DNA of 49,485 bases from Methyloversatilis sp. XJ19-49 (GTDB taxonomy: Bacteria > Pseudomonadota > Gammaproteobacteria > Burkholderiales > Rhodocyclaceae), in assembly GCF_024580145.1 (NCBI RefSeq), contig NZ_JANINI010000003.1, forward strand, positions 308,062-357,546, written 5' to 3'. Made by a program: the position numbers and the translations under genes. The notes beneath the pieces were generated by a model that ran no database searches, was not told the DNA's origin, and saw only the letters and a program-made list of their open reading frames with translations. Below are positions 1 to 49,485 of this stretch, piece after piece (within the stretch, counting starts at the first letter, position 1; the number at the start of each line of letters is the position of its first letter).

Positions 1-16
1 GTACCATGCCTGCCCC

Positions 17-1261
17 ATGAACTATGAAATCCTGCTCGGCCTGCGCTATGTGCGGGCGAAACGGCGCAACGGCTTCATTTCCTTCATTTCCCTGATTTCC
101 ACGCTCGGTCTGGCGCTGGGCATTGCAGCGCTGATCACGGTGCTGTCGGTGATGAACGGATTCCAGAAGGAGTTGCGCACCCGCATCCTCGGCGTGGCGT
201 CACACGTACAGATCACCGGCTACGACAACGAACTGACCGACTGGCAGCAGGTGGCCGAGCGCGCGCTGCAGAACACCGACGTGAAGGCCGCAGCGCCCTA
301 CGTCAACGAGCAGGCCATGCTGAGCTTCGACCAGACGGTGCGCGGTGCCATGGTGCGCGGCGTGCTGCCGGCGGCCGAAGATGGCGTCGCCGATTTCAGC
401 CAGCACATGCGCGCCGGCCATCTCGCCGACCTGCAGCCGGGCGGGTTCGGCGTGGTGCTGGGCATCGAACTGGCGCGCGCATTGCGCGTTCAGGTCGGCG
501 AAAAGGTGACGCTGATTGCGCCGCAGGGTCTGGTGACGCCGGCGGCGGTGCTGCCCCGGCTGAAGCAATTCACCGTGGTCGGCGTGTTCGAGGCCGGGCA
601 TTTCGAGTACGACGCCAGTCTGGCGCTGATCCACATGCAGGACGCGCAGACGCTGTACCGGATGGAAGACCGCGTGTCGGGCGTGCGGCTCAAGCTGGGC
701 GACCTGTTCGACGCGCCGCGCGTGGCGCGCGATCTGCACGCGCAGATGTCAGGCGACGGTCTGCTGGTTGGCGACTGGACGCGCCAGCACGCCAATTTCT
801 TCCGCGCCATCGCGATCGAGAAGAACATGATGTTCATCATCCTGATGCTCATCGTCGCCGTCGCGGCGTTCAACATCGTGTCCATGCTCATCATGGTGGT
901 GACCGACAAGCAGGCGGACATCGCCATCCTGCGCACGCTGGGTGCCAGCCCGGCCAGCATGATGGCGGTGTTCATCGTGCAGGGCGCGATCATCGGCGGC
1001 GGCGGCCTGCTGCTCGGCGTGGCCGGCGGTGTCGCGCTGGCGTCCAACCTCGACGTGGTCGTGCCGGCCATCGAAGCCATCGCAGGCGTGTCGCTGTGGT
1101 CGGCCGAGGTGTATTTCATTCCCGAGCTGCCGTCTGAAATCCTGTGGTCCGACGTGCTGACGGTGACCGTCATCGGCGGCCTGCTGACGCTGGCTGCGAC
1201 GCTGTACCCGAGCTGGCGCGCGTCGCGCGTGCAGCCGGCGGAGGCGCTGCGCTATGAGTGA
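17..1261 (+). CDS. lolC: Lipoprotein-releasing ABC transporter permease LolC/LolE
   Basis: Inner-membrane permease that extracts outer-membrane lipoproteins from the inner membrane and hands them to LolA. The 414-residue length is normal for the family. The N-terminus ([20 protein letters not shown]) followed by a hydrophobic segment at about 20-45 is typical of LolC/LolE. A large periplasmic domain follows, then three more hydrophobic stretches near 275-295, 320-345 and 375-395, giving the MacB/FtsX-like four-helix plan. It overlaps lolD by 8 bp, so the two are translationally coupled. Many betaproteobacteria have a single LolC/E-type permease that works as a homodimer, so the C versus E label is not meaningful here. 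The gene begins 17 bases into the window; an upstream operon partner cannot be excluded. Confidence 0.93.
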
Positions 1262-1925
1262 CATCGTGCTGAAGTGCGAGGGGCTGACCAAGGTGTTCCA
1301 TCAGGGCAAGGTCGAGGTGCCGGTGCTGTCCGGTGTCGATCTGGCGGTGCTGCGCGGCGAGCGTGTGGCCATCGTCGGCGCCAGCGGATCGGGCAAGAGC
1401 ACCTTGCTGCACCTGCTGGGCGGGCTCGATACGCCCAGTGCGGGCAGCGTGTCGCTGCTCGGCCAGCAGTATTCGACGCTGGGTGAGGCGGCGCGCGGTG
1501 CGCTGCGCAACCGCTCGCTGGGCTTTGTCTACCAGTTCCATCATCTGCTGGCCGAATTCTCCGCGCTCGACAATGTCGCGATGCCGCTGATGATCCGCCG
1601 CCAGTCACGGCTGCAGGCGCGCGAAGCCGCGGCTGCCATGCTGGCCGAAGTCGGGCTGGCGCACCGGGTGGAGCATCAGCCGGGCGAAATGTCCGGCGGC
1701 GAACGCCAGCGCGTGGCCATTGCGCGCGCCCTGGTCACCCAGCCGGCCTGCGTGCTGGCCGACGAGCCGACCGGCAATCTCGACAGCAAGACCGCTGACG
1801 GGGTATTCGACCTGATGCTGACGCTGAGCCGCACGCGCGGCACCAGCTTCGTCATCGTCACCCACGACGAACGGCTCGCCGCACGGGCGGACCGCATCGT
1901 GCGGCTGGTCGACGGCCGGCTTTAG
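1254..1925 (+). CDS. lolD: Lipoprotein-releasing ABC transporter ATP-binding protein LolD
   Basis: Cytoplasmic ATPase that powers lipoprotein release by LolC/E. The 223 residues contain Walker A (GASGSGKST, residues 42-50), a Q-loop around residue 94, the ABC signature MSGGE (146-150), Walker B with its catalytic glutamate (CVLADE, 166-171) and a C-terminal switch histidine (VTHDE). Length and the [14 protein letters not shown] sequence match the LolD/MacB subfamily. The ATG lies inside the end of the permease gene (8-bp overlap), which fixes the start and supports one operon. A REP-like inverted repeat follows the stop codon. Confidence 0.95.
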
Positions 1926-1934
1926 GCGGATTCA

Positions 1935-1964
1935 AGACGCAAGGTGCAAGATGCAAGGTGCAAG
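1935..1964 (+). repeat. Short direct repeats (gcaaggtgcaag type)
   Basis: Just after lolD the motif gcaaggtgcaag is repeated with small changes (gacgcaaggtgcaag, atgcaaggtgcaagg). It is a short low-complexity direct repeat next to the REP-like element, probably of no coding value. Confidence 0.6.
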
Positions 1965-2004
1965 GCGGCGGTACTGGGCGCCTGCCGCGATCGGCACCGG
2001 CCCC

Positions 2005-2088
2005 TGTGGGAGCGGCGGCCTCGCCGCGATCAGCGCTGCGCTGGTCGATGATCAGCGTGCGGATCGCGGCGAGGCCGCCGCTCCCACA
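2005..2088. repeat. REP/BIME-like inverted repeat, copy 1
   Basis: Two perfect 27-nt inverted arms (2005-2031 and 2062-2088) start with tgtgggagcggcgg and enclose a 30-nt loop. The sequence resembles the head of pseudomonad and xanthomonad REP elements. It lies between lolD and the convergent DUF2062 gene, where it could also stop transcription from both sides. Partial heads (tcccacag) follow at about 2096-2136. Confidence 0.85.
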
Positions 2089-2156
2089 TTAGCGCCTCCC
2101 ACAGTAGCTTTACCCACAGTAGACCCACCCACAGGGGCTGTCGCGCCGCGTCGATT

Positions 2157-2717
2157 CTACGTCTTGCGCCGCTGCGCCCGCGCGCGCCAGCTGCGCAACA
2201 GGTGCCAGCGCCACAGGCCCAGCACCGTGACGTAACCGACCGCGGCCAGCGTCACCGCCAGCAGCGGCAAGCCGATCAGCAATGGCTCGCCCAGGGCCAT
2301 CGCCCAGTCGAACAGGGCGCGTATCCAGCCACCGAATCCGGCACCTTCGGGGATATGCGGTGCGTGGAAGCTCGCGCCGGGTGGCATTGTCAGCCCCAGC
2401 AGCGGCATCACCAACCGACCATAGCCCCAGGCCAAGGCATACAGCGGCACGATGGTCAGCGGGTTGCTGTAGAAGGTGACCGCCATCGACAGTGGCAGGT
2501 TCACACGCAGCAGCACCGCCAGCCCGGCGGCAAACAGCATCTGCAGCGGCCCTGGAATCAGCCCCGCGAAAAGCCCGGCTGCCACGCCGCCGGCACAGCT
2601 GTGTCGGTTCAGGTGCCAAAGCCTGGGATGGCCGAGCCAGTCGGCGAAGGGTGCCAGCCAGCGATTGCGGCGCAGGGTTTCGGTGTCGGGGATGTACTTC
2701 CGGAAGATCTTTTTCAT
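2157..2717 (-). CDS. DUF2062 domain membrane protein
   Basis: A 186-residue protein of the DUF2062 family, recognised by its N-terminus (MKKIFRKYIPDTETLRRNRW), the segment HPRLWHLNRHSCAGGVAAGLF and the downstream FYSNPLTIVPLYALAWGYG. Hydrophobic stretches at about 42-68, 75-105 and 145-170 suggest an integral inner-membrane protein. No function is established for the family. It is convergent with lolD and divergent from comEC (about 90 bp between start codons), so it is probably transcribed alone from the short region at 2718-2806. Confidence 0.85.
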   Translation of the reverse strand: MKKIFRKYIPDTETLRRNRWLAPFADWLGHPRLWHLNRHSCAGGVAAGLFAGLIPGPLQMLFAAGLAVLLRVNLPLSMAVTFYSNPLTIVPLYALAWGYGRLVMPLLGLTMPPGASFHAPHIPEGAGFGGWIRALFDWAMALGEPLLIGLPLLAVTLAAVGYVTVLGLWRWHLLRSWRARAQRRKT

Positions 2718-2806
2718 CGGAGCGGATTATCCGCTGCCGTCGTGACGGCATGGCAATGGTGTGGTTCGAATGACTTCCGGGACGCGCAACGGGATAATCG
2801 TTCGTC

Positions 2807-5215
2807 ATGATCACACCCGTCGCGCTGTCGCTCGTTGCCGGTACATGGCTCGCTCAGCAGCAGGCCGAGTTGCCCGCGCCTGTCACGCTCTTTGGCCTGT
2901 CGGCCCTTGCGCTGCTGCTGGTGCTGTGTGCTTCGACCCGACTCACGCGCGCTGCATCCGACAGCGCCCTCTGCGTCTCGGTTGCACTGGCCGCCTTCGT
3001 GTGGGCCAGCGCAACAGGGCATGTTGCGCTGGCCGACCGTCTGTCGCACGCGCTCGAAGGGCAGGATATCGACCTGACTGGCGTGATCGCGGGGCTGCCG
3101 CAGCGGGTGGAAAGGGGCCAGCGCTTCGATCTTGCGGTCGAGCAGGCACCGTCCGGCGTGCCACGGCGCATCGCCCTCACCTGGTACGACGGTCGCGACG
3201 CGGATTCGCCGGCATCCGGAGCGGCGCCGCCGCTGCAGGCCGGCAGCCGCTGGCAGCTTCGGGTACGCCTGAAGCGACCGCACGGCAACATGAATCCGCA
3301 CGGGTTCGACTACGAAGCCTGGCTGTTCGAACGCGGCATCGGCGCGACCGGTCATGTGCGTGCCGGCGGCGAAGGACGACAGGCGCAGCGGCTGATCGCC
3401 GTTCGGGCGGGCGGGCTCACGGCATGGATCGATGCGCGACGCGACGCGGTGCGGTCGCGTTTCACGGCGGTGATGCACGACGACGCGCTGGCCGAGGAGC
3501 CGGCGTGGCAATGGGCCGGCGTGCTGATCGCGCTGGCGATCGGCGACCAGCGGGCGATCCCGCCGGCACACTGGGACCTGTTCGAACGCGCCGGCCTGAC
3601 ACATCTGGTGTCGATTTCCGGGCTGCACGTCACGATGGTGGCGGCGCTGTCCGGTCTTTTGGTGTCCGCTCTCTGGCGCCGGGTGCCCGCGCTTGCGCTG
3701 CGCTGTGCTGCGCAGCGTGCCGGCATCGTCGCGGGACTGATCGCCGCCACCGCCTACTGCGCGCTGGCCGGTTTCGGCATTCCGGCGCAGCGCACGCTGA
3801 TCATGCTGGCGGTCGCCGGGCTGGCGTTGCTGGCCGGGCGCTTCTCGTCACCTTTCAATGCGCTCGCGCTGGCCGTGTGCGTCGTGTTGCCGCTGCACCC
3901 GATGGCGGTGATGAACCCCGGCTTCTGGCTGTCGTTCGGCGCGGTGGCGCTGCTGTTCTACGCGGCCGCCGGCCATCTGGGAACGCCGCATCCGGTGCGC
4001 AGCTGGCTCGGCGCACAGGCCGCGATCACGCTCGGCCTGGCGCCGCCGATGATGGCGCTGTTCGGTCAGGTGTCGCTGGTGTCGCCGCTGATCAACCTGT
4101 TCGCGATACCGCTGGTCAGCGTGGTCATCACGCCGCTGGTGCTGATCGCCATCGTGCTGCCGCTCGATGCACTGCTGTGGCTGGCGCATGCGCTGACCGC
4201 CGTGCTGATGTGGGCGGTGCAGCGGCTGGTCGCACCCGACTGGGTGTTGTGGCATGCCGCGGCACCGGCCGGCTGGGCGGTCGCGTGCGGGGTGCTCGGT
4301 GCGGCGAACCTGCTGGCGCCGCGCGGCTGGCCCGGACGTGCGCTGGCCGTGCCGCTGATGCTGCCGCTGTTCATGACGCAGGACACCCGGCCGGTGGCCG
4401 GCGCCATGCATGTGGTCGTGCTCGACGTCGGCCAGGGGCTCGCCGTGCATGTGCAGACGGCGCAGTATGACCTGCTGTTCGACACCGGCCCGCGCTACGG
4501 CGCCGAAGCCGATGCCGGCGGGCGGCTCGTGCTGCCCTATCTGCGGGCGATCGGTGTGCGGCGCCTCGACACCCTGATCGTCAGCCATGCCGACAGCGAT
4601 CATTCAGGGGGCGCCGCATCGTTGCTCGCCGGCCTGCCGGTGGGCGAGGTGTTGTCGTCGGTTTCCGCGCACGATGGGCTGCGTCTGGTGCGGCCCGACA
4701 CGCGGGACTGTGCTGCCGGCCAGCGCTGGATGGTGGATGGGGTGCGCTTTGCGATGCTGCATCCGCCGCCCGGTGCCGTTGCACTTGGCGCGCGCAGCAG
4801 CAACGCGCTGTCGTGCGTGTTGCGCATCGACACCGCCCACGGGTCGGCACTGATCACCGGCGATGTGCTGGCCGACGGTGAAGCGGCGCTGCTTGAGGCG
4901 GCTGCGCCGCTGGCTGCCGATCTGCTGGTGAGCCCGCATCACGGCAGCCGCACGTCGTCGACGGAAGCCTTCGTGGAGGCGGTCGACGCCAGCGACGTCG
5001 TGCATGCCGTGGGCTACCGCAACCGCTTCAATCACCCGCATCCGAAAGTGCAGCAACGGTATGCGGACCAGGGCACGGTGCAGTGGCGCAGTGACGCCCA
5101 TGGCGCCGTGGCCTTCGATTTCGCCGCCGTCGGCATCGAGCGCCGCGTGAGTCGCGAGATCGACGCGCGCTACTGGCACAATCGGGTTTTCGGGCAGCAG
5201 GCGGTTGCTCGATGA
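2807..5215 (+). CDS. comEC: DNA internalization-related competence protein ComEC/Rec2
   Basis: Inner-membrane channel that passes single-stranded DNA into the cytoplasm during natural transformation. The 802 residues follow the full family layout: an N-terminal hydrophobic and DUF4131-like region (about 1-200), the central multi-helix Competence domain (about 215-500, including the conserved HLVSISGLHVTMVA) and a C-terminal metallo-beta-lactamase-like domain. The metal motif HADSDHSGG begins at H594, and a second histidine motif SPHHGSRTSS lies further on. It appears intact. No other competence gene is in the window. The ATG was chosen because the upstream 90 bp are shared with the divergent DUF2062 gene. 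Confidence 0.93.
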   Translation: MITPVALSLVAGTWLAQQQAELPAPVTLFGLSALALLLVLCASTRLTRAASDSALCVSVALAAFVWASATGHVALADRLSHALEGQDIDLTGVIAGLPQRVERGQRFDLAVEQAPSGVPRRIALTWYDGRDADSPASGAAPPLQAGSRWQLRVRLKRPHGNMNPHGFDYEAWLFERGIGATGHVRAGGEGRQAQRLIAVRAGGLTAWIDARRDAVRSRFTAVMHDDALAEEPAWQWAGVLIALAIGDQRAIPPAHWDLFERAGLTHLVSISGLHVTMVAALSGLLVSALWRRVPALALRCAAQRAGIVAGLIAATAYCALAGFGIPAQRTLIMLAVAGLALLAGRFSSPFNALALAVCVVLPLHPMAVMNPGFWLSFGAVALLFYAAAGHLGTPHPVRSWLGAQAAITLGLAPPMMALFGQVSLVSPLINLFAIPLVSVVITPLVLIAIVLPLDALLWLAHALTAVLMWAVQRLVAPDWVLWHAAAPAGWAVACGVLGAANLLAPRGWPGRALAVPLMLPLFMTQDTRPVAGAMHVVVLDVGQGLAVHVQTAQYDLLFDTGPRYGAEADAGGRLVLPYLRAIGVRRLDTLIVSHADSDHSGGAASLLAGLPVGEVLSSVSAHDGLRLVRPDTRDCAAGQRWMVDGVRFAMLHPPPGAVALGARSSNALSCVLRIDTAHGSALITGDVLADGEAALLEAAAPLAADLLVSPHHGSRTSSTEAFVEAVDASDVVHAVGYRNRFNHPHPKVQQRYADQGTVQWRSDAHGAVAFDFAAVGIERRVSREIDARYWHNRVFGQQAVAR

Positions 5216-5240
5216 ACGAAGTGGGTTGGTGGGGACAGCC

Positions 5241-5370
5241 CCTGCGGGAGCGGCCTCTCTGGGAGCGGCTCTGTGGGACTGGACCTTGTGGGAGCGGCGG
5301 CCACGCCGCGATGGTGCCGCGACCATCGTTGTGCAGAGTGCGTATCGCGGCGAGGCCGCCGCTCCCACAT
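5241..5370. repeat. REP/BIME-like inverted repeat, copy 2
   Basis: The same element as at 2005-2088. The arms are 5287-5312 and 5344-5369 with one mismatch (ccacg against cgagg). Two or three truncated heads (gggagcggc) precede it from about 5246. It sits in the 228-bp gap between comEC and the hydrolase gene. Confidence 0.82.
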
Positions 5371-5443
5371 TAATCAGATCCGTTGCCGCCCGCAGCGCCC
5401 ATCGTGAATCACCGCAGATGCTTTTTCCAACAGGGCTTGATCA

Positions 5444-6373
5444 ATGGCGACTGGTGTCATCGACAGATTGCGGGCATGGTTCGGCGGTGCGCCGCCTGCA
5501 CCACGCGACGCGCAGCCGCGTCTGCACCGCGTGCAGTGCGCCAATCCGAAAGGGCTGCATCACATGGCCTATGCGGAATGGGGCGACCCGGCGAATCCGC
5601 GCGTGCTGTTGTGCGTGCATGGACTGACCCGGGTCGGGCGCGACTTCGACTTCCTCGCGCAGCAGCTCGCCCGGCACTACCGCGTCGTGTGCCCGGACGT
5701 GGTCGGACGCGGTCGCAGCGACTGGCTGCCGGACGCTGCGAATTACGGCGTGCCGCAGTACGTCGGCGACATGGTGACGTTGATTGCCCGCCTCGGCGTC
5801 GAAGAGGTGCATTGGTTCGGCACCTCAATGGGCGGCCTGATCGGCATGGCGCTCGCCGCGCTGCCGCAGTCGCCGATCACCCGCATGGTGCTGAACGACG
5901 TCGGGCCGGTGGTCACCTCGGTGAGCCTGCGGCGCATCGCGGAGTACGTCGGCAAGGCGCCGAAGTTCGCCAGCCTGGACGAGGCTGACCGGTACATCCG
6001 TACGGTCAGCGCGCCGTTCGGGCCGCTGACCGACGCGCAGTGGCGCCACCTCACCGTGCATTCGACGCGCCCGATCACCGATGGTGGCTTCGAAATGGGT
6101 TATGACCCCGACATCGCCAAGCCGATGCAGGCCATGCTGTTTCTCGGCGATATCGAACTGTGGAATCTATACGAGGCCATCCGCTGCCCGACGCTGTGCG
6201 TACGCGGCGCCGAATCGGATCTGCTGACGCGCGACACGCTGGCGCAGATGGCTGCACGCGGACCCAAAGCCCGCACGCTCGAAATCGCCGGCGTCGGACA
6301 TGCGCCGATGTTCATGGACACCGCGCAGACCGCTCAGATCGAACAATTCCTGACCGAAGGTTTCGCCGCATGA
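5444..6373 (+). CDS. Alpha/beta-fold hydrolase
   Basis: A 309-residue cytoplasmic hydrolase with the alpha/beta fold. The oxyanion-hole region VHG is at 58-60, the nucleophile elbow GTSMGG puts the catalytic serine at 128, and the late histidine lies in GVGHAP near residue 286; an aspartate near residue 260 probably completes the triad. The substrate cannot be told from sequence. The stop overlaps the DUF1415 start (ATGA at 6370), so the two genes are coupled. The ribosome-binding site is weak. A methyl-esterase, lactonase or haloperoxidase-like relative are all possible. Confidence 0.85.
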   Translation: MATGVIDRLRAWFGGAPPAPRDAQPRLHRVQCANPKGLHHMAYAEWGDPANPRVLLCVHGLTRVGRDFDFLAQQLARHYRVVCPDVVGRGRSDWLPDAANYGVPQYVGDMVTLIARLGVEEVHWFGTSMGGLIGMALAALPQSPITRMVLNDVGPVVTSVSLRRIAEYVGKAPKFASLDEADRYIRTVSAPFGPLTDAQWRHLTVHSTRPITDGGFEMGYDPDIAKPMQAMLFLGDIELWNLYEAIRCPTLCVRGAESDLLTRDTLAQMAARGPKARTLEIAGVGHAPMFMDTAQTAQIEQFLTEGFAA

Positions 6374-6942
6374 CGAAAGATGAAGTGATTGCCGCGACGC
6401 GCGACTGGCTGGAGAAGGCCGTGATCGGCCTCAACCTGTGTCCGTTCGCCAAGGCGGTGTATGTGAAGGAACAGGTACGCTACGTGGTCAGCGAAGCGAC
6501 ACATCTCGACGGCTATCTGGAGGATATCGACCGCGAGATCGAATTTCTGGCCGCCGCCGATCCGCAGCAGACCGACACCACCCTGATCATGCATGCCTCG
6601 CTGCTCGAGGATTTTCTCGACTTCAACGACGTGCTCGATCTGGTCGACGACGCGGTGACCGAGCATGGACATGAAGGCGTGCTGCAGGTCGCTGCCTTCC
6701 ATCCGCTTTGGCAGTTCGCCGACACCGAGCCGGATGACATCGGCAACTTCACCAACCGGGCGCCGTTCCCGACCATCCACCTGCTGCGCGAAGCCAGTGT
6801 CACGCGCGCGGTCGACGCTTTCCCGGAAGCGGAAAGCATCTACGAGCGCAACATCGACACGCTGGAAAAGCTGGGTCTCGATGGCTGGCGCGCGCTCGGC
6901 TTGCCGGTCGGGCTCCGGTCCGCGCCAGATTCGAAGTCCTGA
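6370..6942 (+). CDS. DUF1415 domain-containing protein
   Basis: A 190-residue soluble protein of the DUF1415 family, recognised by MTKDEVIAATRDWLEKAV, the motif GLNLCPFAK and the segment VAAFHPLWQFADTEPDD. The family's role is not known; the conserved Cys-Pro and the acidic/histidine cluster hint at an enzyme or metal site, which is only inference. The start is set by the 4-bp overlap with the hydrolase gene; a longer frame reaching upstream is open but lies inside that gene. A strong hairpin follows the stop. Confidence 0.87.
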   Translation: MTKDEVIAATRDWLEKAVIGLNLCPFAKAVYVKEQVRYVVSEATHLDGYLEDIDREIEFLAAADPQQTDTTLIMHASLLEDFLDFNDVLDLVDDAVTEHGHEGVLQVAAFHPLWQFADTEPDDIGNFTNRAPFPTIHLLREASVTRAVDAFPEAESIYERNIDTLEKLGLDGWRALGLPVGLRSAPDSKS

Positions 6943-6948
6943 GTCGCG

Positions 6949-6994
6949 GCGGTTGCGCCGTCAGCGATGGGCCGGACGAGTGCGGCGCAACCGC
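6949..6994. terminator. Hairpin between convergent genes
   Basis: A perfect 12-bp stem (6949-6960 with 6983-6994, gcggttgcgccg) with a 22-nt loop lies between the convergent DUF1415 gene and the 90-residue gene. There is no clear T-run, so it may be a transcription stop for both sides or only an mRNA-stabilising hairpin. Confidence 0.55.
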
Positions 6995-7016
6995 ATGTGG
7001 TCCAGTCGGTGGCGGC

Positions 7017-7289
7017 TCAATCGACTTCCGAAAAATTCGCCAGCTCGGCGCTCAGTTCAGGCCAGTTGTGCGAAAGCCGGTGTACGCCCGCCGGCGTGAC
7101 GACATCGATCGAAAACACCTTCTTGTCAGCGCTGACCAGACCGGCGCCATGGATGGCCGGCTGGGACGCATCCCGGGCGTGGCGCAGCACCACCTTCATC
7201 TGGCGGCCCGGCACGGCCGACTCGAGACGCAGCCGGTTCGAGTGATTGGTCAGATCGACGATGTACTGATTGACGTCTACGTCGTTCAT
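7017..7289 (-). CDS. Small uncharacterised protein (90 aa)
   Basis: An unrecognised 90-residue soluble protein with no signal peptide and no cysteine. A strong aggagg ribosome-binding site at the right distance upstream of the ATG supports it as a real gene. It starts MNDVDVNQYIVDLTNHSNRL and contains alternating charged and hydrophobic residues consistent with a small beta-rich fold. It is divergent from the pseudouridine synthase gene with about 80 bp between them. Function unknown. Confidence 0.7.
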   Translation of the reverse strand: MNDVDVNQYIVDLTNHSNRLRLESAVPGRQMKVVLRHARDASQPAIHGAGLVSADKKVFSIDVVTPAGVHRLSHNWPELSAELANFSEVD

Positions 7290-7369
7290 GGCAGTCCTCC
7301 TGGCAGGTGAAGCATTAGGAAGTCACAACTTCAATCTAGCACCGCTCGCACGCCCGCTCTCCTCAATCG

Positions 7370-8212
7370 ATGCTGCAGTGCAATCGCATGCGAAGATGCG
7401 CCGCTTCTCCGACGATCCGAACCGACTTGTCCGTGACTGTTTCCCTGCCCGACATTCCGCTTGAAATCATCTATCGCGACGAAGTCATGGTCGCGATCAA
7501 CAAGCCGTCCGGTCTTCTGGTGCACCGCACCGCGCTGGACCGGCACGAAACCGAATTTGCGGTGCAGCGGCTGCGCGACCAGATCGGCCAACGCGTGTGG
7601 CCGGTGCATCGGCTGGACCGAGGCACCTCCGGCGTACTCGTGTTCGCACTCGACGCCGTGTCGGCGCATGCTCTGGCAGACCAGTTCGCGCAGCACACGC
7701 CCGACAAGCGCTACCTCGTGCTGGTGCGCGGCCATCCGTCGGAGGCGGGCGTGATCGACCATCCGCTGCGTCGCGTGATCGACGCGATCGACCCGCGCGC
7801 GGCGCGCGAGGGTGCCGAACCCATCGAGGTGCAGCCGGCGCTGACCCGCTACCGACGGCTGGCGACAGTCGAGCTGCCGGTCATGGTCGATCGCTACCCG
7901 AGCAGCCGCTACGCGCTGGTCGAAGCGCTGCCGCTGACCGGCCGCACGCACCAGATCCGTCGCCACATGAATCACATTGCCCACCCGGTGATCGGCGATT
8001 CGACCCATGGCAAGGGCGTGCACAACCGCTATTTTGCGTCCGCCTGGGGCGTGAGCCGGTTGATGCTCGCCTGTATACACATGCAGTTGCGGCATCCGGT
8101 CAGCGGTGATCCGATCACGCTGCAATGCGATCCGGGAGAAGCGTTCGGGCGGCTGGCCGGGGCCTTCGGCTGGAATCCGCCACAGTGCCAGCCCCAGTAT
8201 GAGCGGCCATGA
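7370..8212 (+). CDS. truC: RluA-family pseudouridine synthase, TruC-like
   Basis: Converts a uridine to pseudouridine in RNA; the closest match by eye is TruC, which modifies U65 of tRNA. The 280 residues carry the RluA-family catalytic motif HRLDRGTSG with the catalytic aspartate at residue 83, plus the later motifs LVRGHP, GRTHQIRRHM and HPVIGDSTHG, the last typical of TruC. There is no S4 domain, as expected for TruC. The start is uncertain: a GTG at 7433 would remove 21 residues that look non-homologous and would begin just before the core (IIYRDEVMVAINKPSG). Assignment to U65 is by family resemblance. Confidence 0.85.
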   Translation: MLQCNRMRRCAASPTIRTDLSVTVSLPDIPLEIIYRDEVMVAINKPSGLLVHRTALDRHETEFAVQRLRDQIGQRVWPVHRLDRGTSGVLVFALDAVSAHALADQFAQHTPDKRYLVLVRGHPSEAGVIDHPLRRVIDAIDPRAAREGAEPIEVQPALTRYRRLATVELPVMVDRYPSSRYALVEALPLTGRTHQIRRHMNHIAHPVIGDSTHGKGVHNRYFASAWGVSRLMLACIHMQLRHPVSGDPITLQCDPGEAFGRLAGAFGWNPPQCQPQYERP

Positions 8213-8222
8213 GGGAGTGGCC

Positions 8223-8393
8223 CCTGTGGGAGCGGCCCTGTGGGAGCGGCCCTGTGGGAGCGGCGGCCTCGCCGCGATCTGCGCGTCGATCAACGATCAT
8301 CGCTGCACTGATCGCGGCGAGGCCGCCGCTCCCACAACACCTCACCGCTCCCACAACACCTCGCCGCTCCCACAACACCTCGCCGCTCCCACG
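8223..8393. repeat. REP/BIME-like inverted repeat, copy 3, with tandem heads
   Basis: The core has perfect 27-nt arms at 8253-8279 and 8310-8336. On the left the head cctgtgggagcggc is repeated three times with a 14-nt period (8223-8264). On the right a 19-nt unit (cgctcccacaacacctcgc) is repeated about 3.5 times (8329-8393). This is the most expanded copy in the window and suggests local slippage or repeated insertion of element ends. Confidence 0.85.
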
Positions 8394-8420
8394 ATGGACG
8401 CTCCGGCAACTGAGCACCGC

Positions 8421-8450
8421 CGCGGATCCGCGACATATCGCGGATCCGCG
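8421..8450. promoter_or_regulatory. Doublet of a 12-bp perfect palindrome
   Basis: The palindrome CGCGGATCCGCG occurs twice (8421-8432 and 8439-8450) separated by acatat. Two self-complementary sites side by side look like a paired operator, but the two copies could also pair with each other as an RNA hairpin. They lie about 190 bp upstream of the HES-repeat gene. Confidence 0.5.
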
Positions 8451-8474
8451 GGATTTCGCGGAAGAATGCGCCCG

Positions 8475-8540
8475 TGAAATTTCAAGGCATAAAGATTTTA
8501 ATGTATCAAGTCATTGTTTTTAAATAAATAAAAATTATTG
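8475..8540 (+). promoter_or_regulatory. AT-rich putative promoter/UP region
   Basis: A strongly AT-rich stretch (8480-8540) in an otherwise GC-rich region precedes the HES-repeat gene. A possible sigma-70 pair is ttgttt, a 16-nt spacer and tattgt around 8515-8542. No start site can be fixed from sequence, and an untranslated leader of about 100 bp follows. Confidence 0.4.
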
Positions 8541-8640
8541 TCCGCAACTGGCACGCAAGCTGCTGAGAGGAAGGCGTCGAGAGCACACCGCTCAACCCGA
8601 AACCGGGCGACTGCCTACCCAACCTCAAAGGAGCTTTGCC

Positions 8641-8994
8641 ATGAACAAGATGATCGCTGTCCTGATGTTTGCCGGCCTGACCGTTTCTTCCGCCTCGTTT
8701 GCCGGCAGCACGACCCCCCATGAATCCATCTACGAACCCGGCTACCTGAGCAGCCTGTCGGACAAGGGAGCGCTGGGCGGGCGTGCCGAGACCCGCGACG
8801 TGCTGGCGCACGAGTCGACGTATGACCCGGCCTATCTGCGTGCGCTGAGTCAGGCACCGGCGGGCAAGTCGTTCGACGGTCTCGTGATCAACCACGAGTC
8901 GATCTATGAGCCGGGCGTGCTGCGCGGCTTCACGACGGAGCGCGCAGCGCCGGTGCGCAGCGCGCAGGCGCCTGCAGACCACTCCGCCATCTGA
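8641..8994 (+). CDS. Small exported protein with three HES-x-Y-x-P repeats
   Basis: An unrecognised 117-residue protein with a clear Sec signal peptide (residues 1-21, ending SASFAG). The mature part holds three repeats: HESIYEPGYL (27-36), HESTYDPAYL (57-66) and HESIYEPGVL (85-94), about 29 residues apart, each followed by a short polar helix-like segment. His, Glu/Asp and Tyr at fixed places could bind a metal, but that is inference. An aaggag ribosome-binding site supports the start. It is flanked upstream by an AT-rich region and a palindrome doublet and downstream by a very strong hairpin, so it is probably monocistronic. There is no cysteine. Confidence 0.8.
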   Translation: MNKMIAVLMFAGLTVSSASFAGSTTPHESIYEPGYLSSLSDKGALGGRAETRDVLAHESTYDPAYLRALSQAPAGKSFDGLVINHESIYEPGVLRGFTTERAAPVRSAQAPADHSAI

Positions 8995-9000
8995 TGCGGA

Positions 9001-9039
9001 CTGCAACACCGGATCGCCAAGGGGCGATCCGGTGTGCAG
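9001..9039 (+). terminator. Strong hairpin after the HES-repeat gene
   Basis: A perfect 13-bp stem (9006-9018 with 9023-9035, acaccggatcgcc) closed by an aagg loop, extended by an outer ctgc/gcag pairing. It begins a few bases after the stop codon. It lacks a U-tract, so it is an imperfect intrinsic terminator but a convincing transcript end. Confidence 0.7.
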
Positions 9040-9154
9040 CGCAACCGTCGCAATGGCGCATCTTCTCGCGGGCTGTCATCGGCCCGCTTCTCCTTTCACG
9101 CGAAGCGAAGCGGCTGCGCCAGCCGTGATGCGGCGCAGCAGGAATTGATGCTCC

Positions 9155-9207
9155 TGATAGTCCGATCGGACTATCAATGTCCATATTTCATGTCACGGCA
9201 TGGACAT
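9155..9207. promoter_or_regulatory. Palindromic operator-like sites before the ExbB gene
   Basis: A 22-bp perfect palindrome (9155-9176, core TAGTCCGATCGGACTA) is followed directly by an 8-bp inverted repeat, atgtccat (9177-9184) with atggacat (9200-9207). They lie 45-95 bp upstream of the first gene of the ExbB-TonB operon, where a repressor or activator would act. Related TAGTCCG-WW-CGG sequences recur before the PEP-CTERM gene. Confidence 0.55.
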
Positions 9208-9250
9208 GTTCCGCCCCGACAATCGGCGCTGAAACTTATCCCCGCCTGCC

Positions 9251-10930
9251 ATGAAAACCCTGATTGCTCTCGGCGCCTTCGCGGCGCTTATCCCCTCTTT
9301 TGCCAACGCCTGGTGGGACGAAGCGTGGACCGCGCGCCGAATTGTCACGCTGGATACCAGCGCTGCGGGCGTACCGATCACGGCACCGCAGAATTCGATT
9401 CCGGTGGCAATCCGCCTGCACAGCGGGAATTTCGACTTTCTTGCCGCAAAGGACGACGGCTCGGACATCCGTTTTGTCACGGCAGACGACAAGACGGTGC
9501 TGAAGCACCACATCGAACGCTATGACGCGCTGAACGAACTGGCTGTGGTGTGGGTGCAGGTCCCACTGATCGCCGCCGGCGACGCGCCGGCCACGTTGTA
9601 TGCCTACTTCGGCAATGCAGCCGTCGGCGGCGCGCAGGACAGCAAGGCGACGTATGACGCCTCGACGGTCGGCGTGTGGCATTTTTCGGAAACCGCACCG
9701 CTGGCCGATTCTTCGGCCAGCGCGCTGGTGGCGCAGGGTGCCGTGCAGATGCAGAAGGCTGCGCTGCTTGGCGACGCCGCCATTTTCGGTGGAACGCCCA
9801 TCACGGTCGCGGCCGCCGCGCCGCTGGCGACGACCGCCGGCGGCGCCTGGACGATGTCGGCCTGGATCAAGCCGGCTGCGTTGCCGCAGCAGGCGACGCT
9901 GTACGGCCAGGGCGCACTGACCGTGAAGATCGAAGACACTGCGCTGGCACTGAACATCGGCGCCACCCGTCTGGCCGGCGGCACGCTGCAGCCGGGCGTG
10001 TGGCAGCACGTCGCGGCAACGGTGGGCGGCGGCAAGGCCACCCTCTATGTAAATGGCCAGCCAGCCGGCAGTGCCGACGTTGCGCTGACAGCGGAGCAGG
10101 CCGAAGTCGTCATCGGCGACGGCTACACCGGTGAGCTGGACGAACTGCAACTTGCGAACACGGTGCGCGGCCCGGACTGGATCAAGCTGGCCGCACTGGG
10201 GCAGGGTGCCGACGCGACCTTCGTCGCGGTGCGTGAGGAGGTGGCCGAATCCGAAGGCGGTCACAGCCATTTCGCCGTGCTGGTGGACAATCTGACGGTG
10301 GATGCCTGGGTCGTCATCATCATCCTCGGCGTCATGTTTCTGATCAGCGCCTGGGTCATGGTGGACAAGGCGATGCAGGTGACGCGCATCGACAAGGCGA
10401 ACCGCGGCTTCATCAATCGCTTCCGTACGGCAGCCAATGACTTCCTGCTGCTCGACAAGGGTGAAACATATGGCGACTCGTCGCTGTTCCGCCTGTATGG
10501 CGCCGGCCTGCGTGAAATACGCAAGCGCTTTGATAGCCAGGGCGAAGCGGCCGGGCTGACCGGTGCGTCGATGGACGCGATCAAGGCCGCCATCGATGCC
10601 GATCTGGTGCGCGAATCGCACAAGCTCAACGCGCGCATGGTGTTGCTGACCATCGCGATTTCCGGCGGCCCCTTCCTCGGCCTGCTCGGTACCGTGGTCG
10701 GCGTGATGATCGTGTTCGCCGCCATCGCGGCGGCCGGCGACGTGAATGTCACGGCCATCGCGCCCGGCATTGCGGCGGCACTGCTCGCCACGGTTGCCGG
10801 TCTGGCGGTCGCGATTCCGGCGCTGTTCGGCTACAACTACCTCGCGTCGCGCATCAAGAACATCAGCGCCGACATGCAGATCTTCGTCGACGAATTCGTC
10901 ACCCGCGTCGCCGAAGCGCACGGCCGCTGA
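9251..10930 (+). CDS. ExbB/TolQ proton channel fused to a DUF2341/LamG-like ectodomain
   Basis: A 559-residue inner-membrane protein. A Sec signal (1-19) is followed by WWDEAW and a DUF2341-like domain (about 25-125), then a concanavalin/LamG-like region (about 130-310, with AWTMSAWIKP and GVWQHVAAT typical of LamG folds). The C-terminal third is a normal MotA/TolQ/ExbB channel: helix 1 at about 350-371, then helices 2 and 3 at 464-497 and 503-532, with GGPFLGLLGTVVGVM as the family signature. It should conduct protons with ExbD to energise TonB. The large ectodomain faces the periplasm and may bind a carbohydrate or another protein; that is inference. First gene of the exbB-exbD-exbD-tonB run. 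The ribosome-binding site is poor. Confidence 0.88.
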   Translation: MKTLIALGAFAALIPSFANAWWDEAWTARRIVTLDTSAAGVPITAPQNSIPVAIRLHSGNFDFLAAKDDGSDIRFVTADDKTVLKHHIERYDALNELAVVWVQVPLIAAGDAPATLYAYFGNAAVGGAQDSKATYDASTVGVWHFSETAPLADSSASALVAQGAVQMQKAALLGDAAIFGGTPITVAAAAPLATTAGGAWTMSAWIKPAALPQQATLYGQGALTVKIEDTALALNIGATRLAGGTLQPGVWQHVAATVGGGKATLYVNGQPAGSADVALTAEQAEVVIGDGYTGELDELQLANTVRGPDWIKLAALGQGADATFVAVREEVAESEGGHSHFAVLVDNLTVDAWVVIIILGVMFLISAWVMVDKAMQVTRIDKANRGFINRFRTAANDFLLLDKGETYGDSSLFRLYGAGLREIRKRFDSQGEAAGLTGASMDAIKAAIDADLVRESHKLNARMVLLTIAISGGPFLGLLGTVVGVMIVFAAIAAAGDVNVTAIAPGIAAALLATVAGLAVAIPALFGYNYLASRIKNISADMQIFVDEFVTRVAEAHGR

Positions 10931-10936
10931 GAGGCG

Positions 10937-11017
10937 AAAATGCGACCCCCACGCTCACTTCGTTCGCTGCCCCCCACGGGGGCTGCTCAGCGCCTTCGGG
11001 CGGCCGGGCGGCGCTGA
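10937..11017 (+). repeat. Intergenic repeat-like hairpin between exbB and exbD
   Basis: An 88-bp gap holds sequence typical of betaproteobacterial dispersed repeats (cttcgttcgctgcccccca, then ttcgggcggccgggcgg). It contains an 8-bp stem, tcagcgcc (10987-10994) with ggcgctga (11010-11017), ending one base before the exbD start codon. No Shine-Dalgarno sequence is visible before that ATG. That it is a dispersed repeat is from memory of similar genomes, since only one copy is in the window. Confidence 0.5.
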
Positions 11018-11018
11018 C

Positions 11019-11429
11019 ATGTCCGCCGACGTCAAGGACGACAACCAGCCGTACGACGAAATCAACGTCACGCCCATGCTCGACCTGGCGTACGTGCTGC
11101 TGGTGGTATTCATCATCATGACCACGGCGTCGGTGCAGGGCATCAAAGTCGAAGCGCCGGTGACCGAAACGATCACCAGCCTCGCCAAACCGCAAACCCG
11201 TGCCATCACGATCACGGCGGCCGGCGACGTTTTCCTCGATGCCTACCCGGTCGATCTGGCGATGCTCGAAACCCGCCTCGCCCAGCACAAGAGCGCCAAC
11301 CCGGCGCTGCCCGTGGTGCTCAAGGGCGACGCGGCCGCGCACTTCGAAAAGGTGTCGGCCGTGCTGGAAATCTGCAAGCGGCTGGACATCACCGAAGTCG
11401 GGCTGGTGACCAAGAAAGCGGCAGGCTAG
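11019..11429 (+). CDS. exbD: Biopolymer transport protein ExbD (first copy)
   Basis: A 136-residue ExbD/TolR protein with a short cytoplasmic N-terminus, one membrane helix (about residues 22-42) and a periplasmic domain. The helix has INVTPMLDLAYVLLVVF, whose aspartate corresponds to the proton-carrying Asp25 of E. coli ExbD. The periplasmic part (VFLDAYPVDLAMLETRL onward) is of normal length. The start is the first ATG before the conserved NVTP motif; frames reaching further upstream run through the repeat. Pairs with the upstream ExbB. Confidence 0.9.
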   Translation: MSADVKDDNQPYDEINVTPMLDLAYVLLVVFIIMTTASVQGIKVEAPVTETITSLAKPQTRAITITAAGDVFLDAYPVDLAMLETRLAQHKSANPALPVVLKGDAAAHFEKVSAVLEICKRLDITEVGLVTKKAAG

Positions 11430-11448
11430 GCATGGAGCGGAACGCGTA

Positions 11449-11853
11449 ATGCAGGTCAATACCGAAGCCAAGCCGTATGACTCGATCAACGTCACGCCGA
11501 TGCTCGACCTGGCGTACGTGCTGCTGGTCGTGTTCATCCTGATGACGACTGCCGGCGTGCAGGGGCTGACGATGACGCTGCCCAAGCCGTCGAACAAGCC
11601 GAGCACCGAGCAGCACGAAATCAAGATCGTGCAGGTGATGGAAAGCGGTGCGCTGATGGTCAATGGCGTCGGTGTCACGCTGGGCCAGCTCGAAGGCCAG
11701 CTCAATGCCGTGCGGGCGCGTGATCCGAAGTTCAGCGTGATGATCCGCGGTGAAGCGCGTGCGCCTTACAGCGGCGTGATCGAGGTGATCGATCTGGTCA
11801 ATCGCATGGGCATCGAGAACGTCGGCCTGATCACGTCCAGGATCGGTACCTGA
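11449..11853 (+). CDS. exbD: Biopolymer transport protein ExbD (second copy)
   Basis: A second 134-residue ExbD directly after the first. It shares SINVTPMLDLAYVLLVVFILMTT, including the membrane aspartate, but its periplasmic half differs, so this is an old duplication rather than a recent one. Two ExbD paralogues beside one ExbB are known in several proteobacterial TonB loci and may form a mixed dimer inside the ExbB pentamer. The stop shares one base with the tonB start. Confidence 0.9.
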   Translation: MQVNTEAKPYDSINVTPMLDLAYVLLVVFILMTTAGVQGLTMTLPKPSNKPSTEQHEIKIVQVMESGALMVNGVGVTLGQLEGQLNAVRARDPKFSVMIRGEARAPYSGVIEVIDLVNRMGIENVGLITSRIGT

Positions 11854-12557
11854 TGGCGGCGCTGGCTGAAGATTCCCTCGAGGGTACGAGCACCGGCCGT
11901 CGTGTGCGCAACATCCTGCTGGCGCTGGTCGGCATGGGGGTGGTGGGTTACGGCGGCTACTGGCTGAAGTCGCAGTTTTCGACGCCGTCGGCACCGACCC
12001 GTCAGGTGACGAAGATTTCCATCATTCCGGATACGCCGCCGCCCCCACCGCCGCCGCCGCGCGAAGAGAAGCGGCCGGAGCCGAAGGAGCAGAAGGACGT
12101 CAAGGTCGAGCAGCCCAAGCCGGTCGAGGCACCGCCGCAGCAGGCCGAGCAGCTGAAGATGGAAGGTGCGGCCGGAGACGGCCCGAGCGCGTTTGCGTCG
12201 GGCGACGTCACCAATGAATACAAGGGCGGTGACGTCGGCAGCACGATAGGCGGCGCGCCGGCCAAGCCCAGCCGTATGCAGTACGCCTTCTACACCAATG
12301 CGCTGCAGCGCCACATCCAGGACGAACTCGCGCGCAACCGCAACGTGAAGCAGATCGATTACCGCGTCGTCGTGAAGGTGTGGCTCGGCCGTGACGGCAG
12401 CATCCAGCGCGCCGTGCTCGACGACAGCACCGGTGACGACAAGGCCGACAGCGCGCTGTCGGCGGCGCTGGCCGACATGCGCGCCTTCCGCGACGCACCG
12501 CCCGCCGACATGCCGCAGCCGATCCGCCTGCGCATCACCAACCGACTGACCGGCTGA
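11853..12557 (+). CDS. tonB: TonB-family energy transducer
   Basis: A 234-residue protein with the TonB layout: short cytoplasmic tail, one membrane helix (about 19-37, NILLALVGMGVVGYGGYWL), a proline-rich spacer (about 53-92 with eight consecutive prolines and alternating Glu/Lys-Pro), and a C-terminal TonB/TolA-like domain (about 140-234). It should carry energy from ExbB/ExbD to an outer-membrane partner. Unlike E. coli TonB, the membrane helix has no histidine. The 1-bp overlap with exbD shows tight coupling. The likely partner is unclear, since the gene that follows encodes a porin and not a TonB-dependent receptor. Confidence 0.85.
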   Translation: MAALAEDSLEGTSTGRRVRNILLALVGMGVVGYGGYWLKSQFSTPSAPTRQVTKISIIPDTPPPPPPPPREEKRPEPKEQKDVKVEQPKPVEAPPQQAEQLKMEGAAGDGPSAFASGDVTNEYKGGDVGSTIGGAPAKPSRMQYAFYTNALQRHIQDELARNRNVKQIDYRVVVKVWLGRDGSIQRAVLDDSTGDDKADSALSAALADMRAFRDAPPADMPQPIRLRITNRLTG

Positions 12558-12607
12558 GCGCGCGAGCGCCTCGCTTACCCATTCCAGACAGATCCCGGAC
12601 CGATGTC

Positions 12608-14260
12608 ATGAAGAAATCCCTCCTCCCTGTTGCACTGGCCGCGCTGTTCGCGCTGCCGGCGCACGCCAGTGAAGCGGAAACGCTGGATACGCTGCGCCAG
12701 ACCACGCTCAACCTGATCGATGCACTGGTCGACACAGGCGTGCTGACGCGCGAAAAAGCCGATGCGCTGGTCAAGGCTGCCGAAGCAAAAACTGCCAAGG
12801 CGGTGGCCAAGGCAAAAAAAGACACTACGGTGCGCGTGCAGTACGTGCCCGAATCGGTGAAGGCTGAGATACGCGACCAGCTGAAGCAGGAAGTGCTTGC
12901 GCAGGCGCGCAGCGAAGGCTGGGCCGCTCCGAACTCGATTCCGGAGTGGACCGAGCGCATCAAGATCGAGGGTGATCTGCGGGTGCGTTACCAGAACGAT
13001 CGCTTCCCGGCCGGCAATACGCCGATCGGCGGCTTCGCGCCGGGTGCCATCGGCAATCCGGGTGCGACCAATGATGACTTTCCGCTCGGCACGCGCTTTC
13101 CGTCAGGCGTCGATCTCGATGGCAACGGCTTTCCGAACGGTAACGTCGATGACAACGTAAATCGGCTGCGCCTGCGAGCCCGTCTGGGTGTGCTGGCGAA
13201 GATCAGCGACGGGGTCAGCGCAGGCTTGCGCTTTACCACCGGCAATGTGACCGACCGCGTGTCGACAAACCAGACGTTGGGCAGCGGCTTCAACAAGTAC
13301 AGCTTCCTCGTGGATCGCGCCTACATCAAGATCGATCCGGTCGAGTGGGCGTCGTTCACCGGTGGGCGCGTGCCCAACCCGTGGTTTGCCACCGATCTGG
13401 TGTGGGACGAAGACCTGAACTTCGACGGCATTGCCGTCAATCTGCGCAACGTCACGCCGACCGCCACTCTGCGGCCGTTCGCCACCGCCGGCTGGTTCCC
13501 GCTGCGCGCCGACAATCCGCCGAACGCAGAAAAGCAGTGGCTGGCCGGTGCCCAGATCGGCACCGAATTCGACTGGAATTCGTCGATCAAGCTGCGCTTC
13601 GGCCTGGCGAAGTATCACTACAGCCGCATCGAGGCGCGCACCGACAACAACTACGATGCGCTCAATGGGCCGCTGCAGGGCTACGGGCGCTACGCGCACT
13701 CGTCCGCACTGCGCGCCAGGGGCAATACGCTGGTGCAGACGAACAGCCCGATCGACAACACCGAAGCACCGATCTACGGTCTGGCGTCGAAATTCGAGCC
13801 GTGGGTGCTCACCGCCACCGCCGATCTGGCGCACTTCGATCCGGTGCATGTGCTGCTGTCCGCCGAATACGTGAAGAACACAGGCTTTGACCGAGGCGAC
13901 ATCCAGCGGCGCACCGGTTTGGCGTTGACCGACGGCAAGGACACGGCGTACCACCTGCGTGCCGCAGTCGGCATGCCTTCGGTCACGCTGAGCGACGATT
14001 GGCAGGTGTTCCTGTCATATAAATACATCGGATCCGATGCCGTGCTCGACGGCTTCACCGATTCGGATCTCGGCCTCGGTGGCACCAATATCAAGGGTTT
14101 CGTGCTTGGCGGCAGCTACGGCCTGTACCGCAACACGGCGCTCGGGCTGCGCTGGTACTCGGCGAAGAACATCCAGACCATGACCTATGATCCCACTGCC
14201 ATCACCGCCCAGCGCTACGAAGTGGACACGCTGATGATGGACATGAGCGTGAAGTTCTGA
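12608..14260 (+). CDS. Putative porin with N-terminal helical region
   Basis: A 550-residue outer-membrane protein of the putative porin type often found beside DUF2341-ExbB genes. A Sec signal (1-20, ending AHAS) precedes a helical region (about 22-115: LIDALVDTGVLTREKADALVKAAEAK) that could span the periplasm or form a trimer stalk, then a beta-barrel (about 120-550) opening with IKIEGDLRVRYQNDRF and ending in an aromatic residue (MSVKF). It is only 50 bp after tonB and 2 bp before the coiled-coil gene, so it belongs to this operon. The transported substrate is unknown. Confidence 0.85.
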   Translation: MKKSLLPVALAALFALPAHASEAETLDTLRQTTLNLIDALVDTGVLTREKADALVKAAEAKTAKAVAKAKKDTTVRVQYVPESVKAEIRDQLKQEVLAQARSEGWAAPNSIPEWTERIKIEGDLRVRYQNDRFPAGNTPIGGFAPGAIGNPGATNDDFPLGTRFPSGVDLDGNGFPNGNVDDNVNRLRLRARLGVLAKISDGVSAGLRFTTGNVTDRVSTNQTLGSGFNKYSFLVDRAYIKIDPVEWASFTGGRVPNPWFATDLVWDEDLNFDGIAVNLRNVTPTATLRPFATAGWFPLRADNPPNAEKQWLAGAQIGTEFDWNSSIKLRFGLAKYHYSRIEARTDNNYDALNGPLQGYGRYAHSSALRARGNTLVQTNSPIDNTEAPIYGLASKFEPWVLTATADLAHFDPVHVLLSAEYVKNTGFDRGDIQRRTGLALTDGKDTAYHLRAAVGMPSVTLSDDWQVFLSYKYIGSDAVLDGFTDSDLGLGGTNIKGFVLGGSYGLYRNTALGLRWYSAKNIQTMTYDPTAITAQRYEVDTLMMDMSVKF

Positions 14261-14262
14261 CC

Positions 14263-14913
14263 ATGAAGACCCTGAGCTTCCTTCTGGTGGCGCTGCTTGG
14301 CGCCACGTCGGTCCATGCGCAGCAGGCTTCGCGCGAGCAGGAACAGTTGCGCCGCCTGCGCGCCCAGGCGCAGCAGTTGCAGCAGGCGCTGTCGGCCGAA
14401 CAGCAGGCGCGCCAGCAGGCGGCTGCCGAAGCCGACCGGCTGAAGCAGGCGGCCGAAGTCGAATTGCCCAAGCTTGAAGAAGAAGCCGCCAGCGCAAAGC
14501 GCCGCGCCAGCGGTGCGCAGCGCAAGGCTGATCAGCTTGCGAGCGAACTGGAGGAAGCGCGTGTCGCCGCCGCAGCACAGGCGCAGCAGCTCGAAGCGAC
14601 CCGCAAGCAGCTGGCCGACCGCGAGCGCGATCTGGCACAGACCCGCGACACCTTGCAGAAGACCGAGCGCGAACTCGAAGGCGCACGTATCCAGGGTGAA
14701 TCGCTGACCGGCAAGCTGGCCCAGTGCACCAAGGACAACGTCGCCCTGTACCAGACCGGCATCGACATGCTCGATCGCTGGCGCGACCGCTCGCTCGGCG
14801 AGCGCGTCGGCCAGGCCGAGCCGTTCACCCAGATCGGACGCGTCAAGCTGGAAAACCTCGTCGAAGGCTATCGCGACCGCCTCGAAGACAGTCTGTCCCG
14901 CCCGGAAAAGTAA
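14263..14913 (+). CDS. Exported coiled-coil protein
   Basis: A 216-residue protein with a Sec signal (1-20, ending VHAQ) and a long heptad-rich Gln/Glu/Ala helix (about 22-155), followed by a short C-terminal region with CTKDNVALYQTGIDMLDRW. It resembles periplasmic spacer or adaptor proteins, but I do not recognise a named family. Only 2 bp separate it from the porin gene, so the two products probably work together, for instance with this protein bridging the porin and TonB or the peptidoglycan. One cysteine is in the C-terminal part. Confidence 0.75.
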   Translation: MKTLSFLLVALLGATSVHAQQASREQEQLRRLRAQAQQLQQALSAEQQARQQAAAEADRLKQAAEVELPKLEEEAASAKRRASGAQRKADQLASELEEARVAAAAQAQQLEATRKQLADRERDLAQTRDTLQKTERELEGARIQGESLTGKLAQCTKDNVALYQTGIDMLDRWRDRSLGERVGQAEPFTQIGRVKLENLVEGYRDRLEDSLSRPEK

Positions 14914-14970
14914 AGGCGGGCTGCGGGCTGCGCCTCGCCTGTGGGAAGCGTCGGCCTGTAGGAGCGGTCC

Positions 14971-15006
14971 TGTGGGTGCGGTGGCCTGGGGATCGCCGCT
15001 CCCACA
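14971..15006. repeat. Degenerate REP-like hairpin, copy 4
   Basis: A decayed version of the REP-like element: tgtgggtgcgg at the left and cgccgctcccaca at the right, with a 10-nt centre. A separate truncated head (gtgggaagcg) is at 14941. Confidence 0.6.
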
Positions 15007-15283
15007 GGGCTGCCGTTCCACGGTCAGCACAGCGGACCCGTGCTCCCCACGCCCGTTCCGCCTCTGCAGCCGATGCCCGGCCTGCCGTGACGCGACGTTA
15101 CACAAATTTTCTGATGCACCGCCGCATTTTGCCGGCCTGCTTTACACCTTGCGGACTACCCGCAACTGCCCTTGCATCCATGCGAGTTGTAACAAACCGA
15201 CGCATTCAGGCGATTTTCAGACTTTACGGACCATTCTCGAAATCCTTTCCCATAAAAGATTTCAGGGGATCGGATCATTTTTC

Positions 15284-15404
15284 ATGAGCCGAACGGACTA
15301 CGAATTCGAAGCCGGGCTGCAACGGTTTCGTCATCTGCGATCGCTAACGTCCTGCCCAGGTCAACGGACGGAATTCTTTACAGCCAATAGTCCGAACGGC
15401 TCAT
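15284..15404. promoter_or_regulatory. Inverted pair of TAGTCCG-type sites
   Basis: Left arm 15284-15300 (atgagccgaacggacta) and right arm 15388-15404 (tagtccgaacggctcat) are inverted copies with two mismatches, 87 nt apart. Each matches half of the 9155-9176 palindrome (TAGTCCG-WW-CGG). They could be binding sites for one regulator, or fold as a long-range stem in a leader RNA. Confidence 0.5.
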
Positions 15405-15528
15405 TCATTGGCACTACCCACTTCGGGCGGGTGTAACGCGAGCCCGTCAATCTCGATTCGCTTCCTCGTGGAGCAGGGCGATCCGGTGCGAGCCGGATAC
15501 CACCCACGAACTTTCCTAGGAGATTTAT

Positions 15529-16389
15529 ATGTTCAAAATTAAACTGCTGGCAGGCGTTGCCGCTGTTGCGATGTCGGGTGCCGCGAGCGCCGGCATCATC
15601 GGCTCGAACGGCGGGAATACCGAATTGGTATTTACCGCATATGTCGGTGATGTTGGCTACACCTACGACCTCGCCGACGCTGGCTTCAACAGCATCTTCG
15701 GCAGCAACGTGTTGATGGACAGCCTGATTGGCAGCGGCAACCAGAACGCCAACAACACAGCTCAGCTGACCGCAACGAAGTCATACCTCACCAACAACTT
15801 CTCGACCGGCGTTGTATTCGACGCGGCGCTGACTGGCTTCGACAGCTTCCTGGCGTTGTCGGGCGGCACCACGGGCGTGTTGTGGAATGTTTGGTCCGGT
15901 GAAAACGGCGGTGTTGCACGCGTCGTTCAGACCGTCGCCTCCGAGCCTGCAGCGCGCGTTCGTTCCAACACGATCCTCGGCGCTGTTTCGCAGTTTAGCT
16001 TCTACACGGATGCAAACAGCCAAGGCGGCACGCATAACAATCTGGACGTGACTGTTGATGGCTACCGCGTGACGACTGTCCTCGACGGTAACGCGTTTGC
16101 CGGCAAGGTTGCTCCCGAGCTCAGCAAGACCTACGGCAGCTTTGGCAGCATCGGCGACACCATGGACATGTATGTGGTCCGCAGTGCGTCATCACTGTCA
16201 AACACCAGCCTGGGCGGCTTTGCCCAACTCCTGGGTGGAACCGACCAAGCGGTGACTGCCAAGGTTTACGTCGGCGACCAAGGCGAATATCGCCTGCAGA
16301 TCAGCGCTGTACCTGAGCCGGAAACCTACGCAATGCTGCTGGCTGGTCTGGGCCTGATCGGCTTTGCCGCCCGTCGTCGCAGCGTCTGA
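15529..16389 (+). CDS. PEP-CTERM sorting domain protein
   Basis: A 286-residue exported protein. The Sec signal (1-21, ending ASAG) is followed by a region rich in Gly, Ser, Asn and Thr without a recognised domain, then a classic PEP-CTERM tail (about 261-286: VPEPETYAMLLAGLGLIGFA and a terminal ARRR). The tail is the cleavage and sorting signal for an exosortase, so the mature protein should end up at the cell surface or in extracellular polymer. No exosortase gene is in the window. A strong aggag site precedes the ATG. It lies 57 bp upstream of the PstS-like gene with similar ribosome-binding-site context (ggagat), suggesting co-transcription. Confidence 0.9.
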   Translation: MFKIKLLAGVAAVAMSGAASAGIIGSNGGNTELVFTAYVGDVGYTYDLADAGFNSIFGSNVLMDSLIGSGNQNANNTAQLTATKSYLTNNFSTGVVFDAALTGFDSFLALSGGTTGVLWNVWSGENGGVARVVQTVASEPAARVRSNTILGAVSQFSFYTDANSQGGTHNNLDVTVDGYRVTTVLDGNAFAGKVAPELSKTYGSFGSIGDTMDMYVVRSASSLSNTSLGGFAQLLGGTDQAVTAKVYVGDQGEYRLQISAVPEPETYAMLLAGLGLIGFAARRRSV

Positions 16390-16446
16390 TTCCCTTCTTG
16401 CCTTAAAGGTTGCGCGACGATGCGCGACCCGTTCTGGAGATAGACC

Positions 16447-17991
16447 ATGAAATTGAAGTCACTTGCATTTGCTTGCGCCATGATGGCCGCAGGTTCGTCC
16501 TTCGCAGCCGGCACCGTCAACATTGGCGGCGTGTCGCACCAGGTTGTTTATTTCTCGGGCGCATCCGCCCCGGACAATTTTCTGAACGACATTGCCGAAG
16601 GTGTGCTGACCGGCATCACCTACTACGTTGCCCCGAACTATCGCGCCTTTGCTGGCTTGGCCAATGGTGTGCCTGGTGTCACCAACGGTACGCGCGTGCT
16701 GTTCATCAAGCGCTCGGCTGGTGGTTCCGTGTTTGGTGTCAATCCGGTTGCCCGCGCCCAGCGCGTCAAAACCATCGATGTCAACAACTGCACGGTAAGC
16801 GCGACCAGCACCGGCGCCAAGGCTACGCCGTTCAGCTGCGCCGTGGTCGGCACCGATCCGGGCGAAGCGAATCACGCTGCCGCGAACAACGCCGGCCTGG
16901 TGATCGACTTCGGCGTGTCGGACGTCGAGCCCGCAATGTTTGCCGGCCCGCTGAACACCGAAAATGACACACCGGCGCTGTCGCCGCAGGAAGTTGCCCG
17001 CATGCGTGTGCAGCCGGTCAATCAGCTCATGATGGGTCTGGCCGCCACCAACACAGTGCCGGACACGACGATGTTTTCGCGTTCGACCTACGGTGCCATG
17101 CTGAATGGTCAGATTGCTACGTGGGATCAGGTTGATCCGTCGCTGGAAGGTGATGTTGTCGTGTGCCGCCGCGTCGAAGGTTCGGGTACCCAGACTTCGT
17201 ACAACTGGTTCTTCGGTAACTTCCCGTGCGCTAACGGCGCTAACGGCGCGATCGAGCCCGCCCGCATGAATGCGAGCTTTGGCTGGAAGACTTCGGGTAC
17301 CGGCACGACGGCTGATCCGTTCATCATCGATCCGTCGGCCGGTTATACGGTCATCGAGAACTCGTCGTCGGGCAATGTGCGTTCGTGCATGGCTGCCGCC
17401 AACAATGGAACCGACTACACCTTCACGTCGTGGGATCCGGAAACTGCTGCCACCAAGACGTTCAAGGTCCCGTTCTCCAGCACCGGCCCGATGAAGGCCA
17501 TTGCCACGCTGTCGCTCGACTCCTACACCGGCACCAGCGGCTGGAGCTTCCGCAATCTGGACGGCATCGGTACGTTCGATGCCTCGACCCAGACGCCGTC
17601 GGCCAACGCCACCGGCATCTTCCCGTCGAAGGAAAACCTGATCAAGGGTCGCTACGATTTCGTGGTCGAACTGTCGATCCAGGATCGTTCGGTGGCGGTG
17701 ACCAACGAACAGGGCGACAACATCCCGGCCATCGCCGGCGTGCAGAAGGCGTTTGCTGACGAAGTCGTGCGTCGCGCAGGTTCGCCGCGTTTCACCGGCA
17801 ACTTCGAAAACACCGGCGCTCAGGTCAGCACGCCGCTGGCTTTCGCATCGTTGCCGCAGTTCTACGCCGGCCTGACTGATGCAAACGGCAGCGAGGTCGA
17901 CGGCGATGGCGTCCGCTGGGCCGACCAGTATGTGTCGAAGTTCACTCGTGAAGCCAACACCTGCTCGCCGCTGAAGTTCTTCGGCAACTGA
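16447..17991 (+). CDS. Exported PstS-like substrate-binding protein (tentative)
   Basis: A 514-residue protein with a Sec signal (1-21, SSFAAG). Segments such as YFSGASAPDNFL (35-46), FIKRSAGGSVFGVNP (86-100) and VCRRVEGSGTQTSYNWFF (about 238-255) recall the phosphate-binding loops of PstS-like type II periplasmic-binding proteins (SGAS..., GSGT). It is longer than PstS and lacks a lipobox, so it may be secreted rather than part of an ABC importer; no transporter genes are nearby. Function is not established. Two terminator-like hairpins follow the stop. Confidence 0.6.
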   Translation: MKLKSLAFACAMMAAGSSFAAGTVNIGGVSHQVVYFSGASAPDNFLNDIAEGVLTGITYYVAPNYRAFAGLANGVPGVTNGTRVLFIKRSAGGSVFGVNPVARAQRVKTIDVNNCTVSATSTGAKATPFSCAVVGTDPGEANHAAANNAGLVIDFGVSDVEPAMFAGPLNTENDTPALSPQEVARMRVQPVNQLMMGLAATNTVPDTTMFSRSTYGAMLNGQIATWDQVDPSLEGDVVVCRRVEGSGTQTSYNWFFGNFPCANGANGAIEPARMNASFGWKTSGTGTTADPFIIDPSAGYTVIENSSSGNVRSCMAAANNGTDYTFTSWDPETAATKTFKVPFSSTGPMKAIATLSLDSYTGTSGWSFRNLDGIGTFDASTQTPSANATGIFPSKENLIKGRYDFVVELSIQDRSVAVTNEQGDNIPAIAGVQKAFADEVVRRAGSPRFTGNFENTGAQVSTPLAFASLPQFYAGLTDANGSEVDGDGVRWADQYVSKFTREANTCSPLKFFGN

Positions 17992-18003
17992 GTGTGATGT
18001 ACG

Positions 18004-18076
18004 CCGGGCAGCGTTTCACGAAGCTGCCCGGTTCGTTTTGACGAACGGCCCGCCCCCGGCGGGCCGTTCCCTTGTT
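18004..18076 (+). terminator. Two tandem terminator-like hairpins
   Basis: Hairpin 1: a 9-bp stem ccgggcagc (18004-18012) with gctgcccgg (18023-18031), then ttcgtttt. Hairpin 2: an 11-bp stem (18044-18054 with 18058-18068) closed by ccc, then cccttgttt. They separate the PstS-like gene from tpsB, which implies that tpsB is at least partly transcribed from its own promoter. Confidence 0.75.
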
Positions 18077-18113
18077 TGACTCTGTACTTGTGCCTACATC
18101 CTTCGCGGCTTTC

Positions 18114-19733
18114 ATGATCGATACATTCCGGCGCCTTGCCGGCCTGACGGCAGCCACGGTGCTCGCTTTTCTCTTCGTCCTCCCCATGCCCGCTGCAGCG
18201 CAGGACGCGTCACGCTTCGACATTTTCGAATTCGAGATCGAAGGCAATACGGTATTGCCGGCCGAGGTGATCGAACGGGCGGTCTATCCCTTTCTCGGCG
18301 AGGGGCGCAACGCCGATGACGTGAACAAGGCCGTCGCGGCACTTGAAAAGGCCTATCAGGACGCCGGCTATCTGACGGTGGCTGTCGGCATCCCCGAACA
18401 GGCGGTGACGACCGGCGTCGTGAAGCTTGAAGTGACCGAAGGCAAGGTCGAGCGCCTGCGCGTGACCGGTGCCGAATACACATTGCCGAGCCGCGTGCGC
18501 GAAGGCGCGCCGTCGCTGGCCGAAGGCGGTGTGCCGCATTTCCCCGAGGTGCAGGAAGATCTTGGCCGACTGGGCCGCAATGGCGACCTGCAGGTGACGC
18601 CGCTGCTGCAGCCCGGCCGGGTGCCCGGTTCGGTCGCGGTCGAATTGCGACTTGATGACAAGTCACCGCTGCATGGCAGCGTCGAGGTCAACAACAAGCG
18701 CAGTGCCGACACCGATGCCGGCCGGCTCGAAGCGACGGTGCGCTACGACAATCTGTGGCAGCGCCGGCATTCGATCGGCGTGACCTATTTCGTGTCGCCG
18801 CGCGATCGAGAGCAGGTCGAAGTGTGGGGGCTGAACTACTCGGCGCCGCTGGGCGACGCCATCCTGGCGGCCTACTACGCGCGCTCGAACAGCAATGTGC
18901 CGACGTTGTTCGACACCGCCACATTGGGCCGCGGTGATACGGCCGGCTTCCGCTACGTGCGGCCGCTGCCCGACCGCGGACGTGGCTTCTTCCACTCGAT
19001 CAGTCTCGGCCTGGACTACAAGGACAACAAGCAGGACACGCTGGGCATTGGCGGCACGCCCTTCACGATCAGTCAGCCGGTGCGCTACTGGGTGTGGTCG
19101 GGCCAGTACGGGCTGACCGTGCCGCTGCAGTCGGGCGCCCGGCTGCGCTTCGGCACCACGCTCAGCGCCGGCTCGAACGCGATGAACGAACGCGAAATCG
19201 ACTGCGTCGGTACGCGGATCGAACAGTTCGAATGCCGCCGTTTCGGCGCGCGCCCGGGCTTCTTCGTGTCGCGCTTCGAATTCGAAGGCGCTTTCCCGCT
19301 GCCCGGTGGCTGGGCCGCCAGTGCGCGGCTTGACCTGCAGCGCAGCAGCGATCCGCTGATCAACAGCGAACAGTTCTCGGCCGGTGGTTTCGATTCGGTG
19401 CGCGGCTATCTGGAATCGGAGCGGCTGGCCGACGAAGGCGAGCGGGTGAGCCTGGAACTGGCCACGCCGGGGAAACAGCTGTTCGACAGTGCAGTCGGCC
19501 TGTCCGGCCTGTTGTTCTACGACTGGGCCGGGCTGCGCATCCGTCAGGCCTTCCCGGGTCAGGACTCGCAGTCGGCGCTGGAAAGCGTCGGTTTGGGCTT
19601 GCGCGTGAGCAGCCCGCGCGGGGTGCGGCTCGACGCCGACTGGGCGTATGCGCTGCGCGATGGCGCACCGCTGCCGGGCCGCACGCGCGAAGGCGATCAG
19701 CGCCTGCTGGTGCGCGTGGGATACGAATTCTGA
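18114..19733 (+). CDS. Two-partner secretion outer-membrane transporter (TpsB/ShlB/FhaC family)
   Basis: Outer-membrane Omp85-superfamily protein that exports a TpsA exoprotein. From the ATG at 18114 it has 539 residues: signal peptide (1-30, ending PMPAAAQ), a POTRA_2-like region (about 35-115, FEIEGNTVLPAEVIERAV), a second POTRA with VRVTGA-type strands, then a 16-stranded barrel. The conserved loop-6 tip motif appears as FDSVRGYLE, and the chain ends in an aromatic residue (VGYEF). A longer frame begins at a TTG at 18072 but the signal peptide fits the ATG. No clear Shine-Dalgarno is seen. Its partner is the large tpsA 190 bp downstream. Confidence 0.92.
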   Translation: MIDTFRRLAGLTAATVLAFLFVLPMPAAAQDASRFDIFEFEIEGNTVLPAEVIERAVYPFLGEGRNADDVNKAVAALEKAYQDAGYLTVAVGIPEQAVTTGVVKLEVTEGKVERLRVTGAEYTLPSRVREGAPSLAEGGVPHFPEVQEDLGRLGRNGDLQVTPLLQPGRVPGSVAVELRLDDKSPLHGSVEVNNKRSADTDAGRLEATVRYDNLWQRRHSIGVTYFVSPRDREQVEVWGLNYSAPLGDAILAAYYARSNSNVPTLFDTATLGRGDTAGFRYVRPLPDRGRGFFHSISLGLDYKDNKQDTLGIGGTPFTISQPVRYWVWSGQYGLTVPLQSGARLRFGTTLSAGSNAMNEREIDCVGTRIEQFECRRFGARPGFFVSRFEFEGAFPLPGGWAASARLDLQRSSDPLINSEQFSAGGFDSVRGYLESERLADEGERVSLELATPGKQLFDSAVGLSGLLFYDWAGLRIRQAFPGQDSQSALESVGLGLRVSSPRGVRLDADWAYALRDGAPLPGRTREGDQRLLVRVGYEF

Positions 19734-19827
19734 GGGGATTCCGAGTGGAGTTCCAATAGGCGCGCCCTGCGCCCGATCGATGTCCGCAGCGGCGCTGCCC
19801 GACATCGGCTCAGTGAATTTTTGCATC

Positions 19828-19850
19828 GGCGCGGCGGCTTTCGCCGCGCC
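19828..19850 (+). other. GC-rich hairpin in the tpsB-tpsA gap
   Basis: A 9-bp stem, ggcgcggcg (19828-19836) with cgccgcgcc (19842-19850), with a gcttt loop and no T-run. A second compact dyad, ggccgtgt/acacggcc (19892-19908), ends 3 bp before the aggaga ribosome-binding site of tpsA. Either could tune tpsA expression relative to tpsB by partial termination or by masking the ribosome-binding site. Confidence 0.5.
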
Positions 19851-19923
19851 GTCATCGCCGCATCACATCCGGTCGCGAAGCTGCCTCTTCGGGCCGTGTG
19901 ACACGGCCGGCAGGAGATAGAAC

Positions 19924-22900
19924 ATGAACACGAACCGCTACCGCCTGATCTTCAATGAACTGACCGCCACCTGGGTGCCGGTGGCTGAATGCGTCGCTGC
20001 TCGCGGCAAGCGCAGCGCCGGCCGGCTGCAGCGACGCGTGCTGGCGACGGCCTGTGCACTGGCCTTCACCACCCCGCTGATGGCGGCCGGCGCGCTGCCG
20101 GTTGCGGCCCCCAACTTTGTCGACGGCCGCCTGCCGGGCACCGCCACGATGACCCAGACGGCGAACCGGATGGTGATCCAGCAGTCCGGCAACGCGGTGA
20201 TGCTGAACTGGAACAGTTTCAACATCGGCCGCGGCAACGCCGTGCATTTCGATCAGGCATCGGCGGCGATGCGCGCCATCAACGTGGTCGCCCCGGGCGG
20301 CCCGCGCAGCGAAATCGACGGCACGCTGACCGCACGCGGTCAGGTATTCATCTTCAACCAGGCCGGCATCCTGTTCGGGCCGGGCGCCAACATCGACGTC
20401 GGCGGCCTGGTCGGTTCGTCGCTGAAGCTCAACGACGAACTGCTGCAGCGCGCGCTCAATTCGCTCGGCTCCACCGGCGCGGCGCTGACGCCGTTTGCCG
20501 ATGGCGACTACGCCGGCCGCGCAACCGGCGACATCACGGTGGCGCGCGGCGCGCGCATCCTCGCGGCGAAGAACGGCCGCGTGCTGCTCGCGGCACCCAA
20601 TGTGCGCGTCGGTGCCAACGTCGACACCACGATCGACACACCGTTGACGCCGGCTCAGCGTGCCGCGCTGCCTGACGCCCGCATCGAAGCCGAAGAAGGT
20701 CAGGTGGTGCTGGCGGCTGGCGAGCGCATCTACATCGCCGACCCGCTCGACAGCCGGCTGCGCGGCTTTCTGGTCGAGGTCGACAACGGCGGTACGGTGA
20801 CGACCGACAGCGCGTCGGAACTGCTTTCCGAGCGCGGCAACATCACGCTGGTCGGTCTGAACATCCGCCACGCCGGCGCTGCGCGCGCGACCACGTCGGT
20901 CACGCTGAATGGCACCGTCTTCCTGAAGGCACGCGACAGCGTCGCAGCGCGTCAGGTGGACGCCATGTTCCCGGACGCCGAGCCGCTTGCGACCGGCGTC
21001 AACGTGCCGATCGGCCAGCGCACCGGCAGCATCGAACTGGCCGCCGGGGCGGTCATCGACATCAGCCCGGATGCCGCGTCGCGCACGCAGACGGCGCGCG
21101 ACGACGCGCTGTTCCGGCGTTCGGAAATCAATCTGTACGGCCACACCATCGTGCTGGCCGACGCGGGTGCCAACGGCGTCGGGGTGACGCTGCGTGCGCC
21201 GTCCGGGCTGCTGCGCGTGACCGCCGAAGCCACCGCGCTGTCGTCGACGCAGCCGGTGCCGCAGCGCGACGGCGCGTCGCGGGTCTACATCGGTTCGGGC
21301 AGCGTGATCGATCTGGCGGGGCTTGACGCATTCGCCGATGCCGGGCGCGAAATCGTGCGTGTCGAATTGCGCGGCGACGAAGTCAAGGACGCGCCGCTGC
21401 TGCGCGATGAGGCGTTCGGCCGCGCGCTGTTCGGCAAGCAGGTCTGGGTGGATCTGCGCGAAGGCACCGAATTGTTCGACATCGCCGGCTATCTGGGTGG
21501 CGTCGAGCGCACGCTGGACGAAAAGCTGACCACCGGCGGCGAGTTTGTCGCCTATTCGCAGGGCGACGTGCTGACCCATTCGGCCAGTTCGATCGACCTG
21601 TCCGGCGGCACGGTGACCTATCGTGCAGGCGAGGTGGGTTACACGCTGGTGAAGTCGGCGGATGGCCGCTCACAATCGGTGGCCGACGCACGCGCTGACC
21701 GCATCTATACCGGCACGCAGGATCGCACGCGCACCGTGGCCGAGCGCGTCGAAGGGCGTGACGCCGGCGAACTGACGGTGACCGCCTTCGGCATGGCGCT
21801 CGACGGCGCGGTGAAAGCGCAGCGTACCGTGGGCGCCACGCAGCGCGAACTGGTGACGCGCGCACTCGGCCCGGGCAAGTCCGATGTTCTCGGCTCGCCG
21901 CAAGCCGGCCGCATCGACCTGAACCTGCGTCTGGTCAATGGACTCGCCGCCCAGGACACCCGCTTCGTCAATTCGACCGGTACCCGCGCGTTGTCTGCAA
22001 CGGGGGCGCTGCCGACCGAGCTGTGGCTGCGCAGCGACTGGTTTTCGTCCGGCATAGGCAGCTTCGAGCTGACCGGCGCCGGCAATGTCGTGCTGCCTGA
22101 ATCCGTGTGCCTCACGCTCGGTCCTACTGCGCTGTACAACGCCGCCACGGACAGCATGCCGGCGTTTTGGTCCGATGGCAGTCGCTTCGCGGTGACCGGC
22201 ACGACGCTGACAATCGATGGCGACATCACGGCGGCCGGCGGCGACATCACGCTGCGCACCGGCGGCCTGGCCGACGACGCACCGCGCGCCACGCGCACGA
22301 TTTCCGTCGGTGCGAAGTCGCAACTGTCCACGGCCGGCCAGTGGCAGCGCGACACGCGCAGCAGCGCACGGGGCTATGTCGCGGCCGATGGTGGTTCGAT
22401 CACGCTGGACGCGGACAGTCACCTCAATCTCGCCCGGGGATCGCAGATCGACGCTTCGGCCGGAGCGTGGCAGTCGCTCGATGGCACGCGCGAGCTGGGC
22501 GATGCAGGCGCCATTTCGCTGGGCGCCGGTTTCGAGGTCACCGGCGGTGATCCGGGCACCGGTGTGCCGGTCGGCAGCTTCTTCGGCAACCTGAATCTGG
22601 GCGCGCAGCTGAGTGCCTTCGCGACCAGCCTTACCGGTCGCGCATCGGCAGGCGGCTCGCTCGTGCTGCGTAGCGCGGCCATCGCACTTGATGGGGTGAA
22701 TGCCGGTCTGCTCGGTGACACGCTCTACCTGTCGCCGACGTTGTTTTCAGGCTCGGGCTTTTCCGATTTTTCACTGACCGGTGGAAATCGCATGGACATC
22801 GGCGGTGCATCGGCACTGACGCTGACGCCTGTGGTGCAGGCACGCGCGATCGATGGCATTCGCAGCGTCTCGGCCGGCTCGCTGGCCGGGCTGGGCCGCG

Positions 22901-25900
22901 TCACGGCGGTGCCGCGTGCGCTGCGCGAAGACGGCGTCCAGCTTTCCTTTGCTGCGACCTCGGAATCGGCCGGCACGCTGACGGTGGACGACAACGCGAC
23001 GATCAACGTCGATGCCGGAGGCAGCATCGAGTTGTCGGCCAACCGCAGTCTGGAACTGGCCGGCAAGTTGAACGCGCCGGGCGGGCGCATTGCGCTGCGC
23101 ATGGACGAAGTGCAGCAGGACGACATCTATTTCGGCAGCTCGATTTTTGTGGCCTCGACCGCGCGGCTGAACACCAGCGGCGTATTCCTGCAGACGCCTG
23201 GCCTGAGTTATGTCGATGGCACGCTGTTCGATGGCGGCTCGATCGACATCGCCGCGCGCCGGGGCTTCCTGGTCATCCAGGACGGTGCGCAGCTGCGTGC
23301 CGACGGCAGCAGTGCGGTTCTGGCGCAACGCACCGGCGCACTGGGCGCCCTGTCGGCCGTGCGCATCGACAGTTCGGGCGGCCGGATTGCGCTGAATGCC
23401 CGCGAGGGGCTGTATGCCGATCCGCTGCTGTCGGCACGCGCTGGCGGGTCGAACGCACTCGGTGGTCAGCTTTCGGTGATGCTGGATCAAGGCTCGAACA
23501 ACTGGGGCGACCTGCTGTCCCTGCCGACCGCACTGACCGGCCCGCGCACGCTGGATATCCTGCAGGGCGGCAACAGCGGCTCGGCTGCCTTGGTGGCCGG
23601 TGCTGCACCCGATGCGGCGACCTACGGCGGACGCGGCGCGTTCGCACTCGACGCGCTTGATGGCAGCGGTATCGCCGATCTGACGTTGGCGGTGCTCGGC
23701 AACGGTGGCAATTTCGGCACGCTGCGCTTCAGCGAGGACGTCAACGCGTCGGTCGCCGGTCGCATGGTGCTGAACGCCGCCAACATCCGGGGCACGAACG
23801 GTGCCGACGTGCGGCTCGGTGCTGCCGTGCTCGACTGGACCAACGTCGGTCGCATCCAGCAGAACCACGCACAGCCGACCGCCGTGGCCGCCGGTGACGG
23901 CAGTCTCGTGCTGGCTGCGGATCTCGTCCAGGTTTCCGGCAACCTCGCAGCGAGCGGTTTCGCCGACGTGACGCTGGATGCCCGCGGCGACCTGCGGGCG
24001 AGTGCATCGCCTGGCTACGTCGCCGATGGCGCCAGTCTGGTGACCAGCGGCGACCTCACCTTGCGCGCCGCGCAGGTGTATCCGACGTCGGCATCGCGCT
24101 ACGCCTTCGAAATCCACAACAATCCGGCCGGCACGCTGCGCATCGAATCGTCGGGCCGCGCCGCCGGGCCGGTCTATTCCGCGCTCGGCTCGCTGACCTT
24201 CGCTGCACCGGACATCGTGCAGGCCGGGCGCGTGGTCGCCCCGTTCGGCGACATCGTGCTGCGTTCGGAAACGATCACCCGCACCGGTGCCGGCACGACG
24301 CGCTCGGAAGCGGCTGGCGGTTCGATCGAACTGGCCGCCGGCAGCGTCACGTCGGTATCGGCCGACGGGTTGCTGCTGCCGTACGGTCAGACCGCGCTCA
24401 GCGGACGCGACTGGCTCTACCTGGTCGGCACCGATGCGCGGATCGAACTCGATGGCACGCCGCAGAAGCGCATCACGCTGAATGCCGACAATGTGGTGTT
24501 GCAGGGGGCGCAGGGTGGCCGGGCGGCGGCTCGGGTCGACCTGTCGGGCGGCGGCGATCTGCAGGCATGGGAATGGATCGCCGGCAGCGGCGGCTCACGC
24601 GACATTCTCGCCGCACCGCAGGACAGCTACGCCATCGTGCCGACGCTGGGCAGCGGCTACGCGGCCTACGACCTGTCGATGTGGGCGGAAGAAGGCAACG
24701 GCCTGCGCATCGGCGAGGCGGTGCAGGTACTCGCGTCGGCCAACGGCCTGGCTGCGGGTACCTACACCTTGCTGCCGGCGCGCTACGCACTGCTGCCGGG
24801 CGCCTTCCTGATCAGTCTGTCGCCCGGCGACAGTTCGCTGGCCGCGGGCCAGGCGCAGGCGAATGTCGATGGCAGTGCGCGCGTGAGCGTGCGTTCGGCG
24901 CAGGCGCTGGGCGGCGTGAGCCGCTCGACCGGAAAGGCCTTCGTGGCCGAACTGCTGACCTCCGAGCAGGTGCGTGACCGCGCCGAATACCTCATTTCGA
25001 AGACTGCCGATGTGTTCGACGACGGACGCAGCACGGCTGACGCCGGCCGCCTGTCGCTGCAGGTCGGCCGCGCGCTGACGCTCGATGGCGTGCTGGATAC
25101 CAGTCGCGGCGCGGCGGCCCGCGGTGCGCAGGTGGACATCACCGCACAGGCACTGGCGCTGTTGGGGCAGGGTACTGCCGCGCGTACCGGCGAAGTCGGC
25201 GTGTCGGTGGCGAGCCTGAATGCGCTCAATGCCGAAAGCCTGCTGTTGGGCGGCACGCGCAGTGAGGTGGATGAAGAGAGTGGCGAAACCCTGGTCGACG
25301 TGCGCGCAGCGGACGACGCCGGTCGCCTGATCCGCGGCGCGTCGACGGTGCGTCTGGACAATGCGGCCGGGCCTGCGCTGAGCGCACCTGATGTGGTGCT
25401 GGTGGCGCGCGACAGCGTGGTCATCGAAGCCGGCAGCCAGATTGCGGCGGTCGGCACGGCGGAGCCGGAGGCGCTGCGCATTTCGGGCAGCGGCGCCGAC
25501 GCCGACGGCGCCGCGCTGCGCGTCAGCGCGGCCGACGCGGCACCGATCTCGCGTGATGCGCCGTCGGGCCTGCGCGGCGAACTGACGCTCGGCGCCGGTT
25601 CGCGCATCGCTGGCCGCGGCGTCGTGCTCGACAGCACGCTGGAAACGCGAAATCTCGGTGCGACCATCGCGCTGCCGCAGAGCGGCGGCGCACTGGCACT
25701 GACGGCGTCGACCATCAATGTCGGCGACGTGCCGTTCGATACGCCGGGCCTGCGCTTTGACAACAGCCAGCTGGCGGCGCTGGGCGATCCGTCGCGCCTC
25801 ACATTGCGCGCCTACGGTGGTCTCAACCTGTATGGCGAGGTGACGCTGGGCAGCGCCTCGCTCGACCTGCTGCGCATCGACGCCGCCGGCATCGGCGGTG

Positions 25901-28900
25901 TCGACAATGCGGGTCTGACCCAGAACATCGTCGCCCGCGAGGTGCAGTTTGCAAACACTTCGCCCACCGCTGCTGCATTGGCACCCGCCGTGGGCACCGG
26001 TGCCTTGTCGGTGACGGCCGACCGCATCGTGCTCGACGGCACGCCGGCGGCTGCCGCCGGGCAGGCCGGTTTCGCGATCAGCGGATTCGATGCCGTGACG
26101 CTGGCGGCAGCCAACCAGGTGCGCGTTTCGGGCGACGGCGACTATCGCGTCATGGCCGATACGGTGCGCATCGCCACGCCGCAGATCGCGGCCGACACCG
26201 GGGCAAATACCCGTATCGCGGTCGATGGCGCGTTGTCCATTTCCGGCGGCGACGCGCCGGCCGGCGTGGTGCAGGCCGGCATCGGTGCGGCGCTGGCGCT
26301 CGATGCCCAGGCCATCGATCTGGCGTCGCGCATTGCGCTGCCGTCCGGTCGTGTCAGCCTCAGCGCGACGCAGGATGTGCGCGTGGCGGCGGGTGGCATG
26401 ATCGATGTGTCCGGCACGGCGAAGAACTATCTTGGCAAGACCGTCACCACACCGGGCGGCGACGTGGTGCTGACGTCGCGCAATGGCGATGTCACGCTGG
26501 AGCAAGGCGCCTTGATCGACGTGTCGGCGGCATCGACGGCTGCCACCGGTGGAAATGCCGGTTCGGTCACGCTGTCGGCTGCGCAGGGCGAACTGTCGGT
26601 CGCCGACGGCGCGCTGCGGGCGCAGTCGAGCGGTGGCAGCGCCGGTGGCGCCCTGTCGGTCGATCTGCGTTCGGCGGCCAGCCTGGATAGCCTGGCGGCG
26701 CAGGGCAGCGAATTCACGCGCAGCTGGTCCGCCCGTGTGCGCACCGGCGACACACGGCTCGACACCGACCTCAAGTCCGGCGACATCGCGATCGCGGCCG
26801 ACGCGGGTTCCTTGACCATCGGCAGCACTCTGGACGCTTCGGGTGCCGAACAGGGCGGCCGCATCGAGCTGTCAGCGCGGCGCGCGCTCGATCACCTCGA
26901 GGGCATGACGACCGGCGCCGGTGATCTGGTGCTCGAGTCGGGTGCGCGGCTGGATGCGCGTGCCACCGCATTCGTCGCCGAAGCGAGCGGGACGCGCGGC
27001 GAAGGTGGCAGCGTCATCCTGGAAGCCAGCCCGCGCAGCGCGGGCGGAGAAAGCGGCCCGGCTCAGGGCGGCCGCATCCGCATCGCCGACGGCGCCACCA
27101 TCGATGTCGGCACCACACCGGGAGTGGTCAATGGCGTTGCGCTGGCCAGTGCGGCGCAGCAGGGCGATGTGTGGCTGCGCGCCGAGCGCACCGGCAATAC
27201 GGCGGTCGCCATCGACGGCGATCTGTCGAATGCCATCGACGGTGCGCGCCATGTGTTCGTCGAAGGCACGCGCATCTATGGCGGCAGCACGCTCAGCATG
27301 GCCGCCGCGCACGCCGATGCAGCGGCGATGACCAGTTCAGTCAATGTGGCGGCGACGCGTGCGGCGCTCGGTTTGCCAGCACAGGATGCCGACGGCGGCA
27401 CGCGCTTCCACGTGCGGCCGCACATCGAGTTCCGCGCCGACGGCAATTTCACGATCAATGCGACCGATCTCGCTGCCAACACCTATCAGGGCGGCACCGA
27501 AGCGGGTTCGCTGACCGTGCGCGCAGCGGGCAACCTCAACGTGAATGGTGCGCTGTCGGATGGCTTCGGCCGGCTGAATGCAAGCAGCCAGACCATCGTG
27601 CTGGGCGCGCTCACGAGTGCCGGCCTGACGCAGAGCCGCTTCGATCTGGGGCAGCGCGATACGGCCTGGTCAATGCGCCTGGTGTCGGGTGCCGATCTGG
27701 ACGGTGCCGGTGCAATGTCGCTGCAGGCGCTCGACGCGCTGGAGACGGCCAATCGTGGCGACATGATTCTGGCCGCCAACGCGCAGGTGCGCACTGGCGC
27801 TGGCGACATCGACGTCGCGGTCGGTCGCGATCTGGTGCTGGGCGCGCGCGCCGCAATCTACACCGCGGGTTATCAGACGGCACGCGGCGACGGCTTCACG
27901 ACGCAGACGCTGCTGAATCTGAATGGCTCGGGCAACCGTCAGGCGGAATACCCGACCGACGGTGGCGACGTGGCGATCCGCGCCCAGCGTTCCATCGTCG
28001 CGACCGAATCGCCGGGCATTGTCGGCGAATGGTTGCTGCGCCAGGGTGCGCTCAGCCCGACCGGTGAATTCCTGTCCGGGTCGGGCCAGCGCAACACGAC
28101 CTGGTACGCCCGCATCGATCAGTTCAGCCAGGGCGTGGCGACCTTCGGCGGCGGCGACATCCGGGTCACGGCGGGCAATGACATCCGCAATCTCGGTGTG
28201 TTCACGGTCACCAATGGCCGCCTTTCCGGTGCGGCGGGCACCACGCCTGATCCGGCCAACCTGCAGGTTCTGGGCGGGGGCGACGTGACGGTGCGAGCGG
28301 GCGGCGACATCGGCAGTGCCATCCTGATGGTGGATCGTGGTGCCCTCGACGCACAGGCGGCAGGTGATTTCGGCAGCGCGCGCAACAATGGCGCCGGGTC
28401 GGTACTGCTGCTGGGCGAAGCATCGGCGCGGTTGGGTGCGGCGGGCTCGATCGATCTGGAAACGATTGCGTCATCGACCGCGGTGCGTCAGGCATCGAAC
28501 ACCACCACGTCGAATCGCAGCAGCTACTTTTTCCGCTATGGCGAAGGCAGCCGGGTCGATCTGCTGAGTTTCGGCGGCAGCGTCAGTCTCGACAACAACG
28601 CGACGCCGTGGGGTACGCTGGCGCTGTGGGAAGGTCTGAACCCGCTGCTGCCGAATTCGCTCAATGCGGTGGCCATGGGCGGTGACCTGAACCTGCGCAA
28701 CGGCATGGTGCTGCTGCCGGCGACCTACAACGACCTGCTGCTTGCGGCGTCGGGCAACCTCAACCTGGCGACCGCCAGTGGCGGTGTCGCCGGCATCAAG
28801 ATTGCCGACAGCGCGCCTGCTCTGGTGCCGTCAGCGCTGCGTCCGGCGGCCAACCCCAACAACGTGTTCTGGGTCGAACTGGCCAATCCGAACGTCGTGT

Positions 28901-30591
28901 CCGGCATCCGCGCGCATGACGCCGACCTGAACGCCAACCGCGTGGTCGAGCCGGTCAGGCTGATCGCCGAAACGGGAAATGTCGCGGTACCGTCGGTCGG
29001 TGCCAATCTGCCGCTGGTGATCAATTCGCCGCAACCGGTGCAGGTCGACGCGGGTGGCGACATCAGCAACCTGACCATCCGCTCGCAGCACTTCAGCGAC
29101 AGCGACTTGACCCGCGTTCGCGCCGGCGGTGACATCACCTTCGACACCGTTTTCGAGAGCGACGGCGTGACGCCGTCAGGCAGCATCGCCGAAGGCATAC
29201 AGACCGGCGGCCGCGGCAAGCTCGAAGTGGTCGCAGGCGGCCGCATCGATCTGGCCAACAGTTTCGGCGTGGTCACCCGCGGCAATTTCGACAATCCGTG
29301 GCTGGACGAGGTCGGCGCGTCGATTCTCGTGCAGGCCGGCAGCGCCGGTTTCGACGGCCGCGAGGTGTGGTTGTCGCTGCTGCCAGTTCGAGGTGCAGCG
29401 GGAGAAGACAGTTACGACCAGTTGCTGCTGTCGCTCAGCAGTGCGAGGTCGATCGAAGCCCTGCTGTCCGGACCGGACAGCGGCGCGCTGATCAAGGTGC
29501 GCAGTGAAGGGCGCACGCTGATCGCACAGAGGCTCGCAGCGATCGACGCAGCCATTGTCAGCTACATGCGTGGCAACGGCGCGGCGCCGGACGCGCCGGA
29601 AGCGCAACTGCTGCAGGCTTTCGACGCACTGCCTGCCGCCGTGCAGCGGGATTTCTTCACTGCGCAGCAGCCGCTCGTGTCTGCGCTGCTGAATGCCGGA
29701 CTGAACTACGCCGGCAAGCTGGGAGACGCGATCGGTGCCGGCTCGACCGGTTATGCCCCGGGTGTAGACCTGGTGGAAACGGCCTTTCCGCAGACGGCAG
29801 GGGGCAATACGGGTGGCGACATCAATCTGTTCTTCAGTCAGGTGAAGTCGGAACAGGGCGGAAACGTCGATCTGTTTGCACCGGGCGGCAGCATCAACGT
29901 CGGTGTGGCAGGGGCCGGGGCCAGTGCAGCCAGCGCGTCGCGCCAGGGCGTATTCGCGATCGGCGAGGGTGAAATCAACGCCATCGCGGGGCAGGACTTC
30001 CAGCTCGGCCCATCCCGCGTATTCACGCTGGGCGGCGGCGACATCCAGCTCTGGTCGACGGCCGGCAATATCGACGCCGGCCGCGGTTCGCGCACGGCAT
30101 CGGCCACGCCGCCGCCGCAGGTGCGCATCCGCGGCGACCTCGTGGTGCTGGACATCAGCGACTCGGTGTCCGGTTCAGGCATCGGCACGCTGAAGCGCTC
30201 CGACGAGGTGCGCGACGCCGACATCCGGCTGTTCGCACCGTCGGGCGCCATCATCGCGCTCGATGCCGCGATCCGCTCGTCGGGCAATCTGACCATCGGC
30301 GCGCAGCAGGTGATCGGCAATTCGATCAGCGTGGGGGGCAGCCTGAGCGGTTCGGCGACGGTCGCTGCAGCAGCGCCGGCTGCGGCACCTTCGGCGCCGC
30401 CTCCGAGCGAAGCCAACAAGGCGGTCGATCAGGGCCAGAGGGCCACTGCTGCCGGACAGAAGGACGCGCGCGATCCGAATTCCATCCTGACCGTCGAACT
30501 GGTCGGTCTGGGCGAGGAGACGACTGCCGCGGGCTGCGAAGAGGACGACGAGGACGAGCGGTGCAAGGAACGCGCGACGCGCGCCAACTGA
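19924..30591 (+). CDS. Giant TpsA exoprotein, filamentous-hemagglutinin type (3,555 aa)
   Basis: Secreted or surface-anchored beta-helical exoprotein. The N-terminus has an ESPR-like extended signal (MNTNRYRLIFNELTATWVP) and a hydrophobic core (residues about 41-58). The TPS secretion domain follows (about 60-330), with MVIQQSGNAVMLNWNSFNIG and FNQAGILFGPGANIDVGG, equivalent to the NPNGI motif region. The rest is thousands of residues of Gly/Ala/Asp-rich repeats predicted to form a right-handed beta-helix. Near the C-terminus NIDAGRGSRTA resembles the DUF3739 type of FhaB-like proteins; a Pro/Ala-rich segment and an acidic tail with C3538 and C3547 end the protein. Only one other mature-part cysteine was seen (C729). 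There is no CDI-type toxin tail or immunity gene. Role probably adhesion or biofilm, not proven. Confidence 0.92.
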   Translation: MNTNRYRLIFNELTATWVPVAECVAARGKRSAGRLQRRVLATACALAFTTPLMAAGALPVAAPNFVDGRLPGTATMTQTANRMVIQQSGNAVMLNWNSFNIGRGNAVHFDQASAAMRAINVVAPGGPRSEIDGTLTARGQVFIFNQAGILFGPGANIDVGGLVGSSLKLNDELLQRALNSLGSTGAALTPFADGDYAGRATGDITVARGARILAAKNGRVLLAAPNVRVGANVDTTIDTPLTPAQRAALPDARIEAEEGQVVLAAGERIYIADPLDSRLRGFLVEVDNGGTVTTDSASELLSERGNITLVGLNIRHAGAARATTSVTLNGTVFLKARDSVAARQVDAMFPDAEPLATGVNVPIGQRTGSIELAAGAVIDISPDAASRTQTARDDALFRRSEINLYGHTIVLADAGANGVGVTLRAPSGLLRVTAEATALSSTQPVPQRDGASRVYIGSGSVIDLAGLDAFADAGREIVRVELRGDEVKDAPLLRDEAFGRALFGKQVWVDLREGTELFDIAGYLGGVERTLDEKLTTGGEFVAYSQGDVLTHSASSIDLSGGTVTYRAGEVGYTLVKSADGRSQSVADARADRIYTGTQDRTRTVAERVEGRDAGELTVTAFGMALDGAVKAQRTVGATQRELVTRALGPGKSDVLGSPQAGRIDLNLRLVNGLAAQDTRFVNSTGTRALSATGALPTELWLRSDWFSSGIGSFELTGAGNVVLPESVCLTLGPTALYNAATDSMPAFWSDGSRFAVTGTTLTIDGDITAAGGDITLRTGGLADDAPRATRTISVGAKSQLSTAGQWQRDTRSSARGYVAADGGSITLDADSHLNLARGSQIDASAGAWQSLDGTRELGDAGAISLGAGFEVTGGDPGTGVPVGSFFGNLNLGAQLSAFATSLTGRASAGGSLVLRSAAIALDGVNAGLLGDTLYLSPTLFSGSGFSDFSLTGGNRMDIGGASALTLTPVVQARAIDGIRSVSAGSLAGLGRVTAVPRALREDGVQLSFAATSESAGTLTVDDNATINVDAGGSIELSANRSLELAGKLNAPGGRIALRMDEVQQDDIYFGSSIFVASTARLNTSGVFLQTPGLSYVDGTLFDGGSIDIAARRGFLVIQDGAQLRADGSSAVLAQRTGALGALSAVRIDSSGGRIALNAREGLYADPLLSARAGGSNALGGQLSVMLDQGSNNWGDLLSLPTALTGPRTLDILQGGNSGSAALVAGAAPDAATYGGRGAFALDALDGSGIADLTLAVLGNGGNFGTLRFSEDVNASVAGRMVLNAANIRGTNGADVRLGAAVLDWTNVGRIQQNHAQPTAVAAGDGSLVLAADLVQVSGNLAASGFADVTLDARGDLRASASPGYVADGASLVTSGDLTLRAAQVYPTSASRYAFEIHNNPAGTLRIESSGRAAGPVYSALGSLTFAAPDIVQAGRVVAPFGDIVLRSETITRTGAGTTRSEAAGGSIELAAGSVTSVSADGLLLPYGQTALSGRDWLYLVGTDARIELDGTPQKRITLNADNVVLQGAQGGRAAARVDLSGGGDLQAWEWIAGSGGSRDILAAPQDSYAIVPTLGSGYAAYDLSMWAEEGNGLRIGEAVQVLASANGLAAGTYTLLPARYALLPGAFLISLSPGDSSLAAGQAQANVDGSARVSVRSAQALGGVSRSTGKAFVAELLTSEQVRDRAEYLISKTADVFDDGRSTADAGRLSLQVGRALTLDGVLDTSRGAAARGAQVDITAQALALLGQGTAARTGEVGVSVASLNALNAESLLLGGTRSEVDEESGETLVDVRAADDAGRLIRGASTVRLDNAAGPALSAPDVVLVARDSVVIEAGSQIAAVGTAEPEALRISGSGADADGAALRVSAADAAPISRDAPSGLRGELTLGAGSRIAGRGVVLDSTLETRNLGATIALPQSGGALALTASTINVGDVPFDTPGLRFDNSQLAALGDPSRLTLRAYGGLNLYGEVTLGSASLDLLRIDAAGIGGVDNAGLTQNIVAREVQFANTSPTAAALAPAVGTGALSVTADRIVLDGTPAAAAGQAGFAISGFDAVTLAAANQVRVSGDGDYRVMADTVRIATPQIAADTGANTRIAVDGALSISGGDAPAGVVQAGIGAALALDAQAIDLASRIALPSGRVSLSATQDVRVAAGGMIDVSGTAKNYLGKTVTTPGGDVVLTSRNGDVTLEQGALIDVSAASTAATGGNAGSVTLSAAQGELSVADGALRAQSSGGSAGGALSVDLRSAASLDSLAAQGSEFTRSWSARVRTGDTRLDTDLKSGDIAIAADAGSLTIGSTLDASGAEQGGRIELSARRALDHLEGMTTGAGDLVLESGARLDARATAFVAEASGTRGEGGSVILEASPRSAGGESGPAQGGRIRIADGATIDVGTTPGVVNGVALASAAQQGDVWLRAERTGNTAVAIDGDLSNAIDGARHVFVEGTRIYGGSTLSMAAAHADAAAMTSSVNVAATRAALGLPAQDADGGTRFHVRPHIEFRADGNFTINATDLAANTYQGGTEAGSLTVRAAGNLNVNGALSDGFGRLNASSQTIVLGALTSAGLTQSRFDLGQRDTAWSMRLVSGADLDGAGAMSLQALDALETANRGDMILAANAQVRTGAGDIDVAVGRDLVLGARAAIYTAGYQTARGDGFTTQTLLNLNGSGNRQAEYPTDGGDVAIRAQRSIVATESPGIVGEWLLRQGALSPTGEFLSGSGQRNTTWYARIDQFSQGVATFGGGDIRVTAGNDIRNLGVFTVTNGRLSGAAGTTPDPANLQVLGGGDVTVRAGGDIGSAILMVDRGALDAQAAGDFGSARNNGAGSVLLLGEASARLGAAGSIDLETIASSTAVRQASNTTTSNRSSYFFRYGEGSRVDLLSFGGSVSLDNNATPWGTLALWEGLNPLLPNSLNAVAMGGDLNLRNGMVLLPATYNDLLLAASGNLNLATASGGVAGIKIADSAPALVPSALRPAANPNNVFWVELANPNVVSGIRAHDADLNANRVVEPVRLIAETGNVAVPSVGANLPLVINSPQPVQVDAGGDISNLTIRSQHFSDSDLTRVRAGGDITFDTVFESDGVTPSGSIAEGIQTGGRGKLEVVAGGRIDLANSFGVVTRGNFDNPWLDEVGASILVQAGSAGFDGREVWLSLLPVRGAAGEDSYDQLLLSLSSARSIEALLSGPDSGALIKVRSEGRTLIAQRLAAIDAAIVSYMRGNGAAPDAPEAQLLQAFDALPAAVQRDFFTAQQPLVSALLNAGLNYAGKLGDAIGAGSTGYAPGVDLVETAFPQTAGGNTGGDINLFFSQVKSEQGGNVDLFAPGGSINVGVAGAGASAASASRQGVFAIGEGEINAIAGQDFQLGPSRVFTLGGGDIQLWSTAGNIDAGRGSRTASATPPPQVRIRGDLVVLDISDSVSGSGIGTLKRSDEVRDADIRLFAPSGAIIALDAAIRSSGNLTIGAQQVIGNSISVGGSLSGSATVAAAAPAAAPSAPPPSEANKAVDQGQRATAAGQKDARDPNSILTVELVGLGEETTAAGCEEDDEDERCKERATRAN

Positions 30592-30653
30592 CGAGAACGG
30601 CCGCGCGGCTTGCTGCGAGGGCGGTATGCGGGAGGGCGTTGTTGCGGTGTGGT

Positions 30654-30806
30654 GTTGGGCATCGCTGCGCTCACCCCAACCTACGGGCTGATCACATGGC
30701 GTGATTCGTGGGTTGGGGGCTGATCACGTGGCGTCACTCGTATATTGGGGACAGGCGGATTACGTGGCTTCACGCGTGGGTTGGGGTGAGCGCAGCGATG
30801 CCCAAC
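30654..30806. repeat. 27-nt inverted repeat enclosing degenerate tandem units
   Basis: Perfect 27-nt inverted arms (30654-30680 and 30780-30806, starting gttgggcatcgctgcgctc) enclose three degenerate units of the type ggctgatcacgtggc, starting at 30686, 30718 and 30754. It lies between convergent tpsA and the regulator gene. It could stop transcription from both sides and is unrelated in sequence to the REP-like elements. Confidence 0.75.
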
Positions 30807-30815
30807 AACAGCGCT

Positions 30816-31736
30816 TCACCCCGCCTCGGTCGCTGTCGCGCGGAGTTTTCCGAGCGGCGCCAGGTCGTAGCCGCCCAGCCGGGCGGCCAGGTCGGTGCTG
30901 TCGGCGCTGGACAGTTCGGCCAGCAGTTGCTGCAGCAATGCGCGGAAGTACAGCGTGCGCGGCATGACGAGGTCGAGCGCCTCGCGGCCGAGCGACAGGA
31001 AGGGCAGGCCGAATTCGCCGGCGGCGGCGCGCGTGCCCGGGGCGCAATCGCCGGCGCCGCTGGCCACCATGAAAGCGGCTTCGCGTTCGGTGGCGGCGGA
31101 CTGCGTCAGTGCCGGCAGTGCAAGGCCGGCCGCGGTGCACGCCTGCACGAAGAAGTGCTGCGATCCGGCGCCGCTGCCGCGCTGGATGATCTTCGGCTGG
31201 CGCTCAAGCAGTTCGGCGAGCGTGACGACCGGGGCAGTCGTGCGCGACAGCATGACGCCCTGTTCGCGCAGCGCAAGCTGCACCATGACCCAGCCCGAAC
31301 TGCCGGTGTATTCGCGCAGCAGCAGCGCATGCCGGCGCGTGGCGTGCTGCGCGTCGCCCCAGTGGATCGGGCAGGCGTTGGCGCGTCGCTGGGCGAGCAG
31401 CGCCAGCCCCTTGCGCGTGCCGCACGGGCTGTAGGCGATCAGCGTGCCGTCGTCGGCGCGCTGGGCGAGCCGCGCGATGCTGTGCGCCAGCCAGGGGTCG
31501 TCGCTGCCGGCGATCAGCAGGCGGTCGGCCAGCACGCCGCCATGCGTCGATTCAAGCAGCCAGTCGTCGAGCAGCGCGCGCGGGAACAGCCATTTGCCGG
31601 TCACCTTGGTGGCCGGAATGCCGCCCTCCTGGATCATCGCGTACAGCGTCTTTTCGTTCAGATGCAGATAGGCGGCCGCTTCGCGCGCCGTCAGGTAGGG
31701 CGAAGCCTCGCCCGGCTGATCGTCGTCGGCCGGCAC
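30816..31736 (-). CDS. Helix-turn-helix regulator with molybdate-binding-like domain
   Basis: A 306-residue cytoplasmic protein: an excisionase/MerR-like helix-turn-helix (about 14-62, YLTAREAAAYLHLNEKTLYAMIQEG) followed by a periplasmic-binding-protein-like domain (about 70-290, LLIAGSDDPWLAHSIARL). This pairing matches the COG1910-type regulators, in which the second domain resembles molybdate-binding proteins. There is no signal peptide, so it senses a cytoplasmic ligand, probably molybdate or tungstate (inference). It begins at a GTG 2 bp after the moeA stop, last in the moaA-fdhD-mobA-moeA run, which suits control of molybdenum cofactor or formate dehydrogenase genes. Confidence 0.82.
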   Translation of the reverse strand: MPADDDQPGEASPYLTAREAAAYLHLNEKTLYAMIQEGGIPATKVTGKWLFPRALLDDWLLESTHGGVLADRLLIAGSDDPWLAHSIARLAQRADDGTLIAYSPCGTRKGLALLAQRRANACPIHWGDAQHATRRHALLLREYTGSSGWVMVQLALREQGVMLSRTTAPVVTLAELLERQPKIIQRGSGAGSQHFFVQACTAAGLALPALTQSAATEREAAFMVASGAGDCAPGTRAAAGEFGLPFLSLGREALDLVMPRTLYFRALLQQLLAELSSADSTDLAARLGGYDLAPLGKLRATATEAG

Positions 31737-31738
31737 CG

Positions 31739-32974
31739 TCAGATCAGGCCTTCGAACGGAATGACATTCACCGCGTCGCCGACCGCGACGTTGCCGCAGT
31801 CGTCACCGAGCACGATGATGCAGTTGGCGTCGCACATCGAACGCAGGATGCCGGAGCCCTGGGCTCCGGTCACCGCGACATGCCACTGGCCGTCGCGCAG
31901 TTCGAGGATACCGCGCTGGTATTCGGTGCGGCCGGGCTGCTTCTTCATCGCCGTGTCGCTGAGCGCGGCGAAATGGATGGGCGCCGCGACGGGTGACACG
32001 CCCATCAGCTTGAGCAGCGCGTCGCGGGCGAAGAAGTGGAAGGTGACCATGGTGGCGACCGGATTGCCCGGCAGGCCGAACAGCAATGTGCTGCGTTCGC
32101 CCCTGCCAAGCTTCCCGAACGCCATCGGCCGACCCGGCTTCATGGCGATCTTCCAGAACGTGACTTCGCCCAGGCTGGCGAGGATTTCGCGCACGAAATC
32201 CGCCTCGCCCACCGACACGCCGCCGCTGGTGATGATCGCGTCGACTTCGCCAACGGCCGATTCGAGCGCAGCCGACAGCGCCTCGCGCGTGTCGCGCGCC
32301 ACGCCCAGGTCGACCACTTCGCAGCCCAGCCGCGTCAGCATGCCGGTCAGCGTGTAGCGATTGCTGTCGTAGATGCCGCCTTCGCGCGGTGCGTCGCCGA
32401 TCGACATCACTTCGTCGCCGGTCGACAGCACGCCGACGCGCACGCGCCGGCGCACGGTCAGTTCCGGTATGCCGAGCGAAGCGGCCAGACCGATGTCGGC
32501 CGGCCGTAGCAGGCGACCTGTGCGCAGTGCGGGTTCGCCCGCGCGCAGGTCTTCGCCGGCGCGGCGGCGGTGCTGACCGGCCTTCTGGCCCGGCGGCACG
32601 ATGACCGTGTCGCCGTCGAGGCGCGCGGTTTCCTGGATGACGATGGTGTCGGCACCCGCCGGCATGACCGCACCGGTCATGATGCGCACCGCCTGCCCGG
32701 CGGCGACTTCGCCTGCCCAGCCATGTCCGGCGAACGCCTGGCCGACGATGAACAGCCGCGTGTCGCCGTCGGCCGACAGGTCGGCGTGGCGCACGGCGTA
32801 GCCGTCCATCGCCGAGTTGTCGTGCGGCGGCACGCTGACCGGTGAAATGACGTCGGCGGCCAGCACGCGGCCGAGCGCATCGCGCAGCGGCACGCGCTGC
32901 GTGCCGCGCACCGGCGAGCAGGCGGCGAGAATGTGGGCGCGGGCGTCCGCGACCGGGGTGAAGCGATCTGTCAT
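31739..32974 (-). CDS. moeA: Molybdopterin molybdotransferase MoeA
   Basis: Inserts molybdenum into adenylated molybdopterin, the last general step of cofactor synthesis. From the ATG at 32974 the protein has 411 residues, normal for the family. Seen are the N-terminal PPHDNSAMDGYAV motif, the central TGDE region (VGVLSTGDEV), IITSGGVSVGEADFV and MKPGRPMAFGKL with LFGLPGNPVA. A longer open frame extends into mobA but is not homologous. The start overlaps the mobA stop by 4 bp (ATGA). Confidence 0.95.
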   Translation of the reverse strand: MTDRFTPVADARAHILAACSPVRGTQRVPLRDALGRVLAADVISPVSVPPHDNSAMDGYAVRHADLSADGDTRLFIVGQAFAGHGWAGEVAAGQAVRIMTGAVMPAGADTIVIQETARLDGDTVIVPPGQKAGQHRRRAGEDLRAGEPALRTGRLLRPADIGLAASLGIPELTVRRRVRVGVLSTGDEVMSIGDAPREGGIYDSNRYTLTGMLTRLGCEVVDLGVARDTREALSAALESAVGEVDAIITSGGVSVGEADFVREILASLGEVTFWKIAMKPGRPMAFGKLGRGERSTLLFGLPGNPVATMVTFHFFARDALLKLMGVSPVAAPIHFAALSDTAMKKQPGRTEYQRGILELRDGQWHVAVTGAQGSGILRSMCDANCIIVLGDDCGNVAVGDAVNVIPFEGLI

Positions 32975-33564
32975 GGCGTGTCGGGGCGCACGGAGAGTGC
33001 GGCCAGTTCGTTCAGCGTGTTGATGTTGGCGAAGGCGTCGGGCTGGTCGTCGAAGCTGACCTCGACCACCTTCAGTGCCGAATACCAGAGGTCGACCTTG
33101 CGCCCGCCGCCGTCGAGGAAATCGGTCAGACCGGGGAGTACGTGGCGCCGCACCAGGCTGAACACCGGATGCGACCGCTCGCCGGTGCGCGCCACCGCTA
33201 GGTCGGCGCCTTCGCGTTCGAGTGCGTCGCGCAGGCGTGCGACCAGATCGAGCGGCAGGAAGGGCGAGTCGCACGGGCTGGTGACCAGCAGCGGCGTGCG
33301 GCAGGCGTTCAGCCCGGCATGCAGGCCGGCCAGCGGGCCTGCGTAACCGGTGATGACGTCGGGCACGACCGGGTGGCCGAAGGCGGCGTAGCGCTCGATG
33401 TTCTGGTTGGCGTTGACGATCAGTGCATCGACCTGTGGCGCGAAGCGACGGATGACGTGCGCCACCATGGGTTCGCCGCGGAATGCCTGCAGCCCCTTGT
33501 CGATGCCGCCCATGCGACGGCCGAGTCCGCCGGCCAGCACCAGTCCGGTGATTGCCTCTTTCAT
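32971..33564 (-). CDS. mobA: Molybdenum cofactor guanylyltransferase MobA
   Basis: Adds GMP to molybdenum cofactor to make the bis-MGD form needed by DMSO-reductase-family enzymes such as the formate dehydrogenase encoded nearby. The 197 residues start with the nucleotide-binding LVLAGGLGRRMGGIDKGLQ (about 8-25) and include VTSPCDSPFLPLDL, the metal-binding region. Both ends overlap neighbouring genes by 4 bp (moeA and fdhD), showing a tightly coupled operon. Confidence 0.94.
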   Translation of the reverse strand: MKEAITGLVLAGGLGRRMGGIDKGLQAFRGEPMVAHVIRRFAPQVDALIVNANQNIERYAAFGHPVVPDVITGYAGPLAGLHAGLNACRTPLLVTSPCDSPFLPLDLVARLRDALEREGADLAVARTGERSHPVFSLVRRHVLPGLTDFLDGGGRKVDLWYSALKVVEVSFDDQPDAFANINTLNELAALSVRPDTP

Positions 33565-34388
33565 GCCGCCACTCCGTCGCGCACGAAGCGCTCCATGCCG
33601 GTCAGCAGCAGATAGTGCTTGCCCTGCGAGCGGCCGATCATCGTGATGCCGACCTGACGCGCGATGTCATAACCCATCTGCGTGAGGCCTGAGCGAGACA
33701 CCAGGAAGGGGATGCCCATCTGCGCCGCCTTGATCACCATCTCCGATGTCAGACGGCCGGTGGTGTAGAAAATCTTGTCGCCGCCGTCGACGCCATCCAG
33801 CCACATGTGGCCGGCGATGGCATCGACCGCATTGTGGCGGCCGACATCCTCGACGAAGTACAGCAGTTCGGCGCCGCGGAACAGCGCACAGCCGTGCACC
33901 GCGCCGGCCTGCTTGTAGATGGTTTCATGTTTGCGCACCACGTCGAGCATCGCGTACAGCGCGCTTTCGGTCAGGCGGGCGTCGGCCGGCAGGCGGATTT
34001 TCTCGATGTCGTCCATCAGATCGCCGAACACCGTGCCCTGGCCGCAGCCGGTGGTCACCGTGCGTGTGGCCATCCGGGCGTCGAGATCGGCCACGCCATG
34101 ACGCGTCGTGATGGCGGCGGCATTGACTTCCCAGTCCACCTGCACCGACACGATGTCGTCGATCGACGGCAGCATGCGCTGGTTGCGCAGCCAGCCGATC
34201 ACCAGCGCCTCTGGGGCGCCGCCGAGTGTCATCAGCGTCACCAGTTCGCGCTTGTCCAGATAGAGCGTCAGCGGGTGCTCGCCTGCGATGGCGGTCGGCA
34301 CCGTTTCGCCGCGCTCGTTGATGGCCGGGATTTCGATCGTCGCCGGGCGCGCGGCGTCGCTGAGGATGGGTTTGACCACGTCAGCCAC
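33561..34388 (-). CDS. fdhD: Formate dehydrogenase accessory sulfurtransferase FdhD
   Basis: Passes sulfur from a cysteine desulfurase to the molybdenum cofactor of formate dehydrogenase, which is essential for activity. Starting at GTG 34388 (or GTG 34379) the protein has 275 (or 272) residues, the usual size. Family features include [19 protein letters not shown], the Cys region [12 protein letters not shown] (C115) and [18 protein letters not shown] near the C-terminus. The catalytic loop has a single cysteine followed by Gly-Gln-Gly, not the CxxC seen in E. coli. The long frame upstream of 34388 is a shadow of moaA. The start overlaps the moaA stop. Confidence 0.92.
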
Positions 34389-35469
34389 CGATGTAGGACA
34401 TTTCGATCTTGCGCCGGGCGGCCGTGTCGGCGGTGCGGATTTCGGAATAGCGGTCGGTGCGCGCCTGCCAGATCGCGCCGATGGCCGACGTGATGTCCGC
34501 GTCGCTGCGACCTGCGCGCAGCAGTGCGCGCAGGTCGTGACCTTCGGTGGCGAACAGGCAGGTGTAGATCTTTCCTTCGGTCGACAGCCGCACCCGCGTG
34601 CAGCTTGAACAGAAGGCCTGGGTGACCGATGAAATGACACCGATCTCGCCGCTGCCATCGACATGGCGCCAGCGCTGGGCGACCTCGCCGGGATAATTCG
34701 CACCGATCGGCTCGAGCGGCATGTCTGCGTGGATGCGCGCGATGACCTCGGCACTCGGCAGCACTTCATCCATCTTCCAGCCGTTGCTGGAGCCGACGTC
34801 CATGAATTCGATGAAGCGCACGATATGGCCGCTGCCCTTGAAATGGCGCGCCATCGGCACGATGGCGTGGTCATTGGTGCCGCGCTTGACCACCATGTTC
34901 ACCTTGATCGGCATGAGTCCCGCGGCATGCGCCGCGTCGATGCCTTCGAGCACCTGGCTGACCGGAAAGTCGACATCGTTCATGCGGCGGAAGGTGTCGT
35001 CGTCGATCGCGTCGAGGCTGACGGTCACGCGCGTGAGCCCCGCATCGCGCAGCGCGCGCGCCTTCTGCGGCAGCAGGGTGCCGTTGGTGGTGAGCGTGAT
35101 TTCGACCGGCAGCCGCGCCAGGCGCTCGATCAGCTGTTCGATGTTCTTGCGCAGCAGAGGCTCGCCGCCGGTGATGCGCAGCTTGTTGACGCCGTGCGCG
35201 ACGAACAGCGTGGCGATGCGTTCGATCTCTTCGAAACTGAGCAGCTCGGCGCGGGCCAGATACGGGTAGTCCTTGTCGAACACGCTTTTCGGCATGCAGT
35301 AGACGCAGCGGAAGTTGCAGCGGTCGGTGACCGATATCCGCAGATCACGTACCGCGCGGCCGCGCGTGTCGTCCAGCCGGCCGGTGGCCGGTATCGGGTG
35401 CTCGGGCACGACCGCCGCGGTGCGCGCGGCTGTGCGGGTGTCCAGCAGATGTATGATCTTTTCGCTCAT
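34381..35469 (-). CDS. moaA: GTP 3',8-cyclase MoaA
   Basis: Radical-SAM enzyme for the first step of molybdenum cofactor synthesis (GTP to 3',8-cyclo-GTP). The 362 residues show the SAM-cluster motif CNFRCVYC (C51, C55, C58), the C-terminal cluster motif [18 protein letters not shown], and the C-terminal double glycine (SYIGG) needed for catalysis. It heads the minus-strand moaA-fdhD-mobA-moeA-regulator operon and is divergent from the DUF3305 gene. The promoter should lie in the short gap 35470-35546. Confidence 0.95.
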
Positions 35470-35546
35470 GGGCAGCGCGGCGTGAAGTTCGGGGTCGCGA
35501 ACCCGTTCGACAGGAAGGCAGGAAAAAGATTGTGCATGGCGAGAGG

Positions 35547-36056
35547 ATGGAACACGGTCCGGTCAACCTCAGGCTGGCAGTGATTATGGAGCGCAAGGTA
35601 CTGCACAACAAGTGGGCCGACCACGTCTGGGAGGCCTGCGCGCTGCAGCCCGAAGGCCCGCAAAGCCCTGCAGTGGCTGTGGTTTTCGCCGATTCAGGAG
35701 CGGCGACGCAGTGGCTCTTCCCGCCGCTCGACTTCACGCTCTACACCGACGAAGCCGACAACTACCTGCTCAACGTGACCGCTGCGGCACCGCGCATCTT
35801 CGTCATGTGGCGACAGGACGAAGACGCCGACCCGCCGGTGCGTCCGATGCAGCTGAGTGCCAGCTATGGTGAGGCGGCGCGCTGGATGGATTCCGGCGAG
35901 AAGGTCGACGGATTGCCGATGCCGCCCGAGATTCGTGACTGGATCGAAGCCTTTGCCCGCCGATTCCAGAAGGCGCCCGAGCCGCGCAGACAGAAACGCT
36001 TTGCGCGCACCGGCGACGGCAACACCCACTACGGGGGTGGCGGCCATGGCCGATGA
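35547..36056 (+). CDS. DUF3305 domain-containing protein
   Basis: A small soluble protein (169 residues from the ATG at 35547) of the DUF3305 family, recognised from [23 protein letters not shown]. The family is found in formate dehydrogenase loci and its function is unknown; it probably helps assembly. The exact start is uncertain: GTG 35532 and ATG 35586 are alternatives, but the family usually has several residues before the VIMER motif. It overlaps the DUF3306 start by 11 bp. The C-terminal end is basic and glycine-rich. Confidence 0.8.
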
Positions 36057-36645
36057 TCCGGTGCGCGGATTTCTCGGTCGCTGGTCGCGGCTGAAACAGC
36101 AGGCCACAGCCGGATCCGCTCCAGCCGACGGCGTGCCCGTCGTCGATCCGGCGGCCGACGTTGCAGCATCGCAGACCGAATCCGAGGTGCCGTTGCCGCC
36201 GGTCGATTCGCTCGACTTCGATTCCGACTTCCGTGGCTTTCTGGGCGACAAGGTCGACGAGGGCGTCAAGCGCGCGGCGCTGAAAAAGCTGTTCCACACC
36301 GGCCCTTTCAACACCATGGACGGGCTGGACGTCTATATCGAAGACTTCAGCGTGTTCGAGCCGCTGCCGGCATCGATGGTCGCCCAACTTGCGCATGCGC
36401 GGGAAACGCTCTCTCCGACGCTGCCGGCCGACTGGTTCGGTCCGGTGGTCGATGCCGAACCTGCGGTCGCGCTGCCGGAACCGGAGCCGCCGACTGGGTT
36501 GCCGTCCGAGCCGGACGCGCTTCCCGACAGGCGTGACGCGGCTGCCCCCGAGTCTCTGCCCTCCGCGCATGCTGACGCGCCGTCCGGCCCGCAACAGGGT
36601 GTGATACAGCCTGATCCGGCAGAAAGTCGTTCCCGGTCGGAATAG
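36046..36645 (+). CDS. DUF3306 domain-containing protein
   Basis: A 199-residue protein of the DUF3306 family ([19 protein letters not shown] start; central FRGFLGDKVDEGVKRAALKKLFHTGPFNTMDGLDVYIEDF). The last third is acidic and proline-rich with no predicted fold. The family accompanies DUF3305 and Tat formate dehydrogenases; a role as an assembly factor is plausible but unproven. The start is fixed by the overlap with the previous gene and the family N-terminus. Confidence 0.82.
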   Translation: MADDPVRGFLGRWSRLKQQATAGSAPADGVPVVDPAADVAASQTESEVPLPPVDSLDFDSDFRGFLGDKVDEGVKRAALKKLFHTGPFNTMDGLDVYIEDFSVFEPLPASMVAQLAHARETLSPTLPADWFGPVVDAEPAVALPEPEPPTGLPSEPDALPDRRDAAAPESLPSAHADAPSGPQQGVIQPDPAESRSRSE

Positions 36646-36666
36646 GTCATTCCTTTCATCGCTTCT

Positions 36667-36683
36667 TTGGCACAAAGCCTGCA
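36667..36683 (+). promoter_or_regulatory. Putative sigma-54 (-24/-12) promoter of the formate dehydrogenase operon
   Basis: The sequence ttggcacaaagcctgca has GG and GC exactly 10 nt apart, matching the RpoN consensus TGGCAC-N5-TTGC closely. It lies 28 bp before the polyferredoxin ATG; the start site would be near 36694, right at the ggagga ribosome-binding site (36695-36700), giving a very short leader. A 7-bp inverted repeat (acaaagc/gctttgt, 36672-36678 and 36687-36693) overlaps it. Confidence 0.55.
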
Positions 36684-36710
36684 AAAGCTTTGTCGGAGGA
36701 GCGACCGACA

Positions 36711-38804
36711 ATGAATAACGCCGACAAGGCGATCCACCTGTGCAATTGCAACGGCACGGTGCCATTCGACATCACACGCCTGACCGATGCGCTCGCGCTG
36801 GATGCGCCGCTCGAGGTCGGGCAGCAACTGTGCCGGCGCGACGCGCATACGTTTGCGCAGCGGCTCGGCAAGGCGGCCGAAGCCATCGTCGGCTGTACGC
36901 AGGAATCGGCACTGTTGCGCGAGCTGGCGGAGGACGCCGGCAGCGCATCCGGCGTCACCTTCATCAATCTGCGGGACATCGCCGGACGCAGCGCGCGAGG
37001 TGCCGACGTGCAGCCTGCACTCGCGGCACAGCTTGCGATGGCGCGGCTGGCCGAGCCGGCACCGGTGCCGGCAGTGAGTTATGAATCGACCGGCCAGTTG
37101 CTGATCATCGGCCCGGCCGGCGCCGCGCTGGGTTGGGCGCAGCGTGCGCAGCAACAGTATGGCGAGCGCCTGGCGATCAACGTGCTGATCACCGACAACG
37201 ATCGCACCGAGCTGCCGCTGCGCCGCGATTACCCGGTGGCCAGCGGCCGCAATGTGTCGGTCGCCGGCTGGCTCGGTGCCTTCGAGGTGAGCTGGCAACG
37301 CGCCAACGCGATCGACCTCGATGCCTGTGTTCGCTGCAATGCCTGCATCGACGCCTGTCCGGAAGGCGCCATCGGTTATGACTACCAGGTGAATGCCGCT
37401 CGCTGCACCGGTCACCGCGCGTGCGCGAGTGCCTGCCGCGACATCGGTGCCATCGATTTTTCCGCCGTTGGCGCACCGCGCAGCGAAACCTATGATCTCG
37501 TGCTCGACCTGTCAGAGCCGGCGCTGATCCGAATTCCGCACCCACCGCAAGGCTATCTGTCACCCGGGCGCGATCCGCTCGAGCAGTCGCTGGCGTTGCA
37601 GCAGATCGCCTCCCTGGTCGGCGAATTCGAAAAGCCGAAGTTCTTCACGTACAAGCCATCGATCTGCGCGCACAGCCGCAACAGCAAACAGGGCTGCAAC
37701 CAGTGCATCGACGTCTGTTCGACCTCGGCCATCCGCGCCGCGGGTGATGGCGTGTTCGTCGAGCCGCATCTGTGCATGGGGTGCGGTGCGTGTGCGACAG
37801 TTTGTCCCACGGGGGCGATGCGCTACGCCTACCCGTCCGCGAGTGATGTTGCACTGCGCATCAAGACGGCGCTGAAGGCTTGGCGCGCAGCAGGTGGCCG
37901 CGCGCCGTGCATCCTCTTCCACAGCGAAACGCGCGGCGAAGAGCTGATCGCGCTGGCCGGACGTCATCGCGGCCTGCCAGCTGATGTGCTGCCGGTGGCC
38001 GTGCATGACGTCGCTTCGGTCGGCCTCGAACTGATGTTCGCGGCGCTGTCCTACGGCGCTGCACAATGCGTCATTCTGTCTCAAGGCGACCAGCCGGACG
38101 CCTATGGCGAGGCGACCGCGGCACAGATCGGCATCGGTCGCAGCGTGCTTGAGGCGCTTGGCTACCCCGTGTCGGCACTGGTGGCCGTCACGGCAGATGA
38201 CGCGGCGACACTGACGCAGGCGCTGGGCACGCGTCCCGCGGCTGGCATGTCCTGTCCGCCCGCGTCGTTTGCGCTGCCGGCCGAAAAACGCGGCGCACTC
38301 GAATTCTGTCTCGAACATCTGGTGCGCCACGCGCCGGTGAAGGCAGAGACGATCGCGCTGCCGGCTGGCGCCCCCTTTGGTACGGTGAATATCGACCGGG
38401 CGGCCTGCACGCTGTGCATGAGCTGTGTCGGCGCCTGTCCGGCGTCGGCGCTGATGGATGGCGGCGAACGGCCGGCGTTGCGCTTTCTCGAACGCAACTG
38501 CGTGCAGTGCGGCCTGTGCGTGAATACCTGTCCCGAAAACGCGCTGTCGCTCGAACCACGCCTGCTGATCGGTGATGCCGTGCGGCGTGAACGCATGCTG
38601 AACGAAGCCGAACCCTTCCACTGCATCCGCTGCAGCGCGCCCTTCGGCACGAAGCAGATGATCGACGCAATGACCGGCAAGCTGGCGGCGCACTCGATGT
38701 TTGCCGGCGGTGATGCACTGCGTCGGCTGCAGATGTGCGCAGATTGCCGCGTGATCGACTTGATGCACAGCCCCGGCCGCGAAACTTCGGTGTTCGATCT
38801 ATGA
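36711..38804 (+). CDS. Multi-cluster 4Fe-4S protein of the formate dehydrogenase locus
   Basis: A 697-residue cytoplasmic polyferredoxin. It starts with CNCNGTVPF (C11, C13). Cysteine clusters of the CxxCxxCxxxC type occur at 206-216 (CVRCNACIDAC), again in CAHSRNSKQGCNQCIDVC and CMGCGACATVC, and at 566-576 (CTLCMSCVGAC) followed by CVQCGLCVNTC, so at least five 4Fe-4S sites are likely. Between them lie regions resembling F420-non-reducing or MvhD-like segments. The family regularly accompanies Tat formate dehydrogenases of beta- and alphaproteobacteria. It may feed electrons to or from the cytoplasm or supply clusters. The start follows a ggagga site. Confidence 0.85.
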   Translation: MNNADKAIHLCNCNGTVPFDITRLTDALALDAPLEVGQQLCRRDAHTFAQRLGKAAEAIVGCTQESALLRELAEDAGSASGVTFINLRDIAGRSARGADVQPALAAQLAMARLAEPAPVPAVSYESTGQLLIIGPAGAALGWAQRAQQQYGERLAINVLITDNDRTELPLRRDYPVASGRNVSVAGWLGAFEVSWQRANAIDLDACVRCNACIDACPEGAIGYDYQVNAARCTGHRACASACRDIGAIDFSAVGAPRSETYDLVLDLSEPALIRIPHPPQGYLSPGRDPLEQSLALQQIASLVGEFEKPKFFTYKPSICAHSRNSKQGCNQCIDVCSTSAIRAAGDGVFVEPHLCMGCGACATVCPTGAMRYAYPSASDVALRIKTALKAWRAAGGRAPCILFHSETRGEELIALAGRHRGLPADVLPVAVHDVASVGLELMFAALSYGAAQCVILSQGDQPDAYGEATAAQIGIGRSVLEALGYPVSALVAVTADDAATLTQALGTRPAAGMSCPPASFALPAEKRGALEFCLEHLVRHAPVKAETIALPAGAPFGTVNIDRAACTLCMSCVGACPASALMDGGERPALRFLERNCVQCGLCVNTCPENALSLEPRLLIGDAVRRERMLNEAEPFHCIRCSAPFGTKQMIDAMTGKLAAHSMFAGGDALRRLQMCADCRVIDLMHSPGRETSVFDL

Positions 38805-39460
38805 CCACCGGAACGGAATTGCGCCCGATGGCTTTCGTCCGCGACCCGGTCGGCGACGAGGACATGGCGCGTGCCAACCACTACGCACTGATTTCGCGAC
38901 TGTTTCACGCGGCACCTGATGTCGCGCTGCTGGACACGCTGGCCGCGCTGGGCGACTGGCCGGCCGACGATGGGGCGCCCTCGGCCGAAGCGATGTTGAT
39001 GGCGCGCGCTTGGAACGCACTGTGCGAGGCCTCGTCCGCCATGGACGCTGCAGCAGCACAGGATGAATTCGACGCGCTGTTCGGCGGTGTCGGCCGCCCG
39101 CAGGTCGTGCCATTTGCATCTTTTCATCTCGCCGGTTTCGTCAACGAAAAGCCGTTGGCCAGATTGCGCGATGACCTGGCCGTGCTCGGACTGCAGCGCG
39201 CCGCAGGTGAATCCGACCCGGAAGATCACATTGCCGCACTGGCCGACGTGATGCGCCTGCTGCTGACCGACACGACGCGCAGCGAAGCGGACCGCACAGC
39301 GGTTCAGGATCGTTTCTTCGCGGCCCACATCGAGCCCTGGTACTGCGCACTCATCGATGCAATCGAGGCCGCACCCGAGGCAAATTTCTACCGGCGCGCC
39401 GGGCGTTACCTGCGCTGCTTTCTCGACATTGAGAGTGCTGCGCGGCAGATCGAGGCCTGA
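38801..39460 (+). CDS. TorD/DmsD-family redox enzyme maturation chaperone
   Basis: A 219-residue cytoplasmic all-helical chaperone of the TorD type. Seen features are RANHYALISRLFHAAPD near the N-terminus, YDALFGG-like sequence (EFDALFGGVGRPQVVPFASFHL) and EDHIAALADVMRLLL. These proteins bind the Tat signal and apo-form of molybdoenzymes until the cofactor is inserted; the client should be the formate dehydrogenase catalytic subunit. The start overlaps the previous stop by 4 bp (ATGA). Confidence 0.86.
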   Translation: MTTGTELRPMAFVRDPVGDEDMARANHYALISRLFHAAPDVALLDTLAALGDWPADDGAPSAEAMLMARAWNALCEASSAMDAAAAQDEFDALFGGVGRPQVVPFASFHLAGFVNEKPLARLRDDLAVLGLQRAAGESDPEDHIAALADVMRLLLTDTTRSEADRTAVQDRFFAAHIEPWYCALIDAIEAAPEANFYRRAGRYLRCFLDIESAARQIEA

Positions 39461-39523
39461 CGCCATGCCTGAACAACACATGCTCCGCACAACCCGCAGC
39501 GACCACGACAGGAGGACTTCACG

Positions 39524-39736
39524 ATGACTGACAAGGACAACCTCAATACCAACCTCAAACGCAGGCATTTCCTGCTGACCGCAGGTGTCGGTGGCGTGGG
39601 CGCCGCAGCCCCCGTGGTGGCGGTGCGCTCGACCGGCGACGCAGCGCCGGCGACCGACGCCACGGCGAAGAACGAGACGGGCGGCTATCGCATGACTGAG
39701 CACATCGCAAATTACTACCGTACCGCACGCGTCTGA
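39524..39736 (+). CDS. Small Tat-signal formate dehydrogenase protein (FdhX-like)
   Basis: A 70-residue protein with a twin-arginine signal (LKRRHFLLTAGVGGVGAAAP, arginines 13-14). After the hydrophobic stretch only about 35 residues remain (TGGYRMTEHIANYYRTARV). Such small Tat proteins sit directly upstream of the catalytic subunit in many formate dehydrogenase operons and may be minor subunits or help Tat export. A strong aggagg precedes the ATG. The next gene starts 16 bp later. Confidence 0.85.
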   Translation: MTDKDNLNTNLKRRHFLLTAGVGGVGAAAPVVAVRSTGDAAPATDATAKNETGGYRMTEHIANYYRTARV

Positions 39737-39752
39737 CCGGAGGAGACCGACC

Positions 39753-42659
39753 ATGACCCTGACCCGCAAATCCGCCACCGCCTCGCGCGGCGGCTCGCGC
39801 CTCGCGCGCGCCGTGTCGGCTGCCGCGCCGCGCACGATGGACCGGCGCACCTTTCTGAAGCGCTCCGGCATGACGGCCGGTGCCGGCGCCTTCGCGTCGG
39901 CGCTGCCATTCTCCATGGTCGAGCGCGCCCGGGCCGCCGATGCACCGGCGACCGGGGGCAAGGTCGAAATCAAGCGCACGATCTGTACCCATTGTTCGGT
40001 CGGCTGCGCCGTCGATGCCGAAGTCGTGAATGGCGTTTGGGTCGGGCAGGAGCCGGTGTTCGACAGCCCGATCAATATGGGTGCGAACTGCGCCAAGGGC
40101 GCGTCGATCCGCGAGCACGGTCACGGCGAGCACCGCCTGCGCTACCCGATGAAGCTGGTCGATGGCAAATGGGTGCGCATGTCGTGGGACGACGCGCTGA
40201 CGGAACTGTCGGCCCGGCTGATGAAGCTGCGCGAAGAAAGCGGACCGGACAGCGTGTACTGGATAGGCTCGTCGAAACACAACAACGAGCAGGCCTACAT
40301 GATGCGCAAGTTCGTGTCGATGTGGGGCACCAACAACTGCGATCATCAGGCGCGCATTTGCCACTCGACCACGGTGGCCGGCGTGGCGAATACGTGGGGG
40401 TATGGTGCGATGACCAACTCCTACAACGACATGCAGAACTCGAAGGCCATCCTGTTCATGGGATCGAATGCCGCCGAGGCGCATCCGGTGTCGCTGCTGC
40501 ACATCCTGCATGCGAAGGAAAACGGCGCAAAAATCGTCGTTGCCGATCCGCGTTTCACGCGCACTGCGGCCAAGGCCGACCACTTCGTGCGTATCCGTTC
40601 GGGCTCCGACATCGCCATCCTGTATGGCGTGATGCGGCACATTTTCGAGAACGGCTGGGAGGACAAGCAGTACATCGACGACCGCGTGTTCGGCATGGAC
40701 AAGATCCGCGACGAAGCGATGAAGTGGACGCCGGAGAAGGTCGAGGAAGTCAGCGGCGTGCCGGACGACCAGGTGAAGCTGATCGCTGAAACGATGGCGA
40801 AGAACAAGCCGTCGACCGTGGTGTGGTGCATGGGCCAGACGCAGCACACGACCGGAAATGCGATCGTGCGCATGATGTGCAATCTGCAGTTGGCACTGGG
40901 CAACGTTGGCGTATCGGGCGGCGGGACCAACATCTTCCGCGGCCACGACAACGTGCAGGGCGCAACCGACGTTGGTCCGAACCCGGATTCGCTGCCCGGT
41001 TATTACGGCATCGCGGCCGGCTCGTGGAAGCACTGGGCGGGCGTGTGGGGCGTCGATTACGAGTGGCTGAAAGGCCGTTTCGCGTCGCAGGCGATGATGG
41101 AGAAGTCCGGCATTACGGTTTCGCGCTGGATCGATGGCGTCACCGAGAAGAACGAATTCATCGACCAGGACCCGAATCTGCGTGCCGTGGTGTTCTGGGG
41201 TCATGCGCCGAATTCGCAGACGCGTGGCAAGGACATGCTGGAGGCCATGAAGGCGCTCGACACGCTGGTCGTCATCGACCCTTATCCGTCGGCCACTGCC
41301 GCGATGGCGGCGAGCGGCCGCAAGGATGGTGTGTATCTGCTGCCGGCCGCGACGCAGTTCGAGTGCGAAGGCTCGTGCACTGCGTCGAACCGTTCCATCC
41401 AGTGGCGGGAGAAGGTGATCGAGCCGCTGTGGGAATCGAAGCCCGACCACACCATCATGTATCTGTTCGCGCAGAAATTCGGTTTCGCCGACGAGTTCAC
41501 GAAGAACGTGAAGGTGACGAACAACGAGCCAAGCGTCGAAGACATCCTGCGTGAAATCAACCGTGGGACCTGGACCATCGGCTACACCGGCCAGTCGCCG
41601 GAACGGCTGAAGATCCACATGCGAAACATGCAGGTGTTCGACCCGAAGACGCTGCGCGCGAAGGGCGGCATCGACAAGGAAACCGGCTACCAGCTCGACG
41701 GGGAGTACTTCGGGTTGCCCTGGCCGTGTTACGGCACGCCGGAAATGAAGCACCCCGGTACGCCCAATCTGTACGACACGTCGAAGCATGTGATGGACGG
41801 TGGTGGCAACTTCCGCGCCAACTTCGGCGTCGAGAAGGACGGCGTAAGTCTGCTGGCCAATGACGGCTCGGCGTCGAAAGGTGCCGACTTGCAGTTCGGC
41901 TATCCGGAATTCGACCACGTACTGCTGAAGAAGCTCGGCTGGTGGGATGACCTGACTGACGACGAGAAGAAGAAGGCGGAAGGCAAGAACTGGAAGACCG
42001 ACGTGTCCGGTGGCATCCAGCGGGTCGTGATGAAGGTGCACGGCTGTCATCCTTTCGGCAATGCAAAGGCACGTGCGGTCGTCTGGAATTTCCCTGACGC
42101 CGTCCCACTGCACCGCGAACCGCTGTTCTCGCCGCGTGCCGACCTGGTCGCCAAATACCCGACGCACGACGACAAGAAGGCCTTCTGGCGTCTGCCCACG
42201 CTGTACAAGAGCGTGCAGGACCAGTTCGCAAACGTCGGCAAGGACTACCCGCTGATCATGACCTCCGGTCGATTGGTCGAATACGAGGGCGGTGGCGACG
42301 AGACGCGTTCCAACCCGTGGCTGGCGGAACTGCAGCAGGACATGTTCGTCGAGATCAACCCGCGTGCAGCCAATGACCGTGGCATACGCGACAAGGACAT
42401 GGTGTGGGTGAAGTCACCGACCGGGGCGCAGATCAAGGTGATGGCGATGGTGACCGAGCGGGTCGGCGCCGATACGGTGTTCCTGCCGTTCCACTTCGCC
42501 GGCCACTGGATGGGCAAGGACCTGATCGACAGCTATCCGGAAGGTGCGGCCCCGGTGGTGCGCGGCGAGGCGGTGAACACTGCCACCACGTACGGTTACG
42601 ACGCGGTGACGATGATGCAGGAAACCAAGACCACGGTCTGCCAGATCGTCAAGGCCTGA
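39753..42659 (+). CDS. fdhA: Formate dehydrogenase, catalytic (alpha) subunit, Tat-exported, Cys type
   Basis: Oxidises formate to CO2 in the periplasm with a bis-MGD molybdenum or tungsten centre. The 968 residues begin with a Tat signal (DRRTFLKRSG, arginines 31-32). The N-terminal 4Fe-4S site is C78-xx-C81-xxx-C85 with C113. The metal ligand is cysteine: C203 in QARICHSTTVAG, codon TGC at 40359, where selenoprotein versions have TGA. Further family motifs are GSNAAEAHP, VWCMGQTQHTTGNA and the C-terminal dinucleotide-binding domain (MTSGRLVEYEGGG). Preceded by a ggagga site. Beta and gamma subunits follow. Confidence 0.96.
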   Translation: MTLTRKSATASRGGSRLARAVSAAAPRTMDRRTFLKRSGMTAGAGAFASALPFSMVERARAADAPATGGKVEIKRTICTHCSVGCAVDAEVVNGVWVGQEPVFDSPINMGANCAKGASIREHGHGEHRLRYPMKLVDGKWVRMSWDDALTELSARLMKLREESGPDSVYWIGSSKHNNEQAYMMRKFVSMWGTNNCDHQARICHSTTVAGVANTWGYGAMTNSYNDMQNSKAILFMGSNAAEAHPVSLLHILHAKENGAKIVVADPRFTRTAAKADHFVRIRSGSDIAILYGVMRHIFENGWEDKQYIDDRVFGMDKIRDEAMKWTPEKVEEVSGVPDDQVKLIAETMAKNKPSTVVWCMGQTQHTTGNAIVRMMCNLQLALGNVGVSGGGTNIFRGHDNVQGATDVGPNPDSLPGYYGIAAGSWKHWAGVWGVDYEWLKGRFASQAMMEKSGITVSRWIDGVTEKNEFIDQDPNLRAVVFWGHAPNSQTRGKDMLEAMKALDTLVVIDPYPSATAAMAASGRKDGVYLLPAATQFECEGSCTASNRSIQWREKVIEPLWESKPDHTIMYLFAQKFGFADEFTKNVKVTNNEPSVEDILREINRGTWTIGYTGQSPERLKIHMRNMQVFDPKTLRAKGGIDKETGYQLDGEYFGLPWPCYGTPEMKHPGTPNLYDTSKHVMDGGGNFRANFGVEKDGVSLLANDGSASKGADLQFGYPEFDHVLLKKLGWWDDLTDDEKKKAEGKNWKTDVSGGIQRVVMKVHGCHPFGNAKARAVVWNFPDAVPLHREPLFSPRADLVAKYPTHDDKKAFWRLPTLYKSVQDQFANVGKDYPLIMTSGRLVEYEGGGDETRSNPWLAELQQDMFVEINPRAANDRGIRDKDMVWVKSPTGAQIKVMAMVTERVGADTVFLPFHFAGHWMGKDLIDSYPEGAAPVVRGEAVNTATTYGYDAVTMMQETKTTVCQIVKA

Positions 42660-42727
42660 CGCGGGCGCGATGAAACAACGCGGGGCGGCGCGCGGGCAGC
42701 GCACCGCCCCGGAGAACGGAGGAAGCC

Positions 42728-43354
42728 ATGGCAAGAATGAAATTCATCTGTGACGCGGAGCGCTGCATCGAGTGCAATGGTTGCGTCACCGCGTGCAAGA
42801 ACGAACACGAAGTGCCTTGGGGCGTGAATCGCCGGCGCGTCGTGACCATCAACGACGGCGTGCCGGGCGAGCGATCGATGTCGGTTGCCTGCATGCACTG
42901 TTCCGACGCGCCCTGTATGGCGGTGTGTCCCGTCGATTGCTTCTATCGCACCGATGAGGGCGTCGTGCTGCACGACAAGGACCTGTGCATCGGGTGCGGC
43001 TACTGCTTCTACGCCTGTCCGTTCGGCGCACCGCAGTTCCCGCAGGCGGGGGCTTTCGGCCTGCGCGGCAAGATGGACAAATGCACCTTCTGTGCCGGCG
43101 GCCCGGAGAAGAATGCGTCGGAGGACGAATTCCGCAAGTACGGCCGCAACCGCCTGGCTGAAGGCAAGCTGCCGCTGTGCGCCGAAGTCTGTTCGACCAA
43201 AGCGCTGCTCGGTGGCGACGCCGACGTGCTGGCCGACATCTATCGTCAGCGCGTCACCACGCGCGGCAAGGGCGCCGACATCTGGGGCTGGTCGACCGCC
43301 TACGGCAAGCCGGACGCACCGGCCCAGCAACCGGAAGCGGGGGGCAAATCATGA
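42728..43354 (+). CDS. fdhB: Formate dehydrogenase, iron-sulfur (beta) subunit
   Basis: A 208-residue four-cluster ferredoxin that carries electrons from the catalytic subunit to the cytochrome b. The cysteine sets are CDAERCIECNGCVTAC, CMHCSDAPCMAVCPVDC, CIGCGYCFYACPFGAPQ and KCTFCAGG with later LCAEVC, giving four 4Fe-4S sites. There is no C-terminal membrane anchor of the FdnH type and no signal peptide, so it must be exported together with the alpha subunit. The start follows a cggagga site. The stop overlaps the lipoprotein start by 4 bp. Confidence 0.94.
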   Translation: MARMKFICDAERCIECNGCVTACKNEHEVPWGVNRRRVVTINDGVPGERSMSVACMHCSDAPCMAVCPVDCFYRTDEGVVLHDKDLCIGCGYCFYACPFGAPQFPQAGAFGLRGKMDKCTFCAGGPEKNASEDEFRKYGRNRLAEGKLPLCAEVCSTKALLGGDADVLADIYRQRVTTRGKGADIWGWSTAYGKPDAPAQQPEAGGKS

Positions 43355-43575
43355 GACGACTGACGGGATCGGTACTTGTTGCCGCCGTGGCGCTGTCGCT
43401 CGTCGGCTGCGGCGAACACGAACAGGTGGTGGTCTACAAGCAGGGCCAGTATCAGGGCAAGCCCGACACCAAGCCGTGGGACAACGAATCGTTCGCGGGT
43501 GACCGTGCGCAATGGGAAGCCACCATCAAGGCGCGCAACCAGAGCCAGAACGAATACCGCCGCATCAACGGTTAG
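43351..43575 (+). CDS. Small lipoprotein within the formate dehydrogenase operon
   Basis: A 74-residue protein with a lipoprotein signal: basic start (MRRLTGSV), hydrophobic core and lipobox LVGC with the lipidated cysteine at residue 20. The mature part is short and polar (YKQGQYQGKPDTKPWDNE, ending NQSQNEYRRING). The start is fixed by the ATGA overlap with fdhB and it lies 9 bp before the gamma subunit gene. Its place between two structural genes suggests an accessory subunit or anchor on the periplasmic side. Residue after Cys is Gly, so it may go to the outer membrane. Confidence 0.82.
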   Translation: MRRLTGSVLVAAVALSLVGCGEHEQVVVYKQGQYQGKPDTKPWDNESFAGDRAQWEATIKARNQSQNEYRRING

Positions 43576-43584
43576 GAGGTTGCG

Positions 43585-44607
43585 ATGACTGATCACTTCT
43601 CATGGCTTGTCCGTCTGCTGTGCTGCATCGGTGCGCTGTTGGCGCTGCCGTTACAGCCGGCGCTGGCGGCCGATGCGGCCGAACAGGCGACCAGCCAGCA
43701 GTTCCAGCCGTTGAACAACGCACCGGTGTGGCGCGAAGTGCGCTCGGGTGATGCGCATTACACGTCGGTCAAGGGGGTCGAGACGGGTGTGCTGATCCAG
43801 TCGGGTGGCCAGACCTGGCGCGCGTTGCGCAACGGGCCGGTGATGCTGTACGGCGGCATTGCCTTCTGCGCCATGGTGATACTGCTGGCGGTGTTCTTCA
43901 AGCTGAGGGGGCCGATCATGCTGTCCGGTGCGAAGAGCGGCCGTCTGATCCATCGGTTCAATACGCTGGAGCGTGCATCACACTGGGCGATGGCGATTTC
44001 GTTCTGCGTGCTCGCCGTCAGCGGACTGGTGATGCTGTTCGGGAAGCATGTGCTCCTGCCGGTGTTCGGCTACTCGCTGTTCGCCACCGTGGCCGTGGTG
44101 TGCAAGAACGTGCATAACTTCATCGGACCGCTTTTCATCCTGTCGGTGGTCGTGTTTATCGTGCTGTTCATCAAGGACAACGTCTGGCAGTCGATCGACG
44201 CACTCTGGATACGCAAGGCGGGCGGCTTGCTGACCGGTGAACACGTGCCATCGCATCGCTTCAACTTCGGCGAGAAGACCTGGTTCTGGTTGGGCGTGGT
44301 GTTCCTGTCACTGACGGTCGGCATCAGCGGTCTGGTACTCAACTTCCCGAACTTCGAGCAGGGACGCTGGGTGATGCAGACCGCCAACATCGTTCACCTG
44401 ATCGGCTCACTGGTGGTGATGACGCTGTCGCTTGCGCATATATATATAGGCAGCATCGGCATGGAGAGCGCGCTCGACGGGATGAAGACCGGCTACGTCG
44501 ACGAAACCTGGGCCAGGGAACACCACGAACTCTGGTACGACGAGGCGATGAAAACCCAACCCGCGACACAGCCGGCAGGTGGAATGCCTGTCACGGCCCG
44601 CGTCTGA
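43585..44607 (+). CDS. fdhC: Formate dehydrogenase, cytochrome b556 (gamma) subunit
   Basis: A 340-residue membrane protein that passes electrons from the Fe-S subunit to quinone. It has a Sec-type N-terminal signal (to about residue 29, ALAAD), a periplasmic stretch, an extra membrane helix (about 89-110), then the four-helix cytochrome b core with haem-ligand histidines in HRFNTLERASHW, KNVHNFIGPLF and VHLIGSLVVMTLSLAHIY. The typical end GMESALDGMKTGYVDETWAREHHELWYDE is present. The extra N-terminal region is usual for this subfamily and longer than E. coli FdnI. A taggagg site precedes the ATG. Confidence 0.94.
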   Translation: MTDHFSWLVRLLCCIGALLALPLQPALAADAAEQATSQQFQPLNNAPVWREVRSGDAHYTSVKGVETGVLIQSGGQTWRALRNGPVMLYGGIAFCAMVILLAVFFKLRGPIMLSGAKSGRLIHRFNTLERASHWAMAISFCVLAVSGLVMLFGKHVLLPVFGYSLFATVAVVCKNVHNFIGPLFILSVVVFIVLFIKDNVWQSIDALWIRKAGGLLTGEHVPSHRFNFGEKTWFWLGVVFLSLTVGISGLVLNFPNFEQGRWVMQTANIVHLIGSLVVMTLSLAHIYIGSIGMESALDGMKTGYVDETWAREHHELWYDEAMKTQPATQPAGGMPVTARV

Positions 44608-44621
44608 TCGGAGGACTACGC

Positions 44622-44906
44622 ATGAACAGGATAGTGGTTTTGATGATCGGCGCGCTGCTCACCGCCGGAGCGCTGGCCAAGTTGCCTGAAATGACGGAAG
44701 AACAAAAGGCTGCCGCGGCCGAGAAGAAGGCGAAGGCGGCTGAAGGCGACAAGAAGGCTGCCGGATTACTGGCCGCCTCGCAGGATGCGGTGGCGGGAAA
44801 ATACATTGAACGGATGAGGGCGCAGGGCATTACCGTGACGCCGACGCTTGTTGCACCTCCAGCTGCACCCCCAGCGCAGCCCGCCGCTGCGCCCGCCGCC
44901 AAGTAA
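44622..44906 (+). CDS. Small exported Ala/Lys/Pro-rich protein
   Basis: A 94-residue protein with a Sec signal (1-19, LLTAGALA) and a low-complexity mature part: an Ala/Lys/Glu-rich helix (KLPEMTEEQKAAAAEKKAK), a short segment AVAGKYIERMRAQGITV and an Ala/Pro-rich tail. No family recognised. It is 14 bp after the cytochrome b gene with a good ribosome-binding site and is the last gene before the terminator, so it belongs to the formate dehydrogenase operon. Function unknown. Confidence 0.72.
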   Translation: MNRIVVLMIGALLTAGALAKLPEMTEEQKAAAAEKKAKAAEGDKKAAGLLAASQDAVAGKYIERMRAQGITVTPTLVAPPAAPPAQPAAAPAAK

Positions 44907-44936
44907 GCCAACCCACGGAAAAGCCAACCCACGGAA
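44905..44936 (+). repeat. Tandem 16-bp duplication at the operon end
   Basis: AAGCCAACCCACGGAA occurs twice in a row (44905-44920 and 44921-44936), starting inside the stop codon of the preceding gene and ending where the terminator stem begins. It looks like a recent slippage duplication. Confidence 0.8.
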
Positions 44937-44968
44937 ACGACAAAGGCACCGCAAGGTGCCTTTGTCGT
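44937..44968. terminator. Bidirectional intrinsic terminator
   Basis: A perfect 14-bp stem (44937-44950 with 44955-44968, acgacaaaggcacc) closed by a GCAA tetraloop. It lies between the formate dehydrogenase operon and the convergent TonB-dependent receptor gene. It is symmetric enough to serve both strands. Confidence 0.85.
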
Positions 44969-45007
44969 TGTGGTCGCAGTGGTCCCGGCGCTGCGGGCCA
45001 CCGCCAC

Positions 45008-47260
45008 TTACCCGCCGAAGCGGTAACGCACGCCGATCCAGCCGGCACGCGGGGCACCCGGCGCATAGAAGGTTTCATCGCGCCAGTTGTTGTCGTCCGG
45101 ATCAAAACTGTTGTTCGGGCCGACGAAGGGGTTTTCGCCGATCTGACCAGCGGTGAAATAGTGTTTGTCGAACACATTGTTCATGCGGGCGAAAGCTGAC
45201 CATCCGGCACCCAGCTGAGCCGTTGCCACCAGGTTGACCACGCTGAAGCCGGCCGTCTTGCCGCCTTCGTCGTGCCGGTTGTTTTCGTTGCCGCGCACAT
45301 AGACGCCGGAGTGCGTCACGATGTCGGAACCGAGCGTCAGCCATTGCGTCGGGCGCCAATCCAGGCCCAGCTTGAAACTGTGCTCGGCGATGCCCGGAAT
45401 GCGGTCCCCGGACGTGATGCGGATATTGTCGGCGCCGCACGAGGCGTCCTGCGCCGAATTTTCCGGCGAGACGACGCACTCACCGGAGCGGTAGGTCGCG
45501 TCCACCCACGTGTAGCCGGCGCGCCAGGCCATCTGGCCATACTCGCCCCCCATGCCCAGTTCGACGCCGTGACGCTGCGTCTTGCCGAAGTTCTTGAAAT
45601 AGCCCTGGCCAACAGTGTTGCTGGACACGAACAGGATGTCGTCCCGGCTCACTGAACCGAAAGCGGCCGCGTTCCACCGGATCGGACCTGCGACGCCACG
45701 GATGCCGAACTCGATGCCCCGGGTGACCACCTGGTCGAGTCGCGGATCGGCCTGCATCGCGTTGGGCAGCTTGCATGGTTCGTTCGGGTCGGAGCAGCCC
45801 AGCTCGATCGGACTGGGCGCGCGATTTCCCTGCTGCGCATTGGCGTAGATCGTGACTGCCGGGGTCAGCGCATAGGTGGCGCCGATCGCGGGATTGATCT
45901 TGCTGTAGGTGTAGTCGCTGTTGAGACTCGAGGTGGCATCCAGCTGGTCGGTGGTTTTCACGCTGGTGTGGTTGTAGCGCGCCGACATTGATACGGCGGC
46001 TTCCGGAACCGGCTTCCAGGTGCCGGTGGCGAACAGGCTCCAGGTCTGCGTGCGGCCGCGCAGCTTGGGATCTGGATCCTCTTCCGTGTCGGTTGGGTTC
46101 ACCGAGCGGTCCGGATTGAAGTCACCCTCTTGTTCTGTCTGCTGGAAGCGGGTACGACTGTGGTCATAGGTCGTACCGACAGCCAGCTGACGGTCTTCCA
46201 GAATCTTTGCCCACTGTGCGCTGAAACCGTAGCCCTGCTGGCGCGTCCGCGTGCGGTTGAGTACGCCTTCCGGGTCGCCCGGGGCGGCGAATTCGTCATT
46301 GGCATCGCCATTGAGCGTGCGTACGTTGTTCGTGCGGACATAGACCGTGCCTGACAGTTTGTGCACGTCGTCCAGCCAGTAGCCGCCATTCAGCGACAGC
46401 ATGGTCATTCGGTTTCGGGTGTTGTCGGGCGACGTGAAGATTGATTTTCGCCGTTGCTCGTAGAACGAGCGTGGCGTCAGGCCATTGCCGATCAGATCGC
46501 TGTTGGCGTGGGTGAGATTCAGGTCCAGCTCGTGTTTCGCCGAACGGTGCGAAATCTTGCCGAAAAACTGATTGACGTCCGACGGCGAGGAATCGCGCCA
46601 ACCGTCTTCCTTGAAGCGCGTAGCGGTGAAGTACCAGCCCAGTTCGCCGTTGTTGCCGCCGTGTTCGGCAGTGACCGCGTGGCGGCCGAAGCTGCCGGTG
46701 TAGGCTTCCAGCCCGGTGCCCGCATGGCTGAAGCCGTCCTTCGTGCGGATCGCCAGCGCGCCGCCAAGCGTGTTCAGGCCGAACAGCGGATTCGAGCCCG
46801 GGATCAGGTCCATCGATGCGATCGCGTTGCGCGGGATCAGGTCCCAATTTACAACGTCGCCGAACGGTTCGTTGATGCGCACCCCGTCCTGGTAGACGGA
46901 CAGCCCTTGTGGTGTGCCGAGCAACGGGCTTGCCGTAAAGCCACGGTAATTCACGTCGGCCTGATAAGGGTTGCCCTGGATCTCATTCACATTGACGCTT
47001 TGCAGCTGGCTGCCGAGCAGTTCCGGCAATCCTGCTGCCCCGGTGTCGCGCAGTCGATCGCGGCGAATCGACTGTACGTTCGACGGAATCTCGTCCTTCG
47101 GCCGATCGAGTCCGGGGATCGGCGATGTGCCGACGACTTCGACGGTCGGGGCAACATTCCGAACTTCCGCTGCAAAGGTGACCGAAGTGCCAAGCAGGCC
47201 GGCAACGGCTATTGCGAGCGGCTTCAGACGAAGTCGTGCTGCTCCGTGATATGTGTTCAA
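45008..47260 (-). CDS. TonB-dependent outer-membrane receptor
   Basis: A ligand-gated outer-membrane transporter. The likely start is TTG at 47260, 6 bp after a gaggaga ribosome-binding site, giving 750 residues; the longer open frame reaching 47449 is not protein-like. After the signal peptide (to VTFAAE) come a candidate TonB box (TVEVVG), the plug domain (about 45-180, SNVQSIRRDRL, LSVYQDGVRINEPFGDVVNWDLIP, NPLFGLNTLGGALAI) and a 22-stranded barrel ending GVRYRFGG. The substrate cannot be told; no siderophore or cobalamin genes are nearby. The two-component pair lies immediately upstream on the same strand. Confidence 0.9.
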   Translation of the reverse strand: MNTYHGAARLRLKPLAIAVAGLLGTSVTFAAEVRNVAPTVEVVGTSPIPGLDRPKDEIPSNVQSIRRDRLRDTGAAGLPELLGSQLQSVNVNEIQGNPYQADVNYRGFTASPLLGTPQGLSVYQDGVRINEPFGDVVNWDLIPRNAIASMDLIPGSNPLFGLNTLGGALAIRTKDGFSHAGTGLEAYTGSFGRHAVTAEHGGNNGELGWYFTATRFKEDGWRDSSPSDVNQFFGKISHRSAKHELDLNLTHANSDLIGNGLTPRSFYEQRRKSIFTSPDNTRNRMTMLSLNGGYWLDDVHKLSGTVYVRTNNVRTLNGDANDEFAAPGDPEGVLNRTRTRQQGYGFSAQWAKILEDRQLAVGTTYDHSRTRFQQTEQEGDFNPDRSVNPTDTEEDPDPKLRGRTQTWSLFATGTWKPVPEAAVSMSARYNHTSVKTTDQLDATSSLNSDYTYSKINPAIGATYALTPAVTIYANAQQGNRAPSPIELGCSDPNEPCKLPNAMQADPRLDQVVTRGIEFGIRGVAGPIRWNAAAFGSVSRDDILFVSSNTVGQGYFKNFGKTQRHGVELGMGGEYGQMAWRAGYTWVDATYRSGECVVSPENSAQDASCGADNIRITSGDRIPGIAEHSFKLGLDWRPTQWLTLGSDIVTHSGVYVRGNENNRHDEGGKTAGFSVVNLVATAQLGAGWSAFARMNNVFDKHYFTAGQIGENPFVGPNNSFDPDDNNWRDETFYAPGAPRAGWIGVRYRFGG

Positions 47261-47363
47261 CTGAAATCTCCTCGGGTTGCGTCGCGCGCCACTCTGCGAG
47301 GCGCTGCGTCTGCAGTCGCAGGGCGCGACCGCAGCGGACGATAGCGAACGCTCTTCGGGAAAG

Positions 47364-47401
47364 ATCGGGAAAAACTCCCGATGTCGGGATTTTTTCCCGA
47401 T
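47364..47401. terminator. 38-bp near-perfect dyad between response regulator and receptor genes
   Basis: Two 19-nt half-sites (47364-47382 and 47383-47401) are inverted copies with two mismatches. Within it a short tcccga/tcggga hairpin is followed by T-runs on both strands. It fits an intrinsic terminator for the response regulator gene, but its symmetry and place about 105 bp before the receptor start also fit an operator. Confidence 0.6.
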
Positions 47402-47417
47402 GGTTTGCGAACGAATT

Positions 47418-48068
47418 TCAGTCCTGCTTTGGTCCGAGCGGAGGCACAACGCCTAGTCTAAGTGCAAGATGAACCAATGCCGCCGAGGTACCGACACCGA
47501 GCTTCTCCTTGATGAGAGCTTGATAGTTGGCGACCGTTTTCTGGCTGAGGTTGAGCATCGTTGCGCACTCGGCGGCGGACAGACCTTGCGCGAGTAGCCG
47601 GAATACCTCGAACTCACGTGGCGACAAGTCATTGATGATGGAGCGTTCGGCATCGGGCGAACGAAGCTCGAACGCCCTTCTGACGTCGGTACTCAGATAG
47701 CGTTCACCACGGGCTACGTGGCGAACGGCTTCGAGCAGCACTTCGGGCGCGCTGCGCTTGCTGATGAAACCACTGGCTCCGCTCTGCAGCGCTTTCTCTA
47801 CCACCACCGCTTCATCGTGGACGCTGAATACCAGCACCCTGGCACCCGTATCACGAGCTCTGATGCGACGTATCAGGTCGATGCCGCTTGAACCAGGCAG
47901 CGAGAGGTCAGTTACCGTCACCTTGGGTGAATGTGCTGTGTAGGCGAGGTAGCCCGAATCGGCATCCTCAGCTTCCGCTATGACGTGAATGTCGCGACCC
48001 GTTTCAAGCAATCTTGCATAGCCTGAGCGAACGATCGGGTGGTCGTCGACGAGCAGTACATCAATCAT
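47418..48068 (-). CDS. NarL/FixJ-family response regulator
   Basis: A 216-residue DNA-binding regulator. The receiver domain (1-120) has the acidic pair D8-D9, phosphoacceptor D54 (TVTDLSLPG), the switch Ser near 82 (VFSVHD) and a conserved Lys (FISKRS). The LuxR-type helix-turn-helix (about 148-205) reads LSPREFEVFRLLAQGLSAAECA...SQKTVANYQALIKEKLG. The start overlaps the histidine kinase stop by 8 bp, so they are one transcription unit. It may control the adjacent TonB-dependent receptor gene; that is inference from position. Confidence 0.93.
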   Translation of the reverse strand: MIDVLLVDDHPIVRSGYARLLETGRDIHVIAEAEDADSGYLAYTAHSPKVTVTDLSLPGSSGIDLIRRIRARDTGARVLVFSVHDEAVVVEKALQSGASGFISKRSAPEVLLEAVRHVARGERYLSTDVRRAFELRSPDAERSIINDLSPREFEVFRLLAQGLSAAECATMLNLSQKTVANYQALIKEKLGVGTSAALVHLALRLGVVPPLGPKQD

Positions 48069-49029
48069 GGTCCTTGACCTTATAGGATTCGATGGCCTCG
48101 GCGCGTGCCGGATGTCGGAAGCTGCAACTCACCATGACACCGCCCAGCGAACTCTTGTCTATCTTCAATGCACCACCGAGCATCGATGCGCGCTCGCCCA
48201 TGCCCAGCCAGCCCAGACCGGGACGTACCTTGGCTGCGTCGTACCCGCTGCCATTGTCTTCGATAACAAGCTTGACCATGTCCGTTCCTGCATCACGACC
48301 GAGGAAGATCCGGACATGGCTGGCATTGGTGTGCTTCATCACGTTGGAAAGAGATTCCTGGATGATGCGAAAGACGGCGATGTTGGCGTCTTCGCCGAGA
48401 TCATCAAGGTGTCCGCGTGGAAGCAGAGCACAGTTTATAGTTGAACGCTCTTCCCATGATTCGCACAGCGACTGCACCGCCCCAAGCAGCCCTAGGCTGT
48501 CCAGACTTGCCGGACGTAGTTCGTAGAGCAACCCTCGCACCGTCTGGTAAAGGTCGTCTGCCGATTCCGCGATACGGTCAGCCGCGCGCTTCTCCGCAGA
48601 TGGATTTTCGAGGTGATCCCGCAAAAAAACCGCGTCGATCCGAATCGCGTTGCAACACTGGCCGAAGTGATCATGAAGCTCGTGCGCAAAGCGCCGACGC
48701 TCGGCCTCCTGAAGTCCGATCAACGCCTGTGCCAATTCTCGGTTCCGGGTGGCAAGTCGTTTCAGTCGCCTTTCCGCGGCAACACGCGAGGCCAGCTCAT
48801 GTCGCGCATCGCGCCACCGCATGACTGAAAAAAGCGTCAGCGCGACCGTCAGACCAAGCAGCGCAATGAACAGCTCATCCGCCTGGATAACTTCATAACG
48901 TGTGAGCAGCGTGTGGAAGCGCTCATAAAGCTCTGCCTGCGAGCTTGCGACGAATGTAACGGCCGCCGTAGCCACGATTACCCCAAGCTCGATCCGGTGC
49001 CTGTGTTTTCTTAGGTAGCTTCTTTTCAT
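48061..49029 (-). CDS. Membrane sensor histidine kinase (HisKA_3 type)
   Basis: A 322-residue kinase from the ATG at 49029; a longer frame to 49140 lacks a plausible start. Two membrane helices (about 13-30 and 52-70) enclose a short periplasmic loop of roughly 20 residues, too small for a classic sensor domain. Then come a coiled-coil linker, the HisKA_3 box ERRRFAHELHDHFGQ with the phosphorylated H119, the N-box (RIIQESLSNVMKHTNA) and the ATP lid (DNGSGYD, GLGWLGMGERASMLGG). The signal could be sensed in the membrane or through a partner protein. Confidence 0.9.
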   Translation of the reverse strand: MKRSYLRKHRHRIELGVIVATAAVTFVASSQAELYERFHTLLTRYEVIQADELFIALLGLTVALTLFSVMRWRDARHELASRVAAERRLKRLATRNRELAQALIGLQEAERRRFAHELHDHFGQCCNAIRIDAVFLRDHLENPSAEKRAADRIAESADDLYQTVRGLLYELRPASLDSLGLLGAVQSLCESWEERSTINCALLPRGHLDDLGEDANIAVFRIIQESLSNVMKHTNASHVRIFLGRDAGTDMVKLVIEDNGSGYDAAKVRPGLGWLGMGERASMLGGALKIDKSSLGGVMVSCSFRHPARAEAIESYKVKDHD

Positions 49030-49155
49030 TCGCCTATATATGTATGTCTGGGTGGTCGGACGTCCGCATGTGTACCCCTGATGTCTCCAGCGTCGCCGCA
49101 GGATCAATGCGGATGTGCGTGGTCCCGTCATCAATAGCAAATCTATCAGACGGGG

Positions 49156-49184
49156 TTGACGTTACTGATTCGAACAGTCATAAT
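49156..49184 (+). promoter_or_regulatory. Sigma-70 promoter of tRNA-fMet
   Basis: A near-consensus pair: TTGACG (49156-49161), 17-bp spacer, CATAAT (49179-49184). It is 14 bp upstream of the tRNA 5' end. Confidence 0.75.
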
Positions 49185-49198
49185 CTTTTTCTCTCGAA

Positions 49199-49275
49199 CG
49201 CGGGGTGGAGCAGTCTGGCAGCTCGTCGGGCTCATAACCCGAAGGTCACAGGTTCAAATCCTGTCCCCGCAACCA
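49199..49275 (+). tRNA. Initiator tRNA-fMet (CAT)
   Basis: A 77-nt tRNA with encoded CCA end. The acceptor stem has the initiator-specific unpaired C1-A72 followed by six pairs (gcgggg/ccccgc). The anticodon is CAT in the loop ctcataa, flanked by three G-C pairs (ggg/ccc), another initiator feature. The T-loop reads ggttcaaatc. No intron. Confidence 0.97.
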
Positions 49276-49308
49276 CCGAATAAATGGTGGTGAGATTAAG
49301 AGAATAAG

Positions 49309-49337
49309 TTGTCGCAGAATCGAAGTTGTGTTACAGT
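49309..49337 (+). promoter_or_regulatory. Putative rRNA operon promoter
   Basis: TTGTCG (49309-49314), 17-bp spacer, TACAGT (49332-49337), with a TG extension before the -10 (tgttacagt). It lies between the tRNA and the boxA leader and would start the rRNA transcript near 49344. Confidence 0.55.
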
Positions 49338-49368
49338 CTCGTTTCTGTGCTGCACGAAATGCAGCGAA

Positions 49369-49380
49369 GCTCTTTAAAAA
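49369..49380 (+). promoter_or_regulatory. boxA antitermination site of the rRNA leader
   Basis: gctctttaaaaa closely matches the boxA consensus of rRNA leaders (E. coli gctctttaacaa), the NusB/NusE binding site. About 95 bp of leader follow before the 16S start. Confidence 0.85.
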
Positions 49381-49476
49381 CACAAACAGCCGATAGGTGT
49401 GGGCACGGCATGGTTGTAACGGCGTGTAGATGTCGTTTCGGGGGAACCTGGGGTGATGGAAGCGCGCATGACAACT

Positions 49477-49485
49477 AAATTGAAG
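49477..49485 (+). rRNA. 16S rRNA gene, first bases only
   Basis: The last bases (aaattgaag) match the conserved 5' end of bacterial 16S rRNA (which continues agtttgatc). With the boxA leader directly upstream, this marks the start of an rRNA operon cut by the window edge. Confidence 0.8.

What the first reader, a model, noticed from the sequence alone, without database searches (positions are those of the whole stretch)
9155..30591. Possible TonB-energised surface system: ExbB-ectodomain fusion, ExbD pair, TonB, porin, coiled coil, PEP-CTERM, PstS-like protein and giant TPS pair
Seen: ten co-directional genes, almost all exported or membrane, with no metabolic gene among them. The first six form a tight operon; the last four follow in the same direction and share a dyad motif upstream. 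Known: ExbB/ExbD/TonB power outer-membrane processes, and TpsB exports TpsA normally without energy input. Inference: the motor could drive release, assembly or signalling of the TpsA fibre, or the TPS fibre and PstS-like protein could capture a substrate that the porin and TonB import. The presence of a TonB but no TonB-dependent receptor in this block makes the porin or TpsB the only local candidates for a TonB partner.
Basis: partly seen in the sequence, partly recalled or inferred. Interest (0 to 1): 0.75.

Follow-up and report, generated by a model that had tools for sequence, protein, structure and literature searches.

The report
Motor-linked two-partner secretion gene cluster
A bacterial gene cluster joins a proton-driven membrane motor to a secretion system for a giant surface protein that is thought to need no power; the pairing recurs in many other bacteria, and the giant protein ends in a conserved tail that the motor might grip.

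Summary
The ten genes are real and the two halves belong together. The window is from a Methyloversatilis-like genome. Of the 80 best relatives of the ExbB(DUF2341-LamG) fusion, 73 have a two-partner secretion (TPS) gene in the locus and 70 have TpsA or TpsB within 3 kb upstream on the same strand. In 281 class-level genomes the fusion occurs in 19, all among the 20 with a DUF3739-type TpsA; 0 of 74 genomes with only other TPS domains have it. Gene order in relatives matches the published P. aeruginosa pdtB-exbB2-exbD2-tonB4-PA0696-PA0697 unit, co-transcribed but with an uncharacterised motor. None of the 80 loci shows a TonB-dependent receptor. New here: DUF3739 TpsA proteins end in a flexible linker plus a conserved strand (SILTVEVLGFGD; 25 of 25 held-out tails, 0 of 17 control tails). 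Its divergence tracks TonB and the porin more than TpsB. Best reading: TonB grips the exported protein's own tail. That step is inferred; a TonB-box profile did not recognise the tails. Known cluster, unrecognised class: TPS with its own motor.

The parts
9157..9173 (.). perfect dyad ATAGTCCGATCGGACTA upstream of the ExbB operon
   Evidence: the only 0-mismatch site in the genome; present with 0-2 mismatches (of 14) in 11 of 11 genus loci
9251..10930 (+). ExbB fusion: signal peptide, DUF2341, LamG, TM, MotA_ExbB
11019..11429 (+). ExbD 1
11449..11853 (+). ExbD 2
11853..12557 (+). TonB (TonB_2 C-terminal domain, Pro-rich middle)
12608..14260 (+). Porin_5 outer-membrane protein with N-terminal helical extension
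14263..14913 (+). exported coiled-coil protein with conserved C-terminus
   Evidence: no Pfam family
15284..15300 (.). dyad variant ATGAGCCGAACGGACTA upstream of the PEP-CTERM gene
15387..15403 (.). dyad variant ATAGTCCGAACGGCTCA upstream of the PEP-CTERM gene
15529..16389 (+). PEP-CTERM protein
16447..17991 (+). PstS-like (PBP-like) exported protein
18043..18069 (+). terminator-like hairpin between PstS-like and TpsB
18114..19733 (+). TpsB: POTRA_2 and ShlB
19924..30591 (+). TpsA: ESPR, TPS domain, 3555 aa, DUF3739 near C-terminus
30034..30357 (+). DUF3739 region of TpsA (aa 3371-3478)
30481..30516 (+). conserved C-terminal strand motif SILTVELVGLGE (aa 3520-3531)

Best explanation
This is a two-partner (type Vb) secretion system with its own proton-driven Ton motor. 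TpsB carries the giant TpsA to the surface. TpsA ends in a flexible linker and a conserved strand-like peptide that should be the last part to leave the periplasm. [quoted passage not shown] ExbB/ExbD then pull on it with proton-motive force and so control the last step: keeping the fibre anchored or under tension at the cell surface, or freeing it from TpsB. Porin_5 and the coiled-coil protein are standing outer-membrane and periplasmic parts of the same machine; the ExbB ectodomain probably docks or senses a periplasmic partner. Shown here: gene content, linkage, specificity for DUF3739 TpsA, absence of a nearby TonB-dependent receptor, and the tail motif. Inferred: periplasmic location of the tail, TonB binding, direction of force and outcome. 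Recalled, not tested: that TpsA leaves N-terminus first and that TonB binds boxes by strand addition.
For: Linkage: 73 of 80 loci have a TPS gene, 70 of 80 within 3 kb upstream on the same strand, in three arrangements. Specificity: fusion in 19 of 281 genomes, all 19 among the 20 with DUF3739, 0 of the 74 with only other TPS domains; 2 and the same 2 of 143 in a second class, one being the search centre. Same order in P. aeruginosa, one transcript for pdtB and the Ton genes. No receptor in 80 of 80 loci. Tail motif: 25 of 25 held-out tails, 0 of 17 controls; 9 of 9 TpsA tails in a genome with a single motor, motif 93% identical against 54% for DUF3739 and 45% for the linker. AF2 leaves the motif unstructured beyond the beta-helix. 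Motif divergence tracks TonB (0.64) and porin (0.57) above TpsB (0.41) and TpsA's own C-terminal domain (0.34), n=30. Precedent for Ton-dependent secretion: PopC/Oar (PMC6434023, abstract and outline).
Against: A TonB-box profile from 12 of the genome's own receptors does not score the tails above shuffles (4 of 51 over the 95% level, 2.6 expected). The co-variation does not single out the TonB C-terminal domain: in 66 systems a Porin_5 segment ties (0.50 against 0.48), and in the 30 with TpsB the best TonB segment is N-terminal (0.63; C-terminal segments 0.58 and 0.57). TPS export has been reconstituted without energy input (PMC5422565, passage). In P. aeruginosa, insertion mutants in tpsA, tpsB, the tonB homologue and PA0696 were as virulent as wild type in zebrafish (PMC2729926, passage). 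TonB would pull inward, against export. 6 of 33 fusion genomes searched have no DUF3739 hit, and this genome's own fusion paralogue is not beside TPS genes.
Confidence: 0.45

Rival explanations
1. Import machine: the TpsA fibre and the PstS-like protein capture a phosphorus compound, and the motor energises Porin_5 or TpsB to take it up, as HxuA/HxuB work with the TonB-dependent receptor HxuC.
For: Porin_5 is in 75 of 80 loci and its divergence tracks the tail motif as well as TonB's does. PstS-like family shares a region with phosphate-binding and DING proteins; G279 has two DING-type proteins just before TpsA. Dyad sites also precede two PhoX genes. HxuABC precedent (PMC5422565, passage).
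Against: PstS-like is absent from most of the 80 loci by the profile used (2 of 80). Porin_5 has no plug domain match. No transport substrate is known.
Confidence: 0.25
2. The tail docks on TpsB, Porin_5 or the coiled coil as a passive anchor, and the motor serves another step such as outer-membrane tethering.
For: Porin_5 co-varies with the motif about as well as TonB does; TpsB lies next to the fusion in 30 of 80 loci. One motor, with several TpsA, fits any shared partner.
Against: TpsB co-varies less (0.41). A free strand on a flexible linker near a receptor-less TonB is most simply a TonB ligand (inference).
Confidence: 0.15
3. Only co-regulation: motor and TPS sit in one phosphate- or exopolysaccharide-related regulon and do not act on each other.
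For: Dyad shared with PEP-CTERM and PhoX genes; P. aeruginosa genes are under PhoB and VreI.
Against: 19 of 19 co-occurrence in 281 genomes and three gene arrangements; a C-terminal motif present in motor-linked TpsA and in 0 of 17 other TpsA tails.
Confidence: 0.1

Closest known systems
P. aeruginosa Pdt/PUMA3 cluster (pdtA-phdA-pdtB-exbB2-exbD2-tonB4-PA0696-PA0697-PA0698-PA0699; PMC7035377, PMC4971064, PMC2729926, passages)
   Same: TPS pair with ExbB, ExbD, TonB, putative porin and PA0697 in the same order as Burkholderia L060, which also has the PhdYeFM/transposase, YbjN and PpiC genes.
   Different: In the window TpsB-TpsA lie downstream of the motor, with PEP-CTERM and PstS-like genes between and two ExbD. 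No P. aeruginosa sequence was compared here; whether its ExbB2 is a DUF2341 fusion and PdtA a DUF3739 protein was not tested.
Classical two-partner secretion (FhaC/FhaB type)
   Same: ESPR and TPS domain in TpsA, POTRA_2 and ShlB in TpsB.
   Different: Described as using no energy source or gradient (PMC5422565); here a Ton motor is linked and TpsA has DUF3739 and a conserved tail.
Ton system with TonB-dependent receptor
   Same: ExbB channel domain, ExbD, TonB.
   Different: No receptor in the block or in the 80 related loci; ExbB carries an exported DUF2341-LamG ectodomain, a fusion type mentioned as of unknown function in PMC12505986 (passages).
HxuC/HxuB/HxuA haem uptake
   Same: TPS plus a Ton-dependent step (PMC5422565, passage).
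   Different: HxuC is a TonB-dependent receptor; none is found here.
Oar/PopC Ton-dependent secretion in Myxococcus (PMC6434023, abstract and outline)
   Same: Ton motor used for protein secretion.
   Different: Acts through a TonB-dependent transporter, not TpsB.

Membership tests
Two-partner (type Vb) secretion | TPS domain in TpsA | tested here: met
   PF05860 E 7e-21; ESPR also found
Two-partner (type Vb) secretion | TpsB with POTRA and ShlB/Omp85 barrel | tested here: met
Two-partner (type Vb) secretion | TpsA actually exported through TpsB | not testable with these tools
   needs an experiment
Ton (ExbB-ExbD-TonB) motor | MotA/TolQ/ExbB channel, ExbD and TonB C-terminal domains | tested here: met
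   NCBIfam equivalog cut-offs for ExbB, TolQ, ExbD and TolR are not reached
Ton (ExbB-ExbD-TonB) motor | partner TonB-dependent receptor nearby | tested here: not met
   0 of 80 loci; nearest in the window is 14 kb away on the other strand. Receptors elsewhere in this genome exist (13 Plug matches)
P. aeruginosa Pdt/PUMA3-type cluster | TPS genes with ExbB-ExbD-TonB-porin-PA0697-like coil | tested here: met
   by gene content and order; sequences of P. aeruginosa not compared
P. aeruginosa Pdt/PUMA3-type cluster | PhoB/VreI control and VreAIR genes | not tested
   no Pho box or VreAIR search of this genome was run; another dyad was found
TonB-box proteins | TpsA tail matches TonB boxes | tested here: inconclusive
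   4 of 51 tails over the 95% shuffle level; best window in register with the motif in 13 of 51
PstS/DING-like periplasmic binding proteins | PBP-type fold and binding-loop region | tested here: inconclusive
   profile hits; AF2 model unusable, pLDDT 33.8

The most novel reading that the evidence does not exclude
TonB pulls directly on a secreted protein. A giant TpsA carries a TonB-box-like strand near its C-terminus, so the Ton motor is mechanically coupled through the outer membrane to a surface fibre, making it a powered, tensioned or retractable fibre; in genomes with many such TpsA one motor serves all of them.
Probability: 0.3. Interest if true: 0.9.

Novelty: new variant of a known kind. 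Interest (0 to 1): 0.72.

Why it matters
Type V secretion is described as using no energy source or gradient (PMC5422565). A motor that co-occurs with one whole subclass of TPS proteins, and a conserved tail on the substrate as a possible handle, make the question of powered TPS testable with a few deletions. It could give a job to the uncharacterised exbB2-exbD2-tonB4 system of P. aeruginosa, to DUF2341-ExbB fusions of unknown function, and to a TonB without a receptor.

Tried and rejected
TonB-box identity of the tail: a profile from 12 own-genome receptors (segments read; the thirteenth, L150, gave no readable box) did not pick out the tails (4 of 51 over the 95% shuffle level, 0 of 16 controls); the best window fell on the motif in register in 13 of 51. 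'TonB box' stays an inference.

Co-variation: a first set (n=41) made the TonB C-terminal domain stand out (0.58; next 0.39). Enlarging to 66 lowered it to 0.48 with a Porin_5 segment at 0.50; in the 30 systems with TpsB the top TonB segment was N-terminal. I do not claim that it singles out TonB. For Burkholderia-type tails the register was set by a hand-written pattern. Relatedness is only partly controlled.

Structure: AF2 of the PstS-like protein failed (pLDDT 33.8). The TpsA C-terminus model (pLDDT 80.2) has no Foldseek match at E 0.001 or better in the PDB. No PDB sequence match for the coiled coil.

Known PEP-CTERM cis-element (17 nt ending TTTACA, plus a sigma-54 site; PMC1569441, passages): considered for the dyad and set aside on the described sequence; its logo was not seen.

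Dyad statistics are modest at low stringency: 24 hits at up to 3 mismatches in the genome against 14 for the reversed pattern, and 4 in the window against 2.19 expected.

Rows and misses: control tail L129 is an antisense ORF, so 16 true controls of 17. In one search, 36 of 40 tails passed their own 99% shuffle level; of the four misses two were wrong frames and carry the motif, L182 has a divergent form, L190 has none; L177 and L189 passed at another position. Six of 33 searched fusion genomes have no DUF3739 hit: G346, G348, G352, G353, G366, G367 (34 loci given, L088 not held).
Full report
What is there. The window is G000:C23:308062-357546 of a 4.1-Mb genome. The nearest named record has a 96% identical fusion and is a Methyloversatilis MAG.

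Are the halves one system? On linkage, yes. In the genus the fusion is in 12 of 13 genomes and DUF3739 in 13 of 13. Eleven of the twelve keep the order fusion to TpsA start on one contig; the twelfth is split over two contigs. In the thirteenth, G010, one 20-kb stretch holds ExbD pieces, TonB and a 429-codon frame with the TpsA C-terminus side by side, and the profiles found no fusion, porin, coil, PstS-like gene or TpsB there. With profiles grown from the window proteins, 73 of 80 loci hold a TPS gene and 70 of 80 have TpsA or TpsB within 3 kb upstream on the same strand (nearest is TpsA in 40, TpsB in 30; median gap 157 bp). Porin_5 is in 75 and the coil in 70. The seven without a TPS gene are L025, L054, L057, L061, L064, L077 and L094; most of these are cut by contig ends. 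TPS genes sit upstream in most loci and downstream in Methyloversatilis, so the pairing has outlasted rearrangement.

Is it specific? In 281 class-level genomes of at least 95% completeness, DUF3739 passes its cut-off in 20 and the fusion (E 1e-70 or better) is in 19, all among those 20. The exception, G137, has its TpsA at a contig edge. A TPS domain of any sort is in 94, so 0 of the 74 with only other TPS domains have the fusion. In 18 of the 19 a fusion and DUF3739 lie on one contig within about 22 kb, 12 of them within 2.5 kb; in G303 they are on different contigs. In a second class the same 2 of 143 genomes have both, one of them the search centre. Of 33 further fusion genomes, chosen mostly for lacking a nearby TpsA C-terminus, 27 have DUF3739 and 6 do not. 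The fusion is not always TPS-linked: this genome's own paralogue (L008) sits beside V-type ATPase genes.

What is known. P. aeruginosa has pdtA, phdA, pdtB, exbB2, exbD2, tonB4, PA0696 (putative porin), PA0697, PA0698 (YbjN) and PA0699 (PpiC); the Ton genes are called still uncharacterised (PMC7035377, passages). One promoter transcribes phdA, pdtB, exbB2D2, tonB4 and PA0696-PA0701, needing PhoB and VreI (PMC4971064, passages). Llamas et al. already noted TPS, ExbBD and PA0696 homologues with PUMA3 in several other bacteria (PMC2729926, passages). Burkholderia locus L060 has a PhdYeFM/transposase gene upstream, then TpsB-ExbB-ExbD-TonB-porin-coil-YbjN-PpiC. I had no P. aeruginosa sequence, so this match rests on order and annotation. 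DUF3739 gave 0 papers. In the listings I saw for DUF2341/ExbB (15 of 1,056), TPS with Ton genes (15 of 165), tonB4/exbB2/pdtA (15 of 91) and TonB with TpsA (12 of 21) no title or abstract start proposed that the motor powers TPS; most subscription papers are not held.

The tail. DUF3739 TpsA proteins end in a low-complexity linker and then a strand-like peptide, SILTVELVGLGE at residues 3520-3531 here. A 12-residue profile trained on 26 of 51 non-redundant tails (23.2 bits) found it in 25 of 25 held-out tails above the 99% shuffle level and in 0 of 17 tails of other TpsA proteins, one of which is an antisense ORF. The tails are related, so this shows conservation, not independent events. The 17 class-sample genomes whose C-terminus I read carry it (17 of 20; G137 is cut, G269 and G281 not fetched). 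G369 (Rhodoblastus, L100) has 9 DUF3739 TpsA and one fusion; 9 of 9 tails carry the motif at 93% mean identity, against 54% for the DUF3739 region, 45% for the linker and 35% after it. AF2 with 45 sequences gives a beta-helix with a helical insert, ending near residue 401 of 480, and leaves the motif without secondary structure at pLDDT near 50. Exceptions are listed under Tried and rejected.

Who binds the tail? No receptor-like ORF is found in the 80 loci, while the same test finds the window's receptor at 45008-47452. In 30 systems with TpsB, motif divergence correlates with TonB 0.64, porin 0.57, TpsB 0.41, ExbB ectodomain 0.40, TpsA C-terminal domain 0.34, coil 0.31, ExbD 0.25 and ExbB membrane part 0.18, although the best TonB segment there is N-terminal. 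In 66 systems a porin segment (0.50) and segments in the C-terminal half of TonB (0.48, 0.46) lead. Against TonB, the genome's own TonB-box profile does not recognise the tails. I hold TonB as the likeliest partner, not a shown one.

Regulation and phosphate. The dyad precedes the ExbB operon in 11 of 11 genus loci (0-2 mismatches of 14), and variants (2-4 mismatches) precede the PEP-CTERM gene in 10 of 11. Five other genomic sites at up to 3 mismatches were looked at. Two precede PhoX phosphatase genes, and three precede genes whose products end in a PEP-CTERM-like tail, read by eye; seven weaker sites were not examined. The PstS-like family shares a region with phosphate-binding and DING proteins, and G279 has two DING-type proteins just before its TpsA. 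A phosphorus role is plausible, so the import rival stays open.

Verdict. A cluster known from P. aeruginosa but uncharacterised there, shown here to be a widespread motor-linked TPS class with a conserved substrate tail. The coupling mechanism is a hypothesis with a clear test.

Noticed in passing
L008:3848-14529 (own genome, contig 41): A second DUF2341-ExbB fusion with ExbD and TonB is followed by V-type ATPase genes (ATP-synt_ab twice, V_ATPase_I), with a VIT/VWA protein upstream on the other strand.
   Followed up: partly
window 9157-9173, 15284-15300, 15387-15403; L137:3939 and 9887; L138:1695; L139:1769; L140:1809: A dyad (ATAGTCCGWWCGGACTA) may define a small regulon of the motor operon, PEP-CTERM genes and two PhoX phosphatase genes; its regulator is unknown.
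   Followed up: partly
L115:9910-11689 (G010): A reduced copy of the cluster in a relative: ExbD pieces, TonB and a TpsA C-terminal piece side by side, the tail motif still present.
   Followed up: partly
L100 and G369: One genome with 9 DUF3739 TpsA genes and a single motor fusion.
   Followed up: yes
L083:4213-5789 and 6944-7930: Next to TpsA in Bradyrhizobium: an STN-TonB_2 protein (STN just under its cut-off), a TonB and a FecR protein, resembling VreA/VreR.
   Followed up: partly
window 12608-14260: Porin_5 has an N-terminal extension with a strand-like stretch TVRVQYVPE before helices; similar stretches were matched in 53 of 98 porin ORFs by a strict pattern.
   Followed up: partly
window 8641-8994: Small exported protein with three repeats of the type HESxYxPxxL (read by eye), no Pfam family, found upstream of the cluster in 4 of the genus loci.
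   Followed up: no
window 45008-47449: A TonB-dependent receptor on the minus strand beside a molybdopterin oxidoreductase set, 14 kb past TpsA.
   Followed up: no
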